64,000 nucleotides of DNA. Source: Catellatospora bangladeshensis (GTDB lineage Bacteria > Actinomycetota > Actinomycetes > Mycobacteriales > Micromonosporaceae). The position numbers were made by a program, and so were the translations under genes. This document shows positions 1 to 64,000 of the stretch, piece after piece (position 1 is the stretch's first letter; every line of letters begins with the position of its first letter). The stretch spans positions 1 to 64,000 of the forward strand of contig NZ_BONF01000027.1 in NCBI RefSeq assembly GCF_016862575.1, read 5' to 3'. Under the pieces are notes generated by a model. It was not told the DNA's origin. It made no database searches and worked only from the letters and a program-made list of their open reading frames with translations.

Positions 1-60
1 TGTGGTGTGGCCACACCTTGTGACACGAGACGGCGATCTTGTCGGCGTGCTGGCCGGGAG

Positions 61-1398
61 TCAGGCCGCCGGAGTCGACGGGCTCGCCGAGGGGTCGGCG
101 GACGGGGCCGTGGACGGCTCCGCGGACGGGTCCGGGGTGGGCTCGGCCGGGGGCTCGTACGGAATGGCGCTGCCCTTCACGTACTCCTCCCACGGCTTGT
201 CCCAGTCGGTCCAGCCGTTGCCGTAGTCGAGCTTGCGCGGCGTGCCGACGGTCGTCAGCGGCGTGCCGACCAGCGTGTTGTTGAACAGGTACGCCGCGTT
301 GGCCATGGAGACGTTCACGCAGCCGTGCGACACGTTGCGCTTGCCCTGGTGCTGCACCGACCACGGCGCGGCGTGGATGAACTCGCCGCCCCAGGTCAGC
401 CGCTGCGCGTAGTCGATGTTCGTGCGGTAGCGGTTGGCCGGGTTCGGGTCGTCCATCGTGTCGAAGACGGTCTTCCGCTTCTTCTCGATGACGATCATCG
501 TGCCGCTGGACGACGGCATCGTCGGCCGCCCCAGGCTGACCGGGATCGTCTTGACCGCCTTGCCGTCCTTCAGCACCGTCATCTGGTGGGTCTTGTCGTT
601 GACCCTCAGCTGGATGTCCGGACCCACGCTGCACACCAGCGTCGAGTCGCGGCGGCCGTAGTAGTCCCCGCCCAGCGGCAGGCCACCGGCCCGCACGTGC
701 ACGAAGACCTTCGTGCCGGCCTTCCAGAACACCTTCGGGCGCCAGTGCAGCTCGGTGCCCGAATACCAGGTCCAGACGCCTTCCTGGAACGGCTCCGTCG
801 ACACCAGCAGCCGGCGCTGGAACGCGGCCCGCTGCGCCTTCGGGATGGTCCGGCCCGTCTTGAAGATCAGCACCATGCCGACGCCGATCACGGCGTTGTC
901 GGCCAGGAAGCTGCTGACGCCGACCTGCTTGCTCGCGGGCGGCTTGGCCATGGTCGTGAACGTCGCGGTCGCGGTCGCCGGCTTGCCGTCGTCACCGGTC
1001 GCGGTCACCGTCGCGGTGTACGTCGCGCCGTACGCCAGGGCCTTCTCGGGCAGCCAGCCGGCGCCGTCCGGGTGCATCGCGCCCTTGACCTCGGCGCCGT
1101 TGGCGTCCTTCAGCGAGACCTCGGTCGTCTGCGCCTCCGTCGCGGCGAACACGATCTCCGTGCCGGCCGGCACGTTCTTGGCGTCCGCGGCCGGACCGGA
1201 GATGGTCACGCTCGCCTTGGGCGGCGTCTCCTGCGGCTTCTCGCCGCCGTCGCCGCCGCCGTTCCAGATCGGCGACTTGTCGCCGGTGCAGGCAGCCAGG
1301 CCGGTCACACCGGCGACACCGGCGCCGGCGAGGCCGAGCGCGGTCAGCGCGCGCCGCCGGGTCAGCTTCGGGGTGGTCGGGGTGTCGGGGGTGGGCAT
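61..1398 (-). CDS. L,D-transpeptidase lipoprotein (Ig-like plus YkuD domain)
   Basis: A 445-residue extracytoplasmic L,D-transpeptidase, predicted to form 3-3 cross-links in peptidoglycan. The N-terminus has a basic TRRRAL stretch (Tat-like), a hydrophobic helix and a lipobox LAAC, with Cys37 as the likely lipidation site. Two Ig-like beta-rich segments follow, then a YkuD catalytic domain with the SHGCVNVS motif around residue 360 holding the nucleophilic Cys. The C-terminus is a Pro/Ser/Ala-rich tail (PSAEPSTAPSADPSA) suited to a wall-spanning region. It lies just downstream of a close paralogue on the same strand, separated by 127 bp. The ATG start at 1398 precedes the signal peptide directly. 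Function is well supported by motif order; the specific physiological role is inference. Confidence 0.93.
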   Translation of the reverse strand: MPTPDTPTTPKLTRRRALTALGLAGAGVAGVTGLAACTGDKSPIWNGGGDGGEKPQETPPKASVTISGPAADAKNVPAGTEIVFAATEAQTTEVSLKDANGAEVKGAMHPDGAGWLPEKALAYGATYTATVTATGDDGKPATATATFTTMAKPPASKQVGVSSFLADNAVIGVGMVLIFKTGRTIPKAQRAAFQRRLLVSTEPFQEGVWTWYSGTELHWRPKVFWKAGTKVFVHVRAGGLPLGGDYYGRRDSTLVCSVGPDIQLRVNDKTHQMTVLKDGKAVKTIPVSLGRPTMPSSSGTMIVIEKKRKTVFDTMDDPNPANRYRTNIDYAQRLTWGGEFIHAAPWSVQHQGKRNVSHGCVNVSMANAAYLFNNTLVGTPLTTVGTPRKLDYGNGWTDWDKPWEEYVKGSAIPYEPPAEPTPDPSAEPSTAPSADPSASPSTPAA

Positions 1399-1525
1399 AG
1401 CGTCCTCACATCGTTGAGGGGTGTGCGCGGCACAACGTCATCCATCCTGCCTCAATGACGCTCCGCACGGGGGTGCGAGTTGCCCGCAGTGAGTCTTCAC
1501 ACCGTACATCCGGGCAGCTACCAGA

Positions 1526-2839
1526 CTATCGGGCAGCCGGGGTCGGAGACATGGCCGAGGGCGCGGGAACGGCGCTCGGGGCCACACCCGGGGCCGCGCT
1601 CGGGGACGGGGACGGCGAGGCCGACGAGACCGGCGGGTTGACCGCCTCCGGGCGCAGCTCGTCCGGGATCGGCAGCGCGCTGCCCTTCACGAACTCCTTC
1701 CAGCTCAGGTCCCAGGCGGTGAAGCCGTTGCCCTTCTCCAGCTTCACGCCCGTGCCCTTGACCGTCACCGGGTCGCCGACGTGCGTGTTCTCGAACAGCC
1801 ACACCGCGTTGCCGGGGGAGACGTTCAGGCAGCCGTGCGACACGTTGCGCCGGCCCTGGTCTCCCACGCTCCACGGCGCCGAGTGGATGAACTCCCCGCC
1901 CCAGGTCAGGCGCTGGGCGTACTGGATCGCCACCCGGTACTGGTCGCCCGGCTCGCCGGTGGTGTCGAAGATGGTGGACGCCTGCTTGTCCATGATCACC
2001 ATGGTGCCGGAGGAGGAGGGGGTGCTCGCCTTGCCCAGGCTCACCGGCATCGACTTGACCTTCTTGCCGTTGCGCAGGACGTCGATGTGCTTGTCCGAGT
2101 TGCGGACGACCAGCTCCAGCTTTTCGTCGGTGATCTTCGCGGCGGCGCGGCGGTCGTCGTCCCCGTAGCGGCCCTCGCCCATCGGGACGCCCTTCAGGGC
2201 CGCGCGGACGGTGAGTTTGGTGCCCGGCTTCCAGTACTGCGGGGCGCGGTAGGTGACCTGGCGGCCGCTCATCCAGTGCCATACACCCGGCTGGGGTGGT
2301 GTCGTTTCGACGAAGAGGCGCTTCTCCACCGCTGCTCGGGCGGACTCGGGGATCTGCTCGGAGAACTCGACGACGACGGGCATCGCGACGCCGTAGGTGT
2401 GGTCGTCGAAGAGGTACATGCCGGTGCCGACCTGGCGCTGCGGCTCGGGCATGGTGGTGAAGGAGGTCTGCGAGGTGACGGCCCTTCGGCCGTCGGTCGC
2501 GACGGCGGTGACCGTGTAGGCGGTCTTGTACTGGAGCGGCTTTTCGGGGACCCAGGTGGTGCCGTCGGGGCGCATTCGGCCTGCGACCAGCTTGCCCTTG
2601 GCGTCGGCGACGTGCACCGAGCGGACGGCGGCGTTGGTGGCGGTCAGGCCGATCTCGGTGCTGACCGGGAGGTCCTTGGTCTCGGCGGCGGGGGTCAGTT
2701 CGAGGGTCTGCGCGGGTGGGGCGGGGGGTGGGTTCTTGGCGGCGGTGACGCCGGTGGGTTCGCTGTCGCATGAGGCCAGCGTGGGTACGAGGAGAGCGGC
2801 GGCGACCGCCGCGACGCCGAGCCTGCGGAGTGCACGCAT
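1526..2839 (-). CDS. L,D-transpeptidase lipoprotein, paralogue of the downstream gene
   Basis: A 437-residue paralogue of the gene at 61-1398. It has a short basic N-terminus, a hydrophobic core and a lipobox LASC (Cys24), then two Ig-like segments and a YkuD domain with SHGCLNVS, which carries the catalytic Cys. The tail is again Pro/Ser-rich. The signal here is a plain Sec-type lipoprotein signal, unlike the Tat-like one of the neighbour. Both genes belong to the chromosomal side of the tRNA-Lys integration site. The pair probably arose by tandem duplication; whether they differ in substrate or expression cannot be read from sequence. Confidence 0.93.
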   Translation of the reverse strand: MRALRRLGVAAVAAALLVPTLASCDSEPTGVTAAKNPPPAPPAQTLELTPAAETKDLPVSTEIGLTATNAAVRSVHVADAKGKLVAGRMRPDGTTWVPEKPLQYKTAYTVTAVATDGRRAVTSQTSFTTMPEPQRQVGTGMYLFDDHTYGVAMPVVVEFSEQIPESARAAVEKRLFVETTPPQPGVWHWMSGRQVTYRAPQYWKPGTKLTVRAALKGVPMGEGRYGDDDRRAAAKITDEKLELVVRNSDKHIDVLRNGKKVKSMPVSLGKASTPSSSGTMVIMDKQASTIFDTTGEPGDQYRVAIQYAQRLTWGGEFIHSAPWSVGDQGRRNVSHGCLNVSPGNAVWLFENTHVGDPVTVKGTGVKLEKGNGFTAWDLSWKEFVKGSALPIPDELRPEAVNPPVSSASPSPSPSAAPGVAPSAVPAPSAMSPTPAAR

Positions 2840-3098
2840 ACGCCACCTGCCTGGATCCTGGTGAAATGTCCCGGTTCACATCCTGCCGTAGGGGAGTGGG
2901 GGTTGTGGTGGGTTCCGACGGATTCTCGGGATCGTGGCGCAAGATGATCTTCGAGTGAGGGCGGTCACAGGTTGCTCTGTGTGACGGTCTCGGGTGGGTT
3001 GAGGGTCGGCTGAGCTGGGGCGATATGGACGGTTCGTGGTGGTACGGCGGATGGGTTTGGGGGGATTTGGCGGCACGGGCGGGCGGTCGGTTAACCGA

Positions 3099-3129
3099 TT
3101 GGAGATCCGCCGGATCGTCGTGCTAAGGT
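3099..3129 (+). promoter_or_regulatory. possible tRNA-Lys promoter
   Basis: The 308-bp gap 2840-3147 holds no gene. In it TTGGAG (3099-3104) and TAAGGT (3124-3129) lie 19 bp apart and about 18 bp before the tRNA. The spacer is slightly long and the match to a sigma-70-like consensus is modest, so this is a suggestion only. Confidence 0.3.
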
Positions 3130-3147
3130 TCTCTCCGTTGCCAACGA

Positions 3148-3220
3148 GCGCCGCTAGCTCAACTGGCAGAGCAGCGGACTCTTAATCCGCGGGTTCGGGG
3201 TTCGAGTCCCTGGCGGCGCA
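3148..3220 (+). tRNA. tRNA-Lys (anticodon CTT)
   Basis: A 73-nt cloverleaf. The acceptor strand GCGCCGC (3148-3154) pairs with GCGGCGC (3213-3219), followed by discriminator A. The anticodon stem GCGGA/TCCGC encloses loop CTCTTAA, giving anticodon CTT (Lys AAG), and the T arm has GGTTCGAGTCC-type sequence. CCA is not encoded. The 3' part from the anticodon stem onward recurs at 39056 and 56900, so this gene is the attachment site of two integrated elements. Its 3' half should be element-derived DNA that restored the gene on integration. Confidence 0.97.
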
Positions 3221-3221
3221 C
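3175..3221 (+). repeat. attL: 3' part of tRNA-Lys (first of three att copies)
   Basis: A 47-bp direct repeat matched exactly at 56900-56946; its last 44 bp (3178-3221) are also matched exactly at 39056-39099. It begins in the anticodon stem (CGGACTC) and runs to the tRNA end plus one base. Only this copy has the 5' half of a tRNA upstream, so it is the functional gene and left end of the first element. Confidence 0.93.
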
Positions 3222-3227
3222 AGCGAA

Positions 3228-3256
3228 AGCCCCGTCTGACCTGGTCAGACGGGGCT
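3228..3256 (+). terminator. hairpin after tRNA-Lys
   Basis: AGCCCCGTCTGACC (3228-3241) is perfectly inverted at 3243-3256, seven bases after the tRNA, followed by TCTGG. It would terminate tRNA transcription. It differs in sequence from the hairpins after the other two att copies, as expected if each attP brought its own terminator. Confidence 0.8.
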
Positions 3257-3290
3257 TCTGGCATTCCGGGGATGGCTGGGATGCGGTCCG

Positions 3291-3320
3291 GGTGTGCTCA
3301 AGGTGTGCTCGGATGTGCCG
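3291..3320 (+). repeat. candidate left arm sites of element 1
   Basis: GGTGTGCTC occurs at 3291-3299 and 3302-3310 (11 bp apart), with a relaxed copy GATGTGCCG at 3312-3320. They lie about 70 bp inside the attL repeat, where tyrosine integrases usually bind arm-type sites. The rest of 3257-3508 shows no gene. Confidence 0.45.
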
Positions 3321-3508
3321 TGACCTGTTGATATACGCCGTCAGTTGCCGTCATCTCTCGGCTTTGATCTTGTTGCGAGCTTTGGTCGGGGATCGGACGG
3401 CTGTCGTTTCCGTGACGCCCTTCGAAGAGTGCACAGAGTGGTTCAAGTGGATCTCAGGACGACCGCCGCCCGAGCCGATTCGGCACGCGATGCGCAGTTG
3501 GCCGGCCG

Positions 3509-4390
3509 CTACCCGTTCCGGTAAGCCGCCCAGGTACAGGCGGCCTCAGCGACTTCGACCTTCCACTGTTGGGGGTCGGCGATGGCGATCTCGGCCCACA
3601 GCCGTCGGGCGGCGGTGACGAAGGTCGTTACCGCTTGCTCGGAGGCAGCGGCGAAGGCGGGAGAGTCCTGGCACCACAGCTCGGCGTCCTTAGGCGTGTG
3701 GCCTGCGTGGATGAGTTGTAGTCCCACGCAGGCGGTGTCGAACCAGGGTGCGGCGAGGGTCGGCCACGCCCAGTCAATGAACTTCGCGGTGCCGTCGATC
3801 AGGATGTTGTGGCGATGCAGATCCGTGTGCGCGACGGTCGTCCCAGCGAGCAGATGCGCGTGGTCGCCTGCGTAGCCGCGCCAGCGATCTTCGGCGGTGC
3901 GCAGCATGAGCCCGTCAGGGGCGGGTATGGCGTTGAGGGCCTGCAGGCTCGCGGTGATCTTCGACAGGTCCGGCGAGCCGGGGCTCAAATCGGCGTGTTG
4001 AGCGTCGAGGTACCGGAAGCCGAGCACGTCCCAGCCGTCGGCGGCCACGTGGAAGGCGAGCGGTGCCGACACGTGCCGGACGTGGGAGTTGATCGCGGCC
4101 TCGTTACTCTGGGTCCAGACGGCCCGCTTGTGGTCGGCGGGGACGCCCTTGAGGAAGTAGCGGTCGCGCGTGGTGTGCATGACCATGCCGACCAGGCAGT
4201 TGTGCCCGGTGCCGACCTGCTCGGCACGGATGAAGGACCCCGCCTCGGCCTCGATCAGGTGGCGCAGGCCGGCGGGAAGGTCTTGCCATGACACGCGCGG
4301 ATTCAGGATCTGCTCCTTCGCTGGGCCGCTTGCTGGCGGCGAGGTTACCGGGGTGGTGGAGGGCGGTCCCAGCGCCCACGCCGGGACCAC
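3509..4390 (-). CDS. APH-fold phosphotransferase in a radical-SAM peptide cluster
   Basis: About 293 residues with the aminoglycoside/choline kinase-like (APH) fold. The Brenner-type catalytic loop HTDLHRHN is near residue 190 and the metal-binding IDWAW about 20 residues later. It starts 12 bp after the stop of the candidate peptide gene 4403-4570 and is third in an operon of radical SAM enzyme, peptide and kinase. The GTG at 4390 has only a weak GAGG in front, so an internal start near LNPRVSWQDL is possible. The family phosphorylates small hydroxylated or amino substrates. Here a role in tailoring or self-protection for the peptide product is inference, and resistance to an aminoglycoside is not shown. 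Confidence 0.82.
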   Translation of the reverse strand: MVPAWALGPPSTTPVTSPPASGPAKEQILNPRVSWQDLPAGLRHLIEAEAGSFIRAEQVGTGHNCLVGMVMHTTRDRYFLKGVPADHKRAVWTQSNEAAINSHVRHVSAPLAFHVAADGWDVLGFRYLDAQHADLSPGSPDLSKITASLQALNAIPAPDGLMLRTAEDRWRGYAGDHAHLLAGTTVAHTDLHRHNILIDGTAKFIDWAWPTLAAPWFDTACVGLQLIHAGHTPKDAELWCQDSPAFAAASEQAVTTFVTAARRLWAEIAIADPQQWKVEVAEAACTWAAYRNG

Positions 4391-4402
4391 CCTCGTCGGT
4401 CG

Positions 4403-4570
4403 TCAGTACGGGTTGTCGTCGCTGGAGTTGCAGTTGCACTTGTTCGCGGCCAGGACGGTCTGCTCGACGTTGACGAACTCGATCTCCGTCGCCTCAGGCC
4501 GTGGCTGCGGACGCTGGGACAGCGCGACCATGACCGGTGCCGGCCGGGTCGCTGTGGCTGTCGGTGCCAT
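4403..4570 (-). CDS. candidate RiPP precursor peptide, 55 aa
   Basis: A 55-residue peptide, MAPTATATRP at the N-terminus and a Cys/Asn-rich C-terminus NKCNCNSSDDNPY. A leader-like region rich in Pro/Thr and acidic residues (EATEIEFVNVEQTVLAAN) precedes the short core. Its ATG at 4570 follows a strong Shine-Dalgarno GGAGGTGA that lies inside the 3' end of the radical SAM gene, so the two genes overlap by 77 bp. It is followed after 12 bp by the APH-like kinase. Position, size and composition are those of a ribosomally made, post-translationally modified peptide. The two Cys and the CNCN/DDNPY residues are the likely modified positions. I do not recognise the family; the modification chemistry is unknown. 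Confidence 0.72.
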   Translation of the reverse strand: MAPTATATRPAPVMVALSQRPQPRPEATEIEFVNVEQTVLAANKCNCNSSDDNPY

Positions 4571-5702
4571 TGACAATCACCTCCCCACTTTCTCGGTGCT
4601 GGCAGTAGCGCTCCATCGGCGACTTCGCCTGCCGGTACAGCCGGACCAGCGGCATGCACGTGTTGCACGTGCCCTGCACACTGCAGCCGCTGCACCCGCC
4701 GGTCCTGGCGAGCAGGCCGTCGGCGATGCCGCCGAGTCGGCGCAGGCCCTCCACGCCTTCGGCGAGGAGGTCGATGTTGGGGTCACGGCCGACCTTGCAG
4801 ATCGACGCCATGCCGTGCGGGTCCACGTGGAAGAACGTGTGCCCAGCGTTGCAGCCGGTGAACGGCTTGCGGGCTTTGAGCAGCGGCATCGACTGCGCGG
4901 GCAGGCTCCGGGCGCTGCCCATGATCGTCGGAGAAATGTTCGAGAACACGTGGTAGGGCAGCCCGAACCCCTCGGCGAGCGCGATCATGCCGTCGACCTC
5001 GGCGTCGTTGGTCTTGGTAACGACGAGGTTGAGGTTCATGGTCAGCCCGGCCCCGCTGGCGGCGGCCAGGCCCCGGTGGAACTTGTCGAACGCTCCCCTG
5101 CGGCGCACGAGCGCGTCGTAGCTGTCGGCCGTGGCACCGTAGACGCTGATCGTGATGTGATACGCCGGTCGGGTTCGCAGCAGGTCGAGGATCTCCGGCT
5201 TCCACAGCCGCGACGCGTTGGTCGAGATCGAGATCATCATGCCGAGGTCCCACGCGTGCGTGTAGGTCTCGGTGAACAGCTTGTCGATCAGCGGCTCGCC
5301 GCCGGTCAGCTGCAGCCACACCACCCCGGCGTCACGCAGGATGTGCAGGAGCCGGACCCGCTGTTCCCAGGCCAGGCCCTCGAAGCGCTTGATGTCGAGG
5401 TAGCAGTGCTCGCAGTCGTAGTTGCAGCCGAGATTGAGCTCCCACGACGCCCGCCCGTAGCCGTAGCCGTAGTTGCTGGGCTGGCGCACGGTCACGACCT
5501 GGTTGACGGGCTTATCACGCAGGCGTAGCCCCCAGCCGTTCATGGCGGCGTTGCCCAGCCAGTCCGGTACTGGGCCGTGACGCGCGGACAGGTCGCGAAG
5601 CTGCTCGTAGTGCCCGGCGGGAATGCGCATGCCCTGCTCGCTGCCGGGTTTGAGGATGAGATGGCCGTCGTCGAGGAACGGGGTGGCGATGAGCTGGTGC
5701 AT
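4494..5702 (-). CDS. radical SAM/SPASM peptide maturase
   Basis: A 402-residue radical SAM protein. The [4Fe-4S] motif CNYDCEHC lies near residue 115 and a GGEP motif (LTGGEPL) follows. The C-terminal SPASM-type region has CNAGHTFFHVDPHGMASIC and then CSGCSVQGTCNTC for auxiliary clusters. The N-terminal part (residues 1-100) may bind the substrate leader. The chosen ATG at 5702 has AGGAGGTGA five bases upstream; a GTG at 5711 would overlap that site. It is first in an operon with the precursor-like peptide and a kinase. SPASM enzymes commonly install thioether, C-C or other cross-links in RiPPs; which one occurs here cannot be told. Confidence 0.9.
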   Translation of the reverse strand: MHQLIATPFLDDGHLILKPGSEQGMRIPAGHYEQLRDLSARHGPVPDWLGNAAMNGWGLRLRDKPVNQVVTVRQPSNYGYGYGRASWELNLGCNYDCEHCYLDIKRFEGLAWEQRVRLLHILRDAGVVWLQLTGGEPLIDKLFTETYTHAWDLGMMISISTNASRLWKPEILDLLRTRPAYHITISVYGATADSYDALVRRRGAFDKFHRGLAAASGAGLTMNLNLVVTKTNDAEVDGMIALAEGFGLPYHVFSNISPTIMGSARSLPAQSMPLLKARKPFTGCNAGHTFFHVDPHGMASICKVGRDPNIDLLAEGVEGLRRLGGIADGLLARTGGCSGCSVQGTCNTCMPLVRLYRQAKSPMERYCQHRESGEVIVNGTDSHSDPAGTGHGRAVPASAATA

Positions 5703-5888
5703 GTCGATCACCTCCTGAGGGAGTGGGGTAGTGGGCGGCTGCCTGGCTGGCGACCGCCCGGAGTTCCGGCCCTTGGGTCAGCCGGACTGGCGCGAGTCCA
5801 TCAGCGCGGTCGTGGTGGTCCCCTGGGCGTGCAGTCATCCCTCCTTGGCCCGCTGGTTAGCTGTGAATGACGGCATCGCTCGACGGCG

Positions 5889-6197
5889 TCAGGGCGATGA
5901 GCTGGCCCTATGTGTCCGGTCTCCACCCGACGTGCCGAAGGCGTGAAACATTGATCTCACCCCGGCACCGAAGTCCCCACCAGCGCCGATCAGCTCCATG
6001 GGCCGTCGGCGAGGAAGCTGGCGATCATGACCGAACAGTGCGGCATGCGCCGTGGCACGCTGAGCGCAAGGCTCCAGCTCCCGGCAGGACAGACACCGCC
6101 CGCCGACGTCGGAGCGCAGATGTTCGGCGATGACACGGTGGGCCGCGTCGACGCCGAGGAGTGCGGCGGCCGGCACCGTGGCTCGGATCGGCTTCAC
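5889..6197 (-). CDS. small Cys-motif protein (CLSC...PC), unknown function
   Basis: About 102 residues starting at GTG 6197, which overlaps the stop of the preceding winged-helix gene in GTGA. The middle has GRCLSCRELEPCAQRATAH, a C-x2-C...PC arrangement also present in 6673-6903 (CLNCHEMFPC) and 6493-6633 (CQGCYEFTC...PC). Such zinc-binding-looking small proteins sit near replication/integration genes of actinomycete elements. The function is unknown, and the tail after about residue 70 is low in recognisable structure. Confidence 0.6.
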   Translation of the reverse strand: MKPIRATVPAAALLGVDAAHRVIAEHLRSDVGGRCLSCRELEPCAQRATAHAALFGHDRQLPRRRPMELIGAGGDFGAGVRSMFHAFGTSGGDRTHRASSSP

Positions 6198-6496
6198 GGC
6201 TGACTCTTTCCGGCGGTCGGGGCGGCGGACCAACCTTGAACGATCTGCTGGATCGCCGCGCGGCCTTCGTTGTTGAGCTGCAAGGTAAGGCCTCGGGCGG
6301 GGCGTACCTGGTTCATCAGCCGTTCGCCCATCATCAGGTGCAGAGTTGAGGTCACCGCCTCCACCGACACGTCCGGTAGCGATCCGGCAAGCTCACGGAT
6401 GGTCCAAGCCCGGCCGGGCTCAGCGAGCAGGACCTTGTAAATCTGCAGGCGGGGAACGCTGCACACCGTCAGCACCTTGGCATGTCGTGGCTTCAT
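6194..6496 (-). CDS. winged-helix DNA-binding protein, about 100 aa
   Basis: Starts at ATG 6496 (MKPRHAKVLTV), overlapping the stop of the upstream 46-aa gene as ATGA. The sequence LQIYKVLLAEPGRAWTIRELAGSLPDVSVEAVTSTLHLMMGERLMNQV reads as a helix-turn-helix/winged-helix of the MarR-like type, with a wing before LTLQLNNEGRAAI. It lies in a four-gene coupled operon (6903 to 5889) of small proteins. A regulator of the element is likely; the target is unknown. Confidence 0.7.
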   Translation of the reverse strand: MKPRHAKVLTVCSVPRLQIYKVLLAEPGRAWTIRELAGSLPDVSVEAVTSTLHLMMGERLMNQVRPARGLTLQLNNEGRAAIQQIVQGWSAAPTAGKSQP

Positions 6497-6633
6497 GAGA
6501 GGTCGCCATCCTGCACTGCCTGAGCCCACTGAGCTTGAGAGCACGGAAACCGGGCGAATGTACAGGTGAACTCGTAACAGCCCTGGCACAGGCGGTCTTC
6601 GTCGGGCGTGCACCAGCAGGATCGAGCGCGCAT
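6493..6633 (-). CDS. 46-aa Cys-rich small protein
   Basis: A small gene missed at usual length cut-offs. ATG 6633 begins MRARSCWCTPDEDRL and the product holds CQGCYEFTC and FARFPC, seven Cys in 46 residues. The TGA stop overlaps the next gene's ATG (ATGA at 6493-6496). The Cys pattern resembles the neighbours at 6673-6903 and 5889-6197. The alternative reading frame across the same DNA is longer but has low-complexity, unprotein-like content. The start could also be a GTG a few codons earlier. Confidence 0.55.
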   Translation of the reverse strand: MRARSCWCTPDEDRLCQGCYEFTCTFARFPCSQAQWAQAVQDGDLS

Positions 6634-6672
6634 CCATCTCGATGCCACCGTCCGGCTTGTCAGCTGTGATGA

Positions 6673-6903
6673 TCATGACCATGGTCCTGTTCTGGCGTCC
6701 AGGGCCAGGACCTCAGTGGTGCTCCACCCGGCGTCGATGAGCGCGTCGAAGGCCCAGCTGTAGGTCGTGCACGGGAACATCTCGTGGCAGTTGAGGCACC
6801 GATCGCCCTCTGGCCACGAGATCGGGCAGTGCACCCGCGCGAGATGCTGCGCCTGAGGAAGGCACGCCCTGGTCGGCTTGATTGCGTTCGCTACGGCGTT
6901 CAC
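6673..6903 (-). CDS. 76-aa Cys-motif protein (CLNCHEMFPC)
   Basis: GTG 6903 follows GGGAGGG eight bases upstream. The product contains HCPISWPEGDRCLNCHEMFPCTTY followed by WAFDALIDAGWST. It is the first gene of the small minus-strand operon that continues with 6493-6633, the winged-helix gene and 5889-6197. The repeated C-x2-C-x4-PC pattern suggests a metal-binding fold; function unknown. Confidence 0.65.
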   Translation of the reverse strand: MNAVANAIKPTRACLPQAQHLARVHCPISWPEGDRCLNCHEMFPCTTYSWAFDALIDAGWSTTEVLALDARTGPWS

Positions 6904-7159
6904 CGCTGAACCCTCCCGTCGTCACGCGATGCGCCCGGCCGGACGGAGGCGGTGTCACGTCCGGCCGGGGCCTTCTCCCGCAGCCGGGGCGCCGCGGTGC
7001 GTGGCGGTGCCGGGTAGCGGGATCGACGGGGATGCCCGTCGATCAGTAGCTTGGCGGCTGCGGCTTGTAACCATGAAGCGGACAGGCGTCAGCCGTTGTC
7101 GGCAGACAACGGCAGACAGTCAGGTGCCGAGGGTGGGCCGGACCCGTTAGGGTCGTTCC

Positions 7160-7723
7160 ATGCAGGTGGGCGGCCGTCGGGCCAGCGAGTGGACGATTCA
7201 CGGCGAGCGGGTGGTCGACGACACCCGGCGTGCGGCGCTGAGCATCGCCGACGTCGAGCTGCCCAACGGAGTCCGCTTCGAGCAGTACGTGCTCCGCGTG
7301 CCGACAGCGGCAATGGTGATCGTGGTCGATGACGCCGAGCGCGTGCTGATGATGTGGCGCCATCGCTTCATCCTCGACCGCTGGGTGTGGGAGTTGCCCG
7401 GCGGCTACATCGATCCTGATGAGGACCCGGCCGTGTGTGCCGCACGCGAAGTCGAGGAGGAGACAGGCTGGCGGCCACGAACTCTGGAGCCGCTGGTGAC
7501 CTTTCAGCCAATGGTGGGCACCATCGACCAGACAAACCTCGTCTACCTGGGGCGCGGGGCCGACCACATCGGCACCGCACCCGACGTCAACGAGGCCGAA
7601 CGAGTCGAGTGGATCCCCCTCGACGACATCGAGCGTCGGATACGCCTAGGCGAGATCGTCGGCGCGGGCTCCGTCGCAGGCCTGCTCGCCGTCCTTCTAC
7701 TGAGAGCGCAGGGCAAGCTCTAG
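7160..7723 (+). CDS. NUDIX hydrolase
   Basis: A 187-residue NUDIX hydrolase. The box G-x5-E-x7-REVEEETGW is seen as GGYIDPDEDPAVCAAREVEEE near residues 90-112, complete in its catalytic Glu residues. The family cleaves nucleoside diphosphates linked to another moiety; the overall layout is like ADP-ribose pyrophosphatases. The ATG at 7160 has a poor ribosome binding site, consistent with weak or leaderless expression. It converges on the XRE gene, the two TAG stops sharing CTAG at 7720-7723. Confidence 0.9.
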   Translation: MQVGGRRASEWTIHGERVVDDTRRAALSIADVELPNGVRFEQYVLRVPTAAMVIVVDDAERVLMMWRHRFILDRWVWELPGGYIDPDEDPAVCAAREVEEETGWRPRTLEPLVTFQPMVGTIDQTNLVYLGRGADHIGTAPDVNEAERVEWIPLDDIERRIRLGEIVGAGSVAGLLAVLLLRAQGKL

Positions 7724-9093
7724 ACGGCAGTTAGCACGGGGCGAGCCCGTTCGGTGAACTCACGCACGGCTGGCAGACCGACGTGCTTGGCAAGCCGGTC
7801 CGCCAACTCGCCCAGGTAGTCGCGAGCACGCATCGAATCCAGCCCTTCGGCCGCGTCGACCGCCTGCATGCCCACCGCGCTCGCCTGATCGAGATCGCCT
7901 GCCTGGGCGTGTGCGGTCGCCAGCAACGCCAGGTTGAACTGCTTGCCACGCGCGTAATGCCGGCCGTCCATGTCGAGGGAGCGCTCGGCGAAACGACGCG
8001 CGAGGTCACCACGGCCCAGGGCGGCGAAGCAGTGGCCGAACTTGGCCGCTAGATACGACTCGTCGAAGTACCCGATCCACTGCGGGGCGCTGGTGCGATC
8101 GGCCTTGTCGAACGCGCGCTTAGCCCGGTCCAGAGCCTTGGCGCAGGCCGCCTCGTCCCCACCCGAGGCATGACCCTGCGCTTTGAGAACCGCGGACTCG
8201 GCCTCGATCGCCTTGATCCCCGCCTCTGCGGCGACCCGGCCCGCCGCACGGGCAAGATCGACCGCATGTGCCGAAGCTTTGAGATAGGCGGCTTGATGGC
8301 TCATCGCCGCTAGGATCTCGGCACCCAGGGCTCGGTCACCGGCACCATATGCCAGCCGCAGCGCCTGGATCATGTACCGCTGAGCCAGCCCGTTCATGCC
8401 GATGTCGTACGACGCCCACCCGGCCAGCTGCGTCGCCTCAGCCGCAGCCGACAGCAACGCCCGGCCCGTGTTCGCGTCGTACCTTCCTTGCAGCATCGCG
8501 GCCACCTCTCCTTGGAGGAACCGCACGATGCTCTCCCGCACATGGCCGCCACCGAACTGGTTGTCGAGCGTGCGGTACGTGGCAGTGATCCGCTTGACCG
8601 TCTCGACGTCGGGTTCACCGATCAGGCGATCACCGTCGCCGGACGGGCGTTCGTCCATCGGCGAGACAAGCCACCGCATTGCAGGCGCCATGAAGGCCGT
8701 GGCGCTGAACCCGACCGCCCGGAGCATCTTCCGCCGCTGCACATCTTCCTGCCAAAGGTCTACGGCGAGGGCGACACCCTGTCGCCAATCCGGCGCAAAC
8801 TCTAGCCCCAGACCACTGGGGGCGTCGTGGTCGCGAGCATCTTTGTGTCCGCTGCTGTCGGCTGACATCTCCCGCACCATGGCTGACAATTCGCCATTGC
8901 CGCCAAGTGCGCCGTCCAGCAGTAACGCGACCGATACGCTCGGCTGCTTCTTGCCAGCTTCCAGGTCCCACAAGAACCCATGAGAGCAGTGCACCTGCTG
9001 GCCAAGACGCCGCAGAGAGACTCCTCGCTGCTCGCGCAACTCCTTGAGTCGCGAAGGAAAAGCTGGGTCGACAAGAACAGATCGTCGCGGCAT
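7720..9093 (-). CDS. XRE-family regulator with TPR-like C-terminal region
   Basis: About 457 residues. The N-terminal HTH (FPSRLKELREQRGVSLRRLGQQVHCS...LWDLEAGKKQPS) is at residues 10-65. A long alpha-helical, Ala-rich region resembling tetratricopeptide sensor domains follows. ATG 9093 has GGGAGAGGGG just upstream; an in-frame extension to 9144 adds 17 unlikely residues. Similar large cytoplasmic regulators are widespread in actinomycetes. Its ligand and targets are unknown. It is divergent from the kinase gene at 9361 and convergent with the NUDIX gene. Confidence 0.87.
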   Translation of the reverse strand: MPRRSVLVDPAFPSRLKELREQRGVSLRRLGQQVHCSHGFLWDLEAGKKQPSVSVALLLDGALGGNGELSAMVREMSADSSGHKDARDHDAPSGLGLEFAPDWRQGVALAVDLWQEDVQRRKMLRAVGFSATAFMAPAMRWLVSPMDERPSGDGDRLIGEPDVETVKRITATYRTLDNQFGGGHVRESIVRFLQGEVAAMLQGRYDANTGRALLSAAAEATQLAGWASYDIGMNGLAQRYMIQALRLAYGAGDRALGAEILAAMSHQAAYLKASAHAVDLARAAGRVAAEAGIKAIEAESAVLKAQGHASGGDEAACAKALDRAKRAFDKADRTSAPQWIGYFDESYLAAKFGHCFAALGRGDLARRFAERSLDMDGRHYARGKQFNLALLATAHAQAGDLDQASAVGMQAVDAAEGLDSMRARDYLGELADRLAKHVGLPAVREFTERARPVLTAV

Positions 9094-9360
9094 GCCCCTC
9101 TCCCTGGCGACGAAGCTCATTTCGTGGGTGGTGCGGGGGTTCACGCCCGGGATTTCCTAAAAGGCTTGACGCGAACCGACTGCATTGACAACCGTACCCA
9201 AGGATCGATCATCAGTCACGAACGAAGCCGACGGAACGGGTGCCGTGAATTCGGAGTTCAGGAAACAGCTCGCCGAAGGGGTTCGATTGATGGAGCAGAT
9301 GGTCGTACTGAGGCTCGGCTCGTTCGTAAAGCACATGATGGCAACGGGGTGAGGGACGCC

Positions 9361-10281
9361 GTGGACGAAATCGAGTTGGCCGCGTTGACCACCTTCGGCG
9401 CCGATGAGGCACTGGCTGTCGTTCGTAGGGCGCTGGCCGGAACCCGGTTCGCTGATGCCGACCTCACGGTCCTGAGGCCACCGGCTGACAACGCCGTTGT
9501 CGCGGTGCCTGCCGCTGGACTCGTCGCGCGTGTCGGCGCTGTGCGCGCTCGCCGAGAGCGTTTGCGGACCGAACTGGAGCTGGCGACGTGGTGCGAAAGC
9601 AGGGGAATCCAAACGGTCAGACCCGCCGGGTCACCGCCGACTGAGCAACTGCTCCAAGTCGACGGCCGCATCGTCACCTGGTGGCAGTATCTGCCGACGG
9701 CGGAACGGGGCACCGCCCAAGCCCTGGGCCGACTGCTGAGGCAGCTACACCGGCAGCCTCCGCCGTGGCCCGACCTGCCGCCACTCAACCCCTGGAACCG
9801 CGTCCGCCGGCAGCTGTCGGCCGCAGCGAGCGGGATACCGGCCGCCGACCTGGCGGGCCTTGTCGATCTTCGTGACGAACTCGACCGTCGATGGTCGGCA
9901 TCGCGGTGGCCCGCTGAACCGAGCGCGATCCTGCATGGCGACGCGCACGTGGGTAACACGCTTTCGATTGCCGGACAGGTGCACCTCCTCGACTTCGAAG
10001 ACAGTTGCCTCGGCCCCAGGCAGTGGGACATCGCTTACGTCATCGGTTCGTGGCGCCTGGGATGGCTCACCGACGCCGAGTTCGACCAGTTCGTGGCCGC
10101 TTACGGCGATGACCTCCGCGACGACGCGGACATCGACCTCCTTGTCGACATATCGCTGTTCCGTCGCACGTGCTGGTACGCGTCCCGCGCCAGCCGCGAG
10201 CCCCAGATTGTCGATGCCGTCCGTCACCGGATCGCCACGCTGCTGGACCCATCGCTGCGGCGCGACTGGCGTCGATCGTGA
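9361..10281 (+). CDS. APH-family phosphotransferase
   Basis: About 306 residues of the aminoglycoside phosphotransferase/kinase fold. The catalytic loop ILHGDAHVGNTL is near residue 187 and the metal-binding LLDFEDSCLGPRQWDIAYV about 22 residues on. GTG 9361 has GAGGGA four bases upstream; GTG 9349 is an alternative. The substrate is unknown. It lies next to the XRE regulator and could be co-regulated through the 267-bp spacer. It is only distantly like the kinase at 3509-4390. Confidence 0.83.
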   Translation: MDEIELAALTTFGADEALAVVRRALAGTRFADADLTVLRPPADNAVVAVPAAGLVARVGAVRARRERLRTELELATWCESRGIQTVRPAGSPPTEQLLQVDGRIVTWWQYLPTAERGTAQALGRLLRQLHRQPPPWPDLPPLNPWNRVRRQLSAAASGIPAADLAGLVDLRDELDRRWSASRWPAEPSAILHGDAHVGNTLSIAGQVHLLDFEDSCLGPRQWDIAYVIGSWRLGWLTDAEFDQFVAAYGDDLRDDADIDLLVDISLFRRTCWYASRASREPQIVDAVRHRIATLLDPSLRRDWRRS

Positions 10282-10331
10282 CGGCTTGGAGCTGACGGCG
10301 CCGGTGACCTGCTCACTGCTCGGCTCGACTG

Positions 10332-10754
10332 TCACCTCGCAGGGGAGGGGTGAACAGCCCAGCCGCAGGCGACCAGTGCTCGAAGGATGAGCGTGATGAC
10401 CAGTCGGGGTCGGCCGAGTCGTACGGCGAGTTGGGCGATGGAGACCGTGCCCATGCGGTGCATGAGTTCCATGACGTCGCCCATGTCACGGCACAGCGGT
10501 GTGGTAGGCGAGACCGTGTAGGCGGTGGCGGTCAGCCGCCATGTGGGGGCGATCTCATTGTCGTGCGACATGGCCTGGCTGTGTGAGTTCGTGTCGCAGC
10601 GCGTAATGAGTCGCTGGGCTGTTGTCACGGCTGTGCAGGGCCAGCTGTCAGCGGCGCAGCGTTGCTGGTCGCAGCGCTTGCCGGTCGGGTCTGGCTGGTG
10701 TCGGTGTAGCAGCTGTTGGGCGTCGCGGTAGGCCTGGTCGTGTCGCCGGGTCAT
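10332..10754 (-). CDS. 140-aa protein with C-terminal winged-helix (DUF742-like)
   Basis: ATG 10754 has a strong AAGGAG six bases upstream. The N-terminal half has Cys motifs (KRCDQQRCAADSWPC), and the C-terminal half after about residue 62 (MGDVMELMHRMGTVSIAQLAVRLGRPRLVITLILRALVACGW) reads as a small winged-helix similar to DUF742 proteins. It may be a fusion of the two small-protein types found separately at 5889-6903. It faces away from the repeat-rich region 11053-11614 and could regulate it; that is inference. Confidence 0.62.
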   Translation of the reverse strand: MTRRHDQAYRDAQQLLHRHQPDPTGKRCDQQRCAADSWPCTAVTTAQRLITRCDTNSHSQAMSHDNEIAPTWRLTATAYTVSPTTPLCRDMGDVMELMHRMGTVSIAQLAVRLGRPRLVITLILRALVACGWAVHPSPAR

Positions 10755-11052
10755 GAGCGCTCCTTGGGTCGCCGTGCGGGAAACCCATGGACGCTCGTGA
10801 GTGCGCGTAGATCAAGTGGTGGCCGTCGTTAGCGGTGTGCCCTCGCGGGCACCGAGTCGGCCGTCGAGTGAGCTGGCCTGTGCCGGAACGCGACTTCGAG
10901 TTTCTTGGAGTGCCTGGAGGCTTCGCACTCGTCCAGCTGGCCTCGCGCAAGCTGGTTGACCGGATGGCTCCCGCCGGCATCCGCAGTCTGTGCCGCGGCA
11001 AGTTCGCTGTGGTCTGAGCCGGGTCCGAGCCAACCCTTCAGCATGGAGTAGC

Positions 11053-11614
11053 CCGCTGACAGGCCATGATCGCTGATCATGGTCTTGAACTGCACTGTCA
11101 GCGAAGCCGAGATTTCTGTCAGCGAAGGGTCGGCCGGTAGACGTTCGTGGCGGAGCCAGTGGCGACCCAGATGGGGGTGCGCGCTCCGGACCCGCGCTTT
11201 CGATCATGCGTCAACGGTTGTTGCGGCACTCTCGATCTTGCGTCAACGACTGTTGCGCGTAGGTGATCTTGCGTCAACGGTTGTTGCATATTAAAGATCT
11301 TGGGCGTCAACGACTGTTGCAAGAAGCCGATCTTGTGTCAACGGGCGTTGCAAGCCCTGCGTCGCGGCCGTCCACCGCTGACAGAGCAGCTCAGCGCAAG
11401 CCCGCGGCACCCCGGGCGCCGATCATGGTCCGGCTTCACGTAGGCCGCTGACAGACCGCTGACAGATCTATACAGGCAGGTCAAAGCTTCGTCGGCCGAG
11501 TCGCGCAGGTCCGGGCTGTCAGCGTCGCCACTGCGCTGACAGAAATGTTGATCACCGCTGTCAGCAAATCGTCGCGTTCGAAACCGCTGACAAACCCGAT
11601 TACCAGATGTCAGC
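11053..11614. repeat. candidate origin/control region: dispersed CTGTCAGCG-type repeats
   Basis: The 955-bp gene-free stretch 10755-11709 is unusually structured. CTGTCAGCG or its complement CGCTGACAG occurs at 11054-11062, 11095-11103, 11116-11124, 11376-11384, 11446-11454, 11457-11465, 11516-11524 and 11534-11542, with shortened copies at 11558-11565, 11584-11592 and 11608-11614. The copies flank a five-unit iteron array on both sides. A perfect inverted repeat CCATGATC-GCT-GATCATGG lies at 11064-11082. The layout suggests a replication origin, a nucleoprotein control site for the Xis/Int operon, or both. Confidence 0.65.
11202..11351 (+). repeat. five iteron-like 23-bp direct repeats
   Basis: Units start at 11202, 11234, 11265, 11296 and 11329. 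Each begins GATCWTG, then has GTCAACG and ends GTTGC; the fourth has two extra bases. Start-to-start spacing is 32, 31, 31 and 33 bp, about three helical turns, so bound proteins would line up on one face. This is typical of replication iterons. No adjacent Rep initiator with a recognisable domain was found apart from the Replic_Relax gene at 13916. Confidence 0.8.
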
Positions 11615-11709
11615 ACTCCCAGCCCTACGACCTCCGGGCGTGCCGACGCACGCGAACCCCCGCCGGCCTGCGGTCCAGCTGCGGGCGCACCGGCCTAAGG
11701 AGACTCGCC

Positions 11710-11988
11710 ATGCCCCGACCTGACGTGTGGACCGCCGAACGCATTCGTGCCCTCGGCGTGATCACTGACCTCGCCACCGCCGCGCGGATCCTGCGCATCG
11801 GCCGCACCCGCGCCTACCAGATGGCCCGCACCGGCACGTTCCCGATCGCGGTCGCCACCGGTGCCCGCAAGTACGCCGTACGCGTCATCGACCTGCTGCG
11901 CTACCTGCACCTGGAGCATCCACTTGATCACCCCGCGGGTCCGAGCGTCCATGGAACCCCACCCACCGGGAAGGAGCTGTCACCATGA
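11710..11988 (+). CDS. xis: excisionase/MerR-like HTH protein
   Basis: A 92-residue protein; ATG 11710 has AAGGAG eight bases upstream. It contains a compact helix-turn-helix (LGVITDLATAARILRIGRTRAYQMARTGTFPIAV) of the AlpA/Xis type. The stop overlaps the integrase start (ATGA, 11985-11988), the classical Xis-Int coupling of actinomycete elements. It probably directs excision and may bind the arm sites or the upstream repeats. Confidence 0.83.
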   Translation: MPRPDVWTAERIRALGVITDLATAARILRIGRTRAYQMARTGTFPIAVATGARKYAVRVIDLLRYLHLEHPLDHPAGPSVHGTPPTGKELSP

Positions 11989-13477
11989 CCGACAAGGCCG
12001 TGTCGAAACGCTGCGGATGCCGCGACCTGCAGACCGGAAAACCGCTGGGCGCCCGCTGCCCGCGCCTGCGACGCAAGGACGGCGCGTGGAGCCCTGACCA
12101 CGGCACTGGCGCCACCAACTCGACCTGCCCACCGACCCCGCCGGTGCCCGCCGCCTGGTACGCCGCAGCGGCTTCGCCACCCGCACCGACGCCGCCGCCG
12201 ACAACGACCACATCCGCCAGCTTCTCGCCGCAGCCGCCGGCGACCCGGTCGCCGTCGAGGCGATCGTCGGGCAGATCCTGGCCGCCGGCACCCGCGGCCC
12301 GCTACCCGACCTCGCCCTGGTACGCCGCCGGGCCGCGGCTGGGGCCGCGCTCGACGGCGGCGCTACCCTGGCCGAGTACCTGCCCGCGTGGCTGGAACGC
12401 GCCGGGGTCGACGACAACACCCTGCGAGGCTACCGCTCGCACTGCGAGCGGTATCTGATCCCGCACCTGGGCCACATCCGTGTCGGGGACCTGCGCATCC
12501 GCCACATCCGGGCCATGTTCGAAGCCCTCGACCAGGCCAACGCCCACATCGTCGCCGCCCGCAACGACCCCGACCCGGCGGTACGCGACAGCGTGCGCGG
12601 CAAGCGCACCCAGTCCCCGGCGACCTACCCCCGGATCCGGGCCACGCTCAGCACCGCTATGACCACGGCCGTCAGCGAGGAACTGGCCGTCACCAACCCC
12701 GTCCGCGGGTACAAGATCCCCAAAGGCGCGCGGGCCAAGGCCCGGATCTGGACCCCCGAACGCGTCGCCGCCTGGCGCGAACGCGGCGATATCCCCAGCA
12801 CGGTCATGGTCTGGACCGTCCAGCAGACCGGGCAGTTCCTCGACCACATCGCCGACGACCCGCTCTACGCCCTGTTCCACATCATCGCCATGCGCGGCCT
12901 GCGCCGAGGCGAAGCCGTCGGCCTGCGCCACGCCGACGTCGACCTCACCGGCCACCGCCTGATCATCACCAACCAGATCGCCCAGCACGGCTGGCAACCC
13001 GTCCAGAAGAAACCCAAGACCGGCGCCGGCGACCGGGTCGTCACCCTCGACGACTACAGCGCCGAAGTCCTCCACCTCCACCTGACCCGCCAGGCCACCC
13101 TCAAGAGACTGCGGGGCACGGCCTGGCACGACACCGGCATGGTGTTCACCGACCCCGGCGGCAAGCCGCTGCACCCGGCCACCGTTACCGACCTGTTCCG
13201 GCAACTCGCCGACGCCTGCGGGCTGCCGCCCATCCGGCTGCACGACCTGCGCCACGGCGCGGCCAGCATCGCCCACGCCGCCGGTGCCGACATCAAATCC
13301 ATCTCCACCCAGCTCGGCCACTCCGGCATCGCGATCGCTGCCGACACCTACACCGAGGTCTTCGCCGAAGTCGACCGCAACACCGCCAACGCCGCCGCAC
13401 GCGTAGTACCACGCACCCGGCGGCCCCTACGCGCACTCCCACAGCCCGACAACCGCGGCCACCTACGAGCCGCATAA
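11985..13477 (+). pseudogene. int: tyrosine integrase with a -1 frameshift near 12106
   Basis: The N-terminus (KRCGCRDLQTGKPLGARCPRL) begins at ATG 11985. After about residue 40 the homologous sequence continues in another frame as WRHQLDLPTDPAGARRLVRR and stays open to 13477. Restoring one C at about 12106 (GGCACTGGC to GGCACCTGGC) rejoins the frames into a protein of about 497 residues. The catalytic core is intact: MRGLRRGEAVGL (Arg), HDLRHGA (His-x-x-Arg), QLGHSGI (His) and ADTYTEV (Tyr). The N-terminal CGC..TG...GARCP block matches the second integrase at 39260. It is either a true inactivating deletion, a programmed frameshift, or a sequencing error. The intact part from 12515 could be made from an internal start but would lack the arm-binding domain. 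Confidence 0.8.
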
Positions 13478-13508
13478 CCCCGCCCACAAGGCTCCTACCG
13501 CCCGAAAC

Positions 13509-13540
13509 GCCGCGGGCCGGACCCATCCCCGGCCCGCGGC
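13509..13540 (+). terminator. strong hairpin after the integrase
   Basis: GCCGCGGGCCGG (13509-13520) pairs perfectly with CCGGCCCGCGGC (13529-13540), 32 bp after the integrase stop. There is no clear T-run, as is usual in high-GC actinomycetes. Confidence 0.65.
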
Positions 13541-13652
13541 ACACGGTCACCGCGCGACCGCCTCACCCAAGCGGAGGGCGACTGCGTACGTGTCGTCGCC
13601 GATCGCTGGACGCGCGAGGGATGAGAACTGATGATCGAAGGAGGAAGAAGCC

Positions 13653-13919
13653 ATGCACAGGCACGTCGAACCTGGCCGTCCGCCAACCTTGTCCGGCTCG
13701 GCGCTGCCGGTGGGCACCGTCGCTGTGCGCGACCGAGCCCGCGGCCGTCTGGCGGATCGCTCGGGGCATCGCCTCTGCGGCCGGGTCGAGGATCGTCTAG
13801 ACGCGAACCCCCAGACGATCCATCTGTCAGCGGACCATCCGCACGACCGCCCGGCTTTGTGGCCTTGCCGAAATGACCCCGACAACCCATGGGGTTCTCC
13901 CTGGGGGTGTCGGGCGTGA
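13653..13919 (+). CDS. 88-aa small protein coupled to Replic_Relax gene
   Basis: ATG 13653 follows an excellent GAAGGAGGAAGAAGCC site. The 88-residue product (MHRHVEPGRPPTLSG...) has no recognised domain; it contains several His/Cys and ends NPWGSPWGCRA. Its TGA overlaps the GTG start of the downstream replication-relaxation gene (GTGA, 13916-13919), supporting both genes. It could be a real small protein or a translated leader that couples translation. Confidence 0.55.
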   Translation: MHRHVEPGRPPTLSGSALPVGTVAVRDRARGRLADRSGHRLCGRVEDRLDANPQTIHLSADHPHDRPALWPCRNDPDNPWGSPWGCRA

Positions 13920-14836
13920 AAACAAGCAGCGAAGCGTTCCTGCGGCTGCAATCCAGGCTCACCCAACGTGACCGAACACTGCTGAACTGGCTCTACGACC
14001 ACCAGGTCCTTACCACCGCCCAGATCACCAGCGCCCTGTTCCCGTCCCCGCGCTCGGCACAGCAACGGCTGCTCGAGCTGATGGAAATGAAGCTCGTCGA
14101 CCGCTTCCGCGCCAACCGGCCCGGCGGCGGCACCTACCCCTGGTCCTACGTCATCGCCCACACCGGCGCCGTCATGATCGCCGCAAGACGCGGCCTCCAA
14201 CCGCCCCGGCCGGCCGAGACTGCCCTAGCGAGGGCACGCATCGCGACCAGCACGCAACTGGACCACACCCTGGGTGTCAACACGTTCTTCACCGACCTCG
14301 CCGGCTACGCCCGCAGGAACCCGCCGGCCGAACTCATGTACTGGGAACCGACCATGTACCGCTACATCCACAGGCTGGAGCCCGACGGCTGGGGACGCTA
14401 CCGCGAACCTGGTCATGACCTCAGGTTCTGGCTCGAGTACGACACCGGAACCGAACCCCTGACCACCCTGATCGACAAGATCAGCAGATACCGCTACAGC
14501 ATAGACTCGACCTACCCTGCCTGGGCGATGTTGTTTCGGCTGCACTCGACACGCCGCGAGAACAACCTCCACCAGCGCATCCTGACACTGCCGTTCTGGA
14601 CGCCCGTGGCCACCACTGCCGGTGACCGCCTCGACCTCCAACGACAGACGCCAGCCGACAGGGTCTGGGCCACGCCTGGCGAACCAGGCCTCGAGCGGCT
14701 CGCCGATCTCACTCGTCTGGAACAAGATCCGCGGGCCGCTGCATCTCCAGAGAGGGCAATCGCCGAGGAGACCAGACGTAGACGAGGACACACAGCTGAG
14801 CCGATCGAGGACCGCGACGACTACCTCGCAGACTGA
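13916..14836 (+). CDS. replication-relaxation family protein
   Basis: About 306 residues matching the Replic_Relax family of actinobacterial plasmids and integrative elements. An N-terminal winged helix is visible (LTQRDRTLLNWLYDHQVLTTAQITSALF...RSAQQRLLELMEMKLVDRF), then a conserved block ARIATSTQLDHTLGVNTFF and a DLRFWLEYDTGTEPLTTLIDKISRY nuclease-like core. GTG 13916 is preferred over ATG 13889 because it couples to the preceding small gene. It probably acts at the element's origin or in mobilisation; biochemical activity is not established by sequence. Confidence 0.82.
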   Translation: MKTSSEAFLRLQSRLTQRDRTLLNWLYDHQVLTTAQITSALFPSPRSAQQRLLELMEMKLVDRFRANRPGGGTYPWSYVIAHTGAVMIAARRGLQPPRPAETALARARIATSTQLDHTLGVNTFFTDLAGYARRNPPAELMYWEPTMYRYIHRLEPDGWGRYREPGHDLRFWLEYDTGTEPLTTLIDKISRYRYSIDSTYPAWAMLFRLHSTRRENNLHQRILTLPFWTPVATTAGDRLDLQRQTPADRVWATPGEPGLERLADLTRLEQDPRAAASPERAIAEETRRRRGHTAEPIEDRDDYLAD

Positions 14837-14874
14837 TGTCGACGTCTGCCGAATCCACCTGAAGTGTGTCGGGC

Positions 14875-14896
14875 GGGACGCGGAGTGCCGCGTCCC
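14875..14896. terminator. bidirectional hairpin between convergent genes
   Basis: GGGACGCGG (14875-14883) and CCGCGTCCC (14888-14896) form a perfect stem with a 4-base loop. It lies between the convergent Replic_Relax and DrmB-like genes and could stop transcription from both sides. Confidence 0.65.
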
Positions 14897-14906
14897 ACCC
14901 CCTTGA

Positions 14907-16724
14907 TTACACGGCGAAGTAACCGAGATCGCCAATGAGAAGCGTTCGGTCGAGGAAGCAGTTGTTGGACTCGCAACTTGTTTCAGGTAGCAGCACGCAG
15001 GCGTGGCAGGCGGCGAGATTGAGGTTGTCAGTCCCGCTCGCCTGGGACTCCATGCAGAGAGGGTCGTTGGAACACCAGGAGGCTCGCTCCAAGGAGGACC
15101 GCAGCGAGCGTCGAAGGCGCTCCAGCTCACCCTGGGCGACGACGCCGCCGAGGCTGCCAGCGGAGTCACTGGTGGCCGTATAGATGAGCAGACCCGCCAT
15201 ACCGTCACCAGCGTAGAGCCGCTCGCGCAGCGCGGAGGCCGGATATCCCGCGTCAAGGCTCCACTCGTTGATCAGGACATGAGCAAGCGTGTGGACAAGC
15301 AGGAACCGAGGCGTCACCGGAGATCGAACCGGCTGTCCGTCAGGGCGCGGCTGGGCGGCGGCACGTTCGTTCAAGAGGCGTAGATGGTTGTCGCGGATCT
15401 GGTCACTGCGGCGTCGTACGTCCGTGTTCGATTCCCATGAACGAAGGCGATTCTGGTCAAGTCGCAGGAACACTCCCTCGCCGCTGACCTCGACCGCCGG
15501 CAACCAGTCGGAATCGGCGGCGGCGAGCCGCGCGTGCCGTTGGTCGGAGTCCGCGTCCATCGGAGTGGCGCCACGTACGAAGGCGGCCAGTGCTCGCACC
15601 TCACGCAGCCGCTTGACCTGCATGACGTCGTCGACGCCGACGGCCTTCAGCGGCGTGAGATCACCTGAAGCTCTCTCGCAGACGAAAGTTTGCAGCTCTG
15701 AGCTGCTGTGCTCGCGGTTCTCCCGCCTCAGGCTCTCATACTCGTCGTGACGAAGCTTCGCATACGCGCTGATTCCCGTGCTGTCGCTTTCGTCGAGCGT
15801 CGGATCGGCCAGGTGCCGAACCAGATCGATCACGTCTTCGACACTCGCGTCGATCGCCTGCAACTTGCGCTGACGGCTGGAGAAGTACCAGCGGATGGTC
15901 TCCTCCGAGGCGTTGAGCAGGTCGTGCTCGTCCACAAGTCGGTGGAGGCCCTCGCTCCATGGCGGAATCGTCAAAGCGCTGTAGACGATCGGATGCCATA
16001 TTGACGATGAGCCTCGTTGCATGACTCGCGTCTTCAGCGTGCACGTCTGCGGACCGGCCGATCTGAGCCACGGACTTCTGCCCTCGCATCGGATCCGGAG
16101 GTCTCGCAGTGCCTGCCTCCGGAACGCCCCGTCCATCGAAACTTCTGGGACGCCGCAGGTGCAGCTCACCACGACCGACCGTAGCGACGCCGCGCTGCCG
16201 TCCGACGTGAGTGCAAGGGTACCGCCGCAGTAACCGCCCGAATGTTCGCTACCGCGGTGAATCCACTTCCAGTAGGGGAAGTCGTCGAGGTGGCCATGGT
16301 CGCATGCGAGCACGAAGCGTGACGGCACGAGTCCGGTGCCGCAGTCGCGGCACGTCGCTTCCCCGACGGGAGAATTGAACTTCCGGAAGGGGAGCAGTGC
16401 CTTGCATTGCGGGCACGAGTAGTAGTCGGGAAACCGCCGGACGCGTACGCCGTCGGTGCCGCGATCGGGGTCGGGTGCGGGCGGTAGGCGGAAGTGGTCG
16501 ACGCCGAGGACTCCGGCGAGGCGACGCTCGCGGATCTCGACGGCCTCGCTGACATCCCACGAGTCGAGGCCGGCTATCACGAAGGACTCGTTGTCGACGG
16601 CGATCAGCGCTCCGACGCCGTACGTGGTGATCAGCTGTGAGCGGCGGATTGCGCCCAGCCTGCGCGGCAAGGCCTGTGGGGGAGATCCGACGACACGTCG
16701 TCGCGAGGGTGGGGGTGGCGTCAT
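14907..16724 (-). CDS. drmB: DrmB-like DUF1998 protein
   Basis: A 605-residue protein of the DUF1998/DrmB type. It starts with a Pro-rich tail and a conserved block (RRLGAIRRSQLITTYGVGALI). Zinc-type clusters CPQC...CRDC and CDHGHLDDFPYWKWIHRG follow. The C-terminus has the signature ACHACVLLPETSCESNN and LDR, with SLGGVVAQGELERL before it. The ATG lies one base after the stop of the DrmA-like gene, and it is last in a four-gene coupled operon. In DISARM, DrmA and DrmB form a complex that binds unmethylated or ssDNA-containing phage DNA and has helicase/ATPase activity. Assignment to the family is strong; membership of canonical DISARM is not, since no DrmC is present. Confidence 0.9.
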   Translation of the reverse strand: MTPPPPSRRRVVGSPPQALPRRLGAIRRSQLITTYGVGALIAVDNESFVIAGLDSWDVSEAVEIRERRLAGVLGVDHFRLPPAPDPDRGTDGVRVRRFPDYYSCPQCKALLPFRKFNSPVGEATCRDCGTGLVPSRFVLACDHGHLDDFPYWKWIHRGSEHSGGYCGGTLALTSDGSAASLRSVVVSCTCGVPEVSMDGAFRRQALRDLRIRCEGRSPWLRSAGPQTCTLKTRVMQRGSSSIWHPIVYSALTIPPWSEGLHRLVDEHDLLNASEETIRWYFSSRQRKLQAIDASVEDVIDLVRHLADPTLDESDSTGISAYAKLRHDEYESLRRENREHSSSELQTFVCERASGDLTPLKAVGVDDVMQVKRLREVRALAAFVRGATPMDADSDQRHARLAAADSDWLPAVEVSGEGVFLRLDQNRLRSWESNTDVRRRSDQIRDNHLRLLNERAAAQPRPDGQPVRSPVTPRFLLVHTLAHVLINEWSLDAGYPASALRERLYAGDGMAGLLIYTATSDSAGSLGGVVAQGELERLRRSLRSSLERASWCSNDPLCMESQASGTDNLNLAACHACVLLPETSCESNNCFLDRTLLIGDLGYFAV

Positions 16725-16725
16725 T

Positions 16726-19700
16726 TCATCGCTCCTGGCGCGTGTTATCGAGGAAGAGGGAGGATTCGACGTCCACGTCTCGAAGGCTCCAGAGTGTCGG
16801 CCACCCCGTGTCGTCGTCGAGATCGTCGAATCCGCTCAACAGCGACCGCCTCCTGTTTCCTCGGCCCGCCTCGTAGACGAGGTTAGGATGGGCCTCGGCT
16901 TCCGCGCGCCACCATTCGACGAATTCGTCGAAGTTGGTCGCAGTGGAGTCGTACTCGTCGCGGTCGACGGCTTCGACGCGCTCGAGTACCAGTGGTCGCA
17001 CGATCGAGTTGATCTCGTCGACGAACTTCTCGACGTCGGCTGCGGCGGCATTGTCCCTCGCACCGGATACCATCAATCGGGTCAGAGCCACGATCACGGC
17101 ATGCAGCCCGCGGTCGCGGGCACGCGATGAGAACGGTGTCACGCTCGTGGACTCGACCGTGCGATAGAGCGCCGAGTGAAAACCCTGGAACTGCTCATAG
17201 TGCGAGCGGTCTCGCGATCGCGCGGAGTTGAGCATGACGGCGATGAGGCCCGGGTGGCGCCGGCCGATGCGGCTCGTCGCCTGAATGTATTCGGCCGTGG
17301 TCTGCGGCTGCCCCATTACGGCCATCAGCCCCAGCCGGTCGATGTCCACACCGACCGAGATCATGTTGGTGGCCAGCAGCACATCACAGGCATCCCGGTC
17401 GGGATACCGCCGTTCGAGCTGCTTGAGATGGCGCGGGATTGCAGTGGACTCGGCACGGCTGCTGAGTTCGATCAACGTGGTGGCATGACGCATGGTCGTC
17501 CCGTCACGGTTCGCGAGCAGCTCGAGGCGGCCCTGTACGTCGTCGAGGACTTGAAGCTCGGCCGCCGACAGCAGCCGGAGGCTGTTGAAATAGCCGACGA
17601 GCGTCCAGTACGCATCGCGAACCGCAGGATCCGCTTCCGACTGTGCGGCGGCCTGTACCAGCGCAGCGTAGGTTCGCACGAGAAGGGTGGCCTGACTCGT
17701 CGTCGGCGCGAGCAGGCCGATGTAGCGGCGCGACGCCTTGTCGTCTCGGGGTGCTTCCACCGCGAACCAAGAGTCGCGTGCGTCGAGTCCGGCTGGCGGG
17801 AACTGGGCCACTTGCCGAGTGAACAAGGCTTCCACCTGGTCAGAGGCGCGCCGGATCGTCGCGGTCGACGCCACGACCTTCGGCCTGCCCGCCAGTATGT
17901 CCACTGCCGTTTCGTAGAGGCCCGTCAGCGTGCCCAATGGACCGGAGATCAGGTGCAGCTCGTCCTGGACGATGAGCTCCGGTGGCCTGACGGGACCGTC
18001 GACTCCGTCGTTGAAGAGCGCCGTCGTCGCAGGGCGCCAGGGCAGCGAGGCGAACTTGTCGACTGTCGCGACCACGAGGGTCGGTCGCGCGTCGTACACC
18101 GCGGCGTCCACGAGGTGCACCGGCAATCCGCGGTCGTCCGAGAAAGGACAGCTACTCCGGGGGCACCGTACCAGCATCCGCATCCATGCCGGGCGTACTT
18201 CGTAATCGTTGGCGGTGAGCTGCTCGCCGCACCAGGGACAGGCCTCCAGCTGCACCGGGTTCTCCCGCTGCAACGACCTGGTGGGAGCACTTCGAAGGGC
18301 GTCGAGCTGTTGCTGTGCGCGCTCCAGCGAGTTGGGTGTCGCGGACCGGCCGACCCACATGCCGATCGAGATGGGCTCCGTGCCCAGCGTGCCAGGCAGT
18401 TCGGCACGGATACGTTCCATGGCACAGATCAGCGTCGTGGCGCGTTCGAACTGCTGCAACGTGAGCACGCGCAGCGTGTAGCGCATGAGCACGGTGACGC
18501 CGTGGCCTACCGCACCGTCGCGTAGCCGCCGCAAGAACACGGTGAAGGCGATCAGACCGAGGTACGCCTCCGTCTTCCCGCCGCCGGTGGGGAACCACAG
18601 CAGGTCTGCGACATCGTGGTCCCCATGAACAGGATCGACGACGCCTTCAAGACAGAGCAGAAGGAAGCCGATCTGGAACGGCCGCCACCGCACGACTGTC
18701 GGCTCCGGGGACCCCGTACGACCGTCCTTGACCCATCTCGCCTGTGCATGCTGTGCGGCCATGGCTCGGTTCGCCAGGCGGAACGCTTCCAATACCTCGG
18801 GCTTGTCGAGGTCGGCGAGCAGTTCCACCCCGCGACGCATTCGACCCAACGCCGCAGTGCACTGCGACAACTGCTTGGCGGCCACCTTCCTGTGATCGGC
18901 GCCGAGGGTGGTCCTCGCCTCGTCCTGTCGGGCGGCGATCCAACGTTCGTATCCGTCGAGGAGCCGGGTCAGGGCACTTGCGATGTCCTGTCGTGAGCCT
19001 GTCGCCAACGTGTGCATGCTCAACGCCGGTCCTTCGACGGCCGGGTTGGAGTCGGTGAGCAGGACCTCGTGCGTCGGTATGAACTCGGTGCGCACGGACG
19101 ATACGGCGCATACATCCGGAATGGGCTCGTAGACGGCTGGCGGCTGCCAATCCCACGCGACCGAGCAGCCGTGTCCGACGGCGAAGCGAGGAGCGTATCG
19201 GTAGAGAAGGGCACTAAGGGTCTGATCATCATCGAACGAGCCGAGCACCGCGGTGCGCTCGACGAACGGGCAGACTCCCTCCGGTCCGCTGATCTCGATC
19301 TCCGGCTGGAAGAAGCACTGAGCGTCCTGGAGGACGTAGCTCCCCGTGGAGAGCATGTTCACCAACGTCATAGTAATGGTGACCACGCCTGCGGAGTCGG
19401 CCTCGCGTACCAGAGCCCGAAGTTCCAGCCCAGGGTGAAGAGAAACCCGTCGGACGCCCGGACTGCTGATGTCGAGCGAGACCGGTTCACAGATCACTGG
19501 CACGCGACGCCAGCGCTCCCGCTGTTGGCCGGTGCTGCGTGCCTCTGCTCGCTGAGGTTCGACGGGTAGACCGTGCTCGTCCTCCGGCACGTAGACGGCG
19601 GCGCGTACGGTCGCGTACACGACCTCGGCGGCGGACATGTCGACGCTGAAAGAAAGTCCCATCGAGGATGGTTTGCGTCGATTCGCCAGCACGACACCTG

Positions 19701-19947
19701 TGTCGCCGGTCCGGCTGTCGAGATCGTCGCCCCGGACGACGTCCGGCGGTGCGTCGAAGATCTCCTCCTCCCCCGTGGTCGTCTGGTCGAGCTGCGGGAA
19801 CAGGACCCCGATCGGGTAAGCGGTGACCGGTGTATCGGTCGTCAAGATCTCTTCGGGACCCGCCTGAGGCCCGAGAAGGTCGGCGCGCAGGGCATGGCGC
19901 AGCTTCGCACGAAGGTCGTAGTGCGCGGTGTGGTCGATGGCTGTCAC
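16726..19947 (-). CDS. drmA: DrmA-like SF2 helicase
   Basis: A 1073-residue helicase. GTG 19947 overlaps the stop of the upstream UvrD-like gene as GTGA; the in-frame upstream extension is unlikely. Walker A is FPTGGGKTEAYLGL, Walker B is VQDELHLISGPLGTL (a DEAH-like DELH, characteristic of DrmA), a CPWCGEQL zinc-like pair lies between them, and motif VI is QATSRIGR after GVDIDRLGLM. Length and motif set match the DISARM helicase DrmA. It precedes the DrmB-like gene with one base between. A role as the DNA-engaging motor of the defence complex is inferred from that family. Confidence 0.9.
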   Translation of the reverse strand: MTAIDHTAHYDLRAKLRHALRADLLGPQAGPEEILTTDTPVTAYPIGVLFPQLDQTTTGEEEIFDAPPDVVRGDDLDSRTGDTGVVLANRRKPSSMGLSFSVDMSAAEVVYATVRAAVYVPEDEHGLPVEPQRAEARSTGQQRERWRRVPVICEPVSLDISSPGVRRVSLHPGLELRALVREADSAGVVTITMTLVNMLSTGSYVLQDAQCFFQPEIEISGPEGVCPFVERTAVLGSFDDDQTLSALLYRYAPRFAVGHGCSVAWDWQPPAVYEPIPDVCAVSSVRTEFIPTHEVLLTDSNPAVEGPALSMHTLATGSRQDIASALTRLLDGYERWIAARQDEARTTLGADHRKVAAKQLSQCTAALGRMRRGVELLADLDKPEVLEAFRLANRAMAAQHAQARWVKDGRTGSPEPTVVRWRPFQIGFLLLCLEGVVDPVHGDHDVADLLWFPTGGGKTEAYLGLIAFTVFLRRLRDGAVGHGVTVLMRYTLRVLTLQQFERATTLICAMERIRAELPGTLGTEPISIGMWVGRSATPNSLERAQQQLDALRSAPTRSLQRENPVQLEACPWCGEQLTANDYEVRPAWMRMLVRCPRSSCPFSDDRGLPVHLVDAAVYDARPTLVVATVDKFASLPWRPATTALFNDGVDGPVRPPELIVQDELHLISGPLGTLTGLYETAVDILAGRPKVVASTATIRRASDQVEALFTRQVAQFPPAGLDARDSWFAVEAPRDDKASRRYIGLLAPTTSQATLLVRTYAALVQAAAQSEADPAVRDAYWTLVGYFNSLRLLSAAELQVLDDVQGRLELLANRDGTTMRHATTLIELSSRAESTAIPRHLKQLERRYPDRDACDVLLATNMISVGVDIDRLGLMAVMGQPQTTAEYIQATSRIGRRHPGLIAVMLNSARSRDRSHYEQFQGFHSALYRTVESTSVTPFSSRARDRGLHAVIVALTRLMVSGARDNAAAADVEKFVDEINSIVRPLVLERVEAVDRDEYDSTATNFDEFVEWWRAEAEAHPNLVYEAGRGNRRRSLLSGFDDLDDDTGWPTLWSLRDVDVESSLFLDNTRQER

Positions 19948-21863
19948 GGATGGTGATGTCCTTCCGGGAGCTGGTCGGCATGGGTCCAGTCGAAGCGGCC
20001 GAGACCGCATAGCCGTGGCGCGAGCCAGGCGCCGCGACCACCCAGGCCGAGACGTTCGGTGAGGGCGGCGAAGCCTGCGGCCGTCTCGACGGTGTCGATG
20101 CGCAGGCCGGTGACCCGACACGGCCATCGACGGACCTCGTACGTCCGCCTACCTCCGAGAATCCGCCATAGGTCACTGCGGAACCGTCGCGAGGTTTCGC
20201 CTATCAGCCGGTCTTGATGAAAGATCCCGTAAGGCGGTGTCTCGGCGGTGGACTCGGGAAGGTCATGGAGCCTGCGCAGTTCGATCCCGTCACCCTCATG
20301 GACCGACGTGGCTAGGTATTGCTGAATCTCGGCTGAGTCTTCACCCGGCAGCCCAACACCCATGGCAGGCGCCTCATGACACACATCGAACTCGGTGCAT
20401 TCCATACCGCTGCGTGCCGAGGGGTTGTGCCTGCCGCCAGACACGTACCAGCGATCGACTTCTGCATCCTTGCGCATCATCCAGGTCGCGGGACGCGTCA
20501 GGCGGAAGAGGTCGTCGCGCGGGCGTGTCATCGCGACGAACAGCGCTCGTACCTCAGCGCTCGGGTCGACCCGGTCCGCGTCGAGTTCGGTCAGAGCCCG
20601 CGGCTTCACGACCAGCACCCGGTCGAACTCCAGGCCTTTGGCGCGATGAACCGTCGACAAGACAAGCCGGGTTTCGGCAGAGGCCGACAGTTCCTCGGGG
20701 AGCCGCCGCTCAGCGACGGCTCTGACCAGAGCGTCGAGGTTCAGCCGACCGTTTCGAGTGCCGGCGACTCCGCGTAGCGTCCTCCACGCGCGCCGCGGAT
20801 CGAGTCCGGCCGGCAATGGCAGGTTCGGGGATAGTTCGAGAAAGCGGTCCTCGGCGATCTCGACCATTTCGGTCGCCTGCGTCAGCGCCGCCACCCATGC
20901 GGGTGCCGGACGTGCCCGAGCCGATCGCTGGAGGCGGTGTGGGACGCCGGACCGGTTGAGGCTTTCAGACAACAGCAGCACCTCTGCGTTAGTCCTGCCC
21001 AGGATGGCACTGCTGCCCTCGAACTCTCGCAGCGAGGCCTGGACGAACGGGTCGTCCAGGTCACCGAAGTCGGGAACGGTTTCGAGGGCTCGGCGCAGGC
21101 TGTCGTGAACGGCGTTCGCTGCATATTCGGCACGCGCGCGGTCGGTCGGCAGCTGCCGGATGCTGTCGCCGTACGACAGGGCGATGGCAGCGTCAGCGGT
21201 ACGTGCGCGGAAGTTGTCGCCCAGATGAATCTCGACGAGATCGTCGGTGAACCAGTTGCGTACCCACGTCAGAAACCACCCGGTCTCCTGGTTGCGTTCC
21301 TCGAGGTCTGCAACCTGGAACCCGTAGACCGCCTGCGCGATGTCACCGACGACGGTCAGACCGCAGGCAGGAGTGAACCGCTCGAGCAGAGCCTCCACCA
21401 TCAACCGCCGGACGCCCATGAGGTCCTGAACTTCGTCGATCACGACGTGAGCCGGGAAGCCCTGCTCGGTCTTCTCCACGACGCCGGCCGCGATGGCATC
21501 GGTCGCGAGTTCGATCCGACTGTCGTGGTCCAGGCCTGACAGGGACTCCACGGTGTGCTCGGTCTGCAGGAGCAAGGCGGTCGCCCATGCATCAAAGGTC
21601 TGCACCCGGACCCGCGACGTCGGTCCGGATAAACGATCCGCGCGTCCGCTGAGCGCTTGAACTGCCGCCTGGGAGAAGGTGAGCACCAGGATGTCGGCCG
21701 GATCGAGCTCCTCGACTTCAATCAGATGCTCGAGCCGGAGACTCAGCGTCGTGGTCTTGCCGGCGCCTGGGCCCGCCGTCGCCAGGGTCCGCGCGTCGTA
21801 CGGCTGTGTGATCACAGCCTGCTGCGCGGGAGTCGGCTCGAACAGCGCGTCGAAGCCGGTCAT
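19944..21863 (-). CDS. UvrD-like SF1 helicase
   Basis: A 639-residue superfamily 1 helicase. Walker A is TAGPGAGKTTTL at about residue 27, then TFSQAAVQAL, Walker B HVVIDEVQDLMG, GDIAQAVYGFQ, NFRA, and late motif TVHRAKGLEFDRVLVV. A divergent C-terminal region (residues 490-639) has no nuclease motif that I recognise. ATG 21863 overlaps the stop of the upstream giant gene (ATGA), and its own stop overlaps the DrmA start. Strict coupling implies stoichiometric production with the other three proteins. UvrD-like proteins are not part of described DISARM classes as I know them. Confidence 0.88.
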   Translation of the reverse strand: MTGFDALFEPTPAQQAVITQPYDARTLATAGPGAGKTTTLSLRLEHLIEVEELDPADILVLTFSQAAVQALSGRADRLSGPTSRVRVQTFDAWATALLLQTEHTVESLSGLDHDSRIELATDAIAAGVVEKTEQGFPAHVVIDEVQDLMGVRRLMVEALLERFTPACGLTVVGDIAQAVYGFQVADLEERNQETGWFLTWVRNWFTDDLVEIHLGDNFRARTADAAIALSYGDSIRQLPTDRARAEYAANAVHDSLRRALETVPDFGDLDDPFVQASLREFEGSSAILGRTNAEVLLLSESLNRSGVPHRLQRSARARPAPAWVAALTQATEMVEIAEDRFLELSPNLPLPAGLDPRRAWRTLRGVAGTRNGRLNLDALVRAVAERRLPEELSASAETRLVLSTVHRAKGLEFDRVLVVKPRALTELDADRVDPSAEVRALFVAMTRPRDDLFRLTRPATWMMRKDAEVDRWYVSGGRHNPSARSGMECTEFDVCHEAPAMGVGLPGEDSAEIQQYLATSVHEGDGIELRRLHDLPESTAETPPYGIFHQDRLIGETSRRFRSDLWRILGGRRTYEVRRWPCRVTGLRIDTVETAAGFAALTERLGLGGRGAWLAPRLCGLGRFDWTHADQLPEGHHHP

Positions 21864-24800
21864 CGCCTGTTCCCCTCGGTCCACAGTTTCTCCAGGTCTT
21901 TGAAAGCGAGTCCGTCGCGGTAGTTGGTGATGTTGTCTCGTACGTCGAGGATCAGGCATTCCGCCTTACCGCCGTTGCGTGGTCCGCGAAGCCCTCGCCC
22001 GATCATCTGCTGGTAGCTGACGGCGCTGTAGACCGGGCGGGCGATCACGACCGCACGTGTGGCGGGCGCGTCGAATCCTTGTGACAGCACGCCGTAGTTC
22101 GTGATGACACGGAGCCTTCCGTTGCGGAAGGCGGCGACCTTCTGACGTCGCTCCGAGGGGGCCGTGGCCGAATCGATCGCTGCGGCCTGAACGCCGCGAT
22201 CGCTGAGTTTGGCCGCCAGGAACTTCGCGTGCTGTACCGACGTGGCGAAGACGAGCACCGGCCAGTCGGTTGGCAGCGCCGTTATCTCGTCGATGAGAAT
22301 CTTGTTGCGGGTCTCGTCCTCGCCCAGGCGCTGTTCGGCGCCTTTGGGAAGGAAACCACTGAACTGCTCGACGGTCTCCAGCTCGTGTTGGCTCAGGATC
22401 AGGCTCGTGCCAGCCAGTTCGCGGTGCTGAACCCGCGCCAGGACGCCTAGGCTCTGCAGGTGTTTGACCGGCTCATCGGGGAAGACGCCTTCGTCCAGGC
22501 GTCGATCGCCGAACCGCTGGACGAGCAGGCGTGTCTCCTCCTTGTTGCTGCGATACGGGGTAGCGGTCAGCCCCACCAGATGCCGCGGTGTCGCGCGGTG
22601 GGTGAGTCCGAGGTGTTCGAGGATGCGGGTGTACTCCGTGTTGTAGGCCGTGTGGGCCTCGTCGACGAGCACGAGGGACGCGTTGCGCAGCCATGCGTAC
22701 TCCGGTGTTCCCAGGCATTTGTCGAGCTTGGCGTCGGTGGCCACGACCAGGTGGGGACGGCCCGTCACCGGCGTGGCAGAGTTGGTGTGCCACAGCCGGT
22801 CGATGACCAGCGGCCGGTCGAGTCCGACCTTCCCCCACACGAACTTCCAGGATTGCACCGCCTGTTCGCACAGTTCGCCGGTCTGAGCGATCCACAGGAT
22901 CGGGCCGTCGGGCGTGCCCGACTCTCGTACCCATCGGATTACCCCCTCGGCAGCGACTCGCGTCTTGCCAGCGGCCGTCGGAAGGCTGAGCATCGCCCGG
23001 CACGGAGTCTCGGCACCGAGGAGACCCGTGAGCCGCGACGCGATCATCTCCTGGTACTCGTGCAACGCCGGGAAAGCAGTCGGACCTTCCACTTCCTCGC
23101 GCATCGGTGGCGAAGGGATTCGGACACCGGCGAACTCTTCGGGGAACCCCAGGTCCGCCACGAACCTCAGAGCCGTGTGGCCGCCGTCGAACTGAGACGG
23201 GGCGTCGGGAAACCGCTTCTTCTCGATGTCTTTGGCGTGTGCGCGAAGCACACCGTCGCCGTGCGCCCCGTATGCGAGCTGCGCGAGCCTCAGATGATCG
23301 GGCTCACCTCCCGTCTCGGCGATCTCGCTGGCGACCAGTCCGTTGGGAAGGCCCATCCGCAGGTCGTCCTCGTCGACCAGCAGAGCGATCTTTTCGGCGA
23401 TGCCGACGGCCTGCCGAACTGCCTCCTTGCGCTGTCGAGTGGCGAGTTCGTCCTTCTGACGTCGGTCCGCGTCGAGCACTGCGCGACATCCTGCCGGTCC
23501 GAGCCCCCAGGAGAACAGTTGATCTGCCTGCATCAGTACCTGTTCCGGCGACGCGCTGTCGACGACCAATGCCGTGTTGACCTGACGTGCGCTGGTCTGG
23601 GGCGCCGAGCGGGTTCCGCTCGGTGTACGGATGATCTCCTCGAGCTCGATGCAGCGCTGCAGAAGAAGACCGCCGACTCGTGTGCCGCCCAGACGCTGAC
23701 GCAGGGCGGGGAACTCGTCGGCCAGCGCCGTGGCCGGCCCACTCGGCACGAAACGGATCTTCTTCTCGATGACGTCCGCGACGCGGCGCATACCCCATTC
23801 ACGGATCATGAAATCCGCCTGCTCGGCGTCGTCGGCCGCGTCGACGAGGATCACCGGGTGTTTCTCGCGAACGAGTTCGTCGTACTCGTCCCGAGTGAAG
23901 GCGACCGCGATATCGCCGTCGGGCCGAAGATCCCACTGTGCGCCGACACGACAACGCACCGTCGACTCCTCGTTGAGCAGGTCGAGGGCGACTCTGGCTA
24001 GGAGAGCGTAGGTTCGACCGACGAAGGCGTCGTCGGTGCTCTCCTTCGCCATGGTCAACAGGTCGGACCAGCGTTCAGATTCCACGTCTTCGACTTTGGC
24101 CGGCAGTCCCAGCTTCACCGCGAGACCCGTCCTGATGTCCGCAACGGGCAGGACCTTGGCGTAGGAATGCAGCTGAGGACCTACCGCGGCACTCACCGGC
24201 ACCAGACCCAGTGAGGTGTTCACCGTTCCCTCGCCGGAGATGAGCCACCGAATCGGTGAGGGGACTGCTACCCTCGTGCTCGCCTGGCCGCCGACCTGGC
24301 GCGTCCAGTAGGTCACCAGACCGTCGTCCGGGACGGCGGCCAGAAACGCGGCCTTACCTTCGTCGGACAGTCTGCCGAACAGGTGAAGCGGACCGGCCAT
24401 GGGGGAGCCTTCGAACCTCAGAGTGTGCGGTTGAACGCGTCTGGCGGTCGGATCGAGCTCCTCGCAGTACGCCTCGTACATGGCAGTTCGATAGCGTTCA
24501 AACCACTGCTCCTCGCTCGGCTGGTACCCGCGACGCGGCGCGTCGACGGCCCCGAGCTCCCGAAGAACGGGCAGGTCGTCGGCGTGGAACATCGTATCGA
24601 TCGTGAGATCCGCGTCGCGTGATCCGTCCGGCGGTACGACGGGACCGGGCAACAAGCCGTCGCGGATAGGCAGGAAGTCGCCGGTCATCGTTCTGACTCG
24701 CAGCGTCACGGAGGTCTCGGACATTCGATCACGGATCGCGGTGACCTGACTCGTGCCGCCTGCGACGCGCAACAGCTCCCAGAAGCGAGTCCACGACCGC

Positions 24801-26686
24801 GCGTCGTAGCCTTCGAATCCCTGGTCGAGGATGCTGTGGAACCGTCCCGGGGCGTCCGCGTCACGGACGCCGATCCGATCGAGGTGGCGCAGCATCCCGG
24901 GGTCGGCCGAGATCCGGAGATCGATGTAGACCAGGTCGTCGTGCAACCCGTCGTCCACAGACCGTCGATAGACCCGGCCGGCGACGGGAGCCACGAAGTC
25001 GCCGTCTTCAGTAAGGATGATCCTCGCGTTACGCGCGTCGTCGATCTGCTCGCGGACCGCGTTCTCGGCTTTCGCGTGATCGTGTTCGATCATGTGAGCA
25101 AGCACGCGGATCGCTGCCGCCGAGGCTTCGGCGGTGCGATCTTCGACCAGCGACTCAAGCCAGCTGCGGACCGTCTCGGGTTGACGTTTCGGCGCCGCGT
25201 CGAGGATGTGGTTGAGCTTGCCCCGGCGGATGGTGCTGGCGTCGACCGAGTGGTGTACCCAGTCTCGCGGGCCCTTGGGGTACTCGCGCCACAGCGTCAG
25301 AGCCCCGTGACTCAGCCGCTCGGGATGAATGCGCAGGTCCATCGGCTTCCGCAACTCGCCGTCCTGATCGGGGAGCGACGGGCTCTTGGCGGCCAGTTTC
25401 CACACCTCGCCGGTCAGGTATTCACAGGCCCAGTTGGGCGACTCCTTCGTCCGGCCCGGCAGCAGCGGAAGGTAGGCGGCCGGATCGTCGGGTGCGATCA
25501 GCTCGGGCAACGAGTCGACGACGAGCTTCGCCGCGACGTGCAGCAGTTCGCTGTTGAGCGCACTGCTGTCGAGCAGGTTCTGGCGGTCCTCGTTGGTCTT
25601 CCACGCTGCGTTGAGCGCTCCGCTGAGCGTGGTGGGGTACTTGGTCGGGAAGAACGACCAGAACGTGCCTCGCTCCTGTGGCACCTGCCTGAACTGCCCA
25701 CGTTCGGTGCGCACGAGGGTGTACTCGGGCACAGCCCAGGACACGTCGATGATTCCGCGGTCATGCAACTCTCCTGCGCTTCCGCGCGAGTCGTCACTGA
25801 CGGGATGTTCGACCGTGAAGACCCGGTAGTGCTCGGTCCGGGCCTTGGTACCGCTGCGCGTCTCGTTGATCGTGTGCCGGACTCCGTCGTGTTCCACGGT
25901 GATCTCACGCCGAACGATCGGCAGACTGCGTCGATCTTCCAGCAGGATCGTCCCTACGTGATGCGAGAACAGAGGGAACTGGTGAGGGAATTCTCGACCG
26001 GAGGAGTCCTGACCCGAACGCGACGCCTGATGGATGTCGTGACCGAGGCGAGTGGCGGCACCCTCTGTCAGGGGCAGGCGGACGACGGTGGTCGCCCATT
26101 CCAGCAGTTCGTCCAGGATCGGGTCGATGGCCCGCTCGTGCGCTTCGTCAAGCGGCCTGGCCAGCCGCAGAACCGGGGTGTCGCCGACTGATGACAGCCG
26201 TGGCAGACCTCGCTCGCTCCGTCCGTCGTTGACCGCTCGCAAGATCTCCTCCGCCGACCACTCGGCATCGAACCCGAACGATCCGGAACGGCTGAAGAAC
26301 TGCGGTGTCCGGGTGACAGAGAGGACCGACTTGACGCCGACGCCGAACCGCCCGATCTGACCGCCTCGCTTGCGGGACACGCCCATCCGCAGGATGGTCT
26401 CCGCTCCCTCAGGGGTGATGGACGTACCGGTATTCGCGCAGTAGAGGTCCTTCGCGGTGAGGACCACGTGGATCCGGCCGCCACGATGCGGGGGATCACG
26501 CAGCTCATCGGCGGCGTTCTGCACCAGCTCGAAGAGCTGGCGGTCGCCGTAGCCTCCCTGATGGATGCGGCGCTCGCCGTTTGCGTCCTCTTCCACTCGG
26601 TCGGGGTTGAAGCGATAGGTGCCCAAAGCCAGCTGGGAAAGCTCTGCAATCCTGCCGAGAACCGCTGTGGGCTGGTAAGGGTTCAC
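21860..26686 (-). CDS. giant fusion: sacsin-like GHKL ATPase plus SF2 helicase
   Basis: About 1608 residues from GTG 26686, which has AAGGAG 10 bases upstream. The N-terminal 250 residues carry a GHKL (Hsp90/sacsin-like) ATP-binding fold: QLFELVQNAADELRD (N box), ANTGTSITPEG and GQIGRFGVGVKSVL (G box). A long middle region of about 900 residues has no recognised motif. The last 400 residues are an SF2 helicase: SLPTAAGKTRVA (Walker A, near 1235), LVDEAHTAYN (DEAH-box), LTATPYR and SYQQMIGRGLRG (motif VI, near 1563). It is first of four coupled genes with UvrD-like, DrmA-like and DrmB-like proteins. Joining a conformational-switch ATPase to a helicase suggests a sensor/loader for the complex; this is inference. 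Confidence 0.87.
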   Translation of the reverse strand: MNPYQPTAVLGRIAELSQLALGTYRFNPDRVEEDANGERRIHQGGYGDRQLFELVQNAADELRDPPHRGGRIHVVLTAKDLYCANTGTSITPEGAETILRMGVSRKRGGQIGRFGVGVKSVLSVTRTPQFFSRSGSFGFDAEWSAEEILRAVNDGRSERGLPRLSSVGDTPVLRLARPLDEAHERAIDPILDELLEWATTVVRLPLTEGAATRLGHDIHQASRSGQDSSGREFPHQFPLFSHHVGTILLEDRRSLPIVRREITVEHDGVRHTINETRSGTKARTEHYRVFTVEHPVSDDSRGSAGELHDRGIIDVSWAVPEYTLVRTERGQFRQVPQERGTFWSFFPTKYPTTLSGALNAAWKTNEDRQNLLDSSALNSELLHVAAKLVVDSLPELIAPDDPAAYLPLLPGRTKESPNWACEYLTGEVWKLAAKSPSLPDQDGELRKPMDLRIHPERLSHGALTLWREYPKGPRDWVHHSVDASTIRRGKLNHILDAAPKRQPETVRSWLESLVEDRTAEASAAAIRVLAHMIEHDHAKAENAVREQIDDARNARIILTEDGDFVAPVAGRVYRRSVDDGLHDDLVYIDLRISADPGMLRHLDRIGVRDADAPGRFHSILDQGFEGYDARSWTRFWELLRVAGGTSQVTAIRDRMSETSVTLRVRTMTGDFLPIRDGLLPGPVVPPDGSRDADLTIDTMFHADDLPVLRELGAVDAPRRGYQPSEEQWFERYRTAMYEAYCEELDPTARRVQPHTLRFEGSPMAGPLHLFGRLSDEGKAAFLAAVPDDGLVTYWTRQVGGQASTRVAVPSPIRWLISGEGTVNTSLGLVPVSAAVGPQLHSYAKVLPVADIRTGLAVKLGLPAKVEDVESERWSDLLTMAKESTDDAFVGRTYALLARVALDLLNEESTVRCRVGAQWDLRPDGDIAVAFTRDEYDELVREKHPVILVDAADDAEQADFMIREWGMRRVADVIEKKIRFVPSGPATALADEFPALRQRLGGTRVGGLLLQRCIELEEIIRTPSGTRSAPQTSARQVNTALVVDSASPEQVLMQADQLFSWGLGPAGCRAVLDADRRQKDELATRQRKEAVRQAVGIAEKIALLVDEDDLRMGLPNGLVASEIAETGGEPDHLRLAQLAYGAHGDGVLRAHAKDIEKKRFPDAPSQFDGGHTALRFVADLGFPEEFAGVRIPSPPMREEVEGPTAFPALHEYQEMIASRLTGLLGAETPCRAMLSLPTAAGKTRVAAEGVIRWVRESGTPDGPILWIAQTGELCEQAVQSWKFVWGKVGLDRPLVIDRLWHTNSATPVTGRPHLVVATDAKLDKCLGTPEYAWLRNASLVLVDEAHTAYNTEYTRILEHLGLTHRATPRHLVGLTATPYRSNKEETRLLVQRFGDRRLDEGVFPDEPVKHLQSLGVLARVQHRELAGTSLILSQHELETVEQFSGFLPKGAEQRLGEDETRNKILIDEITALPTDWPVLVFATSVQHAKFLAAKLSDRGVQAAAIDSATAPSERRQKVAAFRNGRLRVITNYGVLSQGFDAPATRAVVIARPVYSAVSYQQMIGRGLRGPRNGGKAECLILDVRDNITNYRDGLAFKDLEKLWTEGNRR

Positions 26687-27014
26687 GCTGACATCGCTCC
26701 TTGGCTGAGGTCTGCGGGCGTCGCGGGGAACGGACGCATGGTCGATGAAGCAGGCGGCGCGGAGGAACACATGCGACGTCGGGTCGACCGACGTGAGGAG
26801 CTGTGCGAGGAGCGTCTTGTCGAGCTTGTACGTCCGGGTGCGTACGGCGGTCGACAGTAGTCGTCATTGGACGACCACCGACAGTCACGCAACGGAGTAT
26901 GTTGGCGGTCCGATCGGCGATGAGTCCCACCAAGACGGCGGTCTCGTCAGCGACACGTCCCGTTTTCGGGTTCGACCGTCTTGCGATGGCCGACAGGCGC
27001 GATGACAACTGTAA

Positions 27015-27038
27015 TTTGACGAGTGGTGCGCTGTCAAA
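27015..27038. promoter_or_regulatory. inverted repeat in the divergent spacer (candidate operator)
   Basis: The 410-bp spacer 26687-27096 contains no gene. TTTGAC (27015-27020) is inverted as GTCAAA (27033-27038) with a 12-bp spacer, 58 bp before the HTH-ATPase gene. It is a plausible operator for that protein's own XRE-type HTH, controlling both operons. A TAGAGT at 27049-27054 could serve as a -10 element. Confidence 0.45.
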
Positions 27039-27096
27039 CATCGTTTGCTAGAGTCGTCGCCGTAGGTGTCGAGCCAGGCGGAAGGCGGCGTAGTAG

Positions 27097-29190
27097 ATGA
27101 CAGAACAGCAGGAGGAGTTCGGGCCCTGGCTCAGCCGCCAGCTGCGGCGCGCCGGGATCACCCAGACGGAGCTCGCGGCTCAGCTGAATCTGACACGCGC
27201 AGCGGTCTCTGCATGGATCACCGGAAGGGCCGAGCCACGCGAAGAGGTCAAGAGGTCGATCGCCGAAGCCCTCGGCATCGACGCGGCCTCGATCTACAAC
27301 CGGACGGACGTCGTGGCCGAGCTGCCGCGCCGGTGGCACCACCGGCCGGCGCATTCCGACGGTGGCCGCGAGTACGGCAACGCGGCGGCCTTCGCGTTCG
27401 ACGCCGATCTCGCCGTCCTGGCCCGCGAAGCCACCCAGAACTCCCTGGACGAACGCAAGGATCCCTCCCAGCCCGTGCGGGTGCGCTACACACTGCACGA
27501 GATCAGTGGCGAATACCTGGATTCGTTTCAGCAAGCCGTTCGTTGGCACGAGCTGGCCGATCATTATGAGAAGGCCGCTTCCGCCAGACAGAAGGTCTCC
27601 CGCAGCCTGCGTGCGGCGCTGGACGACCTCGGCCGAGACCGCACCCTGTTACTGCTGCGCATCGACGACTACAACGCATACGGCCTCACGGGTCCCGAGT
27701 ATGACGACGGCCGCTACGCGGCCGTCGTCAGGCGTCAGCTGGACAGCCACAAGAACGATTCACGCCGTGCAGGGGGCTCCTATGGCCTTGGCAAGGCGAC
27801 CTTGTGGGCGTCGAGCCGCTTCGGCCTTGTGTTGATCAATTCGACTCTGGCCGTTCCTCATGAGGGCCGCACGCAACGGCGCGTGATCGGTCGGCTCGAC
27901 TTGCCCTGGCGCGACGTCGGCGGCCAGGCTTACGCCGGCCCGGCGTGGTTCGGCGAACCGGACACCGAGCCCGCCCACAAGGATGTGTCGCGCTCATGGT
28001 GGGCCGACGAACAGACCGTCCGCAACCTTCATCTCGACCGGTCGACGGACGAGCCAGGTACCTCGTTCCTCATCGTGGGTGCCCACGACGCCTCCGGTGA
28101 TGCCGACGACCTGCCCGAGATGCACGAGAAGCTGGTCAAGTCGTTGGCCGACGGCTTCTGGGCGGCCATGGTCGGAGGGAACGCCGCTCATCCGCTACTA
28201 GAGGCAGGAGTCACCACGTTGCGTAACGGCCATGTCCTCATACCTGAGCAGCGTGTCGATCCCCACGCCCATCATCCCGCGTTGAGCAGGGCGCTGCAGG
28301 CATACCTCGACGGCGACGTCGTCGAGGAGCTCACCTCCGGCGAGCAGGTCGCCCGCGTGGATGTGCCGCTGACGGTGCCGCCGCTGCGTGGCATGGGACG
28401 TGGTCGAGAGCGAGGCAGTGAGCACCACGCCGTCCTCCTCCTGACGCCGGCGGCGGACAGCGACGAGCGCGTCAACCGTGTCGTGTGCATGCGCGGCAAC
28501 CGTATGACGGTGACCGAACAACGTCCCCGTGATCTTCCGCTGGGCACCGCACCATTCCAGGCCGTGCTGCTGGCAGGTCACGCCACAGCCCGCGACGGTG
28601 ACGACGTCAGCCTCGCCGAACAGTTCCTTCGCGCGTCCGAACCTCCCGAGCACGATCGCTGGGATCGGACCGAAGAGCTTACGTCCTCGTACGAGCGGGG
28701 CGCGCTCAGCCGGCTGAGAGAGTTCCGCGCCGAGATCGACAAGGCGGTCAGAGGGCTCGTCGGGCGGCGCGAGATCAAACGCAGCGGAGGCCCGTCGGTG
28801 CTGCGCGAACTACTGAAGCTCGACACCACGGGTCCGGGTGGTCCCCGTCCCCCGCAGGGGGTTCCGACGGTGCGCAACGTCAACGCGCACGTGCAGGCGG
28901 ATGGAGCATGGCAGGTCAGAGTAGATCTCAAGCTGCCAGACACGGCCGATCCGTGGCTGTTGACGCCCGTGGCCAAATTCGACGTCCGCTCGGGCGGCCG
29001 ACCCGTCGTCAGCTGGAAGCTGCTTACTGCATCGGACAACTGCCGGGTCGAGGAAGGCAACCTCCACATCGAGGCCAGCGTGCGCTCGGCCGCGTTCACC
29101 GGCGTCACCGATCCATCAAGTCATCCCGTGAAAGGCGACCTGGCCCGCCTCGTGATCGACATTCAGCGAGCCCGTGGAGCAGTGGCATGA
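27097..29190 (+). CDS. XRE HTH fused to GHKL-type ATPase domain
   Basis: 697 residues. Residues 8-64 form an XRE HTH (LSRQLRRAGITQTELAAQLNLTRAAVSAWITGRAEP). From about 110 on a GHKL-like ATP-binding domain is visible: VLAREATQNSLDERKD (N box with the Asn), LLLRIDDYNAYGL, and GGSYGLGKATLWASS (G box). The C-terminal 350 residues are unassigned. It starts the plus-strand operon divergent from the GHKL-helicase operon and overlaps the next gene by ATGA. This is the second GHKL ATPase of the island. DNA-binding regulator whose repression responds to ATP or partner binding is one reading; an effector with built-in autoregulation is another. Confidence 0.8.
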   Translation: MTEQQEEFGPWLSRQLRRAGITQTELAAQLNLTRAAVSAWITGRAEPREEVKRSIAEALGIDAASIYNRTDVVAELPRRWHHRPAHSDGGREYGNAAAFAFDADLAVLAREATQNSLDERKDPSQPVRVRYTLHEISGEYLDSFQQAVRWHELADHYEKAASARQKVSRSLRAALDDLGRDRTLLLLRIDDYNAYGLTGPEYDDGRYAAVVRRQLDSHKNDSRRAGGSYGLGKATLWASSRFGLVLINSTLAVPHEGRTQRRVIGRLDLPWRDVGGQAYAGPAWFGEPDTEPAHKDVSRSWWADEQTVRNLHLDRSTDEPGTSFLIVGAHDASGDADDLPEMHEKLVKSLADGFWAAMVGGNAAHPLLEAGVTTLRNGHVLIPEQRVDPHAHHPALSRALQAYLDGDVVEELTSGEQVARVDVPLTVPPLRGMGRGRERGSEHHAVLLLTPAADSDERVNRVVCMRGNRMTVTEQRPRDLPLGTAPFQAVLLAGHATARDGDDVSLAEQFLRASEPPEHDRWDRTEELTSSYERGALSRLREFRAEIDKAVRGLVGRREIKRSGGPSVLRELLKLDTTGPGGPRPPQGVPTVRNVNAHVQADGAWQVRVDLKLPDTADPWLLTPVAKFDVRSGGRPVVSWKLLTASDNCRVEEGNLHIEASVRSAAFTGVTDPSSHPVKGDLARLVIDIQRARGAVA

Positions 29191-30164
29191 GAGCAGCCAT
29201 CGCCTATCCGACCCTCTTCGGAGACGTCGATCTCGAAGTCGTGTCCGTATCAGTCGACGGTGTCGACCTCCCCTACGCACAGATCTCCAGGCTCGAACGA
29301 ACCGTCGCCCTGCACCGCGGCGGCCGGGAGAAATGGGAGTCCGCACACCTCCGACTGAAGGCCACGCTGCCCGAAAAGGAGATTGCCGACGGTCCGTGGT
29401 CGGATCTGGCCGTCGTCGCGGTGGTGTCCGAGAAGGTTACGAACTCACGCAGCACCGCGCAGCTCAACCGAGGCCACGACGGCTTCTGGCACGGAGGCAT
29501 CGAAGTCTCACGGCTTCGCCATTTGAACCGTGTGGTGTTGTCCCTCGCCGTGGTCGCCACGGTCGACAGCATGTCAGGGCGAATGGTGGGCGCCACAGAG
29601 CGCGACTGGTTCGTCGACTTGACCGCCACGACACCAACACGTCAGCGGGAGTTGGAGATCGTCGAAGCGGACTTCCGCGAAGGTCCTGACGAGTGGCTAC
29701 GTCCTTATCAAGACTCCCCGTGGATCGTGGAGACGTCGGGCGACATCCCGACGGTCTACTTGAACACCGCCGCAGTGGAGGGCCTGATCGATCTACTCCA
29801 CGCTCCGGGAGGTTCGGCGGCGGAGAAGATGCTGCGCGACATGACCGCCAGCCAGATCGCACAGGACGCCTGGACCGCGATGTTCCACACCGCCGTCGGC
29901 GACCTGGAACTTGACGACGACGGTACGCCGCTCATGCCCTCAGGCTGGCGCGAGTCCGTGCTGCGATCGATGCTGCCGGACGTCCTGCCCGGCCGGCAGC
30001 TCACGGACGCGCTCTACGACATCAACGAACGCCGCATCAAGGGCTTCGGCTGGTCTGAGCTGCAAACGAGCATTCAGCATGCCGCCGGTAAGCGCAGCCA
30101 GACGACTAAGAAGCTCACCAACGCCGTGCGATCCATCTCGGTCGAAAAGGACTCGAGCCGATGA
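29187..30164 (+). CDS. unknown protein of the HTH-ATPase operon
   Basis: 325 residues from ATG 29187, overlapping the preceding stop (ATGA). There is no signal peptide or membrane helix. The N-terminal half is beta-rich (AAIAYPTLFGDVDLEVVSVSVDGVDLPYAQ). The C-terminal half is helical, with LINDLL-like and GFGWSELQTSIQHAAGKRSQTTKKLTNA segments. I do not recognise the family. Tight coupling on both sides to 27097-29190 and 30161-31045 argues that the three products work together. Confidence 0.75.
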   Translation: MRAAIAYPTLFGDVDLEVVSVSVDGVDLPYAQISRLERTVALHRGGREKWESAHLRLKATLPEKEIADGPWSDLAVVAVVSEKVTNSRSTAQLNRGHDGFWHGGIEVSRLRHLNRVVLSLAVVATVDSMSGRMVGATERDWFVDLTATTPTRQRELEIVEADFREGPDEWLRPYQDSPWIVETSGDIPTVYLNTAAVEGLIDLLHAPGGSAAEKMLRDMTASQIAQDAWTAMFHTAVGDLELDDDGTPLMPSGWRESVLRSMLPDVLPGRQLTDALYDINERRIKGFGWSELQTSIQHAAGKRSQTTKKLTNAVRSISVEKDSSR

Positions 30165-31045
30165 ACCGTACGGTGATTCCGGATCTACCACACGTTCTCG
30201 GTTCGCTGCCAGGCGCTGCCGTCACCAAGCACATGAGCCGCGGAATACAAGCAGGTCAGGAGCGCCCACCGCAGGTGATCCTGCGAAAGGCTTCGAACCC
30301 GCTACCGGAGCTCGAGGATCGTTGGCGGACCGAGCCGGTGCGTGAACTCCTCGACGAAGCGATGCGGCGGTTCGCCGGAGGCCGGGCGTCGGCCGACGGT
30401 TGGCTCGCTCCACGCCTCCACGCGACGTTGCGCATGACCCGAGCGGAGGCAGCAGACCCAGGACTCTGGAACTTCCTGGCCATGATCGTGGCGCCCGATT
30501 ACGTCGTCTGGCGCCACAAGGGTGCTGAGATCGCCCCGGCGGCCCGCTTCGCCGGCCCGCATTACAAGCAAGCGTTCGCAAGGCTGTGGTGGGCCGCTGA
30601 ACTGTTCCGGAACGGCGCCGACTACAGGCCCGTCGAACTGGCCTGTCGCGTGCAAGACGTGCTGAACACGACCATGCGACTGGACGTCATCGATCACCGT
30701 CCCACTGCATTGGCGATCGTCGGGGTGCTGGAGCGGCTGCTCGCCGACGGCTCCCCCCGGCCGGGAGATCACATCAATGCCCTCTCGTCCGCGGTCAACG
30801 CTGCAGGGAGCACACTCTTCTATGACGTCATGGCGATCGACGACTCCGCTGACGCAGACGCACTCCTGCACTGGATAAGCGAGTCCGCTGGCATGGCGCC
30901 AGTACCGTGGGATCGGCTGCCACTAGGTCCCGACGACGGGGCCGTGCGCCGAGGCTCCGTGGAGTCGCTGATTCCGCTGTTCGAGCAACTGCTGCTCGAC
31001 GCCCCCATCCGCCGGCGCGACGGCGACGTCAACGACGACGAGTGA
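30161..31045 (+). CDS. DUF6339-like protein of the defence operon
   Basis: 294 residues; ATG 30161 overlaps the preceding stop. The helical sequence with WLAPRLHATLRMTRAEAADPGLWNFLAMIVAPDYVVWRH and AFARLWWAAELFRNGADY resembles a family I know as DUF6339, which tends to occur beside HTH-ATPase and methyltransferase genes; that assignment is from memory. No catalytic motif is obvious. It is separated by 37 bp from the methyltransferase homologue downstream. Confidence 0.68.
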   Translation: MNRTVIPDLPHVLGSLPGAAVTKHMSRGIQAGQERPPQVILRKASNPLPELEDRWRTEPVRELLDEAMRRFAGGRASADGWLAPRLHATLRMTRAEAADPGLWNFLAMIVAPDYVVWRHKGAEIAPAARFAGPHYKQAFARLWWAAELFRNGADYRPVELACRVQDVLNTTMRLDVIDHRPTALAIVGVLERLLADGSPRPGDHINALSSAVNAAGSTLFYDVMAIDDSADADALLHWISESAGMAPVPWDRLPLGPDDGAVRRGSVESLIPLFEQLLLDAPIRRRDGDVNDDE

Positions 31046-31082
31046 CGTACGTCCACCGGCCCGCCATACCCGAACGTCCGGA

Positions 31083-32087
31083 ATGAGGAAGACAGTGAAT
31101 CCGCTGACGAGACGTCTGCGCTCGCTCGAGATCTGCGCAGGTGCAGGAGGCCTGGCACTCGGCTTGGAGCAAGCCGGGTTCGATCCGGTTCTACTGATCG
31201 ACAACCTCGGTGTGGCGTGTGAGACGCTGCGTCTCAACCGTCCGCAATGGGATGTAAGAGAGATGGACGTCCTCGAGTTCGACCAGGCTGACGAGAAGCA
31301 AGTCTATGACGTGGACCTGCTGTCGGCCGGTCTACCGCGGGTCAAGGCGACCGCGACCGTCAACCGCACACGCGGCAGCGACGTCGAGCTTCGGCTCCTC
31401 GAGGCGACCATCATGCTGATGCACGGCGTGCAGCCGCGAGCCCTGCTGATCGAGAACGTCCCGGACCTCGTGACCAAGGCCGACTACGCCGCCATTCGCG
31501 AGTTCGTGGTCGATGAGCTGCGACACCTGGGATACCGGTGCAGATGGTTCGTGATCAACGCTGCCGACTACGGGGTTCCGCAAGATCGGCGACAGGGCGT
31601 GCTGGTGGCCTTCAAGGGCGACCTCATCGATTCTTTCCAGGAGCCTGAGCGCGTATGGGATCCGCCGGTGACCGTGGGCACCGCCTTGGCAGAGTCCATG
31701 GCGGCCCGGGGGTGGACGCAGGCGGCGCAATGGGCGGCTCAAGCGGACAGGATCGCTCCGACGCTGGTGGGGGGCTCATGGGAACGGGGCGGGGCAGACC
31801 TTGGGCCGACCGGATCGAAAGCCGCATGGGCCAGGATGGGCGTGGACGGCGGTACCGTCGCCGATGACGTTCCCGGGCCGGGATTCATCTGGGACCCGAG
31901 CCTTGGTCGCCGAGGCATGATGGCGCTGACGGTCGAACAGACCGCCCGACTGCAAGGATTCCCGCCCGACTGGCAGATCGCGGGCCGGAAGACGGCCCGG
32001 TACCGCCAGGTCGGCCACGCCTCACCGCCGCCGGTCGGACGTGCCCTCGGCAACGCGATCCGGGCGGTATTGGCTGCCGACAGCTGA
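31083..32087 (+). CDS. C5-methyltransferase homologue lacking the catalytic Cys
   Basis: 334 residues with the fold of DNA cytosine-5 methyltransferases: motif I EICAGAGGLALGLEQAGF, motif VI LLIENVPDL, motif VIII NAADYGVPQDRR and motif X YRQVGHASPPPVGRALGNAI. In motif IV, where active enzymes have Pro-Cys-Gln, this protein reads SAGLPRVKATATVNRTRG, codons CCG CGG at 31335-31340, so the nucleophilic Cys is Arg. The change is not a single-base error and the flanking sequence is also unlike PCQ-FS. It may bind AdoMet and DNA without methylating, for example as a sensor of DNA state, or use other chemistry. Start could be GTG 31095, which has GAGGAAG upstream. Confidence 0.85.
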   Translation: MRKTVNPLTRRLRSLEICAGAGGLALGLEQAGFDPVLLIDNLGVACETLRLNRPQWDVREMDVLEFDQADEKQVYDVDLLSAGLPRVKATATVNRTRGSDVELRLLEATIMLMHGVQPRALLIENVPDLVTKADYAAIREFVVDELRHLGYRCRWFVINAADYGVPQDRRQGVLVAFKGDLIDSFQEPERVWDPPVTVGTALAESMAARGWTQAAQWAAQADRIAPTLVGGSWERGGADLGPTGSKAAWARMGVDGGTVADDVPGPGFIWDPSLGRRGMMALTVEQTARLQGFPPDWQIAGRKTARYRQVGHASPPPVGRALGNAIRAVLAADS

Positions 32088-32177
32088 TCCGATCGATCGG
32101 ACCGGCTCGTCGGATGCGCCCGAGCTGGCGACTTCCGGAGCCGGTCCACCCACCGCCATGCTTTTCGGGGCGGGCGG

Positions 32178-33215
32178 TCAGTCCTCGCGCGGGAGGGTCT
32201 GGCCCTCCTCGATCTTCGGCGCGAGTTCCAGCGAGCTGGCGGCTTCGGGGCCGGCCGCGTGCTCGGCTGGTGTGCTGATCGCCGGCCTACAGGTCGACCG
32301 CCTCAATCGTTGAACCACCGTTCGTATGTCTGTCTCGTCGGGCAGGTGCACTTTGCCGAATTTGCGGGCCCGTTCCAACCGCACGTTCTCGACCAGGAAG
32401 GCCGGATCGGCACCCTGCAAGACACTCTTGGTAGCGACCTTACGTCCGTGTTCATCGTCGCGATAGTGCGCATTCCGGATGTATATGTTCAGGGCGATCC
32501 TGCCGAACCACGCGTCCACCTTGAAGACGGCATCGGCCAACGGGTGAATCTGGAGCGGAATCCCGTGCTCTCGTAGTCGGACGAGCAACCACAGCTCGCG
32601 AAGGAACGAGTAATAGGCGTTGCCGACCCGCCACCGCAATGCGTCGTCGACGATGCTTGCGGGCAGCCCTTGCTCGATCGATCGAGCCTTGGCGTCGTCG
32701 ATCGGTCGACCCAGCATCAGCCTGCCCACGGGGTCGTGTCGGAAGAAGACGCGGAACTCGTCCCACGTCGGCACACTACGGCTGCGTTCCGTCAGATGAT
32801 GAAGAACGAACGTGAACGCGAACGGCGGGTTCCAGTCGGCGATCTGAGGCAGCGCCTCGACCTCCGCGCTCTTCACGTTGCCGAGGGCGTGCCCAGTGCG
32901 GCGACAGACCTCCCCGACCGTGCGCGAGGACATTCGGTACACCGTCGAGACCGTGTGTCTTTCAACCCATGGCACGACGATCTCGTACCGCGGATCAGTG
33001 CGCCACGCCTTATACGCACGATGCGTCCTCGGTGCGGAACCGAAGTGGGCGAGCACGTCGGCTGCGGTCGTCGTCTCCGATCTGGCGGACGGGTCCAAGT
33101 GGCGGCCAACCCCGGCGTCTCGTAGCACGGTCGTCGGCGGAAAGTTATCAGTTTCGCGGTGATGTCGCTGCCCCGTCGATCGATATGGGTCAGGGCTCGT
33201 GTGCGGTGCTGCCAC
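32178..33215 (-). CDS. unknown protein, possible restriction-type partner
   Basis: Up to 345 residues from GTG 33215, convergent with the Cys-less methyltransferase gene and divergent from the Vsr gene. The first 45 residues look poorly conserved, so a start near VLRDAGVGRHL is possible. The body is helical with RWRVGNAYYSFLRELWLLVRLREHGIPLQIHPLADAVFKVDAWFGRIALNIYIRNAHYR and RKVATK. The HPLAD...VDAWF...LNIYI stretch has a nuclease-like look, but a full PD-(D/E)xK set is not visible. A restriction nuclease for the neighbouring methyltransferase is only a guess. Confidence 0.6.
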   Translation of the reverse strand: MAAPHTSPDPYRSTGQRHHRETDNFPPTTVLRDAGVGRHLDPSARSETTTAADVLAHFGSAPRTHRAYKAWRTDPRYEIVVPWVERHTVSTVYRMSSRTVGEVCRRTGHALGNVKSAEVEALPQIADWNPPFAFTFVLHHLTERSRSVPTWDEFRVFFRHDPVGRLMLGRPIDDAKARSIEQGLPASIVDDALRWRVGNAYYSFLRELWLLVRLREHGIPLQIHPLADAVFKVDAWFGRIALNIYIRNAHYRDDEHGRKVATKSVLQGADPAFLVENVRLERARKFGKVHLPDETDIRTVVQRLRRSTCRPAISTPAEHAAGPEAASSLELAPKIEEGQTLPRED

Positions 33216-33372
33216 GTTCGCGAACGACGCCGCAGGTCGGCGCCTGAGCGATGAGGCGGATCGTCGCGTCGCCAGATCACCGTGCGATCATGCAGTTGTG
33301 TCCTCAACCCGCTCCTCGGAGATCGACCCGGCGTCACCACCGTCGGTGCCGCTGGCTCGGCCCTCTCGAACG

Positions 33373-33837
33373 GTGAAGGAGAGCTGGGCCTCCAGCCCGG
33401 GCGTGCGCCGCAGCATGCAGTCGAACAAGGGTCGTGACACCCGCCCGGAACTCGCGCTGCGGTCCGCCGTGCACCGGCTCGGTCTGCGCTACCGAGTTTC
33501 GGTTCGTCCGGTGAAGGCGGTTCGCCGTACAGCTGACCTGTGCTTCACCCGAGCGATGGTCGCCGTGTTCCTCGACGGCTGCTTCTGGCATGGTTGCCCC
33601 GACCATCACACCAAGTCGAAGACCAACGCGCAGTACTGGGCAGACAAGGTCGTGCGCAACCGTGAACGCGATGCCGAGACCGATCGGCTGCTGGCCGAGG
33701 CTGGGTGGACCGTCGTGCGGGTTTGGGAGCACGAAGCTAGCGAAGTCGCCGCTCAGAGGGTCGTCGACACTGTCCGTGCCGTGCTCGGAAGTCGCAAATC
33801 AGGCCACCGACTCACGACACCTTCGCCTGAAGCCTGA
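33373..33837 (+). CDS. vsr: Vsr-type very short patch repair endonuclease
   Basis: About 154 residues from GTG 33373 (the start is chosen to match the usual N-terminus SPGVRRSMQSNKGRDTRPELALRSAVH). The family signature RRTADLCFTRAMVAVFLDGCFWHGCPDHHTKSKTNAQYWADKVVRNRERD contains the catalytic Asp and zinc ligands. VRVWEHE follows. Vsr nicks T:G mismatches that arise by deamination of 5-methylcytosine, and pairs with C5-methyltransferases. The complete methyltransferase begins 114 bp downstream. Confidence 0.9.
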   Translation: MKESWASSPGVRRSMQSNKGRDTRPELALRSAVHRLGLRYRVSVRPVKAVRRTADLCFTRAMVAVFLDGCFWHGCPDHHTKSKTNAQYWADKVVRNRERDAETDRLLAEAGWTVVRVWEHEASEVAAQRVVDTVRAVLGSRKSGHRLTTPSPEA

Positions 33838-33951
33838 TGCGCCACCCGGCCCGCCGGACCGGTTCATGAGATGATTCGCACGGAGGCTGGTCTTCCGAAC
33901 TGACGTTCTATAAGGTCGAGAGGCTGCTGGCGAGCCGAAAGGGGTCGAATA

Positions 33952-35022
33952 GTGACGATCAGAACGATCGACCTCTTCGCTGGAGCCGGCGGCCTCGCGC
34001 TCGGATTCCGTCAGTCAGGCCTCGAGTTCGAGCCGGTCTTCGCTGTGGAGGTCGAGCCGGCCGCTGCGCGTACCTTCAAGCGCAACTTCAACTGCCACGT
34101 TCACGACGGCCCGATCGAGCAAGTCGACCACTTCCCCGAGGCCGACGTCATCATCGGTGGTCCGCCGTGCCAAGGGTTCAGCCCTCTCGGGCGGGATCGT
34201 GACGATGCCAGTCGGGCCCAGCTCAACGAGCTTTGGCAGCACTACCTACGAGCGGTCCGTGCGGTCCAGCCCAAGGCGTTCGTCATCGAGAACGTGCCTG
34301 AGTTCCAGAAGTCGGCTCAGTTTGCCAGGCTGCTGAGCCTGATGGAGACTGACGAGGTCCTCAAGCAGTACGCGTTCAACTTCGGTGTGCTCAACGCCGC
34401 AGACTATGGCGTGGCACAGCGCCGCCGGCGAGGGCTCTTCATCGCGGTTAAGGGCGTGGCAGAGGTTCCGTGGCCGCCTCGACCCACCCACGGCCCAGAA
34501 TCGGACACAAAAGTTGAGCACGTCAGCGTTCGTGCTGTGATCGAGGACCTGGCGCCCTACCCACAGATTACCGAGATCGGCGAGACGCCAGATGGCGGCC
34601 AGGATCTGCACATCGGTCGGAATCCGCGGCCGGAATCGCTGGAGCGCTACAAGGCCATTCCCGAGGGCGGGAATCGTTTCGACCTCGCCCGGGTCAGGCC
34701 GGACCTGCTACCTCGGTGCTGGCGGGAAAAGAAGACTGGAACCGCTGACGTTATGGGCAGGCTGTGGTGGGACCGCCCGAGTCTGACCATTCGTACCGAG
34801 TTCTTCAAGCCGGAAAAGGGTCGGTATCTGCACCCTGTGCACCATCGACCGATCACACACCGCGAGGCGGCGCGTATTCAGAGCTTCCCCGACGATTTCG
34901 TCTTCGAAGGTACGAAGGTCGAAATCGCGCGGCAGATCGGCAACGCCGTACCTCCTCTGTTGGCTCAGGCTCTCGCGCGCCACGTGTATGACTTGGCATT
35001 CGGCGACGTTCGCGACGCATAA
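33952..35022 (+). CDS. DNA cytosine-5 methyltransferase
   Basis: 356 residues from GTG 33952, with AAAGGGG seven bases upstream. All key motifs are present: DLFAGAGGLALGF (I), GGPPCQGFSPLGRDRDD (IV, catalytic Cys), FVIENVPEF (VI), NAADYGVAQRRRRG (VIII) and ARQIGNAVPP (X). The target recognition region lies between about residues 190 and 310. With the Vsr gene it forms a methylation/repair pair, and an unidentified nuclease could make it a restriction system. Its recognition sequence is unknown. Confidence 0.94.
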   Translation: MTIRTIDLFAGAGGLALGFRQSGLEFEPVFAVEVEPAAARTFKRNFNCHVHDGPIEQVDHFPEADVIIGGPPCQGFSPLGRDRDDASRAQLNELWQHYLRAVRAVQPKAFVIENVPEFQKSAQFARLLSLMETDEVLKQYAFNFGVLNAADYGVAQRRRRGLFIAVKGVAEVPWPPRPTHGPESDTKVEHVSVRAVIEDLAPYPQITEIGETPDGGQDLHIGRNPRPESLERYKAIPEGGNRFDLARVRPDLLPRCWREKKTGTADVMGRLWWDRPSLTIRTEFFKPEKGRYLHPVHHRPITHREAARIQSFPDDFVFEGTKVEIARQIGNAVPPLLAQALARHVYDLAFGDVRDA

Positions 35023-35473
35023 TCCTAAGACTGCCAGCGGGCCACTCGCCTGGCCGATCGTTCTGAGGCGTTGAACGCATACGTTTGGCGTTGCCTGGCG
35101 TATCACTACAGCAACCCTCGCATTATCATCGACACCACCGGACGGGCCCTGCGAACCGCAAGCGAGAACCGTTGCCATGGCCCAGCGCAACCACGACCTT
35201 GACCGGATTCGAACGGGGCAGTCGCATATCGCCCATTCACATGACGCTACATATCCGATGCCGACGCCGGATCGGAGTTTCCGGTAGACCGCCAGCACTC
35301 ATATGTCATTGGAAACCGATCGGATGAGACTGTCCCTCAGCCATCCATGCAATGCCCACGGCTCCGAATCCTGCGGCGACGGCCTGCAGGGGCGCCGCCG
35401 TGCCACCGAACGCAATGAAGCTGACAGGCTTCCGCGTGGTCCGATTGCTGCGGCTAACGGTAGGGCCGAGCCT
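35023..35473. other. 451-bp gene-free stretch, somewhat AT-richer
   Basis: No convincing reading frame, RNA or repeat was found. It separates the plus-strand methyltransferase gene from the minus-strand ImmA gene, so terminators of both are expected here. Base composition is a little lower in GC than its neighbours. Confidence 0.5.
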
Positions 35474-36025
35474 TTATCTGGGTGAGGCCTGGCGGTTCAC
35501 GCCTGTCGTGTTGTAGCGGTAGCGGGCCATCTCCTCGGTCACGCCGTAGGCGCGTGCGATGGCAGCGATGTCGTAGCCCTTGCGGGCTGCGTGCAGGAGC
35601 AGCGGCCGAGGCAGCAGCAGGGTGCCGCCGAGCGCCGTTGCTTCCTCCTCCTGATCTGGCCGACATGTTCTGAAGGGGGTGTCAGCAACGATGAGGACCT
35701 CGCTCAACTCGTGGCCGAGAAGAATGTGCGCCAGCTCGTGCGCGATGTCGCTTGTCTGGCGGCTTACTACTCGCAGTGGGTTGATGACGATGATATGGCG
35801 GCCATCTATGTGAAACGTGCAAGCGGAAAAGGCGAATGCCTGGATCCGCTCTAGCTCCTCCAGTCGCCCGATGTCGATGAGCTCATCAGCGAGCACGATG
35901 TCAACGCCGAGGTGCTTGGCAAGTTCGTTGATGTCCAGACGATCGGACGGTTCGAGCCCAAGCTCGGCCCTCAGCGCCACCGCTCGGCGCTCGGCCTCGG
36001 CCTTGAAGCCACGCCGCAAGGTCAC
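35474..36025 (-). CDS. ImmA/IrrE-type metallopeptidase
   Basis: 183 residues from GTG 36025 (GGAG upstream), 16 bp after the stop of the XRE gene. The zinc motif HELAHILLGHE is complete near residue 98 and EEEATALGGTLLLP supplies the usual downstream region with the third ligand candidate. In ImmR/ImmA systems this protease cleaves the partner repressor to induce the controlled genes. Here the likely controlled genes are the divergent ubiquitin-like operon or the element. Confidence 0.88.
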   Translation of the reverse strand: MTLRRGFKAEAERRAVALRAELGLEPSDRLDINELAKHLGVDIVLADELIDIGRLEELERIQAFAFSACTFHIDGRHIIVINPLRVVSRQTSDIAHELAHILLGHELSEVLIVADTPFRTCRPDQEEEATALGGTLLLPRPLLLHAARKGYDIAAIARAYGVTEEMARYRYNTTGVNRQASPR

Positions 36026-36041
36026 GGTCGTCTCCGAGTGG

Positions 36042-36554
36042 TCATAGCTCGCCTTTGTCGATCTTGGTGACGAGGGCTTGACGCATGTCAGTAAGGACCC
36101 CGACAAGACGTTCGGGCACGCCAGGTCGCATGACGGAGGCGGCTCGTAGGTGCATGTCCAGCGCGACCGCCGGTTTGGGCGCGTGCGCGAGAACCGAGTA
36201 CATGTCCTTCACCAAGGACATGATGCGATCCGCAGCTGCGCTGGTGAGTCGCGGGTCGGCGGCGAGATGGCCTAGGGCCTTCTCCAAATGGTCGACCGGC
36301 CGTTCTGCGACCGGCTGGAAGAAGGATGACGGCGGTCTTCCCAGCCACGCGCACAGCTTCATGAAGGTCACGAAGTCCGGCTGGCTGCCATCCTCGACGC
36401 GCGCGAGCGTTGCGAAGCTGACGCCGGCCGCCTGCGCGGCCTGGCGCACCGACTGGCGGTTCTGCTCGCGTCGTTCGCGGACAAGTCGTCCCAGCTCGTT
36501 GATCGCCAGAATCTCCATCTGACCTGCGACGCCGTCATCGAACAGGCTTTCCAT
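36042..36554 (-). CDS. XRE-family repressor paired with ImmA
   Basis: 170 residues; ATG 36554 has a GGAGG-containing site immediately upstream. HTH region LGRLVRERREQNRQSVRQAAQAAGVSFATLARVEDGSQPDF is at about residues 19-60. The C-terminal half is helical and may oligomerise or be the protease target. It is transcribed together with the ImmA gene and divergently from 36706-38720. Confidence 0.88.
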   Translation of the reverse strand: MESLFDDGVAGQMEILAINELGRLVRERREQNRQSVRQAAQAAGVSFATLARVEDGSQPDFVTFMKLCAWLGRPPSSFFQPVAERPVDHLEKALGHLAADPRLTSAAADRIMSLVKDMYSVLAHAPKPAVALDMHLRAASVMRPGVPERLVGVLTDMRQALVTKIDKGEL

Positions 36555-36659
36555 GGCCTCCTCCCACCTCCTCGAAGTGAACACGGTACTACGCCTTGGC
36601 GCGCAACCTCCTTGACAGATCGTGTTGGAGCGCTCAACCTGGAGTCGATCAGCAGAACG

Positions 36660-36685
36660 GCACTGCAACTTTGCTGTTACAGTGC
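36660..36685. promoter_or_regulatory. inverted repeat operator candidate before the Ubl operon
   Basis: GCACTG (36660-36665) and CAGTGC (36680-36685) are separated by 14 bp, in the 151-bp spacer between the XRE repressor gene and the ubiquitin-like gene, 20 bp before the latter's ATG. The position suits repression of the Ubl operon by the XRE protein. Confidence 0.45.
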
Positions 36686-36705
36686 AAGTCTAGTGAGGGG
36701 GATCG

Positions 36706-36987
36706 ATGGTGTCAACGGACTCCATGCTGCCCGCGAGGGCCGACAACAACGCAGCCGGAGGGCCGACCTTCGAGCTCAACATCGAGGGCCGCATCTACGA
36801 GTGGCACGAGCCGACCATCACGCCTACACAGGTCCGCCAGCTCGCTGGCCTGCCGGCCGACCAGGCCGTCATCGAGATCGACTTCCGCGAGAACACCGAG
36901 CGCACCCTCGGCGAAGGCGAGGTTGTGGAGCTCAAGCCCGGGCGCGGCTTCGGTAAGAAGGTCGGCTTCAAGCGGGGCGACCGGTGA
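36706..36987 (+). CDS. ubiquitin-like (multiubiquitin-family) protein
   Basis: 93 residues; ATG 36706 has GAGGGGG upstream. After a disordered N-terminus, FELNIEGRIYEWHEPTITPTQVRQLAGLPADQAVIEIDF has the beta-grasp layout of the bacterial multiubiquitin family, here as a single domain. The C-terminus is KKVGFKRGDR rather than an exposed Gly-Gly, so conjugation would require trimming or another attachment mode. It is the first of four overlapping or closely spaced genes with E2-like, JAMM and E1 proteins. Confidence 0.82.
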   Translation: MVSTDSMLPARADNNAAGGPTFELNIEGRIYEWHEPTITPTQVRQLAGLPADQAVIEIDFRENTERTLGEGEVVELKPGRGFGKKVGFKRGDR

Positions 36988-37373
36988 ACCACTGGGCGGC
37001 GCAGGAGCTCGAGCTCCTGCGCCACTGCTGGCCGTCTCTGGATCACCACGCCGGCACCGGCTGGTGCCGGATCCCTGACTTCGCCATCCCCGCCGGCTGG
37101 AACAAGCAGGCTGCGGAAATCGCCTTTCAGATCCCCGACAACCTACCCGGACAAGAGCCGTACGCCTTCCTCGTCCGTGACGGCCTCCTGCTCGCCAACA
37201 ACAGCACGCCCAGCAACTACAGCCCCAACGTGACCACGCCTCCATGGGGTGGCAACTGGGGCCAGTTCTCCTGGAACCTCGACCCATGGGCGCCTGGCCC
37301 CAAGCCCGGAACCGGCAGCAGCATGGTCGACTTCGTGCGTTCGATCACGGGTCGGCTGCGGGAGCTGTCCTGA
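36984..37373 (+). CDS. E2-like (prokaryotic E2 family E) protein
   Basis: 129 residues; GTG 36984 overlaps the Ubl stop as GTGA. GWCRIPDFAIPAGWNKQAAEIAFQIPDNLPGQEPYAF matches the first half of bacterial E2/UBC folds, and PPWGGNWGQFSWNLDPWAPG the second. The only Cys residues are at positions 15 and 28; none lies in the part where canonical E2 enzymes have the active Cys. It may use an unusual Cys, or act as a non-catalytic scaffold. Family call rests on pattern and neighbours. Confidence 0.72.
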   Translation: MNHWAAQELELLRHCWPSLDHHAGTGWCRIPDFAIPAGWNKQAAEIAFQIPDNLPGQEPYAFLVRDGLLLANNSTPSNYSPNVTTPPWGGNWGQFSWNLDPWAPGPKPGTGSSMVDFVRSITGRLRELS

Positions 37374-37374
37374 C

Positions 37375-37881
37375 ATGCGCCTTCACCTCACTGCCGACCA
37401 TTACGAGCGCGTCCTGCGATACCTGGCGGCGCCCACTGAGAGGATCGCCTTCATCTACACTCGGCCAGCCGCCGACGGACCCGATCAGCACGGGGTCGAG
37501 GTCGAGCTACTCCACGACGATGAATACACGGCGAGCGACCGCCACGGCGTGGAACTCGCCGACCACGTCCGCCCGCAGCTCATCCGCACCGCCCACGAGC
37601 ACGACTACGGGATCGTGGAAGCGCATGCACACCTCTGGAGAGGGCCGAGGACCCAGTTCAGCGACATTGATCTCGACGGACTGCGAGAACTCGGCCCGCA
37701 CATGACCTGGCGCCTGCCTGGCCGACCCTACATCGCCCTGGTGCTCGGCCCTGACAGCTTCGACGCGCTTTCGTGGCAGACATGCAGTCCAGCGTCCGGG
37801 ATCGATGCACTCGTCGCCGGAGAACAGGTCATGTACCCCACCGGCCGCAGCGGCGCCCGACTTGAAGCAGAACGGAGTTAA
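37375..37881 (+). CDS. JAMM/MPN-type (JAB) isopeptidase
   Basis: 168 residues; ATG 37375 lies one base after the E2-like stop. The JAMM motif H-x-H-x10-D appears as HAHLWRGPRTQFSD near residue 83, followed by IDLDGL. JAB proteins of bacterial ubiquitin-like operons process or remove the Ubl. It could create the mature end of the 93-aa Ubl, whose native C-terminus lacks Gly-Gly. Confidence 0.85.
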   Translation: MRLHLTADHYERVLRYLAAPTERIAFIYTRPAADGPDQHGVEVELLHDDEYTASDRHGVELADHVRPQLIRTAHEHDYGIVEAHAHLWRGPRTQFSDIDLDGLRELGPHMTWRLPGRPYIALVLGPDSFDALSWQTCSPASGIDALVAGEQVMYPTGRSGARLEAERS

Positions 37882-37883
37882 CA

Positions 37884-38720
37884 GTGATTGAGGATAACGA
37901 ACGTTATGATCGCCAGATCAGCTTTTTCGGGGCCGCAGGGCAGGATCGGATCAGGAAGACGGCAGTCGGAATCGTCGGACTTGGCGGACTGGGCAGCCAT
38001 CTCGCACAACAGTTGGCCTACCTTGGCATCACAACTTTCGTGCTCGTGGACGCCGACCCGACCAGCCCGCACAGCCTCAACCGGCAGATAACCGCCTACC
38101 CCGACGACGTCGGCACGCTCAAGGTCGGCCTCGCTGAACGCATGATCCGGGCCATAGCGCCGTCCGCCTCTGTCAACGCGGTCCCTCAGTTATTGCCGCA
38201 TCCGGACGCGCTGACCGCACTCTCGGCAGTCGATCTCCTCCTCGGGGGCCTGGACCACGACCTGCCCCGCCTGCAACTTACCGACCTGGCCTCCGAGAAC
38301 AAGATCGCCTACATCGACGCCGCCACGGACATCCACGGCTCCGGCGATAACCTCATCTACGGCGGGCGGGTCGTCACCGCTGGCGTGAGCCCGGGTTGTC
38401 TGTACTGCCTCGGCCAGCTCGACGCTGATGCGATCCGCCACGCCACTCAAACCCCTGAACAGCGCGCCACCGAGGCCGATATATACGGCGTCCCGGTCGA
38501 AGAGCTGCAAGCCGCGACAGGCCCGTCCGTGGTCACCATCAACGGGCTCGTAGCGTCACTGGCCGCTACCGAAGCCATGGTCCACATCACGGGACTGCGG
38601 CCAGCACGAAACCATCTCGTCTACCGTGGCGACCAGGGCATGGTGCGGATCAACACCGATGCACCCAACGGAAACGATTGTGCATACTGCTTCAGGTGGC
38701 TGGACAGGCCGATCGGCTAG
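37884..38720 (+). CDS. ThiF/E1-family adenylating enzyme
   Basis: 278 residues; GTG 37884 has CGGAG seven bases upstream. The nucleotide-binding loop VGIVGLGGLGSHLAQQLAYLGI is at residues 28-50, then DADPTSPHSLNRQ with the conserved Asp/Asn-Arg, and GTLKVG Lys. Two CxxC pairs (CLYC and CAYC) bind zinc. GPSVVTINGLVASLAATEAM matches the ThiF/MoeB core. It should adenylate the Ubl C-terminus. It ends the operon 335 bp before the middle att site. Confidence 0.9.
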   Translation: MIEDNERYDRQISFFGAAGQDRIRKTAVGIVGLGGLGSHLAQQLAYLGITTFVLVDADPTSPHSLNRQITAYPDDVGTLKVGLAERMIRAIAPSASVNAVPQLLPHPDALTALSAVDLLLGGLDHDLPRLQLTDLASENKIAYIDAATDIHGSGDNLIYGGRVVTAGVSPGCLYCLGQLDADAIRHATQTPEQRATEADIYGVPVEELQAATGPSVVTINGLVASLAATEAMVHITGLRPARNHLVYRGDQGMVRINTDAPNGNDCAYCFRWLDRPIG

Positions 38721-38839
38721 TCGGACTCCCTCTCATGCGTAGGTGCCATCTTCCGGCACTCGCTGGCACTCGCCAGCCCTCTGGGCCCGTGAGGGCCAGA
38801 TTTCCCGCGGACTGGTTTACGGCTACACACGTCCGCCGC

Positions 38840-38868
38840 TGCGTGCTGGTTGCGTGCTCGTACGTCGC
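38840..38868 (+). repeat. candidate right arm sites of element 1
   Basis: TGCGTGCT occurs at 38840-38847 and 38851-38858, 11 bp apart. A 21-bp block 38848-38868 (GGTTGCGTGCTCG...) recurs exactly at 56673-56693. Both blocks lie about 210-230 bp before a tRNA-Lys att copy. The gap 38721-39055 holds no gene. Confidence 0.55.
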
Positions 38869-39055
38869 ACGCAGTGCCGGCACTACACGTCACCTCGCGC
38901 ATGAGCGTCGATGTTTACGTGCTGCCATGCGACGCGGCCTACGCGACACCAGCCGACACCCAACGACACCGTGCGGTACTTCCCGGTTGTGCAATCCACT
39001 CTTGCCCGATAATTTAACCATTAAGCTCTTGACGGAGAAGGGGCGTAGCCTACGC

Positions 39056-39099
39056 ACTCTTAATCCGCGGGTTCGGGGTTCGAGTCCCTGGCGGCGCAC
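39056..39099 (+). repeat. middle att copy (junction of element 1 and element 2)
   Basis: 44 bp identical to tRNA-Lys positions 3178-3221. The preceding bases do not form a tRNA, so this is a non-functional 3' fragment. It is the right end of element 1 and left end of element 2, whose integrase gene begins about 160 bp away. Confidence 0.92.
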
Positions 39100-39106
39100 G
39101 GCTTCA

Positions 39107-39144
39107 CAGCAGGGAATGCGGCCTTTCGGTCGCATTCCCTGCTG
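39107..39144 (+). terminator. hairpin after the middle att copy
   Basis: CAGCAGGGAATGCG (39107-39120) pairs perfectly with CGCATTCCCTGCTG (39131-39144) around a 10-base loop. It would terminate the tRNA if this element alone occupied the tRNA gene. Confidence 0.78.
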
Positions 39145-39149
39145 TCATA

Positions 39150-39178
39150 TGGGGCATGGATGGGGCAGACCTGGGGCA
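39150..39178 (+). repeat. candidate left arm sites of element 2
   Basis: TGGGGCA occurs at 39150-39156, 39161-39167 and 39172-39178, each exactly 11 bp apart, between the att-proximal terminator and the end of the integrase gene. This in-phase array is typical of integrase or Xis arm binding sites. Confidence 0.55.
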
Positions 39179-39259
39179 CAGCGGTACCGCGCCTTACTTC
39201 GGCGAGTTGCGCGTTATAGCTGTTCATCGCGTTGTGCCCCTTGGTATTTGGGGTCCGTT

Positions 39260-40651
39260 TCACGTCTGGCAGAACCCTGCCTCGGTGTTGGCGGTCGGGA
39301 TCTGGGTCACGCCTTCGTCGAGCTTCGCGCCCGGGATCTGCCGGGCCGCGGAGAGGATGAGGTCGGCCACGGCTTGTGCGGCCAGGTGGGCGACCTCGGG
39401 TAGGACGCTGGTGTAGGTGTCGGCGGTGGTGACGATGCTGGCGTGTCCGAGCATGTGCTGGATGATCTTGAGGTCGGTGTGTGCGGCCAGTGCCAGCGTC
39501 GCGGCGCCGTGGCGCAGGTCGTGCATCCGGACCGGCGGCAGCTCGAGTTGCTTGACGATGGCGTTGAAGCGGTGGGTCAGGTACTCCGGCCGGACCGGCC
39601 GTCCGTCGGTGTAGGTGAACAGTGCCTCGGTGTCGTCCCAGGTGTTGCCGGTGCGCAGGCGGGAGTCACGCCGCCGCTGGTCGACGTAGCGGTGTTCGCG
39701 GCGTTCTTGTTCCTGTCGGGCCTGCTGGCCGGCCAGCCACTGGGTCGATTGGGTGTCCAGGGCGATGGTGCGGTTGCTGTGGCGGCTCTTGGGCGGTCCG
39801 GCGTACAGCTGTCCGGGCAGTGCCACGAGCTGGTGGTGGATGTACAGCTCTTGGTGGGCTATGTCGAGGTCGCTGCGTTGCAGTCCGACGGCCTCGCCGC
39901 GGCGCAGGCCTCGTAGGGCGATCAGCCACCACAGCGCGGCCAGCCGGTCCTCGCGGACGCCGTCGAGGAAGGTGATGAGCTGCGGCAGGGTCCAGACCGC
40001 CACCGGTGGCCGCATGCCGGTGCGCCGCCACGCCTGGACGACTTCGTCGGTCCAGGCGACCGGGTGCGGGCGGGTCGGTTTGGTGATCCGGACCCCACGG
40101 ACCGGGTTGGCGGGCAGCAGGTCCCCGCGCACCGCCGCGTTGAGGGCCGCGCGCAGCGTCGCCCGGACCCGGTCCACGGTCGAGGCCGACAGGCGGCTGC
40201 CGTCGGCGCGGCGTTGCCTGGCGAGGTGGTTGACGCATTCCTGGATCTTCCGCGTCGACAGCTCGCCGAGCGTCAACCTGCCCAGCGTCGGCACCAGGTA
40301 GCGGTCGACGTGGCAGTGGTAGCTGTTGACGGTCGACGGGCGCAGCTGCCCGTCCGTCGTGTCCAGCCAGTGGCGCAGCCAGCGGCCGACGGTCCATGCC
40401 TGGCCGGCGGCCAGCTGCGCAGGCAGGGCGAGCATGTCGCTGCGGGCGGCGGCCGCGGCCGCGCGGGTCGGGTAGCCGCCGTGGCGGTGCCGGGCACGGT
40501 ACCCGCCCACCGTCGTCACCTGGATCGCGAAGTACCAGCTGCCATGGCTCTCCTCGCACAGGTTCGGGCAGCGAGCACCGAACTGGCGGCCGGTTTCCGC
40601 ATCGACACAGCCGCACCGGTGGAAGACCAGATCTTGAGTGGTGGCGTTCAT
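39260..40651 (-). CDS. int: tyrosine integrase of element 2
   Basis: 463 residues; ATG 40651 has GGGAGGCG four bases upstream. The N-terminus FHRCGCVDAETGRQFGARCPNL matches the same block in the integrase at 11985. An SAM-like core-binding domain follows (residues 80-180). Catalytic residues are intact: ALRGLRRGEAVGL, MHDLRHGAAT, MLGHASI and ADTYTSV (Tyr). It directs integration at tRNA-Lys by position. Transcription runs toward the att site. Confidence 0.93.
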   Translation of the reverse strand: MNATTQDLVFHRCGCVDAETGRQFGARCPNLCEESHGSWYFAIQVTTVGGYRARHRHGGYPTRAAAAAARSDMLALPAQLAAGQAWTVGRWLRHWLDTTDGQLRPSTVNSYHCHVDRYLVPTLGRLTLGELSTRKIQECVNHLARQRRADGSRLSASTVDRVRATLRAALNAAVRGDLLPANPVRGVRITKPTRPHPVAWTDEVVQAWRRTGMRPPVAVWTLPQLITFLDGVREDRLAALWWLIALRGLRRGEAVGLQRSDLDIAHQELYIHHQLVALPGQLYAGPPKSRHSNRTIALDTQSTQWLAGQQARQEQERREHRYVDQRRRDSRLRTGNTWDDTEALFTYTDGRPVRPEYLTHRFNAIVKQLELPPVRMHDLRHGAATLALAAHTDLKIIQHMLGHASIVTTADTYTSVLPEVAHLAAQAVADLILSAARQIPGAKLDEGVTQIPTANTEAGFCQT

Positions 40652-41165
40652 GGCACGCCTCCCGTCGAAAACCATTACGGAACGATGCTTCAGCTACTTC
40701 GACGCCAGGGTTGCGCAGCAGGTTGCTAGGTAATATGACCATGTAGCATGATCCATGCTTTTCTGCGTCCTATATCCGAAATTGGGGGCTGAGCATCGGA
40801 TGACGGTTGGGCCAATCCGTAATCCACCGTCGCGGTGTTGAGTTCAAGGCATTGACCCGTGCATGTGCGAAGGCCACCTACCCGAGGCTCTGGCCTGATG
40901 TCCGCAGCTGGCCGCGACACCACCACGTTGCCACGGCGCTGCCCGCCTTCTGCAGTTGCGTCAGTCTGCTGCCCTAGCGGCTGCTGCCCCAGTCCGCCAC
41001 CGCCGGTACCGGGCGGGATTTCGTCGGGCAGCGGCGACGTCGGTGAGAGCCGGATCAGGCTTCGGCGCCGATGCAGTCTTGACAGGCACCCCCCCGCACG
41101 ACTATGCGATCATCGCGCGCGTGACCAGCCCGCGCCATCCATACAGCAGTGCGAAGATCAGGGTG
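40652..41165. other. 514-bp gene-free region upstream of the integrase
   Basis: No convincing gene was found. It should hold the integrase promoter and that of 41166-41699. CATGATCCATGC-type pseudo-palindromic sequence occurs near 40750. Confidence 0.45.
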
Positions 41166-41699
41166 ATGACCCTCCGTGAGGCGGTCATGGCTCGGCCGCG
41201 CATGTACTTCGGTGACGCACCGCACCACGACCGCCCGATCATCCTGCTCGCCTGGGCCGTCGGCCTCCTGCAAAAGTTTGTACTGCCACAATCGCCGCGC
41301 GTGCGGGTGGTGGTCCGGACGGACGGTGCTTTCGAGGTCGGCGCGCAGTTCGCCGTGGTACCGATACCCCGGAGTCTGGACACGGTCGAGGAAGTTCTGC
41401 TCGGGGCGGCGTGGTGGACAGAGCTCTGCCGGTCCTCCCACGTCACGGCGTCGGGGCAAGCCGATGCCGGTTCGGACGAGTTCGGCCTACGTCTCGTCGA
41501 GGTGGAATCGCCGGTGATGCAGTTCGCCTGCGATCCGGACGTTGTCGGCGCCGGTGCTCAGACGTGGTGGCCAGGCTGGCTCGACCGCTTGCCTTCCGTG
41601 CTCGCGGCGATGCCGAGTCCGTCCACCCACGATGTCGTCATCGCGGTGGACCAGGCGACAGGCGAGCAGCGCATCCTGCGGCCTTCGCGCGCTGAGTGA
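41166..41699 (+). CDS. GyrB N-terminal-like protein without visible ATPase boxes
   Basis: 177 residues from ATG 41166 (a GTG three bases earlier or an upstream GTG are alternatives). It opens MTLREAVMARPRMYFGDAP, closely like the GyrB/ParE opening EAVRKRPGMYIGD, and continues with IILLAWAVGLLQKFV...RVRVVVRTDGAFEVGA, which follows the first strands of a GHKL fold. The Asn/Asp N box (EVVDNAIDE) is not conserved. It may bind gyrase-like partners or be a degenerate domain; function unknown. Confidence 0.68.
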   Translation: MTLREAVMARPRMYFGDAPHHDRPIILLAWAVGLLQKFVLPQSPRVRVVVRTDGAFEVGAQFAVVPIPRSLDTVEEVLLGAAWWTELCRSSHVTASGQADAGSDEFGLRLVEVESPVMQFACDPDVVGAGAQTWWPGWLDRLPSVLAAMPSPSTHDVVIAVDQATGEQRILRPSRAE

Positions 41700-41789
41700 G
41701 GCGGGCAGCGCCGCCGGTATACCGGACCGGCTTGGGCAACGGCAGGGCGGCCACATCGGCGAGGGTGTGGTGAGGAAGGAGGACGCCAG

Positions 41790-42068
41790 GTGTTTCTTGA
41801 CTGGGGCGCGTGCGGCTCACCAGGTGTCGCTACCGACAGCACTGAGGTGTTAGACCTACTTGAGCCTCGCCTGTCCGGCGACGTCTCGCAGGAAGTTGTC
41901 AGCACGGCCACCGTCCTATCTGAACTGGGTGCCTCCGTCGTCGTCACCGCGTTGCTGAACCTGCTCCATGACCGACGCCGTGCCTCCACGCCGATGGGGA
42001 AGGGCAGACAGTACCAACCCTGTCGCGTCCGCTGTCATAACCAGTCTCAACTCATGACCTGCCTATGA
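41790..42068 (+). CDS. possible 92-aa small protein
   Basis: GTG 41790 has AAGGAGG upstream. The product (MFLDWGACGSPGVATDSTEVLDLLEPRLSGD...) has a hydrophobic stretch VVSTATVLSELGASVVVTALLNLL and a Cys-containing tail. No family is recognised. The remaining 42069-42372 shows no convincing gene. Confidence 0.38.
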   Translation: MFLDWGACGSPGVATDSTEVLDLLEPRLSGDVSQEVVSTATVLSELGASVVVTALLNLLHDRRRASTPMGKGRQYQPCRVRCHNQSQLMTCL

Positions 42069-42372
42069 GACGGCACGGGCGGCGACCGTCGGCTGGCAGC
42101 GAACGTCCTCCGTGCGATGTTCGGCTTCTCCGCGGTCGCAGGCGTGCGGCAGATGTCATTGGGCGTGCCCGACACGATGGCCGGGTCATCCGGCAGATCG
42201 CTGAGATCAGTTACCAAACCACCCATCCCGCACCCCTCCGATCGCCCGGGGAACTCGCGCATCTGGCCGTCGCCGGAAGATTGGCCGATGTCACGGCGAT
42301 GTTGCCGTCGCCGCGGAGCGCGGTCCATGGTCTAATCGCGGCACTTCGATGATCGGACAAGGAGTTTGTATC

Positions 42373-42768
42373 GTGCCTTACGCAGGATGGCTCGCTCGGG
42401 CGGGCGCATTCGTCGTCGATTTCGCGATCCTGGGTGCGGTGATGGCTCTGGTCAGGATCAGCGGCGTGGCCAGCGAAGGAGGGCCCGCGGCGAACGTTGC
42501 GGTGCTCTTGGTCTTCGTGGTCCACGGGTTCAATCGCTGGTACCTGGGTGGCAAGACCGGGCAGTCTCTCGGCCGTCGTGCGCTCGGCATCAAGCTGGTG
42601 TACGAGCGTGGTCAGTTCCCGGTGGGCGCGTTGTCGGCGTTTTTGCGGGATCTGGCCCACTTCGCCGACACGGTGGTCTTCTACGTCGGCTGGTTCTTCC
42701 CCTTGTGGGATGCGAAGAAGCAGACGTTCGCTGACAAGATCACCGGCACGGTCGTACTGAAGGGTTGA
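42373..42768 (+). CDS. RDD-family membrane protein
   Basis: 131 residues from GTG 42373, with AAGGAG eight bases upstream. It has RDD family features: an Arg/Asp-containing first helix (WLARAGAFVVDFAILGAVMALV), a second helix (ANVAVLLVFVVHGF), the loop GGKTGQSLGRRALGIKLVYE and a third helix (FLRDLAHFADTVVFYVGWFFPLW) ending KKQTFADKITGTVVL. Three transmembrane segments. Function in the family is mostly unknown; some members transport ions. Confidence 0.87.
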   Translation: MPYAGWLARAGAFVVDFAILGAVMALVRISGVASEGGPAANVAVLLVFVVHGFNRWYLGGKTGQSLGRRALGIKLVYERGQFPVGALSAFLRDLAHFADTVVFYVGWFFPLWDAKKQTFADKITGTVVLKG

Positions 42769-42814
42769 GACCGGCTCGCTCGGTCTGCGGCACCACGCGT
42801 GCATGTGGCGTAAG

Positions 42815-42846
42815 ACGGCTCCGCCCTCGTCGGGCGGCGCCGTTTT
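42815..42846 (+). terminator. terminator after the RDD gene
   Basis: ACGGCTCCGCCC and GGGCGGCGCCGT (ending at 42843) form an imperfect GC-rich stem followed by TTT. The rest of 42847-43189 shows no gene; it contains an AT-rich patch at 43060-43090 that could be the promoter region of the LamG gene. Confidence 0.7.
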
Positions 42847-43189
42847 GCGTATCAGGCGCCGGATGATGCCGCTACGCCTGGTATCTGCCGGCTGCGCATG
42901 CCATCGGCAAAGTTTGATGAGATTTCGCAATCACCTGGATTGTCGGCACTGGTGATCACGGGTGGGTAACGAATCGATGCGAGCTCCAGCCCAGGTTCAC
43001 CGATTCCTATCGATGCCTGTTCTGGAGGTTGACGCCGGAGGGAGAGGTTGATTGATCCCTCTATTGAAGATTATCGATTTTTATGATTTGCGCGCCCCCG
43101 TCGGCTTTACGCTCGGTTACGGCCGTGGGTCGGTGAGTGTCGGAATCCTTCGATAGCGTGCGCTCCTCGTCATCGATCGAGGAGCAGTT

Positions 43190-46100
43190 ATGGACGGCAG
43201 CAGTCAGGGTTTCCTCAGCACCCGCCGAAGTGTGCGGGTGCTGCTTACGGTGGCGCTGCTGGCGTTCGGTGTTGTCGTACCCTCCGCCGCGGCGTCGGTC
43301 GCGGAGCCGTCGCCGGTGTGTGCGCCTGCCGCGCTGACAGAGGCTGCTGCGGTGAAGATGGCGGCCGAGTGTGGTACGTCGGTGGCGGTGGAGGCGTCGC
43401 GCACGGAGTACACGCAGGTCGTTGCCACTGCTTCGGGTGTGATGCGGCTGGAGTCGGCGGCTGTTCCCGTGCGGGCTCGTACCGGGACCGGATCGTGGGC
43501 GCCGATCGATCTGACCCTTTCGGCCAGCGCGCATGGTGATGTGCGTCCTGCGGTGTCGTCGGCTGATGTGCGGTTCTCGGCGGGAGGGCCGAATCCGCTG
43601 GTGACGCTGGTGCGGGCGGGTCACCGGTTCGAGCTTTCCTGGCCTGCGGCGTTGCCTGCCCCGGTGCTCGACGGCGATTCGGCGACATATCAGGAGGTCC
43701 TGCCGGATGTCGACCTTGTGGCGCGGGCGACGAGGACCGGTTTCACGCATGTTCTTGTGATCAAGTCGGCTGCTGCTGCGGACAGTGAAGCGGTGCGGTC
43801 GGTGCGTTTCGAGGTCTCCGGCGATGCCGTGGTTCAGCAGTTCGGCGACGGTTCGCTACGCGCGGTCACCCCGGACGGCCAGCTCATGGCCGACGCGCAC
43901 CTACCGTTGATGTGGGACTCGGGCACCTCGGTGCCTCGCAGCGGCTTGCCGCAGGGACGCGAAGCGTTGACCGGCGATGACGGGCCGGGCCAAGTAGGCG
44001 TGGAGTCGTCGCATGTGGGTGCCGGCGACGGCGCCCAGGTGGCGGCCGTCGGCACGGAGATTACCGCAGCCGGTGACCTGATGCTCGTACCTGACGAGCA
44101 GCTGCTGTCGTCGGCGACGTTTCCGCTCTACGTGGACCCGGCGTGGGACGAGGACCGTAACCGTTGGGCGTACTCGACCGACAACGGCTCGTCGAACTCG
44201 GACTACACCTCGGCCCGGGTCGGCCGCAACCCGGACACCGGAACGCTGTTCCGGTCGTACTTCGAGTTCCCGATGACCGACTCCGGCGGCGTCACGCTCA
44301 AGGGCAAGCAGATCAAGACGGCGCGCGTGCAGATGACGCTGGACCACTCCTGGTCGTGTGGTGACACGTGGACGCACATGTACCTGACGTCGACGATCGA
44401 CAAGACGATGCGGGCGACGTGGTCGAAGATGCCGCTGACCAAGTGGCTTGCCTCGGCCGAGGGGCACGCCAACGAGGATGACGGCTGTGGCGCTCCGGAC
44501 CCGGACATGACCATGAACTTCATGGACACGGCGCCGGGGGGCGTGCTGCTCACGCAGGTCCAGGCGGCCGCGAAGGCCAGCTTGAACACGTTCACGGTGG
44601 CTTTCTGCGCGTGCAACTCTCAGGGCCAGTATGAGAGCAGCCAGGACCGGTGGAAGCGGTTCGACCCGGCTGAGGCGTTCCTGGTGGTGGAGTACAACAC
44701 CGCGCCGACGGCCCCGACGGATCTGCGGTTCGGGACATTCACCTGCCCGGCGGTGGCGGCGCTGGCCGATCCGCCGGAGGTCGGGTCGGTGAGCACGACC
44801 CTGGAGGCGCTGGCCAACGACGCTGACGGCGGCACTGCGGACGTGACGTTCCGCTGGGTGCAGATCCCGCCCGGTACGACCGACCCGGACCTGCTGACCG
44901 GTTATACCGACGTCACCTTCGAGGACAAGACCGTCAACAGCAAGCCTGCCGGCCAGGCTCCGAACGCTTCACGGGTGCAGTCTGCCCTTAATGGCCTGAC
45001 CGAGGGCAAGACCTACGGGTTCAAGGTCAAGTCGCAGGACCCGAACACGGTCGCCACCTACAGCCCGGACAGCCCGTGGTCCCAGTGGTGCGTGTTCGCC
45101 GTCGACGTCAGCATCCCGGACCCTCCCGGCGTGTCGTCGGTCAACTGCCCGGAGGAGCAGCTCACGACGGTAGGCCCGGGGCAGACCTGCAATGTGGTGA
45201 TGACGACGACCGCGACGGATGCGGCCTACTTCGAGTACTGGTTCGAGGGCCAGTCCCGCCGCATGATCCCGGTCGACGCCGACCTGCAGGTCGAGGTGCC
45301 GGTCACCCCGATCCGCTACGGGCTCAACACGTTCAACGTGTTCGTCGTCGACTCGGTCGGTCACCCCTCGGCGTCGGAGACGACGTACTCGTTCTATGTC
45401 GCGGCGCCGTCCAAGCCGGTCGCGCACTGGAACCTCGAGCAGTTCCCGCCGGCCTTCGCCGCGGCCGAGGCCCTGCACGACCAGCAGGGCACGGCGACCG
45501 ACCTTACGTTCAACGGCACCTGGGCCGCCGACACGCGGCTCATCGGCGCCCGCACGGCGACGTTCAACGGCTCCTCCCACAGCGCGAGCACGTCCGGTCC
45601 CGTGGTGTCCACGAGCGGGTCGTTCAGCGTGTCGGCGTGGGTGCGGCTGAGTGCACTACCGACCGACGACATGATCGCCGTCACGCAGGCCGGTGCTGAC
45701 GCCGCCGGGTTCCAGCTCGGGGTGAAGATGCTGGGCACGCCCTTGACGCCGCGGTGGGCGTTCATCATGAAGGACACGCAGGCGCAGTCCAGCGCGACGA
45801 GGACGGCAGGGTCGCCGGTCGCGTTGACGTCGGCGGACCTCGGACAGTGGATTCACATCGCCGGGGTGTATGACACCAACGCCAAGAAGATCCGCCTCTA
45901 CGTCAACGGTGTGCTGACGGGCGGCACCGACCGCACGGCGGCCCCATGGCCGTCAACCGGGAACTTCGCCGTGGGCCGCGGCTTTGCGGGCGGGGTGTCG
46001 AACAAGTGGTGGAACGGGTCGATCGCCGATGTGCGGGCGTGGGACCGTGCCCTGGTCGCTGAGGACTTCACTCCGCAACCGGTCTCCGGCGACGTCGGCC

Positions 46101-46993
46101 TGGTCGACCATGACGTGGCCGCGTCGTGGAGTTTCGACGCGATCAGCCTGTGCCTGCCCACAGTCTGCCCCCGGCTCACCGACGACTCGACCTTCACCCG
46201 GCAGCTGCAGCTCGAACTGGGCACGCTCACCGGACCGGACCAGAGCCAGGCCAACGAGATCTGCCAGGTCGGCGGCCGCAACACGGTGGCGCTGTTCGAC
46301 ACCTGCGACATCGACTACAACGAGCCGGGCAGCTCCGGCCCGGAGTTCGGCACAGTGATCAAGAACCACGGAACCGAGGGCGCACCCGACTGGCGCCACG
46401 CGCCTGTGGTGCGCACGGACACGTCGTTCACAGTCTCGGCCTGGGTACGCCCGCAAGAGGACAGCCTGCTCACCGGCTGCCGGACCGCTCTGGCGCAGGA
46501 CGCGACAGTCGCCGGCGGCCCGGTATCCGGGTTCTACCTGCGAAGCTGCACCAGCCCGCAAACCGGCGGCGGGACCGCCGCTCGCTGGGAGTTCTACATG
46601 CCCGACACGGGCACAGCCACCACGAACGGCGTTTCGGTGACAAGCCTGCTGCCGATCGCCTCGTCGGCCGACGCGACCGTCGGGGCGGAGACCGCCGGCC
46701 GGTGGACGTTCCTGACCGCCGTGTACGACGGCGCGAGCCGTGAGATGCGCCTGTACGTCAACGGCGTCCTGCAGGGCAGCGTCCAGCGCCCGGCCGGCAG
46801 CGCCTGGCACGCGGCCGGGGCGCTGACCATCGGACGCGCGCGCTGGTCCGACACCCCGAACCCGGCCGGTTTCAACACCGACTTCTACCTCGGTGCCGTC
46901 GACCAGGTCAGCGTCTACGCCGGTGTACTCGACCAGACCGCGATCGACCAGGCCTACACCACCGAAGGCCTGGACGGCGCCACACCCGAATGA
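43190..46993 (+). CDS. large secreted DNRLRE/LamG-repeat protein
   Basis: 1267 residues; ATG 43190 has GAGGAG six bases upstream. A Sec signal peptide (RRSVRVLLTVALLAFGVVVPSAAAS) starts it. A beta-rich DNRLRE-like domain spans about residues 300-500 (DEDRNRWAYSTDNGSSNSDYTSARVGRNPDTGTLFRSYFEF), fibronectin-like linkers follow, and two LamG/concanavalin-like domains are around 770-930 and 1060-1250 (FNGSSHSASTSG, SVSAWVRL; KIRLYVNGVL, REMRLYVNGVL). It lies 153 bp before the RHS toxin, a pairing seen in actinomycetes. It may be the surface adhesion partner of the toxin. Confidence 0.88.
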   Translation: MDGSSQGFLSTRRSVRVLLTVALLAFGVVVPSAAASVAEPSPVCAPAALTEAAAVKMAAECGTSVAVEASRTEYTQVVATASGVMRLESAAVPVRARTGTGSWAPIDLTLSASAHGDVRPAVSSADVRFSAGGPNPLVTLVRAGHRFELSWPAALPAPVLDGDSATYQEVLPDVDLVARATRTGFTHVLVIKSAAAADSEAVRSVRFEVSGDAVVQQFGDGSLRAVTPDGQLMADAHLPLMWDSGTSVPRSGLPQGREALTGDDGPGQVGVESSHVGAGDGAQVAAVGTEITAAGDLMLVPDEQLLSSATFPLYVDPAWDEDRNRWAYSTDNGSSNSDYTSARVGRNPDTGTLFRSYFEFPMTDSGGVTLKGKQIKTARVQMTLDHSWSCGDTWTHMYLTSTIDKTMRATWSKMPLTKWLASAEGHANEDDGCGAPDPDMTMNFMDTAPGGVLLTQVQAAAKASLNTFTVAFCACNSQGQYESSQDRWKRFDPAEAFLVVEYNTAPTAPTDLRFGTFTCPAVAALADPPEVGSVSTTLEALANDADGGTADVTFRWVQIPPGTTDPDLLTGYTDVTFEDKTVNSKPAGQAPNASRVQSALNGLTEGKTYGFKVKSQDPNTVATYSPDSPWSQWCVFAVDVSIPDPPGVSSVNCPEEQLTTVGPGQTCNVVMTTTATDAAYFEYWFEGQSRRMIPVDADLQVEVPVTPIRYGLNTFNVFVVDSVGHPSASETTYSFYVAAPSKPVAHWNLEQFPPAFAAAEALHDQQGTATDLTFNGTWAADTRLIGARTATFNGSSHSASTSGPVVSTSGSFSVSAWVRLSALPTDDMIAVTQAGADAAGFQLGVKMLGTPLTPRWAFIMKDTQAQSSATRTAGSPVALTSADLGQWIHIAGVYDTNAKKIRLYVNGVLTGGTDRTAAPWPSTGNFAVGRGFAGGVSNKWWNGSIADVRAWDRALVAEDFTPQPVSGDVGLVDHDVAASWSFDAISLCLPTVCPRLTDDSTFTRQLQLELGTLTGPDQSQANEICQVGGRNTVALFDTCDIDYNEPGSSGPEFGTVIKNHGTEGAPDWRHAPVVRTDTSFTVSAWVRPQEDSLLTGCRTALAQDATVAGGPVSGFYLRSCTSPQTGGGTAARWEFYMPDTGTATTNGVSVTSLLPIASSADATVGAETAGRWTFLTAVYDGASREMRLYVNGVLQGSVQRPAGSAWHAAGALTIGRARWSDTPNPAGFNTDFYLGAVDQVSVYAGVLDQTAIDQAYTTEGLDGATPE

Positions 46994-47146
46994 CCTGCAG
47001 GCGGGGACGGCCGCACGTCAGCCACCCTGCCACCCCAGCCGGCACACCGATGAAACGACTGTGGCGGACGCAGCCTCACCGCGCACTCCGCTGACCTGCA
47101 TGACGACCTTGCATGAAGACGTATGACTGATGTCCTGGAGGCAGCA

Positions 47147-50100
47147 GTGACCTGGGAGCACACGGGCAGCCCACAACGCCGACGCACCCGACGCGCCATG
47201 ACCGTTCGGGCCACCCGAGCCATCGCGCCCACGCTGGCACTGGTGATGTTCACTGGCGTGCTGGCCCCCGTGCGAGGGGAGGCCGCCGCGCCGGTCAGCG
47301 AGCGGTTGCGCACGCAAACCGAGCCCGTAGCTCCCGGTAGCGAGGGCAAGGTGCTGCGGGCACCCGCGCCGAAGTCCACGAAACGGGCACCGGTCGCCGC
47401 TGCCGCACCGGCCTGGCCAGCCCCGGGAACGGTCAGGGTGAGCCTGCCCACCGGTGCGGCACCGGCCGCTGGCGAGAAGGGTGCCAGGGCAGGTTCGCTG
47501 CCGGTCACTGTGGAACGCGCCGGAGCCGATAGCACAGGCCTGTCACAGGTCGACGTGCAGGTACTCGACCGGCGTGGCTTGCCCGAGGCGTGGCGTGACG
47601 GTGTCGTCGTCCGGCTCAACCGCGCCGACGGCGCCGGCGGCGCTGCCGCGGCGAAGGTGTCGGTCGACTACAGCAGCTTCCGTCATGCCGTCGGCGGTGA
47701 CTGGGCCTCGCGGCTGCGGCTGTGGCAGGTGCCCGAATGCAGCCTGACGACCCCGGACGCCCCAGGCTGCCAGGCCACGCAGCTGCCGTCGGTCAACGAT
47801 CAAGCTGTCGGCACGGTGTCCGCGCAGGTTCGACTGGCATCCCGGACGTCGTTGTCGCCGCAGGCCAGGGGACAGCTCGTGGACGACGTGCCGTCCGCGG
47901 CCTCCGGCGGCACGATCGTCGCGTTGTCTGCCGGGTCATCGGGCACGGGCGGTGACTTCGGCGCCAGCAGCCTGTCGCCGTCGGCCACCTGGCAGGCGGG
48001 CGGCTCGGCCGGTGACTTCTCCTGGTCGTACCCGCTGCGCGTCCCGCCGGGCGCCGGTGGGCCGCAGCCCAGCATCTCGCTGGCGTACTCGTCCTCGGCG
48101 GTCGACGGCCGGTCGGAGGCCACCAACAACCAGCCATCCTGGATCGGCGAAGGCTTCGAATACTCCGCCGGGTACATCGAGCGCCGCTACATCCCGTGTT
48201 CGGAGGACATGGCCGGCAGCCCCAACAACACGACCAAGACCGGTGATCTGTGCTGGCGGTCGGACAACGCCACGCTCAGCCTCAACGGCAAGGGCGGCGA
48301 GCTGCTCCAGGCCGGCAGCGTGTGGCGGGTCAAGAACGACGACGGGTCGAAGATCGAGCGGCTGACCGGCGCCTCCAACGATGACAACAACGGCGAGCAC
48401 TGGAAGGTCACCACCACCGACGGCACGCAGTACTACTTCGGCCTCAACACGCTGCCCGGCCAGCCGGCCGCGACGAACTCGGCGTGGGCCGTGCCGGTGT
48501 ACGGCAACCACGGCGGCGCCAACCCCGACCCGTGCCACGCGACCACGTTCGCCAGCTCCTCCTGCGCGCAGGTGTGGCGGTGGAACCTCGACTACGTGAT
48601 CGACACCCGCGGCAACACCGTCTCCTACTGGTACGACAAGGAGCAGAACCAGTACGCCGCACGCAACACCGACACGAACGAGACCCTCTACACCCGCGGT
48701 GGTGTGCTGCGCCGCATCGACTACGGCACCTACAACCGCACCGTGGCCGACCATGAGGTCCAGGTCAACGAGATCTCCACGACTGCGACCGCGCAGGTCC
48801 TGTTCGACGTCGATTTTCGCTGTCTGACCTCGTGCGGCACGGAGGACACACCGACGAAGGCGAACTGGCCCGACACCCCGTGGGACCAGAACTGCAAGCT
48901 GACGGCCACCACATGCCCCGGCCTGTACACCCCGACGTTCTGGTCCACCAAGCGGCTGACCAAGGTCACGACCCGCATCTGGGACACCACCAAGACCACC
49001 CCGGCCTGGCAGAACGTCGAGTCGTGGTCATTCGGGCACAGCTTCCCCGACACCGGTGACGGCTCCACCCACCGCGGCATGTGGCTGGCGTCGATAACCC
49101 ACGAAGGCCTGGTCGGTACGACGGTGTCGATGCCGGCAATCGAGTTCGAGCCGGTGTCGATGCCCAACCGCGTCCTGACCCCGAACCTGACGACCAACAA
49201 CTGGCAACGCATGTCCCTGATCACCTCCGAGACCGGCGCCCGGATCCACATCTACTACTCGGAACCGGAGTGCACTTCCGGCAACCTGCCGGCGGACGAG
49301 CACACCAATACGAAGATGTGCTACCCGGTGCTGTCGGCGGACCCGGTCAACGAGGCCCTGACGGTCAGGCAGTGGTGGCACAAGTACGTGGTGCGGCAGG
49401 TGTCGGAAGAAGACATCAACATGACCGGCGCCCCAGCCTCGCGGGATACGTTCTACTACTATTCTGACGGCCCGGCATGGCACTACGCCGACGACGACGG
49501 GTTCACCAAGCCCAAGTACAAGACCTGGTCGCAGTACCGTGGCTTCGGCACCGTCAAAGTCCGCTCCGGCGACACCGTCGGCCAGCAGACCCTCATGGTC
49601 ACCAAGTACATGCTCGGCATGCACGACGACCGGCTCAGCCCGTCCGGCGGCAAGCGCGTCAAAACCGTGCCGGCGTCGATCGGCAGCGAGACCGTCTACG
49701 ACGAGGACGCCTTCGCCGGCTCCGTCCGCGAGCAGGTCACCTACCTCGGCGACGAGACCAAGCCGATCTCCAAGACCGTGTCGGTGCCGTGGCAGTCGCC
49801 GGCGACCACCAGCCGCACCATCAACGGCGACACCGCCACTGCACGATTCGTGGCCACCAAGGTGGGCTATACCGCGACCGCGCTCGGTCTCAACCGTGAA
49901 CGCGGCTGGCGGATCTCCCGCACCGAGACCAAGTTCGACGACCAGTACGGTACGACCGACTGGGTCCAGGACGACGGCCTGTGGTCACCCACCGGCGACC
50001 CCGCCGCCGAAGGCGACGAGCAGTGCACCACCAACACCTACGCCCGTAACACGACCAAGAATATCCACGTGGTTCGGCAGGTCACTGTCACCGCCCTCGA

Positions 50101-53100
50101 ATGCGGCCAACCGGTCCAGAGCGTCGAAGACATCATCACCGACACCCGCAACAGCTACGACAACGGCACACTCACCGCCGACCCCAAGTACGGGCTCGTG
50201 ACCAAGACCGAGCAGCTGAAGAACTGGACGTCGCAGAACGGCACCGAGTGGGACACCACCGAGCAGGTCGCCTATGACAGCACTGGCCGGGCCGTGGCCA
50301 AGACTGACATCAAAGGCAACACCGCCACCACGGCCTACACGCCCACCGTCGGTGGGCCGGTGACCCAGATCCAGGAGTACAGCCCCGCGCCGTACAGCTG
50401 GAAGACCACGAAGAAGATCGCCCCGTACTGGGGGACGGTCGCCAAGCAGACCGACCCCAACGGCCGCATCACCGACGTCACCTACGACGCGATGGGCCGC
50501 GTCACCGAAGTGTGGGAGCCCGGCTGGTCCAAGACGAGCAACCCGACCAAGCCGACCGCCCGCTACACCTACACCTTCTCACCGACCAAGACCTCCTACC
50601 CGTCGATCAAGACCGAGAAGCTCAACGCTAAGGCCAACTACATAACCACCTACCAGCTGCTGGACGCGCTGCTGCGCCCGCGCCAGACGCAGGCCCCGGC
50701 TGTCGGCGGCGGGTGGGTGCTCACCGACACGTTCTACGACCCGCTCGGCCGAGCAGTCACCGCATACGGCGCATACAAGGCCAACGAGAACAGCTCGAGC
50801 CTCGTGCCCGGCCAGCTGTGGTCGCAGCCGGAGTGGTCCATCCGGGCGGTGACCAAGACGACCTACGACACCGCATCCCGGGCTGTGGCCAGCGAGTTCT
50901 ACACCACCGACGGCATCTCGACCCTGACGTTCAAGTGGCGCACGACCACCGCCTACGCCGGCGATGCCACCCTGGTCACACCGCCGGCCGGGGCGATCCC
51001 GACCACGACCGTCACCGACATCAAGGGCCGCACCGTCGAGCTCATCCAGCACAACACCGGCGCCGGAGTGATGGGCGGCGGCCTGAGCACCCGCTACTAC
51101 TTCAACGGCAAAGGCCAGCAGGTCAAGATCAAAGATCCGCTGCTCAACGAGTGGATCTACGAGTACGACGTCCGCGGCCGGCAGAAACGCAGCGTCGATC
51201 CGGACAAGGGCGAGGTTCTCAGCGAGTACAACGACGACAACGAACTCGTCAAGACCACCGACGACGAAGACCGGGTCCTGGTCTACGAATACGACGCCCT
51301 GGGCCGTAAGACGGCCGTCTACGACGACGCGATCGCACCGGCCAACAAGCGGGCCAGCTGGGCCTACGACGCAATGTGGACCGGGCTGACCGTCCGCGGA
51401 CGGCTGGCCTCCAGCACCCGCTACGACGACGACGGCAACGCCTACACCATCAAGATCGGCGGCTACAGCCAGCGCTACGCGCCCAGCGACATCACCTACA
51501 GCATCCCCACAGCGCTGACCGGTCTCGCCGACGACTACACCTACACCTTCGGCTACAACGCCGCCGACGGTTCCCCGACCAACTTCAAATACCCGCAGGC
51601 TGGCAACCTGGCCCAAGAGCAGGTCACCACCGGATACGACGCTACCACCGGCCTGCCCAACGGCCTCACCACCCTGATGACCGGCGTCACCTCCTACATC
51701 ACCGCCCAGACCTACACCGCATTCGGGGAACCGTCACTCACTGTCCGCAAGACCGGAACCTCGACCTTCGTCGACTCCGAGAACATCTACGACGCCAACA
51801 CCCGCCGACTCACCAGAACGAAGATCAAACCCGAGACCGCAGCCGGCACCGTATCCGACATCACCTACAAGCAGGACCACGCCGGCAACTACGAATGGAT
51901 CGCAGACACCCCACAGGTCGGCACCAGCGAGGTGCAGTGCTTCAAATACGACCTGCTCCGCAGGCTCGAACACGCCTGGACACCCCAGGCGACCGGCGAC
52001 TGTGCTGACGGCGCGGACAACGACACCCTCGCCGGCCCGGCCCCGTACCGGCAGAGCTGGACCTTCGACAACGTCGGCAACCGCCAAACCCAGCACGACC
52101 ACACCTCCGACACCACCCGCACCTACACCTTCCCCACCCAGGGCCCCGGCGTCGTGCGGCCCCACGCAGTCACTGAGGTCGAAACCGAGCAGCCAGGCCT
52201 GACCGTCACCCGCGGCTACAGCTACGACGACACCGGCAACACCACCGGACGGCCCGGCCCGTCCGACAACGGCCAGGTCCTCGAATGGAACGCCGAAGGC
52301 AAACTCGACAAGGTCACCGACGGCACCGCCGTCACCACCAACCTGTATGACGCTGACGGCGTCCGCCTGGTCCGCAAGGACAACACCACCACCACGCTCT
52401 ACCTGCCCGGCCAGGAGGTGCGCCGCAACAACAGCACCGGTGTCGTTGCCACTACCCGCTACTACAGCTTCGCTGGCGCCGTCTGCGCCCAGCGGACCTC
52501 GTCGGTAGCCCTGACCTGGTTGTTCGTCGACCGCCACGGCACCCAGCAGACCGCCGTCGACGCCTCCACACAACAGGTCACCACCCGCCGTCAGACCCCC
52601 TACGGAGAGAACCGCACCGGGGCGCCCGTGGCACCGTGGGTGAACGAGAAAGGTTTCGTCGGCGGTGACATCGACCCCACCGGCCTGACCCACATCGGCG
52701 CACGCGAGTATGACAACGAACTCGGCCGGTTCATCAGCGTCGACCCCGTACTCGTCGCCGACGACCCAGCCCAGTACAACGCCTACCAGTACGGCGCCAA
52801 CAACCCGATCACCTACGCCGACCCCACCGGCATGGCCATGACCGCCCACGAAGGCGGCGGCGGCAGCGGCTGGGTCACCCCACCCACCGGCAGCATCAGC
52901 TGCCTACCCAACTGCACCACCAAACCGAAATTCAAAGTCCACGTCTGCTACGAGCCCTGCGGCGTACCGAAAAACCCGATCGGGGCCTTCTTCAAAGGCC
53001 TCGCGGACTGGAGCTACGAAAACACCGTCGGTGCCGTCGAAGGAGCCCGAGCCTGGGGTGAGAATTACCTCACCCAACAAGGCAACGACATCAAAGCCTG

Positions 53101-54148
53101 GCAAGCTGGCGATATCGGCCTCCTCGAATTGGCCAAACGTCGAGCAGTCGCGGCATGCCACGCCCCCGGACTGTTCTGCAGCCTCGGCGACACCGCAGCC
53201 GGCCTCGCCAGCGGCGTCGAATCGGTCTTCACCGCCGAAAGCCCCGAGGACGCAATTTACAACGGCACCAAGAGCGCACTCGACATCGGATCCATCTTGT
53301 TCGGTGTGCGTGCCGCCACCAAGCCCGCAAAGGTGCCGACAGCCTGTAATCTCCCCAACAGTTTCGTATCCGGGACTTTGGTGCTGCTCGGCAACGGAGG
53401 CGCTAAGCCGATTGAGAAAATTAAGCCGGGCGAGACGGTCCTGGCTGCCAATGACGCGACTGGCGAAACAAGCCCCAGACAGGTGCTTGCAACGGTTGAG
53501 GGGCAGGGACATAAGACCCTAATCGAGGTCGAAATTGATGTCGACGGCCCGACCGGAGTGCAGTCGTCTACCGTGATAGCAACGGACAATCATCCGTTCT
53601 GGGTAAGCGGTATTGGCTGGCTGCTCGCTCGTGACCTCCGCAAGGGCGATAGGCTCGTAATGCCGACAGGGCAGACTGTAGCGCTTGCCTCGGTCAATAC
53701 CTTTGAACAACACACAACGGTCTACAACCTGACTGTTTCAACCGATCACACGTACTATGTGTTGGCGAATCAAACGCCGGTCTTAGTGCACAACGACGGT
53801 GGAAATAGATTTCCGCGTCCGCCGCTGCCGACTATCGAACGGACGTGGGATAATTACGGCACCTTTCTCGACGACGTCGTCCGCTACTACGGCTTCAACC
53901 TCCGAGGGGCGACGGTAGAGTGGAATCCCAACCTTAGAACTGGACAAGCGGGACAGACGCCACCCCATCTGGGTGGAAGGGTGATGTGGATAAACCCGGC
54001 CGGGTGGCATGATTCGCACGATCTGGCAAATACCATCGCGCATGAGTTGAAGCACTCGCGCGACCTCAGAGCTGGTAGGCCATCGCCCGAGCCTCCGGCT
54101 TACGCATCAGGCGACGCAATGGAGGCGCATGTTCGTGGCTGCATATGA
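47147..54148 (+). CDS. RHS/YD-repeat polymorphic toxin with HINT and zincin-like tip
   Basis: 2333 residues; GTG 47147 has GGAGG five bases upstream. The signal region (TRRAMTVRATRAIAPTLALVMF) suggests secretion. A large YD/RHS body follows and ends in the RHS core (YDNELGRFISVDPV...NAYQYGANNPITYADPTG, residues about 1850-1895). A HINT autoprotease runs from about NSFVSGTLVLLG (Ser2072) to VLVHN (Asn2216). The C-terminal 117 residues are a distinct toxin-like module with HELKH (His2299-His2303) and Glu2326 in AMEAHVRG, a zinc metallopeptidase signature. HINT cleavage would release this tip. The immunity candidate overlaps the 3' end. Confidence 0.92.
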   Translation: MTWEHTGSPQRRRTRRAMTVRATRAIAPTLALVMFTGVLAPVRGEAAAPVSERLRTQTEPVAPGSEGKVLRAPAPKSTKRAPVAAAAPAWPAPGTVRVSLPTGAAPAAGEKGARAGSLPVTVERAGADSTGLSQVDVQVLDRRGLPEAWRDGVVVRLNRADGAGGAAAAKVSVDYSSFRHAVGGDWASRLRLWQVPECSLTTPDAPGCQATQLPSVNDQAVGTVSAQVRLASRTSLSPQARGQLVDDVPSAASGGTIVALSAGSSGTGGDFGASSLSPSATWQAGGSAGDFSWSYPLRVPPGAGGPQPSISLAYSSSAVDGRSEATNNQPSWIGEGFEYSAGYIERRYIPCSEDMAGSPNNTTKTGDLCWRSDNATLSLNGKGGELLQAGSVWRVKNDDGSKIERLTGASNDDNNGEHWKVTTTDGTQYYFGLNTLPGQPAATNSAWAVPVYGNHGGANPDPCHATTFASSSCAQVWRWNLDYVIDTRGNTVSYWYDKEQNQYAARNTDTNETLYTRGGVLRRIDYGTYNRTVADHEVQVNEISTTATAQVLFDVDFRCLTSCGTEDTPTKANWPDTPWDQNCKLTATTCPGLYTPTFWSTKRLTKVTTRIWDTTKTTPAWQNVESWSFGHSFPDTGDGSTHRGMWLASITHEGLVGTTVSMPAIEFEPVSMPNRVLTPNLTTNNWQRMSLITSETGARIHIYYSEPECTSGNLPADEHTNTKMCYPVLSADPVNEALTVRQWWHKYVVRQVSEEDINMTGAPASRDTFYYYSDGPAWHYADDDGFTKPKYKTWSQYRGFGTVKVRSGDTVGQQTLMVTKYMLGMHDDRLSPSGGKRVKTVPASIGSETVYDEDAFAGSVREQVTYLGDETKPISKTVSVPWQSPATTSRTINGDTATARFVATKVGYTATALGLNRERGWRISRTETKFDDQYGTTDWVQDDGLWSPTGDPAAEGDEQCTTNTYARNTTKNIHVVRQVTVTALECGQPVQSVEDIITDTRNSYDNGTLTADPKYGLVTKTEQLKNWTSQNGTEWDTTEQVAYDSTGRAVAKTDIKGNTATTAYTPTVGGPVTQIQEYSPAPYSWKTTKKIAPYWGTVAKQTDPNGRITDVTYDAMGRVTEVWEPGWSKTSNPTKPTARYTYTFSPTKTSYPSIKTEKLNAKANYITTYQLLDALLRPRQTQAPAVGGGWVLTDTFYDPLGRAVTAYGAYKANENSSSLVPGQLWSQPEWSIRAVTKTTYDTASRAVASEFYTTDGISTLTFKWRTTTAYAGDATLVTPPAGAIPTTTVTDIKGRTVELIQHNTGAGVMGGGLSTRYYFNGKGQQVKIKDPLLNEWIYEYDVRGRQKRSVDPDKGEVLSEYNDDNELVKTTDDEDRVLVYEYDALGRKTAVYDDAIAPANKRASWAYDAMWTGLTVRGRLASSTRYDDDGNAYTIKIGGYSQRYAPSDITYSIPTALTGLADDYTYTFGYNAADGSPTNFKYPQAGNLAQEQVTTGYDATTGLPNGLTTLMTGVTSYITAQTYTAFGEPSLTVRKTGTSTFVDSENIYDANTRRLTRTKIKPETAAGTVSDITYKQDHAGNYEWIADTPQVGTSEVQCFKYDLLRRLEHAWTPQATGDCADGADNDTLAGPAPYRQSWTFDNVGNRQTQHDHTSDTTRTYTFPTQGPGVVRPHAVTEVETEQPGLTVTRGYSYDDTGNTTGRPGPSDNGQVLEWNAEGKLDKVTDGTAVTTNLYDADGVRLVRKDNTTTTLYLPGQEVRRNNSTGVVATTRYYSFAGAVCAQRTSSVALTWLFVDRHGTQQTAVDASTQQVTTRRQTPYGENRTGAPVAPWVNEKGFVGGDIDPTGLTHIGAREYDNELGRFISVDPVLVADDPAQYNAYQYGANNPITYADPTGMAMTAHEGGGGSGWVTPPTGSISCLPNCTTKPKFKVHVCYEPCGVPKNPIGAFFKGLADWSYENTVGAVEGARAWGENYLTQQGNDIKAWQAGDIGLLELAKRRAVAACHAPGLFCSLGDTAAGLASGVESVFTAESPEDAIYNGTKSALDIGSILFGVRAATKPAKVPTACNLPNSFVSGTLVLLGNGGAKPIEKIKPGETVLAANDATGETSPRQVLATVEGQGHKTLIEVEIDVDGPTGVQSSTVIATDNHPFWVSGIGWLLARDLRKGDRLVMPTGQTVALASVNTFEQHTTVYNLTVSTDHTYYVLANQTPVLVHNDGGNRFPRPPLPTIERTWDNYGTFLDDVVRYYGFNLRGATVEWNPNLRTGQAGQTPPHLGGRVMWINPAGWHDSHDLANTIAHELKHSRDLRAGRPSPEPPAYASGDAMEAHVRGCI

Positions 54149-54488
54149 TTACGAACAGTGGAGGTCGGTTCCGCAGGCCGCAGCTGTCGCTTGGGCTGAC
54201 CTATTCGAAGGCTCCCGAGAGGGGGAGAATCTGCAGGCTTCATGCCCAGTCTGTGGAGCACGAGCATTGCATCGATGGTTTGATCTGCATCGTGTGAGAC
54301 CTCATGCGCGCGCCGGAGAACGGTGGCTCGGAGACGGGAGTCAATGGCAATGGTGTAGTTCCTGTAGATGTTATGTGCACACAAGCGGAACGGTTCCTTC
54401 CTGGTGGAGAACGACGACTGCGGTCGATCCATCAAATTTGAGACAAGATCCCGGTCCGATTGACGAGATAGTTTCTCGGCGAAGTTGA
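54129..54488 (+). CDS. probable immunity protein for the RHS toxin
   Basis: 119 residues; ATG 54129 lies 20 bp before the end of the toxin gene, just after GGAGG. The product has a CPVCG pair and CSSCRC, so probably binds zinc, with acidic and aromatic residues (YDYEQWRSVPQAAAVAWADLFEG). Immediate overlap with a polymorphic toxin gene is the standard immunity position. I do not recognise the immunity family. Confidence 0.68.
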   Translation: MFVAAYDYEQWRSVPQAAAVAWADLFEGSREGENLQASCPVCGARALHRWFDLHRVRPHARAGERWLGDGSQWQWCSSCRCYVHTSGTVPSWWRTTTAVDPSNLRQDPGPIDEIVSRRS

Positions 54489-54628
54489 TTGTGATGCGGA
54501 TGTTGACGCGCTGGCTGCGGCGTCGCGCTGTGGGCATCGAAAGCCAGCGTTCACATATTTGCGTGCGTCCGGAGAGGCTGGAGTTCGGCCTCGCCTTGCT
54601 GCTGGGTTATGCCATGCTCCTGCGACAC

Positions 54629-54670
54629 GAGACAAGAGACAAGAGACAAGAGACAAGAGACAAGAGACAA
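54629..54670 (+). repeat. six tandem GAGACAA heptamers
   Basis: GAGACAA is repeated six times without interruption (54629-54670) between the immunity gene and the 3' end of the XRE-ImmA gene. No credible gene spans it. A seven-base unit is prone to slippage and would change reading frame or promoter spacing. The gap 54489-54759 holds no other gene. Confidence 0.85.
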
Positions 54671-54759
54671 GGTGACTACGTCAGTATGGCCACGCCGGTG
54701 CATGCGAGCTCATGGATAACTTCCGCGCCACCGCAATATCCAACGGTGACAGGACCGGC

Positions 54760-55851
54760 TCAGGTCACCAAGGTGAGTCTGCCCTGCCTGCGGCCGGCAG
54801 AACCCGCGGCGCCGCCTTCGATGGCCGTCGGAATGAGGCCGAAAACATGCCTGTTCAGCTCAGGCAGGTGAAGGTGCAGCTCTTTGGCGATCTCGGCGGG
54901 TGACTGCCCATCAGCGCGGACCGCCTGAAAAACCTTCGCGAGGACCTGTGAGGTTTCTGGCGAGATCCCGTCGGGTTCGGTGCTGCGGTAGCCCATCCGT
55001 GACAGGTTGACGCAGACACTTCGGTAACCCCACTCGGTCAGCAGGTCGACCTCGTGCAGGCGGTGCGCAAGCGCCATCGCCGACACCCGCCAACGTGACT
55101 TCCACGCGATGATCCGGTCGGTCATCGCGCCCTGCAGGCTATGCGACAGCACATCACCGCGAGGCATCAGGAACGCCGCCGCGAACCGGTTGGCCTCCTG
55201 CTCGGCATCCGGGCCGTGCGGTTCCCGGTGCTCACTGTGCAGCACCAGATGACCTAGCTCGTGAGCGCTGTCGAACCGGATGCGCTCGCCGGACTTGCTC
55301 ACGTCCAGCAGAACCAGAGGGTCCTTGCCCCGGTAGGTTGAGAACGCGTCGACGTCGGCGCATTCGGCCGACAGGGAGTACACGCGGACGCCGTGCGCTT
55401 CCAGGAGATGGATCATGTTGGCGATGGGTGCCTGTCCCAGACCCCAGCGGGCGCGGACCATCTCCGCAGCGGTCTCCGGGTCGGTCTTGGGCAGGTGCGG
55501 CACGTCGGGGGAGGGCAGGACGAAGCGCTCGTCGATCCAGTCGTTGAGCAGCAGCGCGATCCGCCCGGCGCTGCGCGCGGCGTCTCGCCGGAACGCCGGT
55601 GTCTTGCTCAGTGCCCGGAAGCTGATCGCCTCGATGGGGATCTCGTCCAGCTCCGAGGCAAAGAAGAAGGAGACTGGAAAGCCGAGCGTCTTGCTCAGCT
55701 CGCGGAGGTTGTCGAGGCTGGGCTGCTGATGGCCGTTCTCGTACGCGGACAGGCTGCGCGCGCTGATGCCAGTCGCCTGGGCGAGCTTGACCAGCGAGAG
55801 CCCTCGCCGTTTACGGGCCAAGATCAGGCGACTGGTGGTCAGCGTGTCCAT
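54760..55851 (-). CDS. XRE HTH fused to ImmA/IrrE metallopeptidase
   Basis: 363 residues. HTH (LILARKRRGLSLVKLAQATGISARSLSAYENGHQQPS) is at residues 7-45. The peptidase motif HELGHLVLHSEH and EQEANRFAAAFLMP are at about 195-235, complete zinc-binding set. It is 23 bp downstream of the 211-aa gene on the same strand. Such one-piece XRE-ImmA proteins act as antitoxins or stress-responsive repressors. ATG 55851 starts it. Confidence 0.88.
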   Translation of the reverse strand: MDTLTTSRLILARKRRGLSLVKLAQATGISARSLSAYENGHQQPSLDNLRELSKTLGFPVSFFFASELDEIPIEAISFRALSKTPAFRRDAARSAGRIALLLNDWIDERFVLPSPDVPHLPKTDPETAAEMVRARWGLGQAPIANMIHLLEAHGVRVYSLSAECADVDAFSTYRGKDPLVLLDVSKSGERIRFDSAHELGHLVLHSEHREPHGPDAEQEANRFAAAFLMPRGDVLSHSLQGAMTDRIIAWKSRWRVSAMALAHRLHEVDLLTEWGYRSVCVNLSRMGYRSTEPDGISPETSQVLAKVFQAVRADGQSPAEIAKELHLHLPELNRHVFGLIPTAIEGGAAGSAGRRQGRLTLVT

Positions 55852-55874
55852 AAGATGATCAAACCAGGTTCAGG

Positions 55875-56510
55875 TCAGCGACGTGCGACGAGGATGTCGA
55901 TGTCCCGCGGGAACTCCTCAGGCGGCAGGTTCAGATGCGCCTGGGGCTCGCGCGGCAACGGCGCGAACAGGATGCGCTCCTGCCAACCGGAAAGCCGTCC
56001 ACCGGTGGTCGCCACAGGTAGCGACAGCTCGTAGCGGATCTCGTCGGTGCCCAGGTGGTACAGCAGGATCCAGGTCGCCGTGGCGTGCTCGTCCTGCGGG
56101 TCCTGCTCGGGCAGCGTGAACAGCTCGAGCTGGACGTTGTCGCCGACGGCCTGCAGCATCATCGGGCCCTTGTGGTACTTGGTCGACGGCTGCGCACCCG
56201 GATCACCCGTGCGCTCGTCGCCGAGCGCGGTCACGATCGCGACCTTGCGATCGGGGCTCAGGGTCCGGGCTAGGTTGCGCGGGTTGTCCTTTCCCCACCC
56301 AAGCGGGGCGGCGCCTTCGCGCAGCACCCGCACGGTGCGGAAGTACCGGATGAAGCCGCGAGCCATGAGAGGGTCGTTGTCGGTGCACTGGCGGGCTTCG
56401 GCCTCGCCGGCTTCGACCGCCATCGTGATGATCTTCGCGGGAATGCCGAGCTTTTCGAGGCGGGGATCACGGGCCCCGCTCTCGTGCACCACATAGTGCG
56501 GTCGACTCAC
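55875..56510 (-). CDS. unknown protein paired with XRE-ImmA (possible toxin)
   Basis: 211 residues; GTG 56510 has GGAGG four bases upstream. The product (MSRPHYVVHESGARDPRLEKLGIPAKIITMAVEAGEAEARQCTDND...) has a mixed alpha/beta look with no recognised motif. It is the first gene of a two-gene operon with an XRE-ImmA protein, an arrangement like reported M78-type toxin-antitoxin or phage defence pairs such as RosmerTA. Direct homology to that toxin cannot be judged here. Confidence 0.68.
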   Translation of the reverse strand: MSRPHYVVHESGARDPRLEKLGIPAKIITMAVEAGEAEARQCTDNDPLMARGFIRYFRTVRVLREGAAPLGWGKDNPRNLARTLSPDRKVAIVTALGDERTGDPGAQPSTKYHKGPMMLQAVGDNVQLELFTLPEQDPQDEHATATWILLYHLGTDEIRYELSLPVATTGGRLSGWQERILFAPLPREPQAHLNLPPEEFPRDIDILVARR

Positions 56511-56663
56511 GAGTCCTCCAGCCGATCAAGTCTTCATGAAATCCTCCCTCATCTGAGGTTGAAAAACAAGAAACGCGCGCAAGCGGTGTCGCGCTCCACG
56601 GCTCGCAAAGTTGCTCTAGCTGTCGAGATGGTGTGGCGGATTTCTCGACCGCCTCGATCAAGG

Positions 56664-56693
56664 TGCGTGCTCGGTTGCGTGCTCGTACGTCGC
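56664..56693 (+). repeat. candidate right arm sites of element 2
   Basis: TGCGTGCT at 56664-56671 and 56676-56683 (12 bp apart), and the 21-bp block 56673-56693 identical to 38848-38868. The surrounding gap 56511-56899 has no gene. Confidence 0.55.
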
Positions 56694-56899
56694 GTGCGCT
56701 CGCGATACTTCCCGGCACGGACCGAAGAACTTGGGTGACTATTGGCCGAACCCGGCGTGCGGCAGCTCCCGGCCTCTCGCGGCACGAGTCGTCACCTGCT
56801 GAAACTTGCCGACACTTCGTGAGCTGGGTTCGCAACCAACTGAGATATATGAGTTCTATCGGTTACTAAAACATCGTAATCACATCGAACTTCACAAAA

Positions 56900-56946
56900 C
56901 GGACTCTTAATCCGCGGGTTCGGGGTTCGAGTCCCTGGCGGCGCAC
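56900..56946 (+). repeat. attR: right tRNA-Lys 3' copy
   Basis: 47 bp identical to 3175-3221. It is the displaced original 3' end of the chromosomal tRNA-Lys gene and marks the right limit of the accreted elements. Confidence 0.93.
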
Positions 56947-56950
56947 CAAC

Positions 56951-56983
56951 GAAGCCCTACCTGATCTGGTCAGGTAGGGCTTC
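56951..56983 (+). terminator. hairpin after attR (original tRNA terminator)
   Basis: GAAGCCCTACCTGA (56951-56964) pairs perfectly with TCAGGTAGGGCTTC (56970-56983). It is similar in layout to the hairpin at 3228 and is probably the native terminator of tRNA-Lys before integration. Confidence 0.78.
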
Positions 56984-57129
56984 TGGCGTTCCTAGGGTTA
57001 CGTTCCAAGATCGGTGTCTCGTGTCGAAATGTGCTGTCAGGCCGTAGTTTTTGATGCGATATGCTGATCATCGAGGTGCGAGGTCGGGGCGGTCCGTCAG
57101 GTTCGGGGGAGTGGAGACCGGAGGACCGT

Positions 57130-59952
57130 ATGTTCGAGCAGCCGCCGTCCGGTGACGACGTCACGCGTACCGCCTGGATGATCGCGCAGGTGCCGGAAGC
57201 CGAGCAGGGCCCCTGGCGCCTGATGCTCAGCTGGCTGCTGGAACGCCGGTTCCGGGAGGAGTCGGACCTGGCGGCGCTGCAGGCCGCGCTGGGCGAGTTC
57301 GCGCAGCTGCCCGAGGACACGCCGGGCCGGGCGAAGCTGGCCGCCGTGCTGCTGATGGACGTGTTCGCGCTCGGCAACCTGGACGACGAGGACGCGGTCG
57401 GGCTGGCGATGTTCCTGGCCGGGGCGGTACTGGCGGACCCCGCACCGCTGCCGGGCAGCCGTGAGGTCTGTGTCGTCGCGCGGGCGAACGACCTGCTGGT
57501 AGCCGCGCAGCGCGGCCGGGCGGGATTCAGCGCGCAGGCCGCCCTCGCCGAGCTGGACGAGATGGCCGTGGTGGTGCGGGACCACGAAGAGCTGGGCATG
57601 ATCGTCGAGATGGTGCGGCTGGCCATGAACCACCACCTCAGCCGGGTTGCCGGTGACCACGGTCTGGCCGAGCGGCTGGTGGCGGAGGCGGCCGGCCTGG
57701 GGGAGCGGATGAGCGCCGGTGCGCCGGACAACATCGAGGCCGCGGTCCTCGCCCTGACGCTGGACGCGTACGCGAAGATGACGCGCGGCGACAAGCCGGG
57801 TGCGCGGGAGGCGTACGACAAGCTCCTGGCCGTGGCGGAGCAGCTGCCGCCGGACCACCCGCAGCGAGCGGACCTGGCTGCGCTGCGTACGGCGATGACG
57901 CCGCTCTTCAGCCTGATGGAAGACCCGGACCTGGACGACCCGGAAGGGCTGGCCGCGCTGCGCGAGCTCGCCGACGCGCCGGGGGCTGGCCCGCTGGAGC
58001 GGGCGTTGCGGCTGAGCGCCTCGGGAGCGTTGAAGGCACACACCGCTGGGGACCGTCCGGAGCTGCTCGATGAGGCGGTGGCGGAGCTGGCGGAGGCGGT
58101 CCGGGTGGCACCGGAGCAGGACCCCCGCGCGTCGTTCTACCGCCAGCAGCTCGGCAGCGCACGGTTGATGCGTTACGAGCGCAGCGGGCACGCCGACGAT
58201 CTCGTGGTGGCCACCGCCGACCTGGAGCACGCGCGTACGTCGATGCGCACCGCCATGCACCGGCTGTGGCCGCAGGTGTGCATGCCGCTGGCGCACGCCT
58301 ACCGCCTGGCGGGCCGCGCGGCGCTGTCCCGTGACACCGCGCTCAGCGGTCTGCGCGGTCACGCCTGGAGCGCGCTGCTGCAGTCCGGCGCGGCGGCCGC
58401 GGCGGCCGCCGCCCAGGACGCCGCGGCGAACGCGATCGACACCGCCTACTGGTGCGCCGCCGACGGCGAGGCCGAGACGGCCGCGCGCGCCCTCGACATG
58501 GGACGCGGCCTGATCCTGCACGCGGCGACGGAGCGGCGGGCGATCCCGGAGCGGCTGATCGAGCTGGGCGAGCCGGAGCTGGCCGAGCGGTGGCGGGCCG
58601 CGGTGGCGTCGTCCGGCGTGGACGAGGCGCCCGCCCCGCTGCGCCATCACGTGATGACCGTGCTCGCGGGCATCCCGGTGGACGCCGACGGCGTCGCCCT
58701 GGACAGCCCGGGGGCGGGGTCGGCCCGGCTGCTGGACGCGCCGGATCCGCACGAGGTGCGGGCGGCGCTGCGGGCGCTCGGGATGGACGCGCTGGTGTAC
58801 CTGGTGCCGGGTCACCCCGGCGGGGGCACCGGCTTCGCGGTGGTCGTCCCGGCGGACGAGCCGGCCACGGCGCTGATGCTGCCCGGCCTGCGGGACGTGC
58901 CGGCGGGCTTCGTCTCCGGCGGCACCCGGGACCTGCCGCGGCAGGCCGGGCCGGAGCGTGACGTGGTGGCGGCGCGCGGCCGGGCGGGCCTGGACGACGT
59001 CTGCGACTGGGCGTGGCGGGTGGCGATCGGTCCGCTGCTGGAAGGCGCCCTGCCGGCACAGCCGGGCGGCGCACTCCGGCGGGTGGTGCTGATCCCGATG
59101 CGCGAGCTGACGCTGGTGCCATGGCACGCCGCGCGGCAGGCCGTGGCCGGTGGGCACCGCTACGCGGTGGAGCAGGCGGTGTTCTCGTACGCCCCCTCGG
59201 CGCGGCTGCTCTGCGACGCGGCGTGGGCGCCCGAGGTCCCGCTCGACGGCAGCGCGCTGGTGCTGGGCGATCCCGCGACGGGCACCGCGCCGGAGCTGCC
59301 CGCGGCCCGTGCCGAGGCGCTGGCGGTGTACGAGGCCTTCTACGGTCAGGGGGTGTATCTCGGCCGCGCCGGGACCGGCGGCACGGCGCCCGCCGGGGCG
59401 GGCACCCGGCGCGAGGTGCTGGACCGGCTGCTCGACGGCACCGCGGGCACCGTGCTGCACCTGGCCTGTCACGGCGTGACGCGGGCGGGCGAGGGCGTCG
59501 CGGGGGCGGTCACCGGGGGCGAGTCGTCCTACCTGGTGCTGGCGGGCGGCGAGCGGCTGTCCGCCGAGGAGCTGGTCGGGGTGCTCGCCACGCAGGCGCG
59601 CCGCCCGGTCGCGGTGTCCGTGCTCGCGGCCTGCAACAGCGGGGTCTCCGGCCGGGGGCACGACGAGGCGTTCAGCGTCGCCACGGCGCTGCTGGCGGGC
59701 GGGTCCCGGGCGGTGGTGAGCACGCTGTGGAGCGTGCCCGACGCGCCGACGTCGGCGCTGATGTTCATGTTCCATCACTACCTGCGCCGCGAGGGCTGCC
59801 GCCCGCTGGACGCGCTGCACCGGGCGCAGCTGTGGATGCTCGCCCCGGACCGGCAGGTCCCCGAGGAGATGCCAGAGGAGCTGCGCGCCGTCGCGCGGCA
59901 CGCGCAGGCGGGTGTCGACGGCTGGGCGGGGTTCTTCCACACTGGGCGGTGA
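57130..59952 (+). CDS. CHAT-domain (caspase-like) protein 1
   Basis: 940 residues; ATG 57130 has CGGAGGACC upstream. The first 600 residues are alpha-helical and TPR-like, with repeated LAEL...AL blocks. The C-terminal CHAT domain has the catalytic His in VLHLACHGV (His781) and Cys in VLAACNSGV (Cys835), followed by GGSRAVVSTLWSVPD. CHAT proteases are caspase/separase relatives activated by partners in signalling and in some CRISPR-linked defence. It is chromosomal, immediately right of attR. A paralogue lies at 61020. Confidence 0.92.
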   Translation: MFEQPPSGDDVTRTAWMIAQVPEAEQGPWRLMLSWLLERRFREESDLAALQAALGEFAQLPEDTPGRAKLAAVLLMDVFALGNLDDEDAVGLAMFLAGAVLADPAPLPGSREVCVVARANDLLVAAQRGRAGFSAQAALAELDEMAVVVRDHEELGMIVEMVRLAMNHHLSRVAGDHGLAERLVAEAAGLGERMSAGAPDNIEAAVLALTLDAYAKMTRGDKPGAREAYDKLLAVAEQLPPDHPQRADLAALRTAMTPLFSLMEDPDLDDPEGLAALRELADAPGAGPLERALRLSASGALKAHTAGDRPELLDEAVAELAEAVRVAPEQDPRASFYRQQLGSARLMRYERSGHADDLVVATADLEHARTSMRTAMHRLWPQVCMPLAHAYRLAGRAALSRDTALSGLRGHAWSALLQSGAAAAAAAAQDAAANAIDTAYWCAADGEAETAARALDMGRGLILHAATERRAIPERLIELGEPELAERWRAAVASSGVDEAPAPLRHHVMTVLAGIPVDADGVALDSPGAGSARLLDAPDPHEVRAALRALGMDALVYLVPGHPGGGTGFAVVVPADEPATALMLPGLRDVPAGFVSGGTRDLPRQAGPERDVVAARGRAGLDDVCDWAWRVAIGPLLEGALPAQPGGALRRVVLIPMRELTLVPWHAARQAVAGGHRYAVEQAVFSYAPSARLLCDAAWAPEVPLDGSALVLGDPATGTAPELPAARAEALAVYEAFYGQGVYLGRAGTGGTAPAGAGTRREVLDRLLDGTAGTVLHLACHGVTRAGEGVAGAVTGGESSYLVLAGGERLSAEELVGVLATQARRPVAVSVLAACNSGVSGRGHDEAFSVATALLAGGSRAVVSTLWSVPDAPTSALMFMFHHYLRREGCRPLDALHRAQLWMLAPDRQVPEEMPEELRAVARHAQAGVDGWAGFFHTGR

Positions 59953-60050
59953 CCGCCGAAGAAATTCTGTCCCGGGCCGATGAGTCCGGGGCGGGTGGCT
60001 CGTCTTACCGGGTGTCAGCGACATCCGGTACGGAATACGAGGAGCCTTCC

Positions 60051-60866
60051 ATGGGCATCACACACGGCAACGGGCAGTACGCCGAGGTCAACGGCCTGAA
60101 CATGTACTACGAGACGCACGGCTCCGGCCGTCCGCTGATCCTGCTGCACGGTGGGCTCGGCTCGGGCGAGATGTTCGGCGCGGTGCTGGCCGCGTTCGCC
60201 GAGCACCACCAGGTGATCCTGCCGGACCTGCAGGGCCACGGCCGCACCGCCGACATCGACCGGCCGCTGGACGTGCGCCTGATGGCGGGTGACATCGCGG
60301 CGCTGATCGACCACCTCCGCCTGGACCGGCCCGACCTGGTCGGCTTCTCGCTGGGCGGCGGCGTGGCGGCGGCGACCGCCGCGCAGCACCCGGAGAAGGT
60401 GGGCCGACTGGTCATCCAGTCGACCTACCTGCGCACCGACGCGGTGTACCCGGAGATCCTGGCGCAGCAGGGGCAGGTGAATGCGGCCGCAGCCGAGTTC
60501 ATGAAGGAGACCCCGATGTACGAGCTGTACCAGCGGGTCGCGCCGCGGCCGGAGGACTTCGGCCGGCTGCTCGACAAGATCGGGGCGGCGATGGCGGTGC
60601 CGATGGACCTCACCGAGGAGGTGCGCGGGCTGCAGGTGCCGACGCTGATCGCGGCCGGTGACGCCGACATGGCCCCGCCGAGCCACTTCGTTGAGGCGTT
60701 CGCGCTGCTCGACGGCGGGCAGCGGGACGGCGGCTGGATGGGGGAGGGTCGGCCGAAGGGCGGGCACGCGCTCGCCATCCTGCCCGGCGTGACCCACTAC
60801 AGCGCCTGCGACTCGCCGCTGTTCCCCGCGACCGCCCTGGCCTTCCTCGACCAGCCGCAGCCCTGA
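60051..60866 (+). CDS. alpha/beta hydrolase
   Basis: 271 residues; ATG 60051 has GAGGAG upstream. The oxyanion region LILLHGGLGSGEMF and nucleophile elbow GFSLGGG (Ser near residue 104) are clear. Acid and His are GDADM and PGVTHY near the end. It lies between two CHAT paralogues, 98 bp after the first. The substrate is unknown; a link to the CHAT proteins is position only. Confidence 0.9.
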   Translation: MGITHGNGQYAEVNGLNMYYETHGSGRPLILLHGGLGSGEMFGAVLAAFAEHHQVILPDLQGHGRTADIDRPLDVRLMAGDIAALIDHLRLDRPDLVGFSLGGGVAAATAAQHPEKVGRLVIQSTYLRTDAVYPEILAQQGQVNAAAAEFMKETPMYELYQRVAPRPEDFGRLLDKIGAAMAVPMDLTEEVRGLQVPTLIAAGDADMAPPSHFVEAFALLDGGQRDGGWMGEGRPKGGHALAILPGVTHYSACDSPLFPATALAFLDQPQP

Positions 60867-60903
60867 ACCGGACGGCCGGCGCACCCGCTCGGCCGCCGGT
60901 GGT

Positions 60904-60950
60904 TCAAGGCTCTCTTCGTGCTCGTCCCTGCGGCATGAAGAGAGCCTTGA
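60904..60950 (+). terminator. terminator after the hydrolase gene
   Basis: TCAAGGCTCTCTTC (60904-60917) is perfectly inverted at 60937-60950, followed by CATTTTTG. A classic intrinsic terminator, separating the hydrolase from CHAT 2. Confidence 0.88.
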
Positions 60951-61019
60951 CATTTTTGATCATGGGCTCAGGTCTGCCGGTCCGTCAGGGTTCCCATACC
61001 CACGTGCCCGGAGGAAGCC

Positions 61020-63887
61020 ATGACCCAGGAACGATCGCAACCCCCCGACGCCATCAGCCGCACCGGCTGGGCGGTCGCGCAGATGCCCGAGGACGAGAGG
61101 GCACCGTGGCGTTTCGCGCTCTGCTGGATGCTGGAGTGCCGCTACAGCACCGGGCGCGACCCTGGTGATCTGAAAGCGGCGGTCGCCGAGTTCGAGCGCC
61201 TGCCCGAGGCGACGCCCGGCCGGCGGAAGCTGGCGGCGGTGCTGCTGGTCGATCTGGTCAAGACCGGCAGGCTGCGTGACGAGCCCGCGGTGGCACAGGC
61301 GATGGCGCTGGCCGACGTCGTGCGGGCGGACCCCGCGCCGCTGGCGGGCAGCCGTGAGGCCTGCGCCGTGGTCCGCGCGCTGGATCTGCAGCTGGCCGGT
61401 ATGAACGGGCGGGCCGGGTTCAGCCCTCAGGCCGCGTTGGCGGAGCTGGACAGGCTGGAAACGGAGGTCGGCGGCATGGAGCCGCACAGCTCCATGATCG
61501 CCTCGGCTCGCCTGGCGATGAGACACCTGCTCAGCACGGTGGCCGGTGACCACTCGCTGGCCGACCAGATGTCTGACGACCTCGCGGAGTTCAGGAAACG
61601 GCTGCCACCGGACTCGCCGGCGGTGGGCCACCTCGATCTCATGGACCTGCTCATGGCGGGCTACGCGCAGGCGATGCGGGGTGATCTCGCCGGTGCGAGG
61701 AAGGCCTACGACGCCATCCTCGACGCGATGCGCCAGCTGCCGGAGAGCGATCCCCGGCGCGCGCAGCTGGCGCACATGCAGGCCACGATGGCGCCGCTGT
61801 TCCGCCAGACACAGGACGGCGGCGTCGCCGATCCGCGGCTCAGGGGCAAGGGCAGCACGCCCTACGACGCCACCGTGGCCGCCGAGCTGGCCCAGCTGCG
61901 GGCTCTGGCCGACGTGCCGGGGCTCGACCCCGCCGAGCGGGCCCTCCGCATGGGCACCTCCGGCGCGGCGAAGATGGGGGTGGGCGCCGACCACCCGCCC
62001 GTGCTCGACCAGGCGATCATCGAGCTGGCCGAGGCGGTCGCGATCTCGCCGGAGCACGATCCGCGACGGCCTTTCTACCGGCTGCAGCTGGGCGTCGCGC
62101 GGATGCTGCGATTCGAATCGAGAAAACGGATCACCGACCTGCAGGACGGCACCGCGGAGCTGGAGCGCGCGAGAACGGCGCTGGGCACCACCGCACACGC
62201 GATGTGGACCATGACGAGCATGCCGCTGGCCCACGCGTACCGGCTCTCCGGGCGCAAGGCGCTGTCCCGGGACACCGCGCTCAGCGGTCTGCGTGGACAC
62301 GCCTGGAGCGTGCTGCTCCAGTCGGACGCCCCGGCGGCCGCGGCGGCTGCCCGGCACGCCTCGGACGACGCCATCGACGTCGCGCGCTGGTGCGTCTCGG
62401 ACGGCCGGCCGGACCTGGCGGCGCGGGCGCTCGACATGGGACGCGGCCTGATGCTGCATGCCGCGACGGAGCGGCGGGCCATCCCGGAGCGGCTGATCAA
62501 ACTGGGCGAACCGGGTCTGGCCGAGCAGTGGCGCACCGCGGTCGCATTGAGCGGTGTGGAGGAGGCGCCGGCACAGCTGCGCCACCGGGTGATGAGCGTG
62601 CTGGCCGGCATCCCGGTGGACGACGACGGGGCTGCGCTGGACAGCCCGGCCACGGGATCGGCCCGGTTGCTGGACGCGCCGGACGGGCCGGAGATCCACG
62701 CGGCACTGCGCATGCTTGGGTTCGACGCCCTGGTCTACCTGGTGCCCGGTGACGGGAAGAACGGCATGGCGGTGATCGTGCCGGCGGAGGACCAGGCCAG
62801 CACACTGCTGCTGCCCGAGCTGGACGACGTTCCCGCCGGGTTCCTGGCCGACGCCGCCCGGGAGCTGCCGGACGACCCGCGGCTCGGGCCGGACCGCGAC
62901 CTGTCGGTGCGCGGACGGGCGAAGCTGGAAGACGTCTGCGACTGGGCCTGGCGGGTGGCGATCGGCCCGCTGCTGGAACGCGGGTTGCGGGCGCACCGGG
63001 CGCCGGCCGACGGCCCACCCCGGGTGGTGCTGATCCCGATGCGGGAGCTGTCGGCGGTGCCGTGGCATGCGGCGCGGCGGCAGGTGAACGGACGCTACCG
63101 CTACGCGTTGGAGCAGGCTGTCTTCTCGTACGCGCCGTCGGCACGGCTCATGTGCGACGCGGCTTGGGCGTCCGACGTCCCGCTCGACGACTCGGCGCTG
63201 GTGCTGGGCGATCCCGATGCCGGCGGCGCGGCCGACCTGCCCGCCGCCCGCGCGGAAGCGCTCGCGATACACGGCGCCTTCTACCGGCAGGGCGTGTACC
63301 TCGGCCGTACGGCGACGGGCGCCCCCGCAGCGGCGGGCGCGGGCACCCGGCGCGAGGTGCTGGACCGGCTGCTCGACGGTACGGCGGGATCGGTGCTGCA
63401 CCTGGCCTGCCACGGGGTGACCAGGCGGGCCGAGTACGAGCAGGTGGGCGCCGCGGGGGAGTCGTCGTATCTGGCGCTGGCCGGCGGCGACCGGCTGTCC
63501 GCGGAGGAACTCGTCGGGGCGCTCACCGCGCGGCCCGAGCGGCCCGTGGGACTCTCCGTGCTCGCGGCCTGCAACAGCGGCGTCCCCGGGCGCGGCCATG
63601 ACGAGGCGTTCAGCGTGGCGACGGCCCTGCTGGCGGGCGGCTCCCGGACGGTGGTCAGCACGCTGTGGAGCGTGCCCGACACGCCGACCTCGGCGCTGAT
63701 GTACATGTTCCACCACTACGTGCGGCGGGAGGGCTGCCGCCCGCTCGACGCGCTGCACCGCGCTCAGGTGTGGATGCTCACGCCCGACCGGCGGATCCCC
63801 GAGAAGATGCCGGAACCGTTGCGCCCCGCGAGCGGCCGGGAGCAGAGCATCGACGGCTGGGCGGGTTTCTTCCACACCGGGCGCTGA
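61020..63887 (+). CDS. CHAT-domain (caspase-like) protein 2
   Basis: 955 residues; ATG 61020 has GGAGGAAGCC upstream. It aligns throughout with the protein at 57130 (shared DTALSGLRGHAWSVLLQS, RALDMGRGLMLHAATERRA, EQAVFSYAPSARL). The N-terminal half is helical, TPR-like; the CHAT dyad is His798 (HLACHGV) and Cys851 (AACNSGV). The two copies are a tandem duplication separated by the hydrolase. Both dyads are intact, so neither copy looks degenerate. Confidence 0.92.
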   Translation: MTQERSQPPDAISRTGWAVAQMPEDERAPWRFALCWMLECRYSTGRDPGDLKAAVAEFERLPEATPGRRKLAAVLLVDLVKTGRLRDEPAVAQAMALADVVRADPAPLAGSREACAVVRALDLQLAGMNGRAGFSPQAALAELDRLETEVGGMEPHSSMIASARLAMRHLLSTVAGDHSLADQMSDDLAEFRKRLPPDSPAVGHLDLMDLLMAGYAQAMRGDLAGARKAYDAILDAMRQLPESDPRRAQLAHMQATMAPLFRQTQDGGVADPRLRGKGSTPYDATVAAELAQLRALADVPGLDPAERALRMGTSGAAKMGVGADHPPVLDQAIIELAEAVAISPEHDPRRPFYRLQLGVARMLRFESRKRITDLQDGTAELERARTALGTTAHAMWTMTSMPLAHAYRLSGRKALSRDTALSGLRGHAWSVLLQSDAPAAAAAARHASDDAIDVARWCVSDGRPDLAARALDMGRGLMLHAATERRAIPERLIKLGEPGLAEQWRTAVALSGVEEAPAQLRHRVMSVLAGIPVDDDGAALDSPATGSARLLDAPDGPEIHAALRMLGFDALVYLVPGDGKNGMAVIVPAEDQASTLLLPELDDVPAGFLADAARELPDDPRLGPDRDLSVRGRAKLEDVCDWAWRVAIGPLLERGLRAHRAPADGPPRVVLIPMRELSAVPWHAARRQVNGRYRYALEQAVFSYAPSARLMCDAAWASDVPLDDSALVLGDPDAGGAADLPAARAEALAIHGAFYRQGVYLGRTATGAPAAAGAGTRREVLDRLLDGTAGSVLHLACHGVTRRAEYEQVGAAGESSYLALAGGDRLSAEELVGALTARPERPVGLSVLAACNSGVPGRGHDEAFSVATALLAGGSRTVVSTLWSVPDTPTSALMYMFHHYVRREGCRPLDALHRAQVWMLTPDRRIPEKMPEPLRPASGREQSIDGWAGFFHTGR

Positions 63888-63896
63888 TCGGGCAAG

Positions 63897-63928
63897 CCCC
63901 GCCGACGACGGTCACGTCGTCGGCGGGG
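63897..63928. terminator. hairpin between CHAT 2 and the converging gene
   Basis: CCCCGCCGACGACG (63897-63910) pairs with CGTCGTCGGCGGGG (63915-63928) with a 4-base loop. It can act for both strands. Confidence 0.8.
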
Positions 63929-63936
63929 CGCGCCCG

Positions 63937-64000
63937 TCACGGCCAGATCCGCACCGTCCCACGCAGGTCACGCGCCAGCCGCACCTGGTATTGAGCGTGC
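63937..64000 (-). CDS. C-terminal end of a converging gene (partial)
   Basis: An open minus-strand frame enters from the right edge and ends at TGA 63937-63939; the last residues read QYQVRLARDLRGTVRIWP. Its stop lies just beyond the bidirectional terminator, as expected for a real gene end. Too short to identify. Confidence 0.4.
   Translation of the reverse strand, partial: HAQYQVRLARDLRGTVRIWP

Follow-up and report, generated by a model that had tools for sequence, protein, structure and literature searches.

DISARM is divided into class 1, which carries DrmD and DrmMI, and class 2, which carries DrmE and DrmMII; Tiamat (TmtA) is a single-gene system. According to the available text of PMC9142583, unmethylated DNA with 5′ overhangs activates DISARM DrmAB, and V1296 of Serratia DrmA is the proposed methylation sensor. 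For GHKL proteins of restriction–modification operons, the available portion of Iyer 2008 (PMC2292703) proposes a role as ATP-driven engines of rearrangement; DrmA, DrmB, and DISARM are not named in that text. ARMADA, in the accessible part of PMC12458937, comprises a BrxHII-like helicase, a PglX-like methyltransferase, and a YprA protein that is typically unsplit and includes a Vsr-type nuclease domain.

A DISARM-like island at positions 14907–35022 of the window—the whole 64-kb stretch of DNA analyzed, part of the 8.8-Mb genome of a soil actinomycete—contains all the genes that the initial annotation had named, each as an ORF at the coordinates given there, with identities taken from profile searches (Pfam, PADLOC). 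Counts below refer to 80 related loci kept for analysis; 439 matches lie beyond these. Four genes run on the minus strand in the order GHKL-SF2, UvrD/GajB-like helicase, DrmA, DrmB, hereafter module A. The GHKL-SF2 giant (21860–26770, −) joins a sacsin/Tiamat-type GHKL domain, a large middle region, and a RadD-like SF2 helicase (TmtA, presumably PADLOC's name for Tiamat, 3e-43 over residues 41–567; Helicase_C 4e-13; ResIII 3e-12); its likely start, read by eye, is a GTG near 26686 that follows a GGAG. The SF1 helicase (19944–21959, −; Pfam UvrD 1e-22; GajB profile 8e-23; 79/80 loci) has a C-terminal domain without assignment. The DrmA homologue, an SF2 YprA-type helicase (16726–20127, −; PADLOC DrmA 5.2e-246; 78/80 loci), likely has its true start near 19.94–20.01 kb, and the 605-aa DrmB homologue bears an MZB/DUF1998 zinc domain (14907–16724, −; PADLOC DrmB 4.2e-77; Pfam MZB 4.2e-09; 77/80 loci). 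The tight minus-strand junctions noted initially hold: one base separates DrmB from DrmA, and the remaining ORFs overlap, their starts being uncertain.

Divergent from module A, the plus strand opens with a trio: HTH-GHKL, a 697-aa XRE-type HTH plus GHKL ATPase and putative ATP-switch regulator (27097–29190, +; HTH_3 2.9e-09; PDC-M33A 1.7e-24); u326, a 325-aa beta-sandwich plus helical protein as modeled by AlphaFold2 (29187–30164, +; 73/80 loci); and u294, a 294-aa all-helical DUF6339 protein (30161–31045, +; Pfam DUF6339 4.5e-10; PDC-M33C 2.4e-05). The C5-methyltransferase homologue MT1 (31083–32087, +; Pfam DNA_methylase 6.6e-41) comes next, then u345 (32178–33215, −), a Vsr endonuclease (33199–33837, +; start probably downstream of 33199; Pfam Vsr 3.5e-14; 61/80 loci by tblastn, 34/80 by ORF clustering), and the complete C5-methyltransferase MT2 (33952–35022, +; Pfam DNA_methylase 5.2e-60). 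A 418-aa ORF from 28908 was rejected as an over-long reading of the 325-aa protein starting at 29187. GHKL motifs are readable in both GHKL-SF2 and HTH-GHKL.

With DISARM the locus shares separate, adjacent DrmA and DrmB genes, a nearby C5-methyltransferase, and a C-terminal DrmA valine that aligns by eye with V1296 of Serratia DrmA; it differs in its near-constant GHKL-SF2 and SF1 helicase genes and in a DrmA that belongs to a separate clade. The trigger-loop region of DrmA aligns with gaps to the Serratia protein. We consider it improbable that this is an ordinary DISARM variant, in which DrmAB with accessory genes would work exactly like DISARM, although the clear homology of DrmA and DrmB and the presence of a C5-methyltransferase speak for it. 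No DrmC (the PLD nuclease after DrmB in DISARM), DrmD, DrmE, or DrmMI is found among the PADLOC matches listed for the scanned window proteins (the best 25 of 45 for UvrD, of 57 for MT1, and of 62 for MT2). One representative each of three unlabeled families common in the 80 loci gave no PLD match, and the three PLDc_2 matches in the window's own genome lie elsewhere, outside the locus. MT1 and MT2 match DrmMII profiles, with higher scores to DruM2 or MTase_II among the matches listed. The two GHKL proteins and the Cys-less methyltransferase described below, all near-constant, also argue against a DISARM variant.

DrmA itself points the same way. The window protein matches the solved Serratia DrmA (7s9v) at 1.2e-170 over Serratia residues 136–1305, leaving residues 1–135 unmatched, and its ORF is roughly 100–200 aa shorter than six DISARM-type controls. 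None of GHKL-SF2, UvrD, and the trio genes turned up in the neighborhoods of these six. In a 45-sequence DrmA tree, the GHKL-SF2/UvrD (25), GHKL-SF2/NERD (6), and sigma-GHKL (5) groups each form a single clade (support 0.99–1.0), and together with three Mza-associated DrmA they make up one clade (support 1.0) apart from the six longer DISARM-type proteins.

Other systems match the locus in part. The paraMORC/Mza combination of a GHKL ATPase with an SF2 helicase, a C5-methyltransferase, and Vsr is all present here; relative to the MORC/paraMORC operons covered in the available text of PMC2292703, the helicase part consists of GHKL-SF2, UvrD, and DrmAB. ARMADA likewise has a YprA-family helicase and a GajB-like helicase in one operon, whereas the BrxHII-like helicase, the PglX-like methyltransferase, and the undivided YprA protein carrying a Vsr-type nuclease domain that the accessible part of PMC12458937 describes were not seen here: DrmA and GHKL-SF2 match BrxHI/BrxHII weakly, and no PglX is among the PADLOC matches listed. 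A sacsin-like GHKL N-terminal domain recalls Tiamat, but in this locus it is fused to a RadD-like helicase and lies within an operon. HTH-GHKL resembles PDC-M33A and u294 resembles PDC-M33C, subunits of a PADLOC candidate; both profile matches (given above) are partial, and the B subunit has no match. We found no paper on PDC-M33 in the open-licence literature searched and know of no link between PDC-M33 and DrmAB. Nor did that literature yield a description of the gene set as a whole or an already named system with this gene order.

Across actinomycetes the genes co-occur strongly and in fixed order, and confinement to a single locus is excluded. The GHKL-SF2 gene occurs in 17 genera among the 80 loci, as counted from record titles, and 69 of these loci have the complete core and trio (seven genes) together with MT1. 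Gene order GHKL-SF2, UvrD, DrmA, DrmB is kept in 77 loci; the remaining three (L092, L094, L097) end 1.8–2.6 kb after GHKL-SF2. Clustering of the 1159 ORFs of the 80 loci placed system members, both methyltransferases in one cluster, in all nine of the largest clusters (80 down to 34 loci), followed by two clusters of 29 loci each; the gene set is therefore more than chance. Closer to the window, GHKL-SF2 is present in 3 of 11 genomes of the genus, its own included, and a 150-genome search of the family found a DrmA match in 46, of which 13 fell into a colinear high-scoring class, 10 of these with GHKL-SF2.

A second sample comprised 200 genomes of one other family, taken to be Streptomycetaceae: a full HTH-GHKL is encoded in 23, GHKL-SF2 (full-length or split) in 19, and both in 15, against about 2 expected (Fisher p 1e-13). 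In all 15 the pair is adjacent and divergent, as the trio is divergent from module A in 72 of the 80 loci. Among the 70 loci compared, distances between the seven proteins correlate at 0.94–0.975 within modules and 0.85–0.93 between them, a correlation that common descent of whole genomes can also yield. Co-occurrence, fixed order, and correlated distances support the initial proposal of a composite or new system in which an ATP-switch layer is added to a DrmAB core.

The same data bear on whether three independent systems are stacked in a defense island: a cassette of DrmA and DrmB, a trio resembling PDC-M33 along with methyltransferases of its own, and a type II restriction–modification system of MT2, Vsr, and u345. 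The trio and its methyltransferases are found beside other effectors as well, 8 of the 23 genomes with a full HTH-GHKL are without GHKL-SF2, 7 of the 80 module A loci show no HTH-GHKL in the stretch examined (some being cut by contig ends), and u345 is seen only beside MT2-like genes. Independent scattering thus applies only in part, to the trio and its methyltransferases. Against stacking stand the side-by-side divergent arrangement in 15 of the 23 genomes with a full HTH-GHKL and in 72 of the 80 GHKL-SF2 loci, the correlated distances, and a promoter repeat seen only in window-type loci; we regard stacking as unlikely, if the least so of the alternatives. We read the locus as two separable modules and not as one obligate complex.

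The Cys-less methyltransferase claimed initially is borne out: MT1 reads LPRVK in place of PCQ, and MT2 has the complete motif GGPPCQ. For the dead METHYLTRANSFERASE, none of 72 aligned MT1 rows has a Cys in motif IV; 68 read Pro-Arg, two Pro-Ser, and one Glu-Arg, and one row is without the segment. The family mostly keeps its SAM, ENV, and QxR motifs, with exact GAGG in 63 and exact ENV in 57 of the 72 rows. Loss of the Cys in MT1 is a conserved family trait. A GxPPCQ ORF is present in 75 of the 80 loci, and 66 of 71 MT1 loci encode a co-directional GPPCQ methyltransferase no more than 1.5 kb from MT1. The window, unlike most of its relatives, has 1.9 kb between MT1 and MT2, with u345 and Vsr in between.

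A candidate partner of a type II methyltransferase, u345 has no family match in Pfam or PADLOC, and each of its homologues (in L091, from the same record as G039, and in L163 and G587b) adjoins an MT2-like gene. Elsewhere, a NaeI-type restriction enzyme (L020, 4381–5463, in G148) lies near a C5-methyltransferase and Vsr adjoining a GHKL-SF2/DrmAB cassette; its cluster recurs in G026 and G123, and L163 carries both NaeI- and u345-like genes.

Among the trio proteins, HTH-GHKL has strongly conserved N, G1, and G2 boxes (74 sequences). AlphaFold2 models u294 with a pLDDT of 92.1 and pTM of 0.90, and u326 with a mean pLDDT of 87.5 and pTM of 0.65; for u326, Pfam and PADLOC gave no match and a PDB comparison no convincing one. 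Gene fusions occur in sister loci. A DUF6339-like stretch is fused to a dead (Cys-less) C5-methyltransferase in three of them (L186, L187, L188), with GHKL and DUF4420 genes adjoining, and a sigma-70 part is fused to HTH-GHKL in all five sister loci with DrmA, as found by Pfam on one and blastp on four. These sigma-70/HTH-GHKL genes (L177, 9296–12913; also L179, L181, L182, and L183) lie beside DrmA, and NERD-SF1 was resolved in three of the five loci. The fusion is possibly an infection-responsive sigma factor.

The divergent intergenic region contains a 22-bp inverted repeat, TTGAC-N12-GTCAA, as the pattern's single match in the window (27016–27037). The pattern, discovered in the same locus set used for counting, occurs in 44 of 72 related divergent intergenic regions (61 kb) against one match in 1.69 Mb outside; other spacings of the inverted half-sites (0 to 24) occur in at most five loci each, and GTCAA-N7-TTGAC is additionally present in 28 loci. 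Since the repeat is missing from 28 of the 72 related loci and from every one of 10 trio loci that belong to other types, it is apparently specific to the GHKL-SF2/UvrD version. We infer that HTH-GHKL binds this repeat as a putative operator.

In module A no recognizable nuclease was seen, and by-eye inspection of the UvrD-like helicase C terminus found conserved residues without a nuclease motif; sister loci have a NERD domain. The killing step is therefore missing or supplied in trans; possible suppliers are Vsr, u345, and a nuclease of the host. Searched as a profile against PDB sequences, GHKL-SF2 matches RadD at 1.5e-30 and sacsin at 1e-4. On a Roseobacter litoralis plasmid (L193, NZ_CP143425.1, 7629–12053), consecutive genes encode a helicase like the SF2 part, an ATP-binding protein, and a phospholipase D; this row may be a split relative of GHKL-SF2.

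Among solved structures, the closest to the SF2 part bears the name DNA repair helicase RadD, and the locus is flanked by tRNA-Lys repeats. Both fit a role in mobile-element maintenance or DNA repair (RadD-like helicase, Vsr, UvrD) in place of defense, but we hold such a role to be very unlikely. The 3′ end of tRNA-Lys(CTT) at 3178–3221 (+) recurs as an exact 44-nt direct repeat at 39056–39099 (+), with a third exact copy, of 47 nt, at 56900–56946. Judged from the sequence, these copies look like the marks of two tandem integrated elements, the system lying in the first (about 3.2–39.1 kb), which encodes a tyrosine recombinase (12515–13477) and a Replic_Relax protein (13889–14836). Between the system and the right end of this element are an IrrE-type metallopeptidase (35474–36106, −) and a ThiF/E1-like protein (37884–38720, +). 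The second element opens with an integrase (39260–40675, −) and holds two giant ORFs, 43190–46993 (1267 aa) and 47123–54148 (2341 aa), both on the plus strand and without a PADLOC match, adjoined by a match to RmrA, which we take to be RosmerTA (5e-147; 54760–55851, −).

We favor, with moderate confidence, a reading in which the locus represents a restriction-type defense that is widespread in actinomycetes and consists of two co-inherited modules, A as effector and B (the trio, the dead and active C5-methyltransferases, and Vsr) for self-marking and control. The activation of DISARM DrmAB by unmethylated 5′-overhang DNA and the proposed role of GHKL proteins as ATP-driven engines lead to a model in which a methyltransferase pair marks self, a GHKL protein switches transcription, and helicases act as the effector. 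The active methyltransferase would write 5mC and Vsr would repair deaminated 5mC, while the dead paralogue, with its SAM motif kept and Cys replaced by Arg, could act together with DUF6339, either as a reader or as a partner subunit. As an ATP-driven switch on the repeat, HTH-GHKL would set expression of both divergent operons. Invading DNA that lacks methylation and exposes single strands would then be the loading site of the GHKL–RadD-like helicase and DrmAB; together with the SF1 helicase, they would unwind this DNA and either block it or make it accessible to nucleases. In this model the DNA target, the sensing of methylation, repeat binding by the HTH, and defense itself are predictions; they build on the observed gene set, its order and co-inheritance, the conserved Cys loss and repeat, and the two kinds of fusion in sister loci.

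The system is real and widespread in actinomycetes, many Streptomyces and relatives among them, and, judging from the open-licence literature searched, looks undescribed as a set, its parts being of known kinds. Its surprising points are a conserved dead methyltransferase beside an active one and an exchangeable control module.
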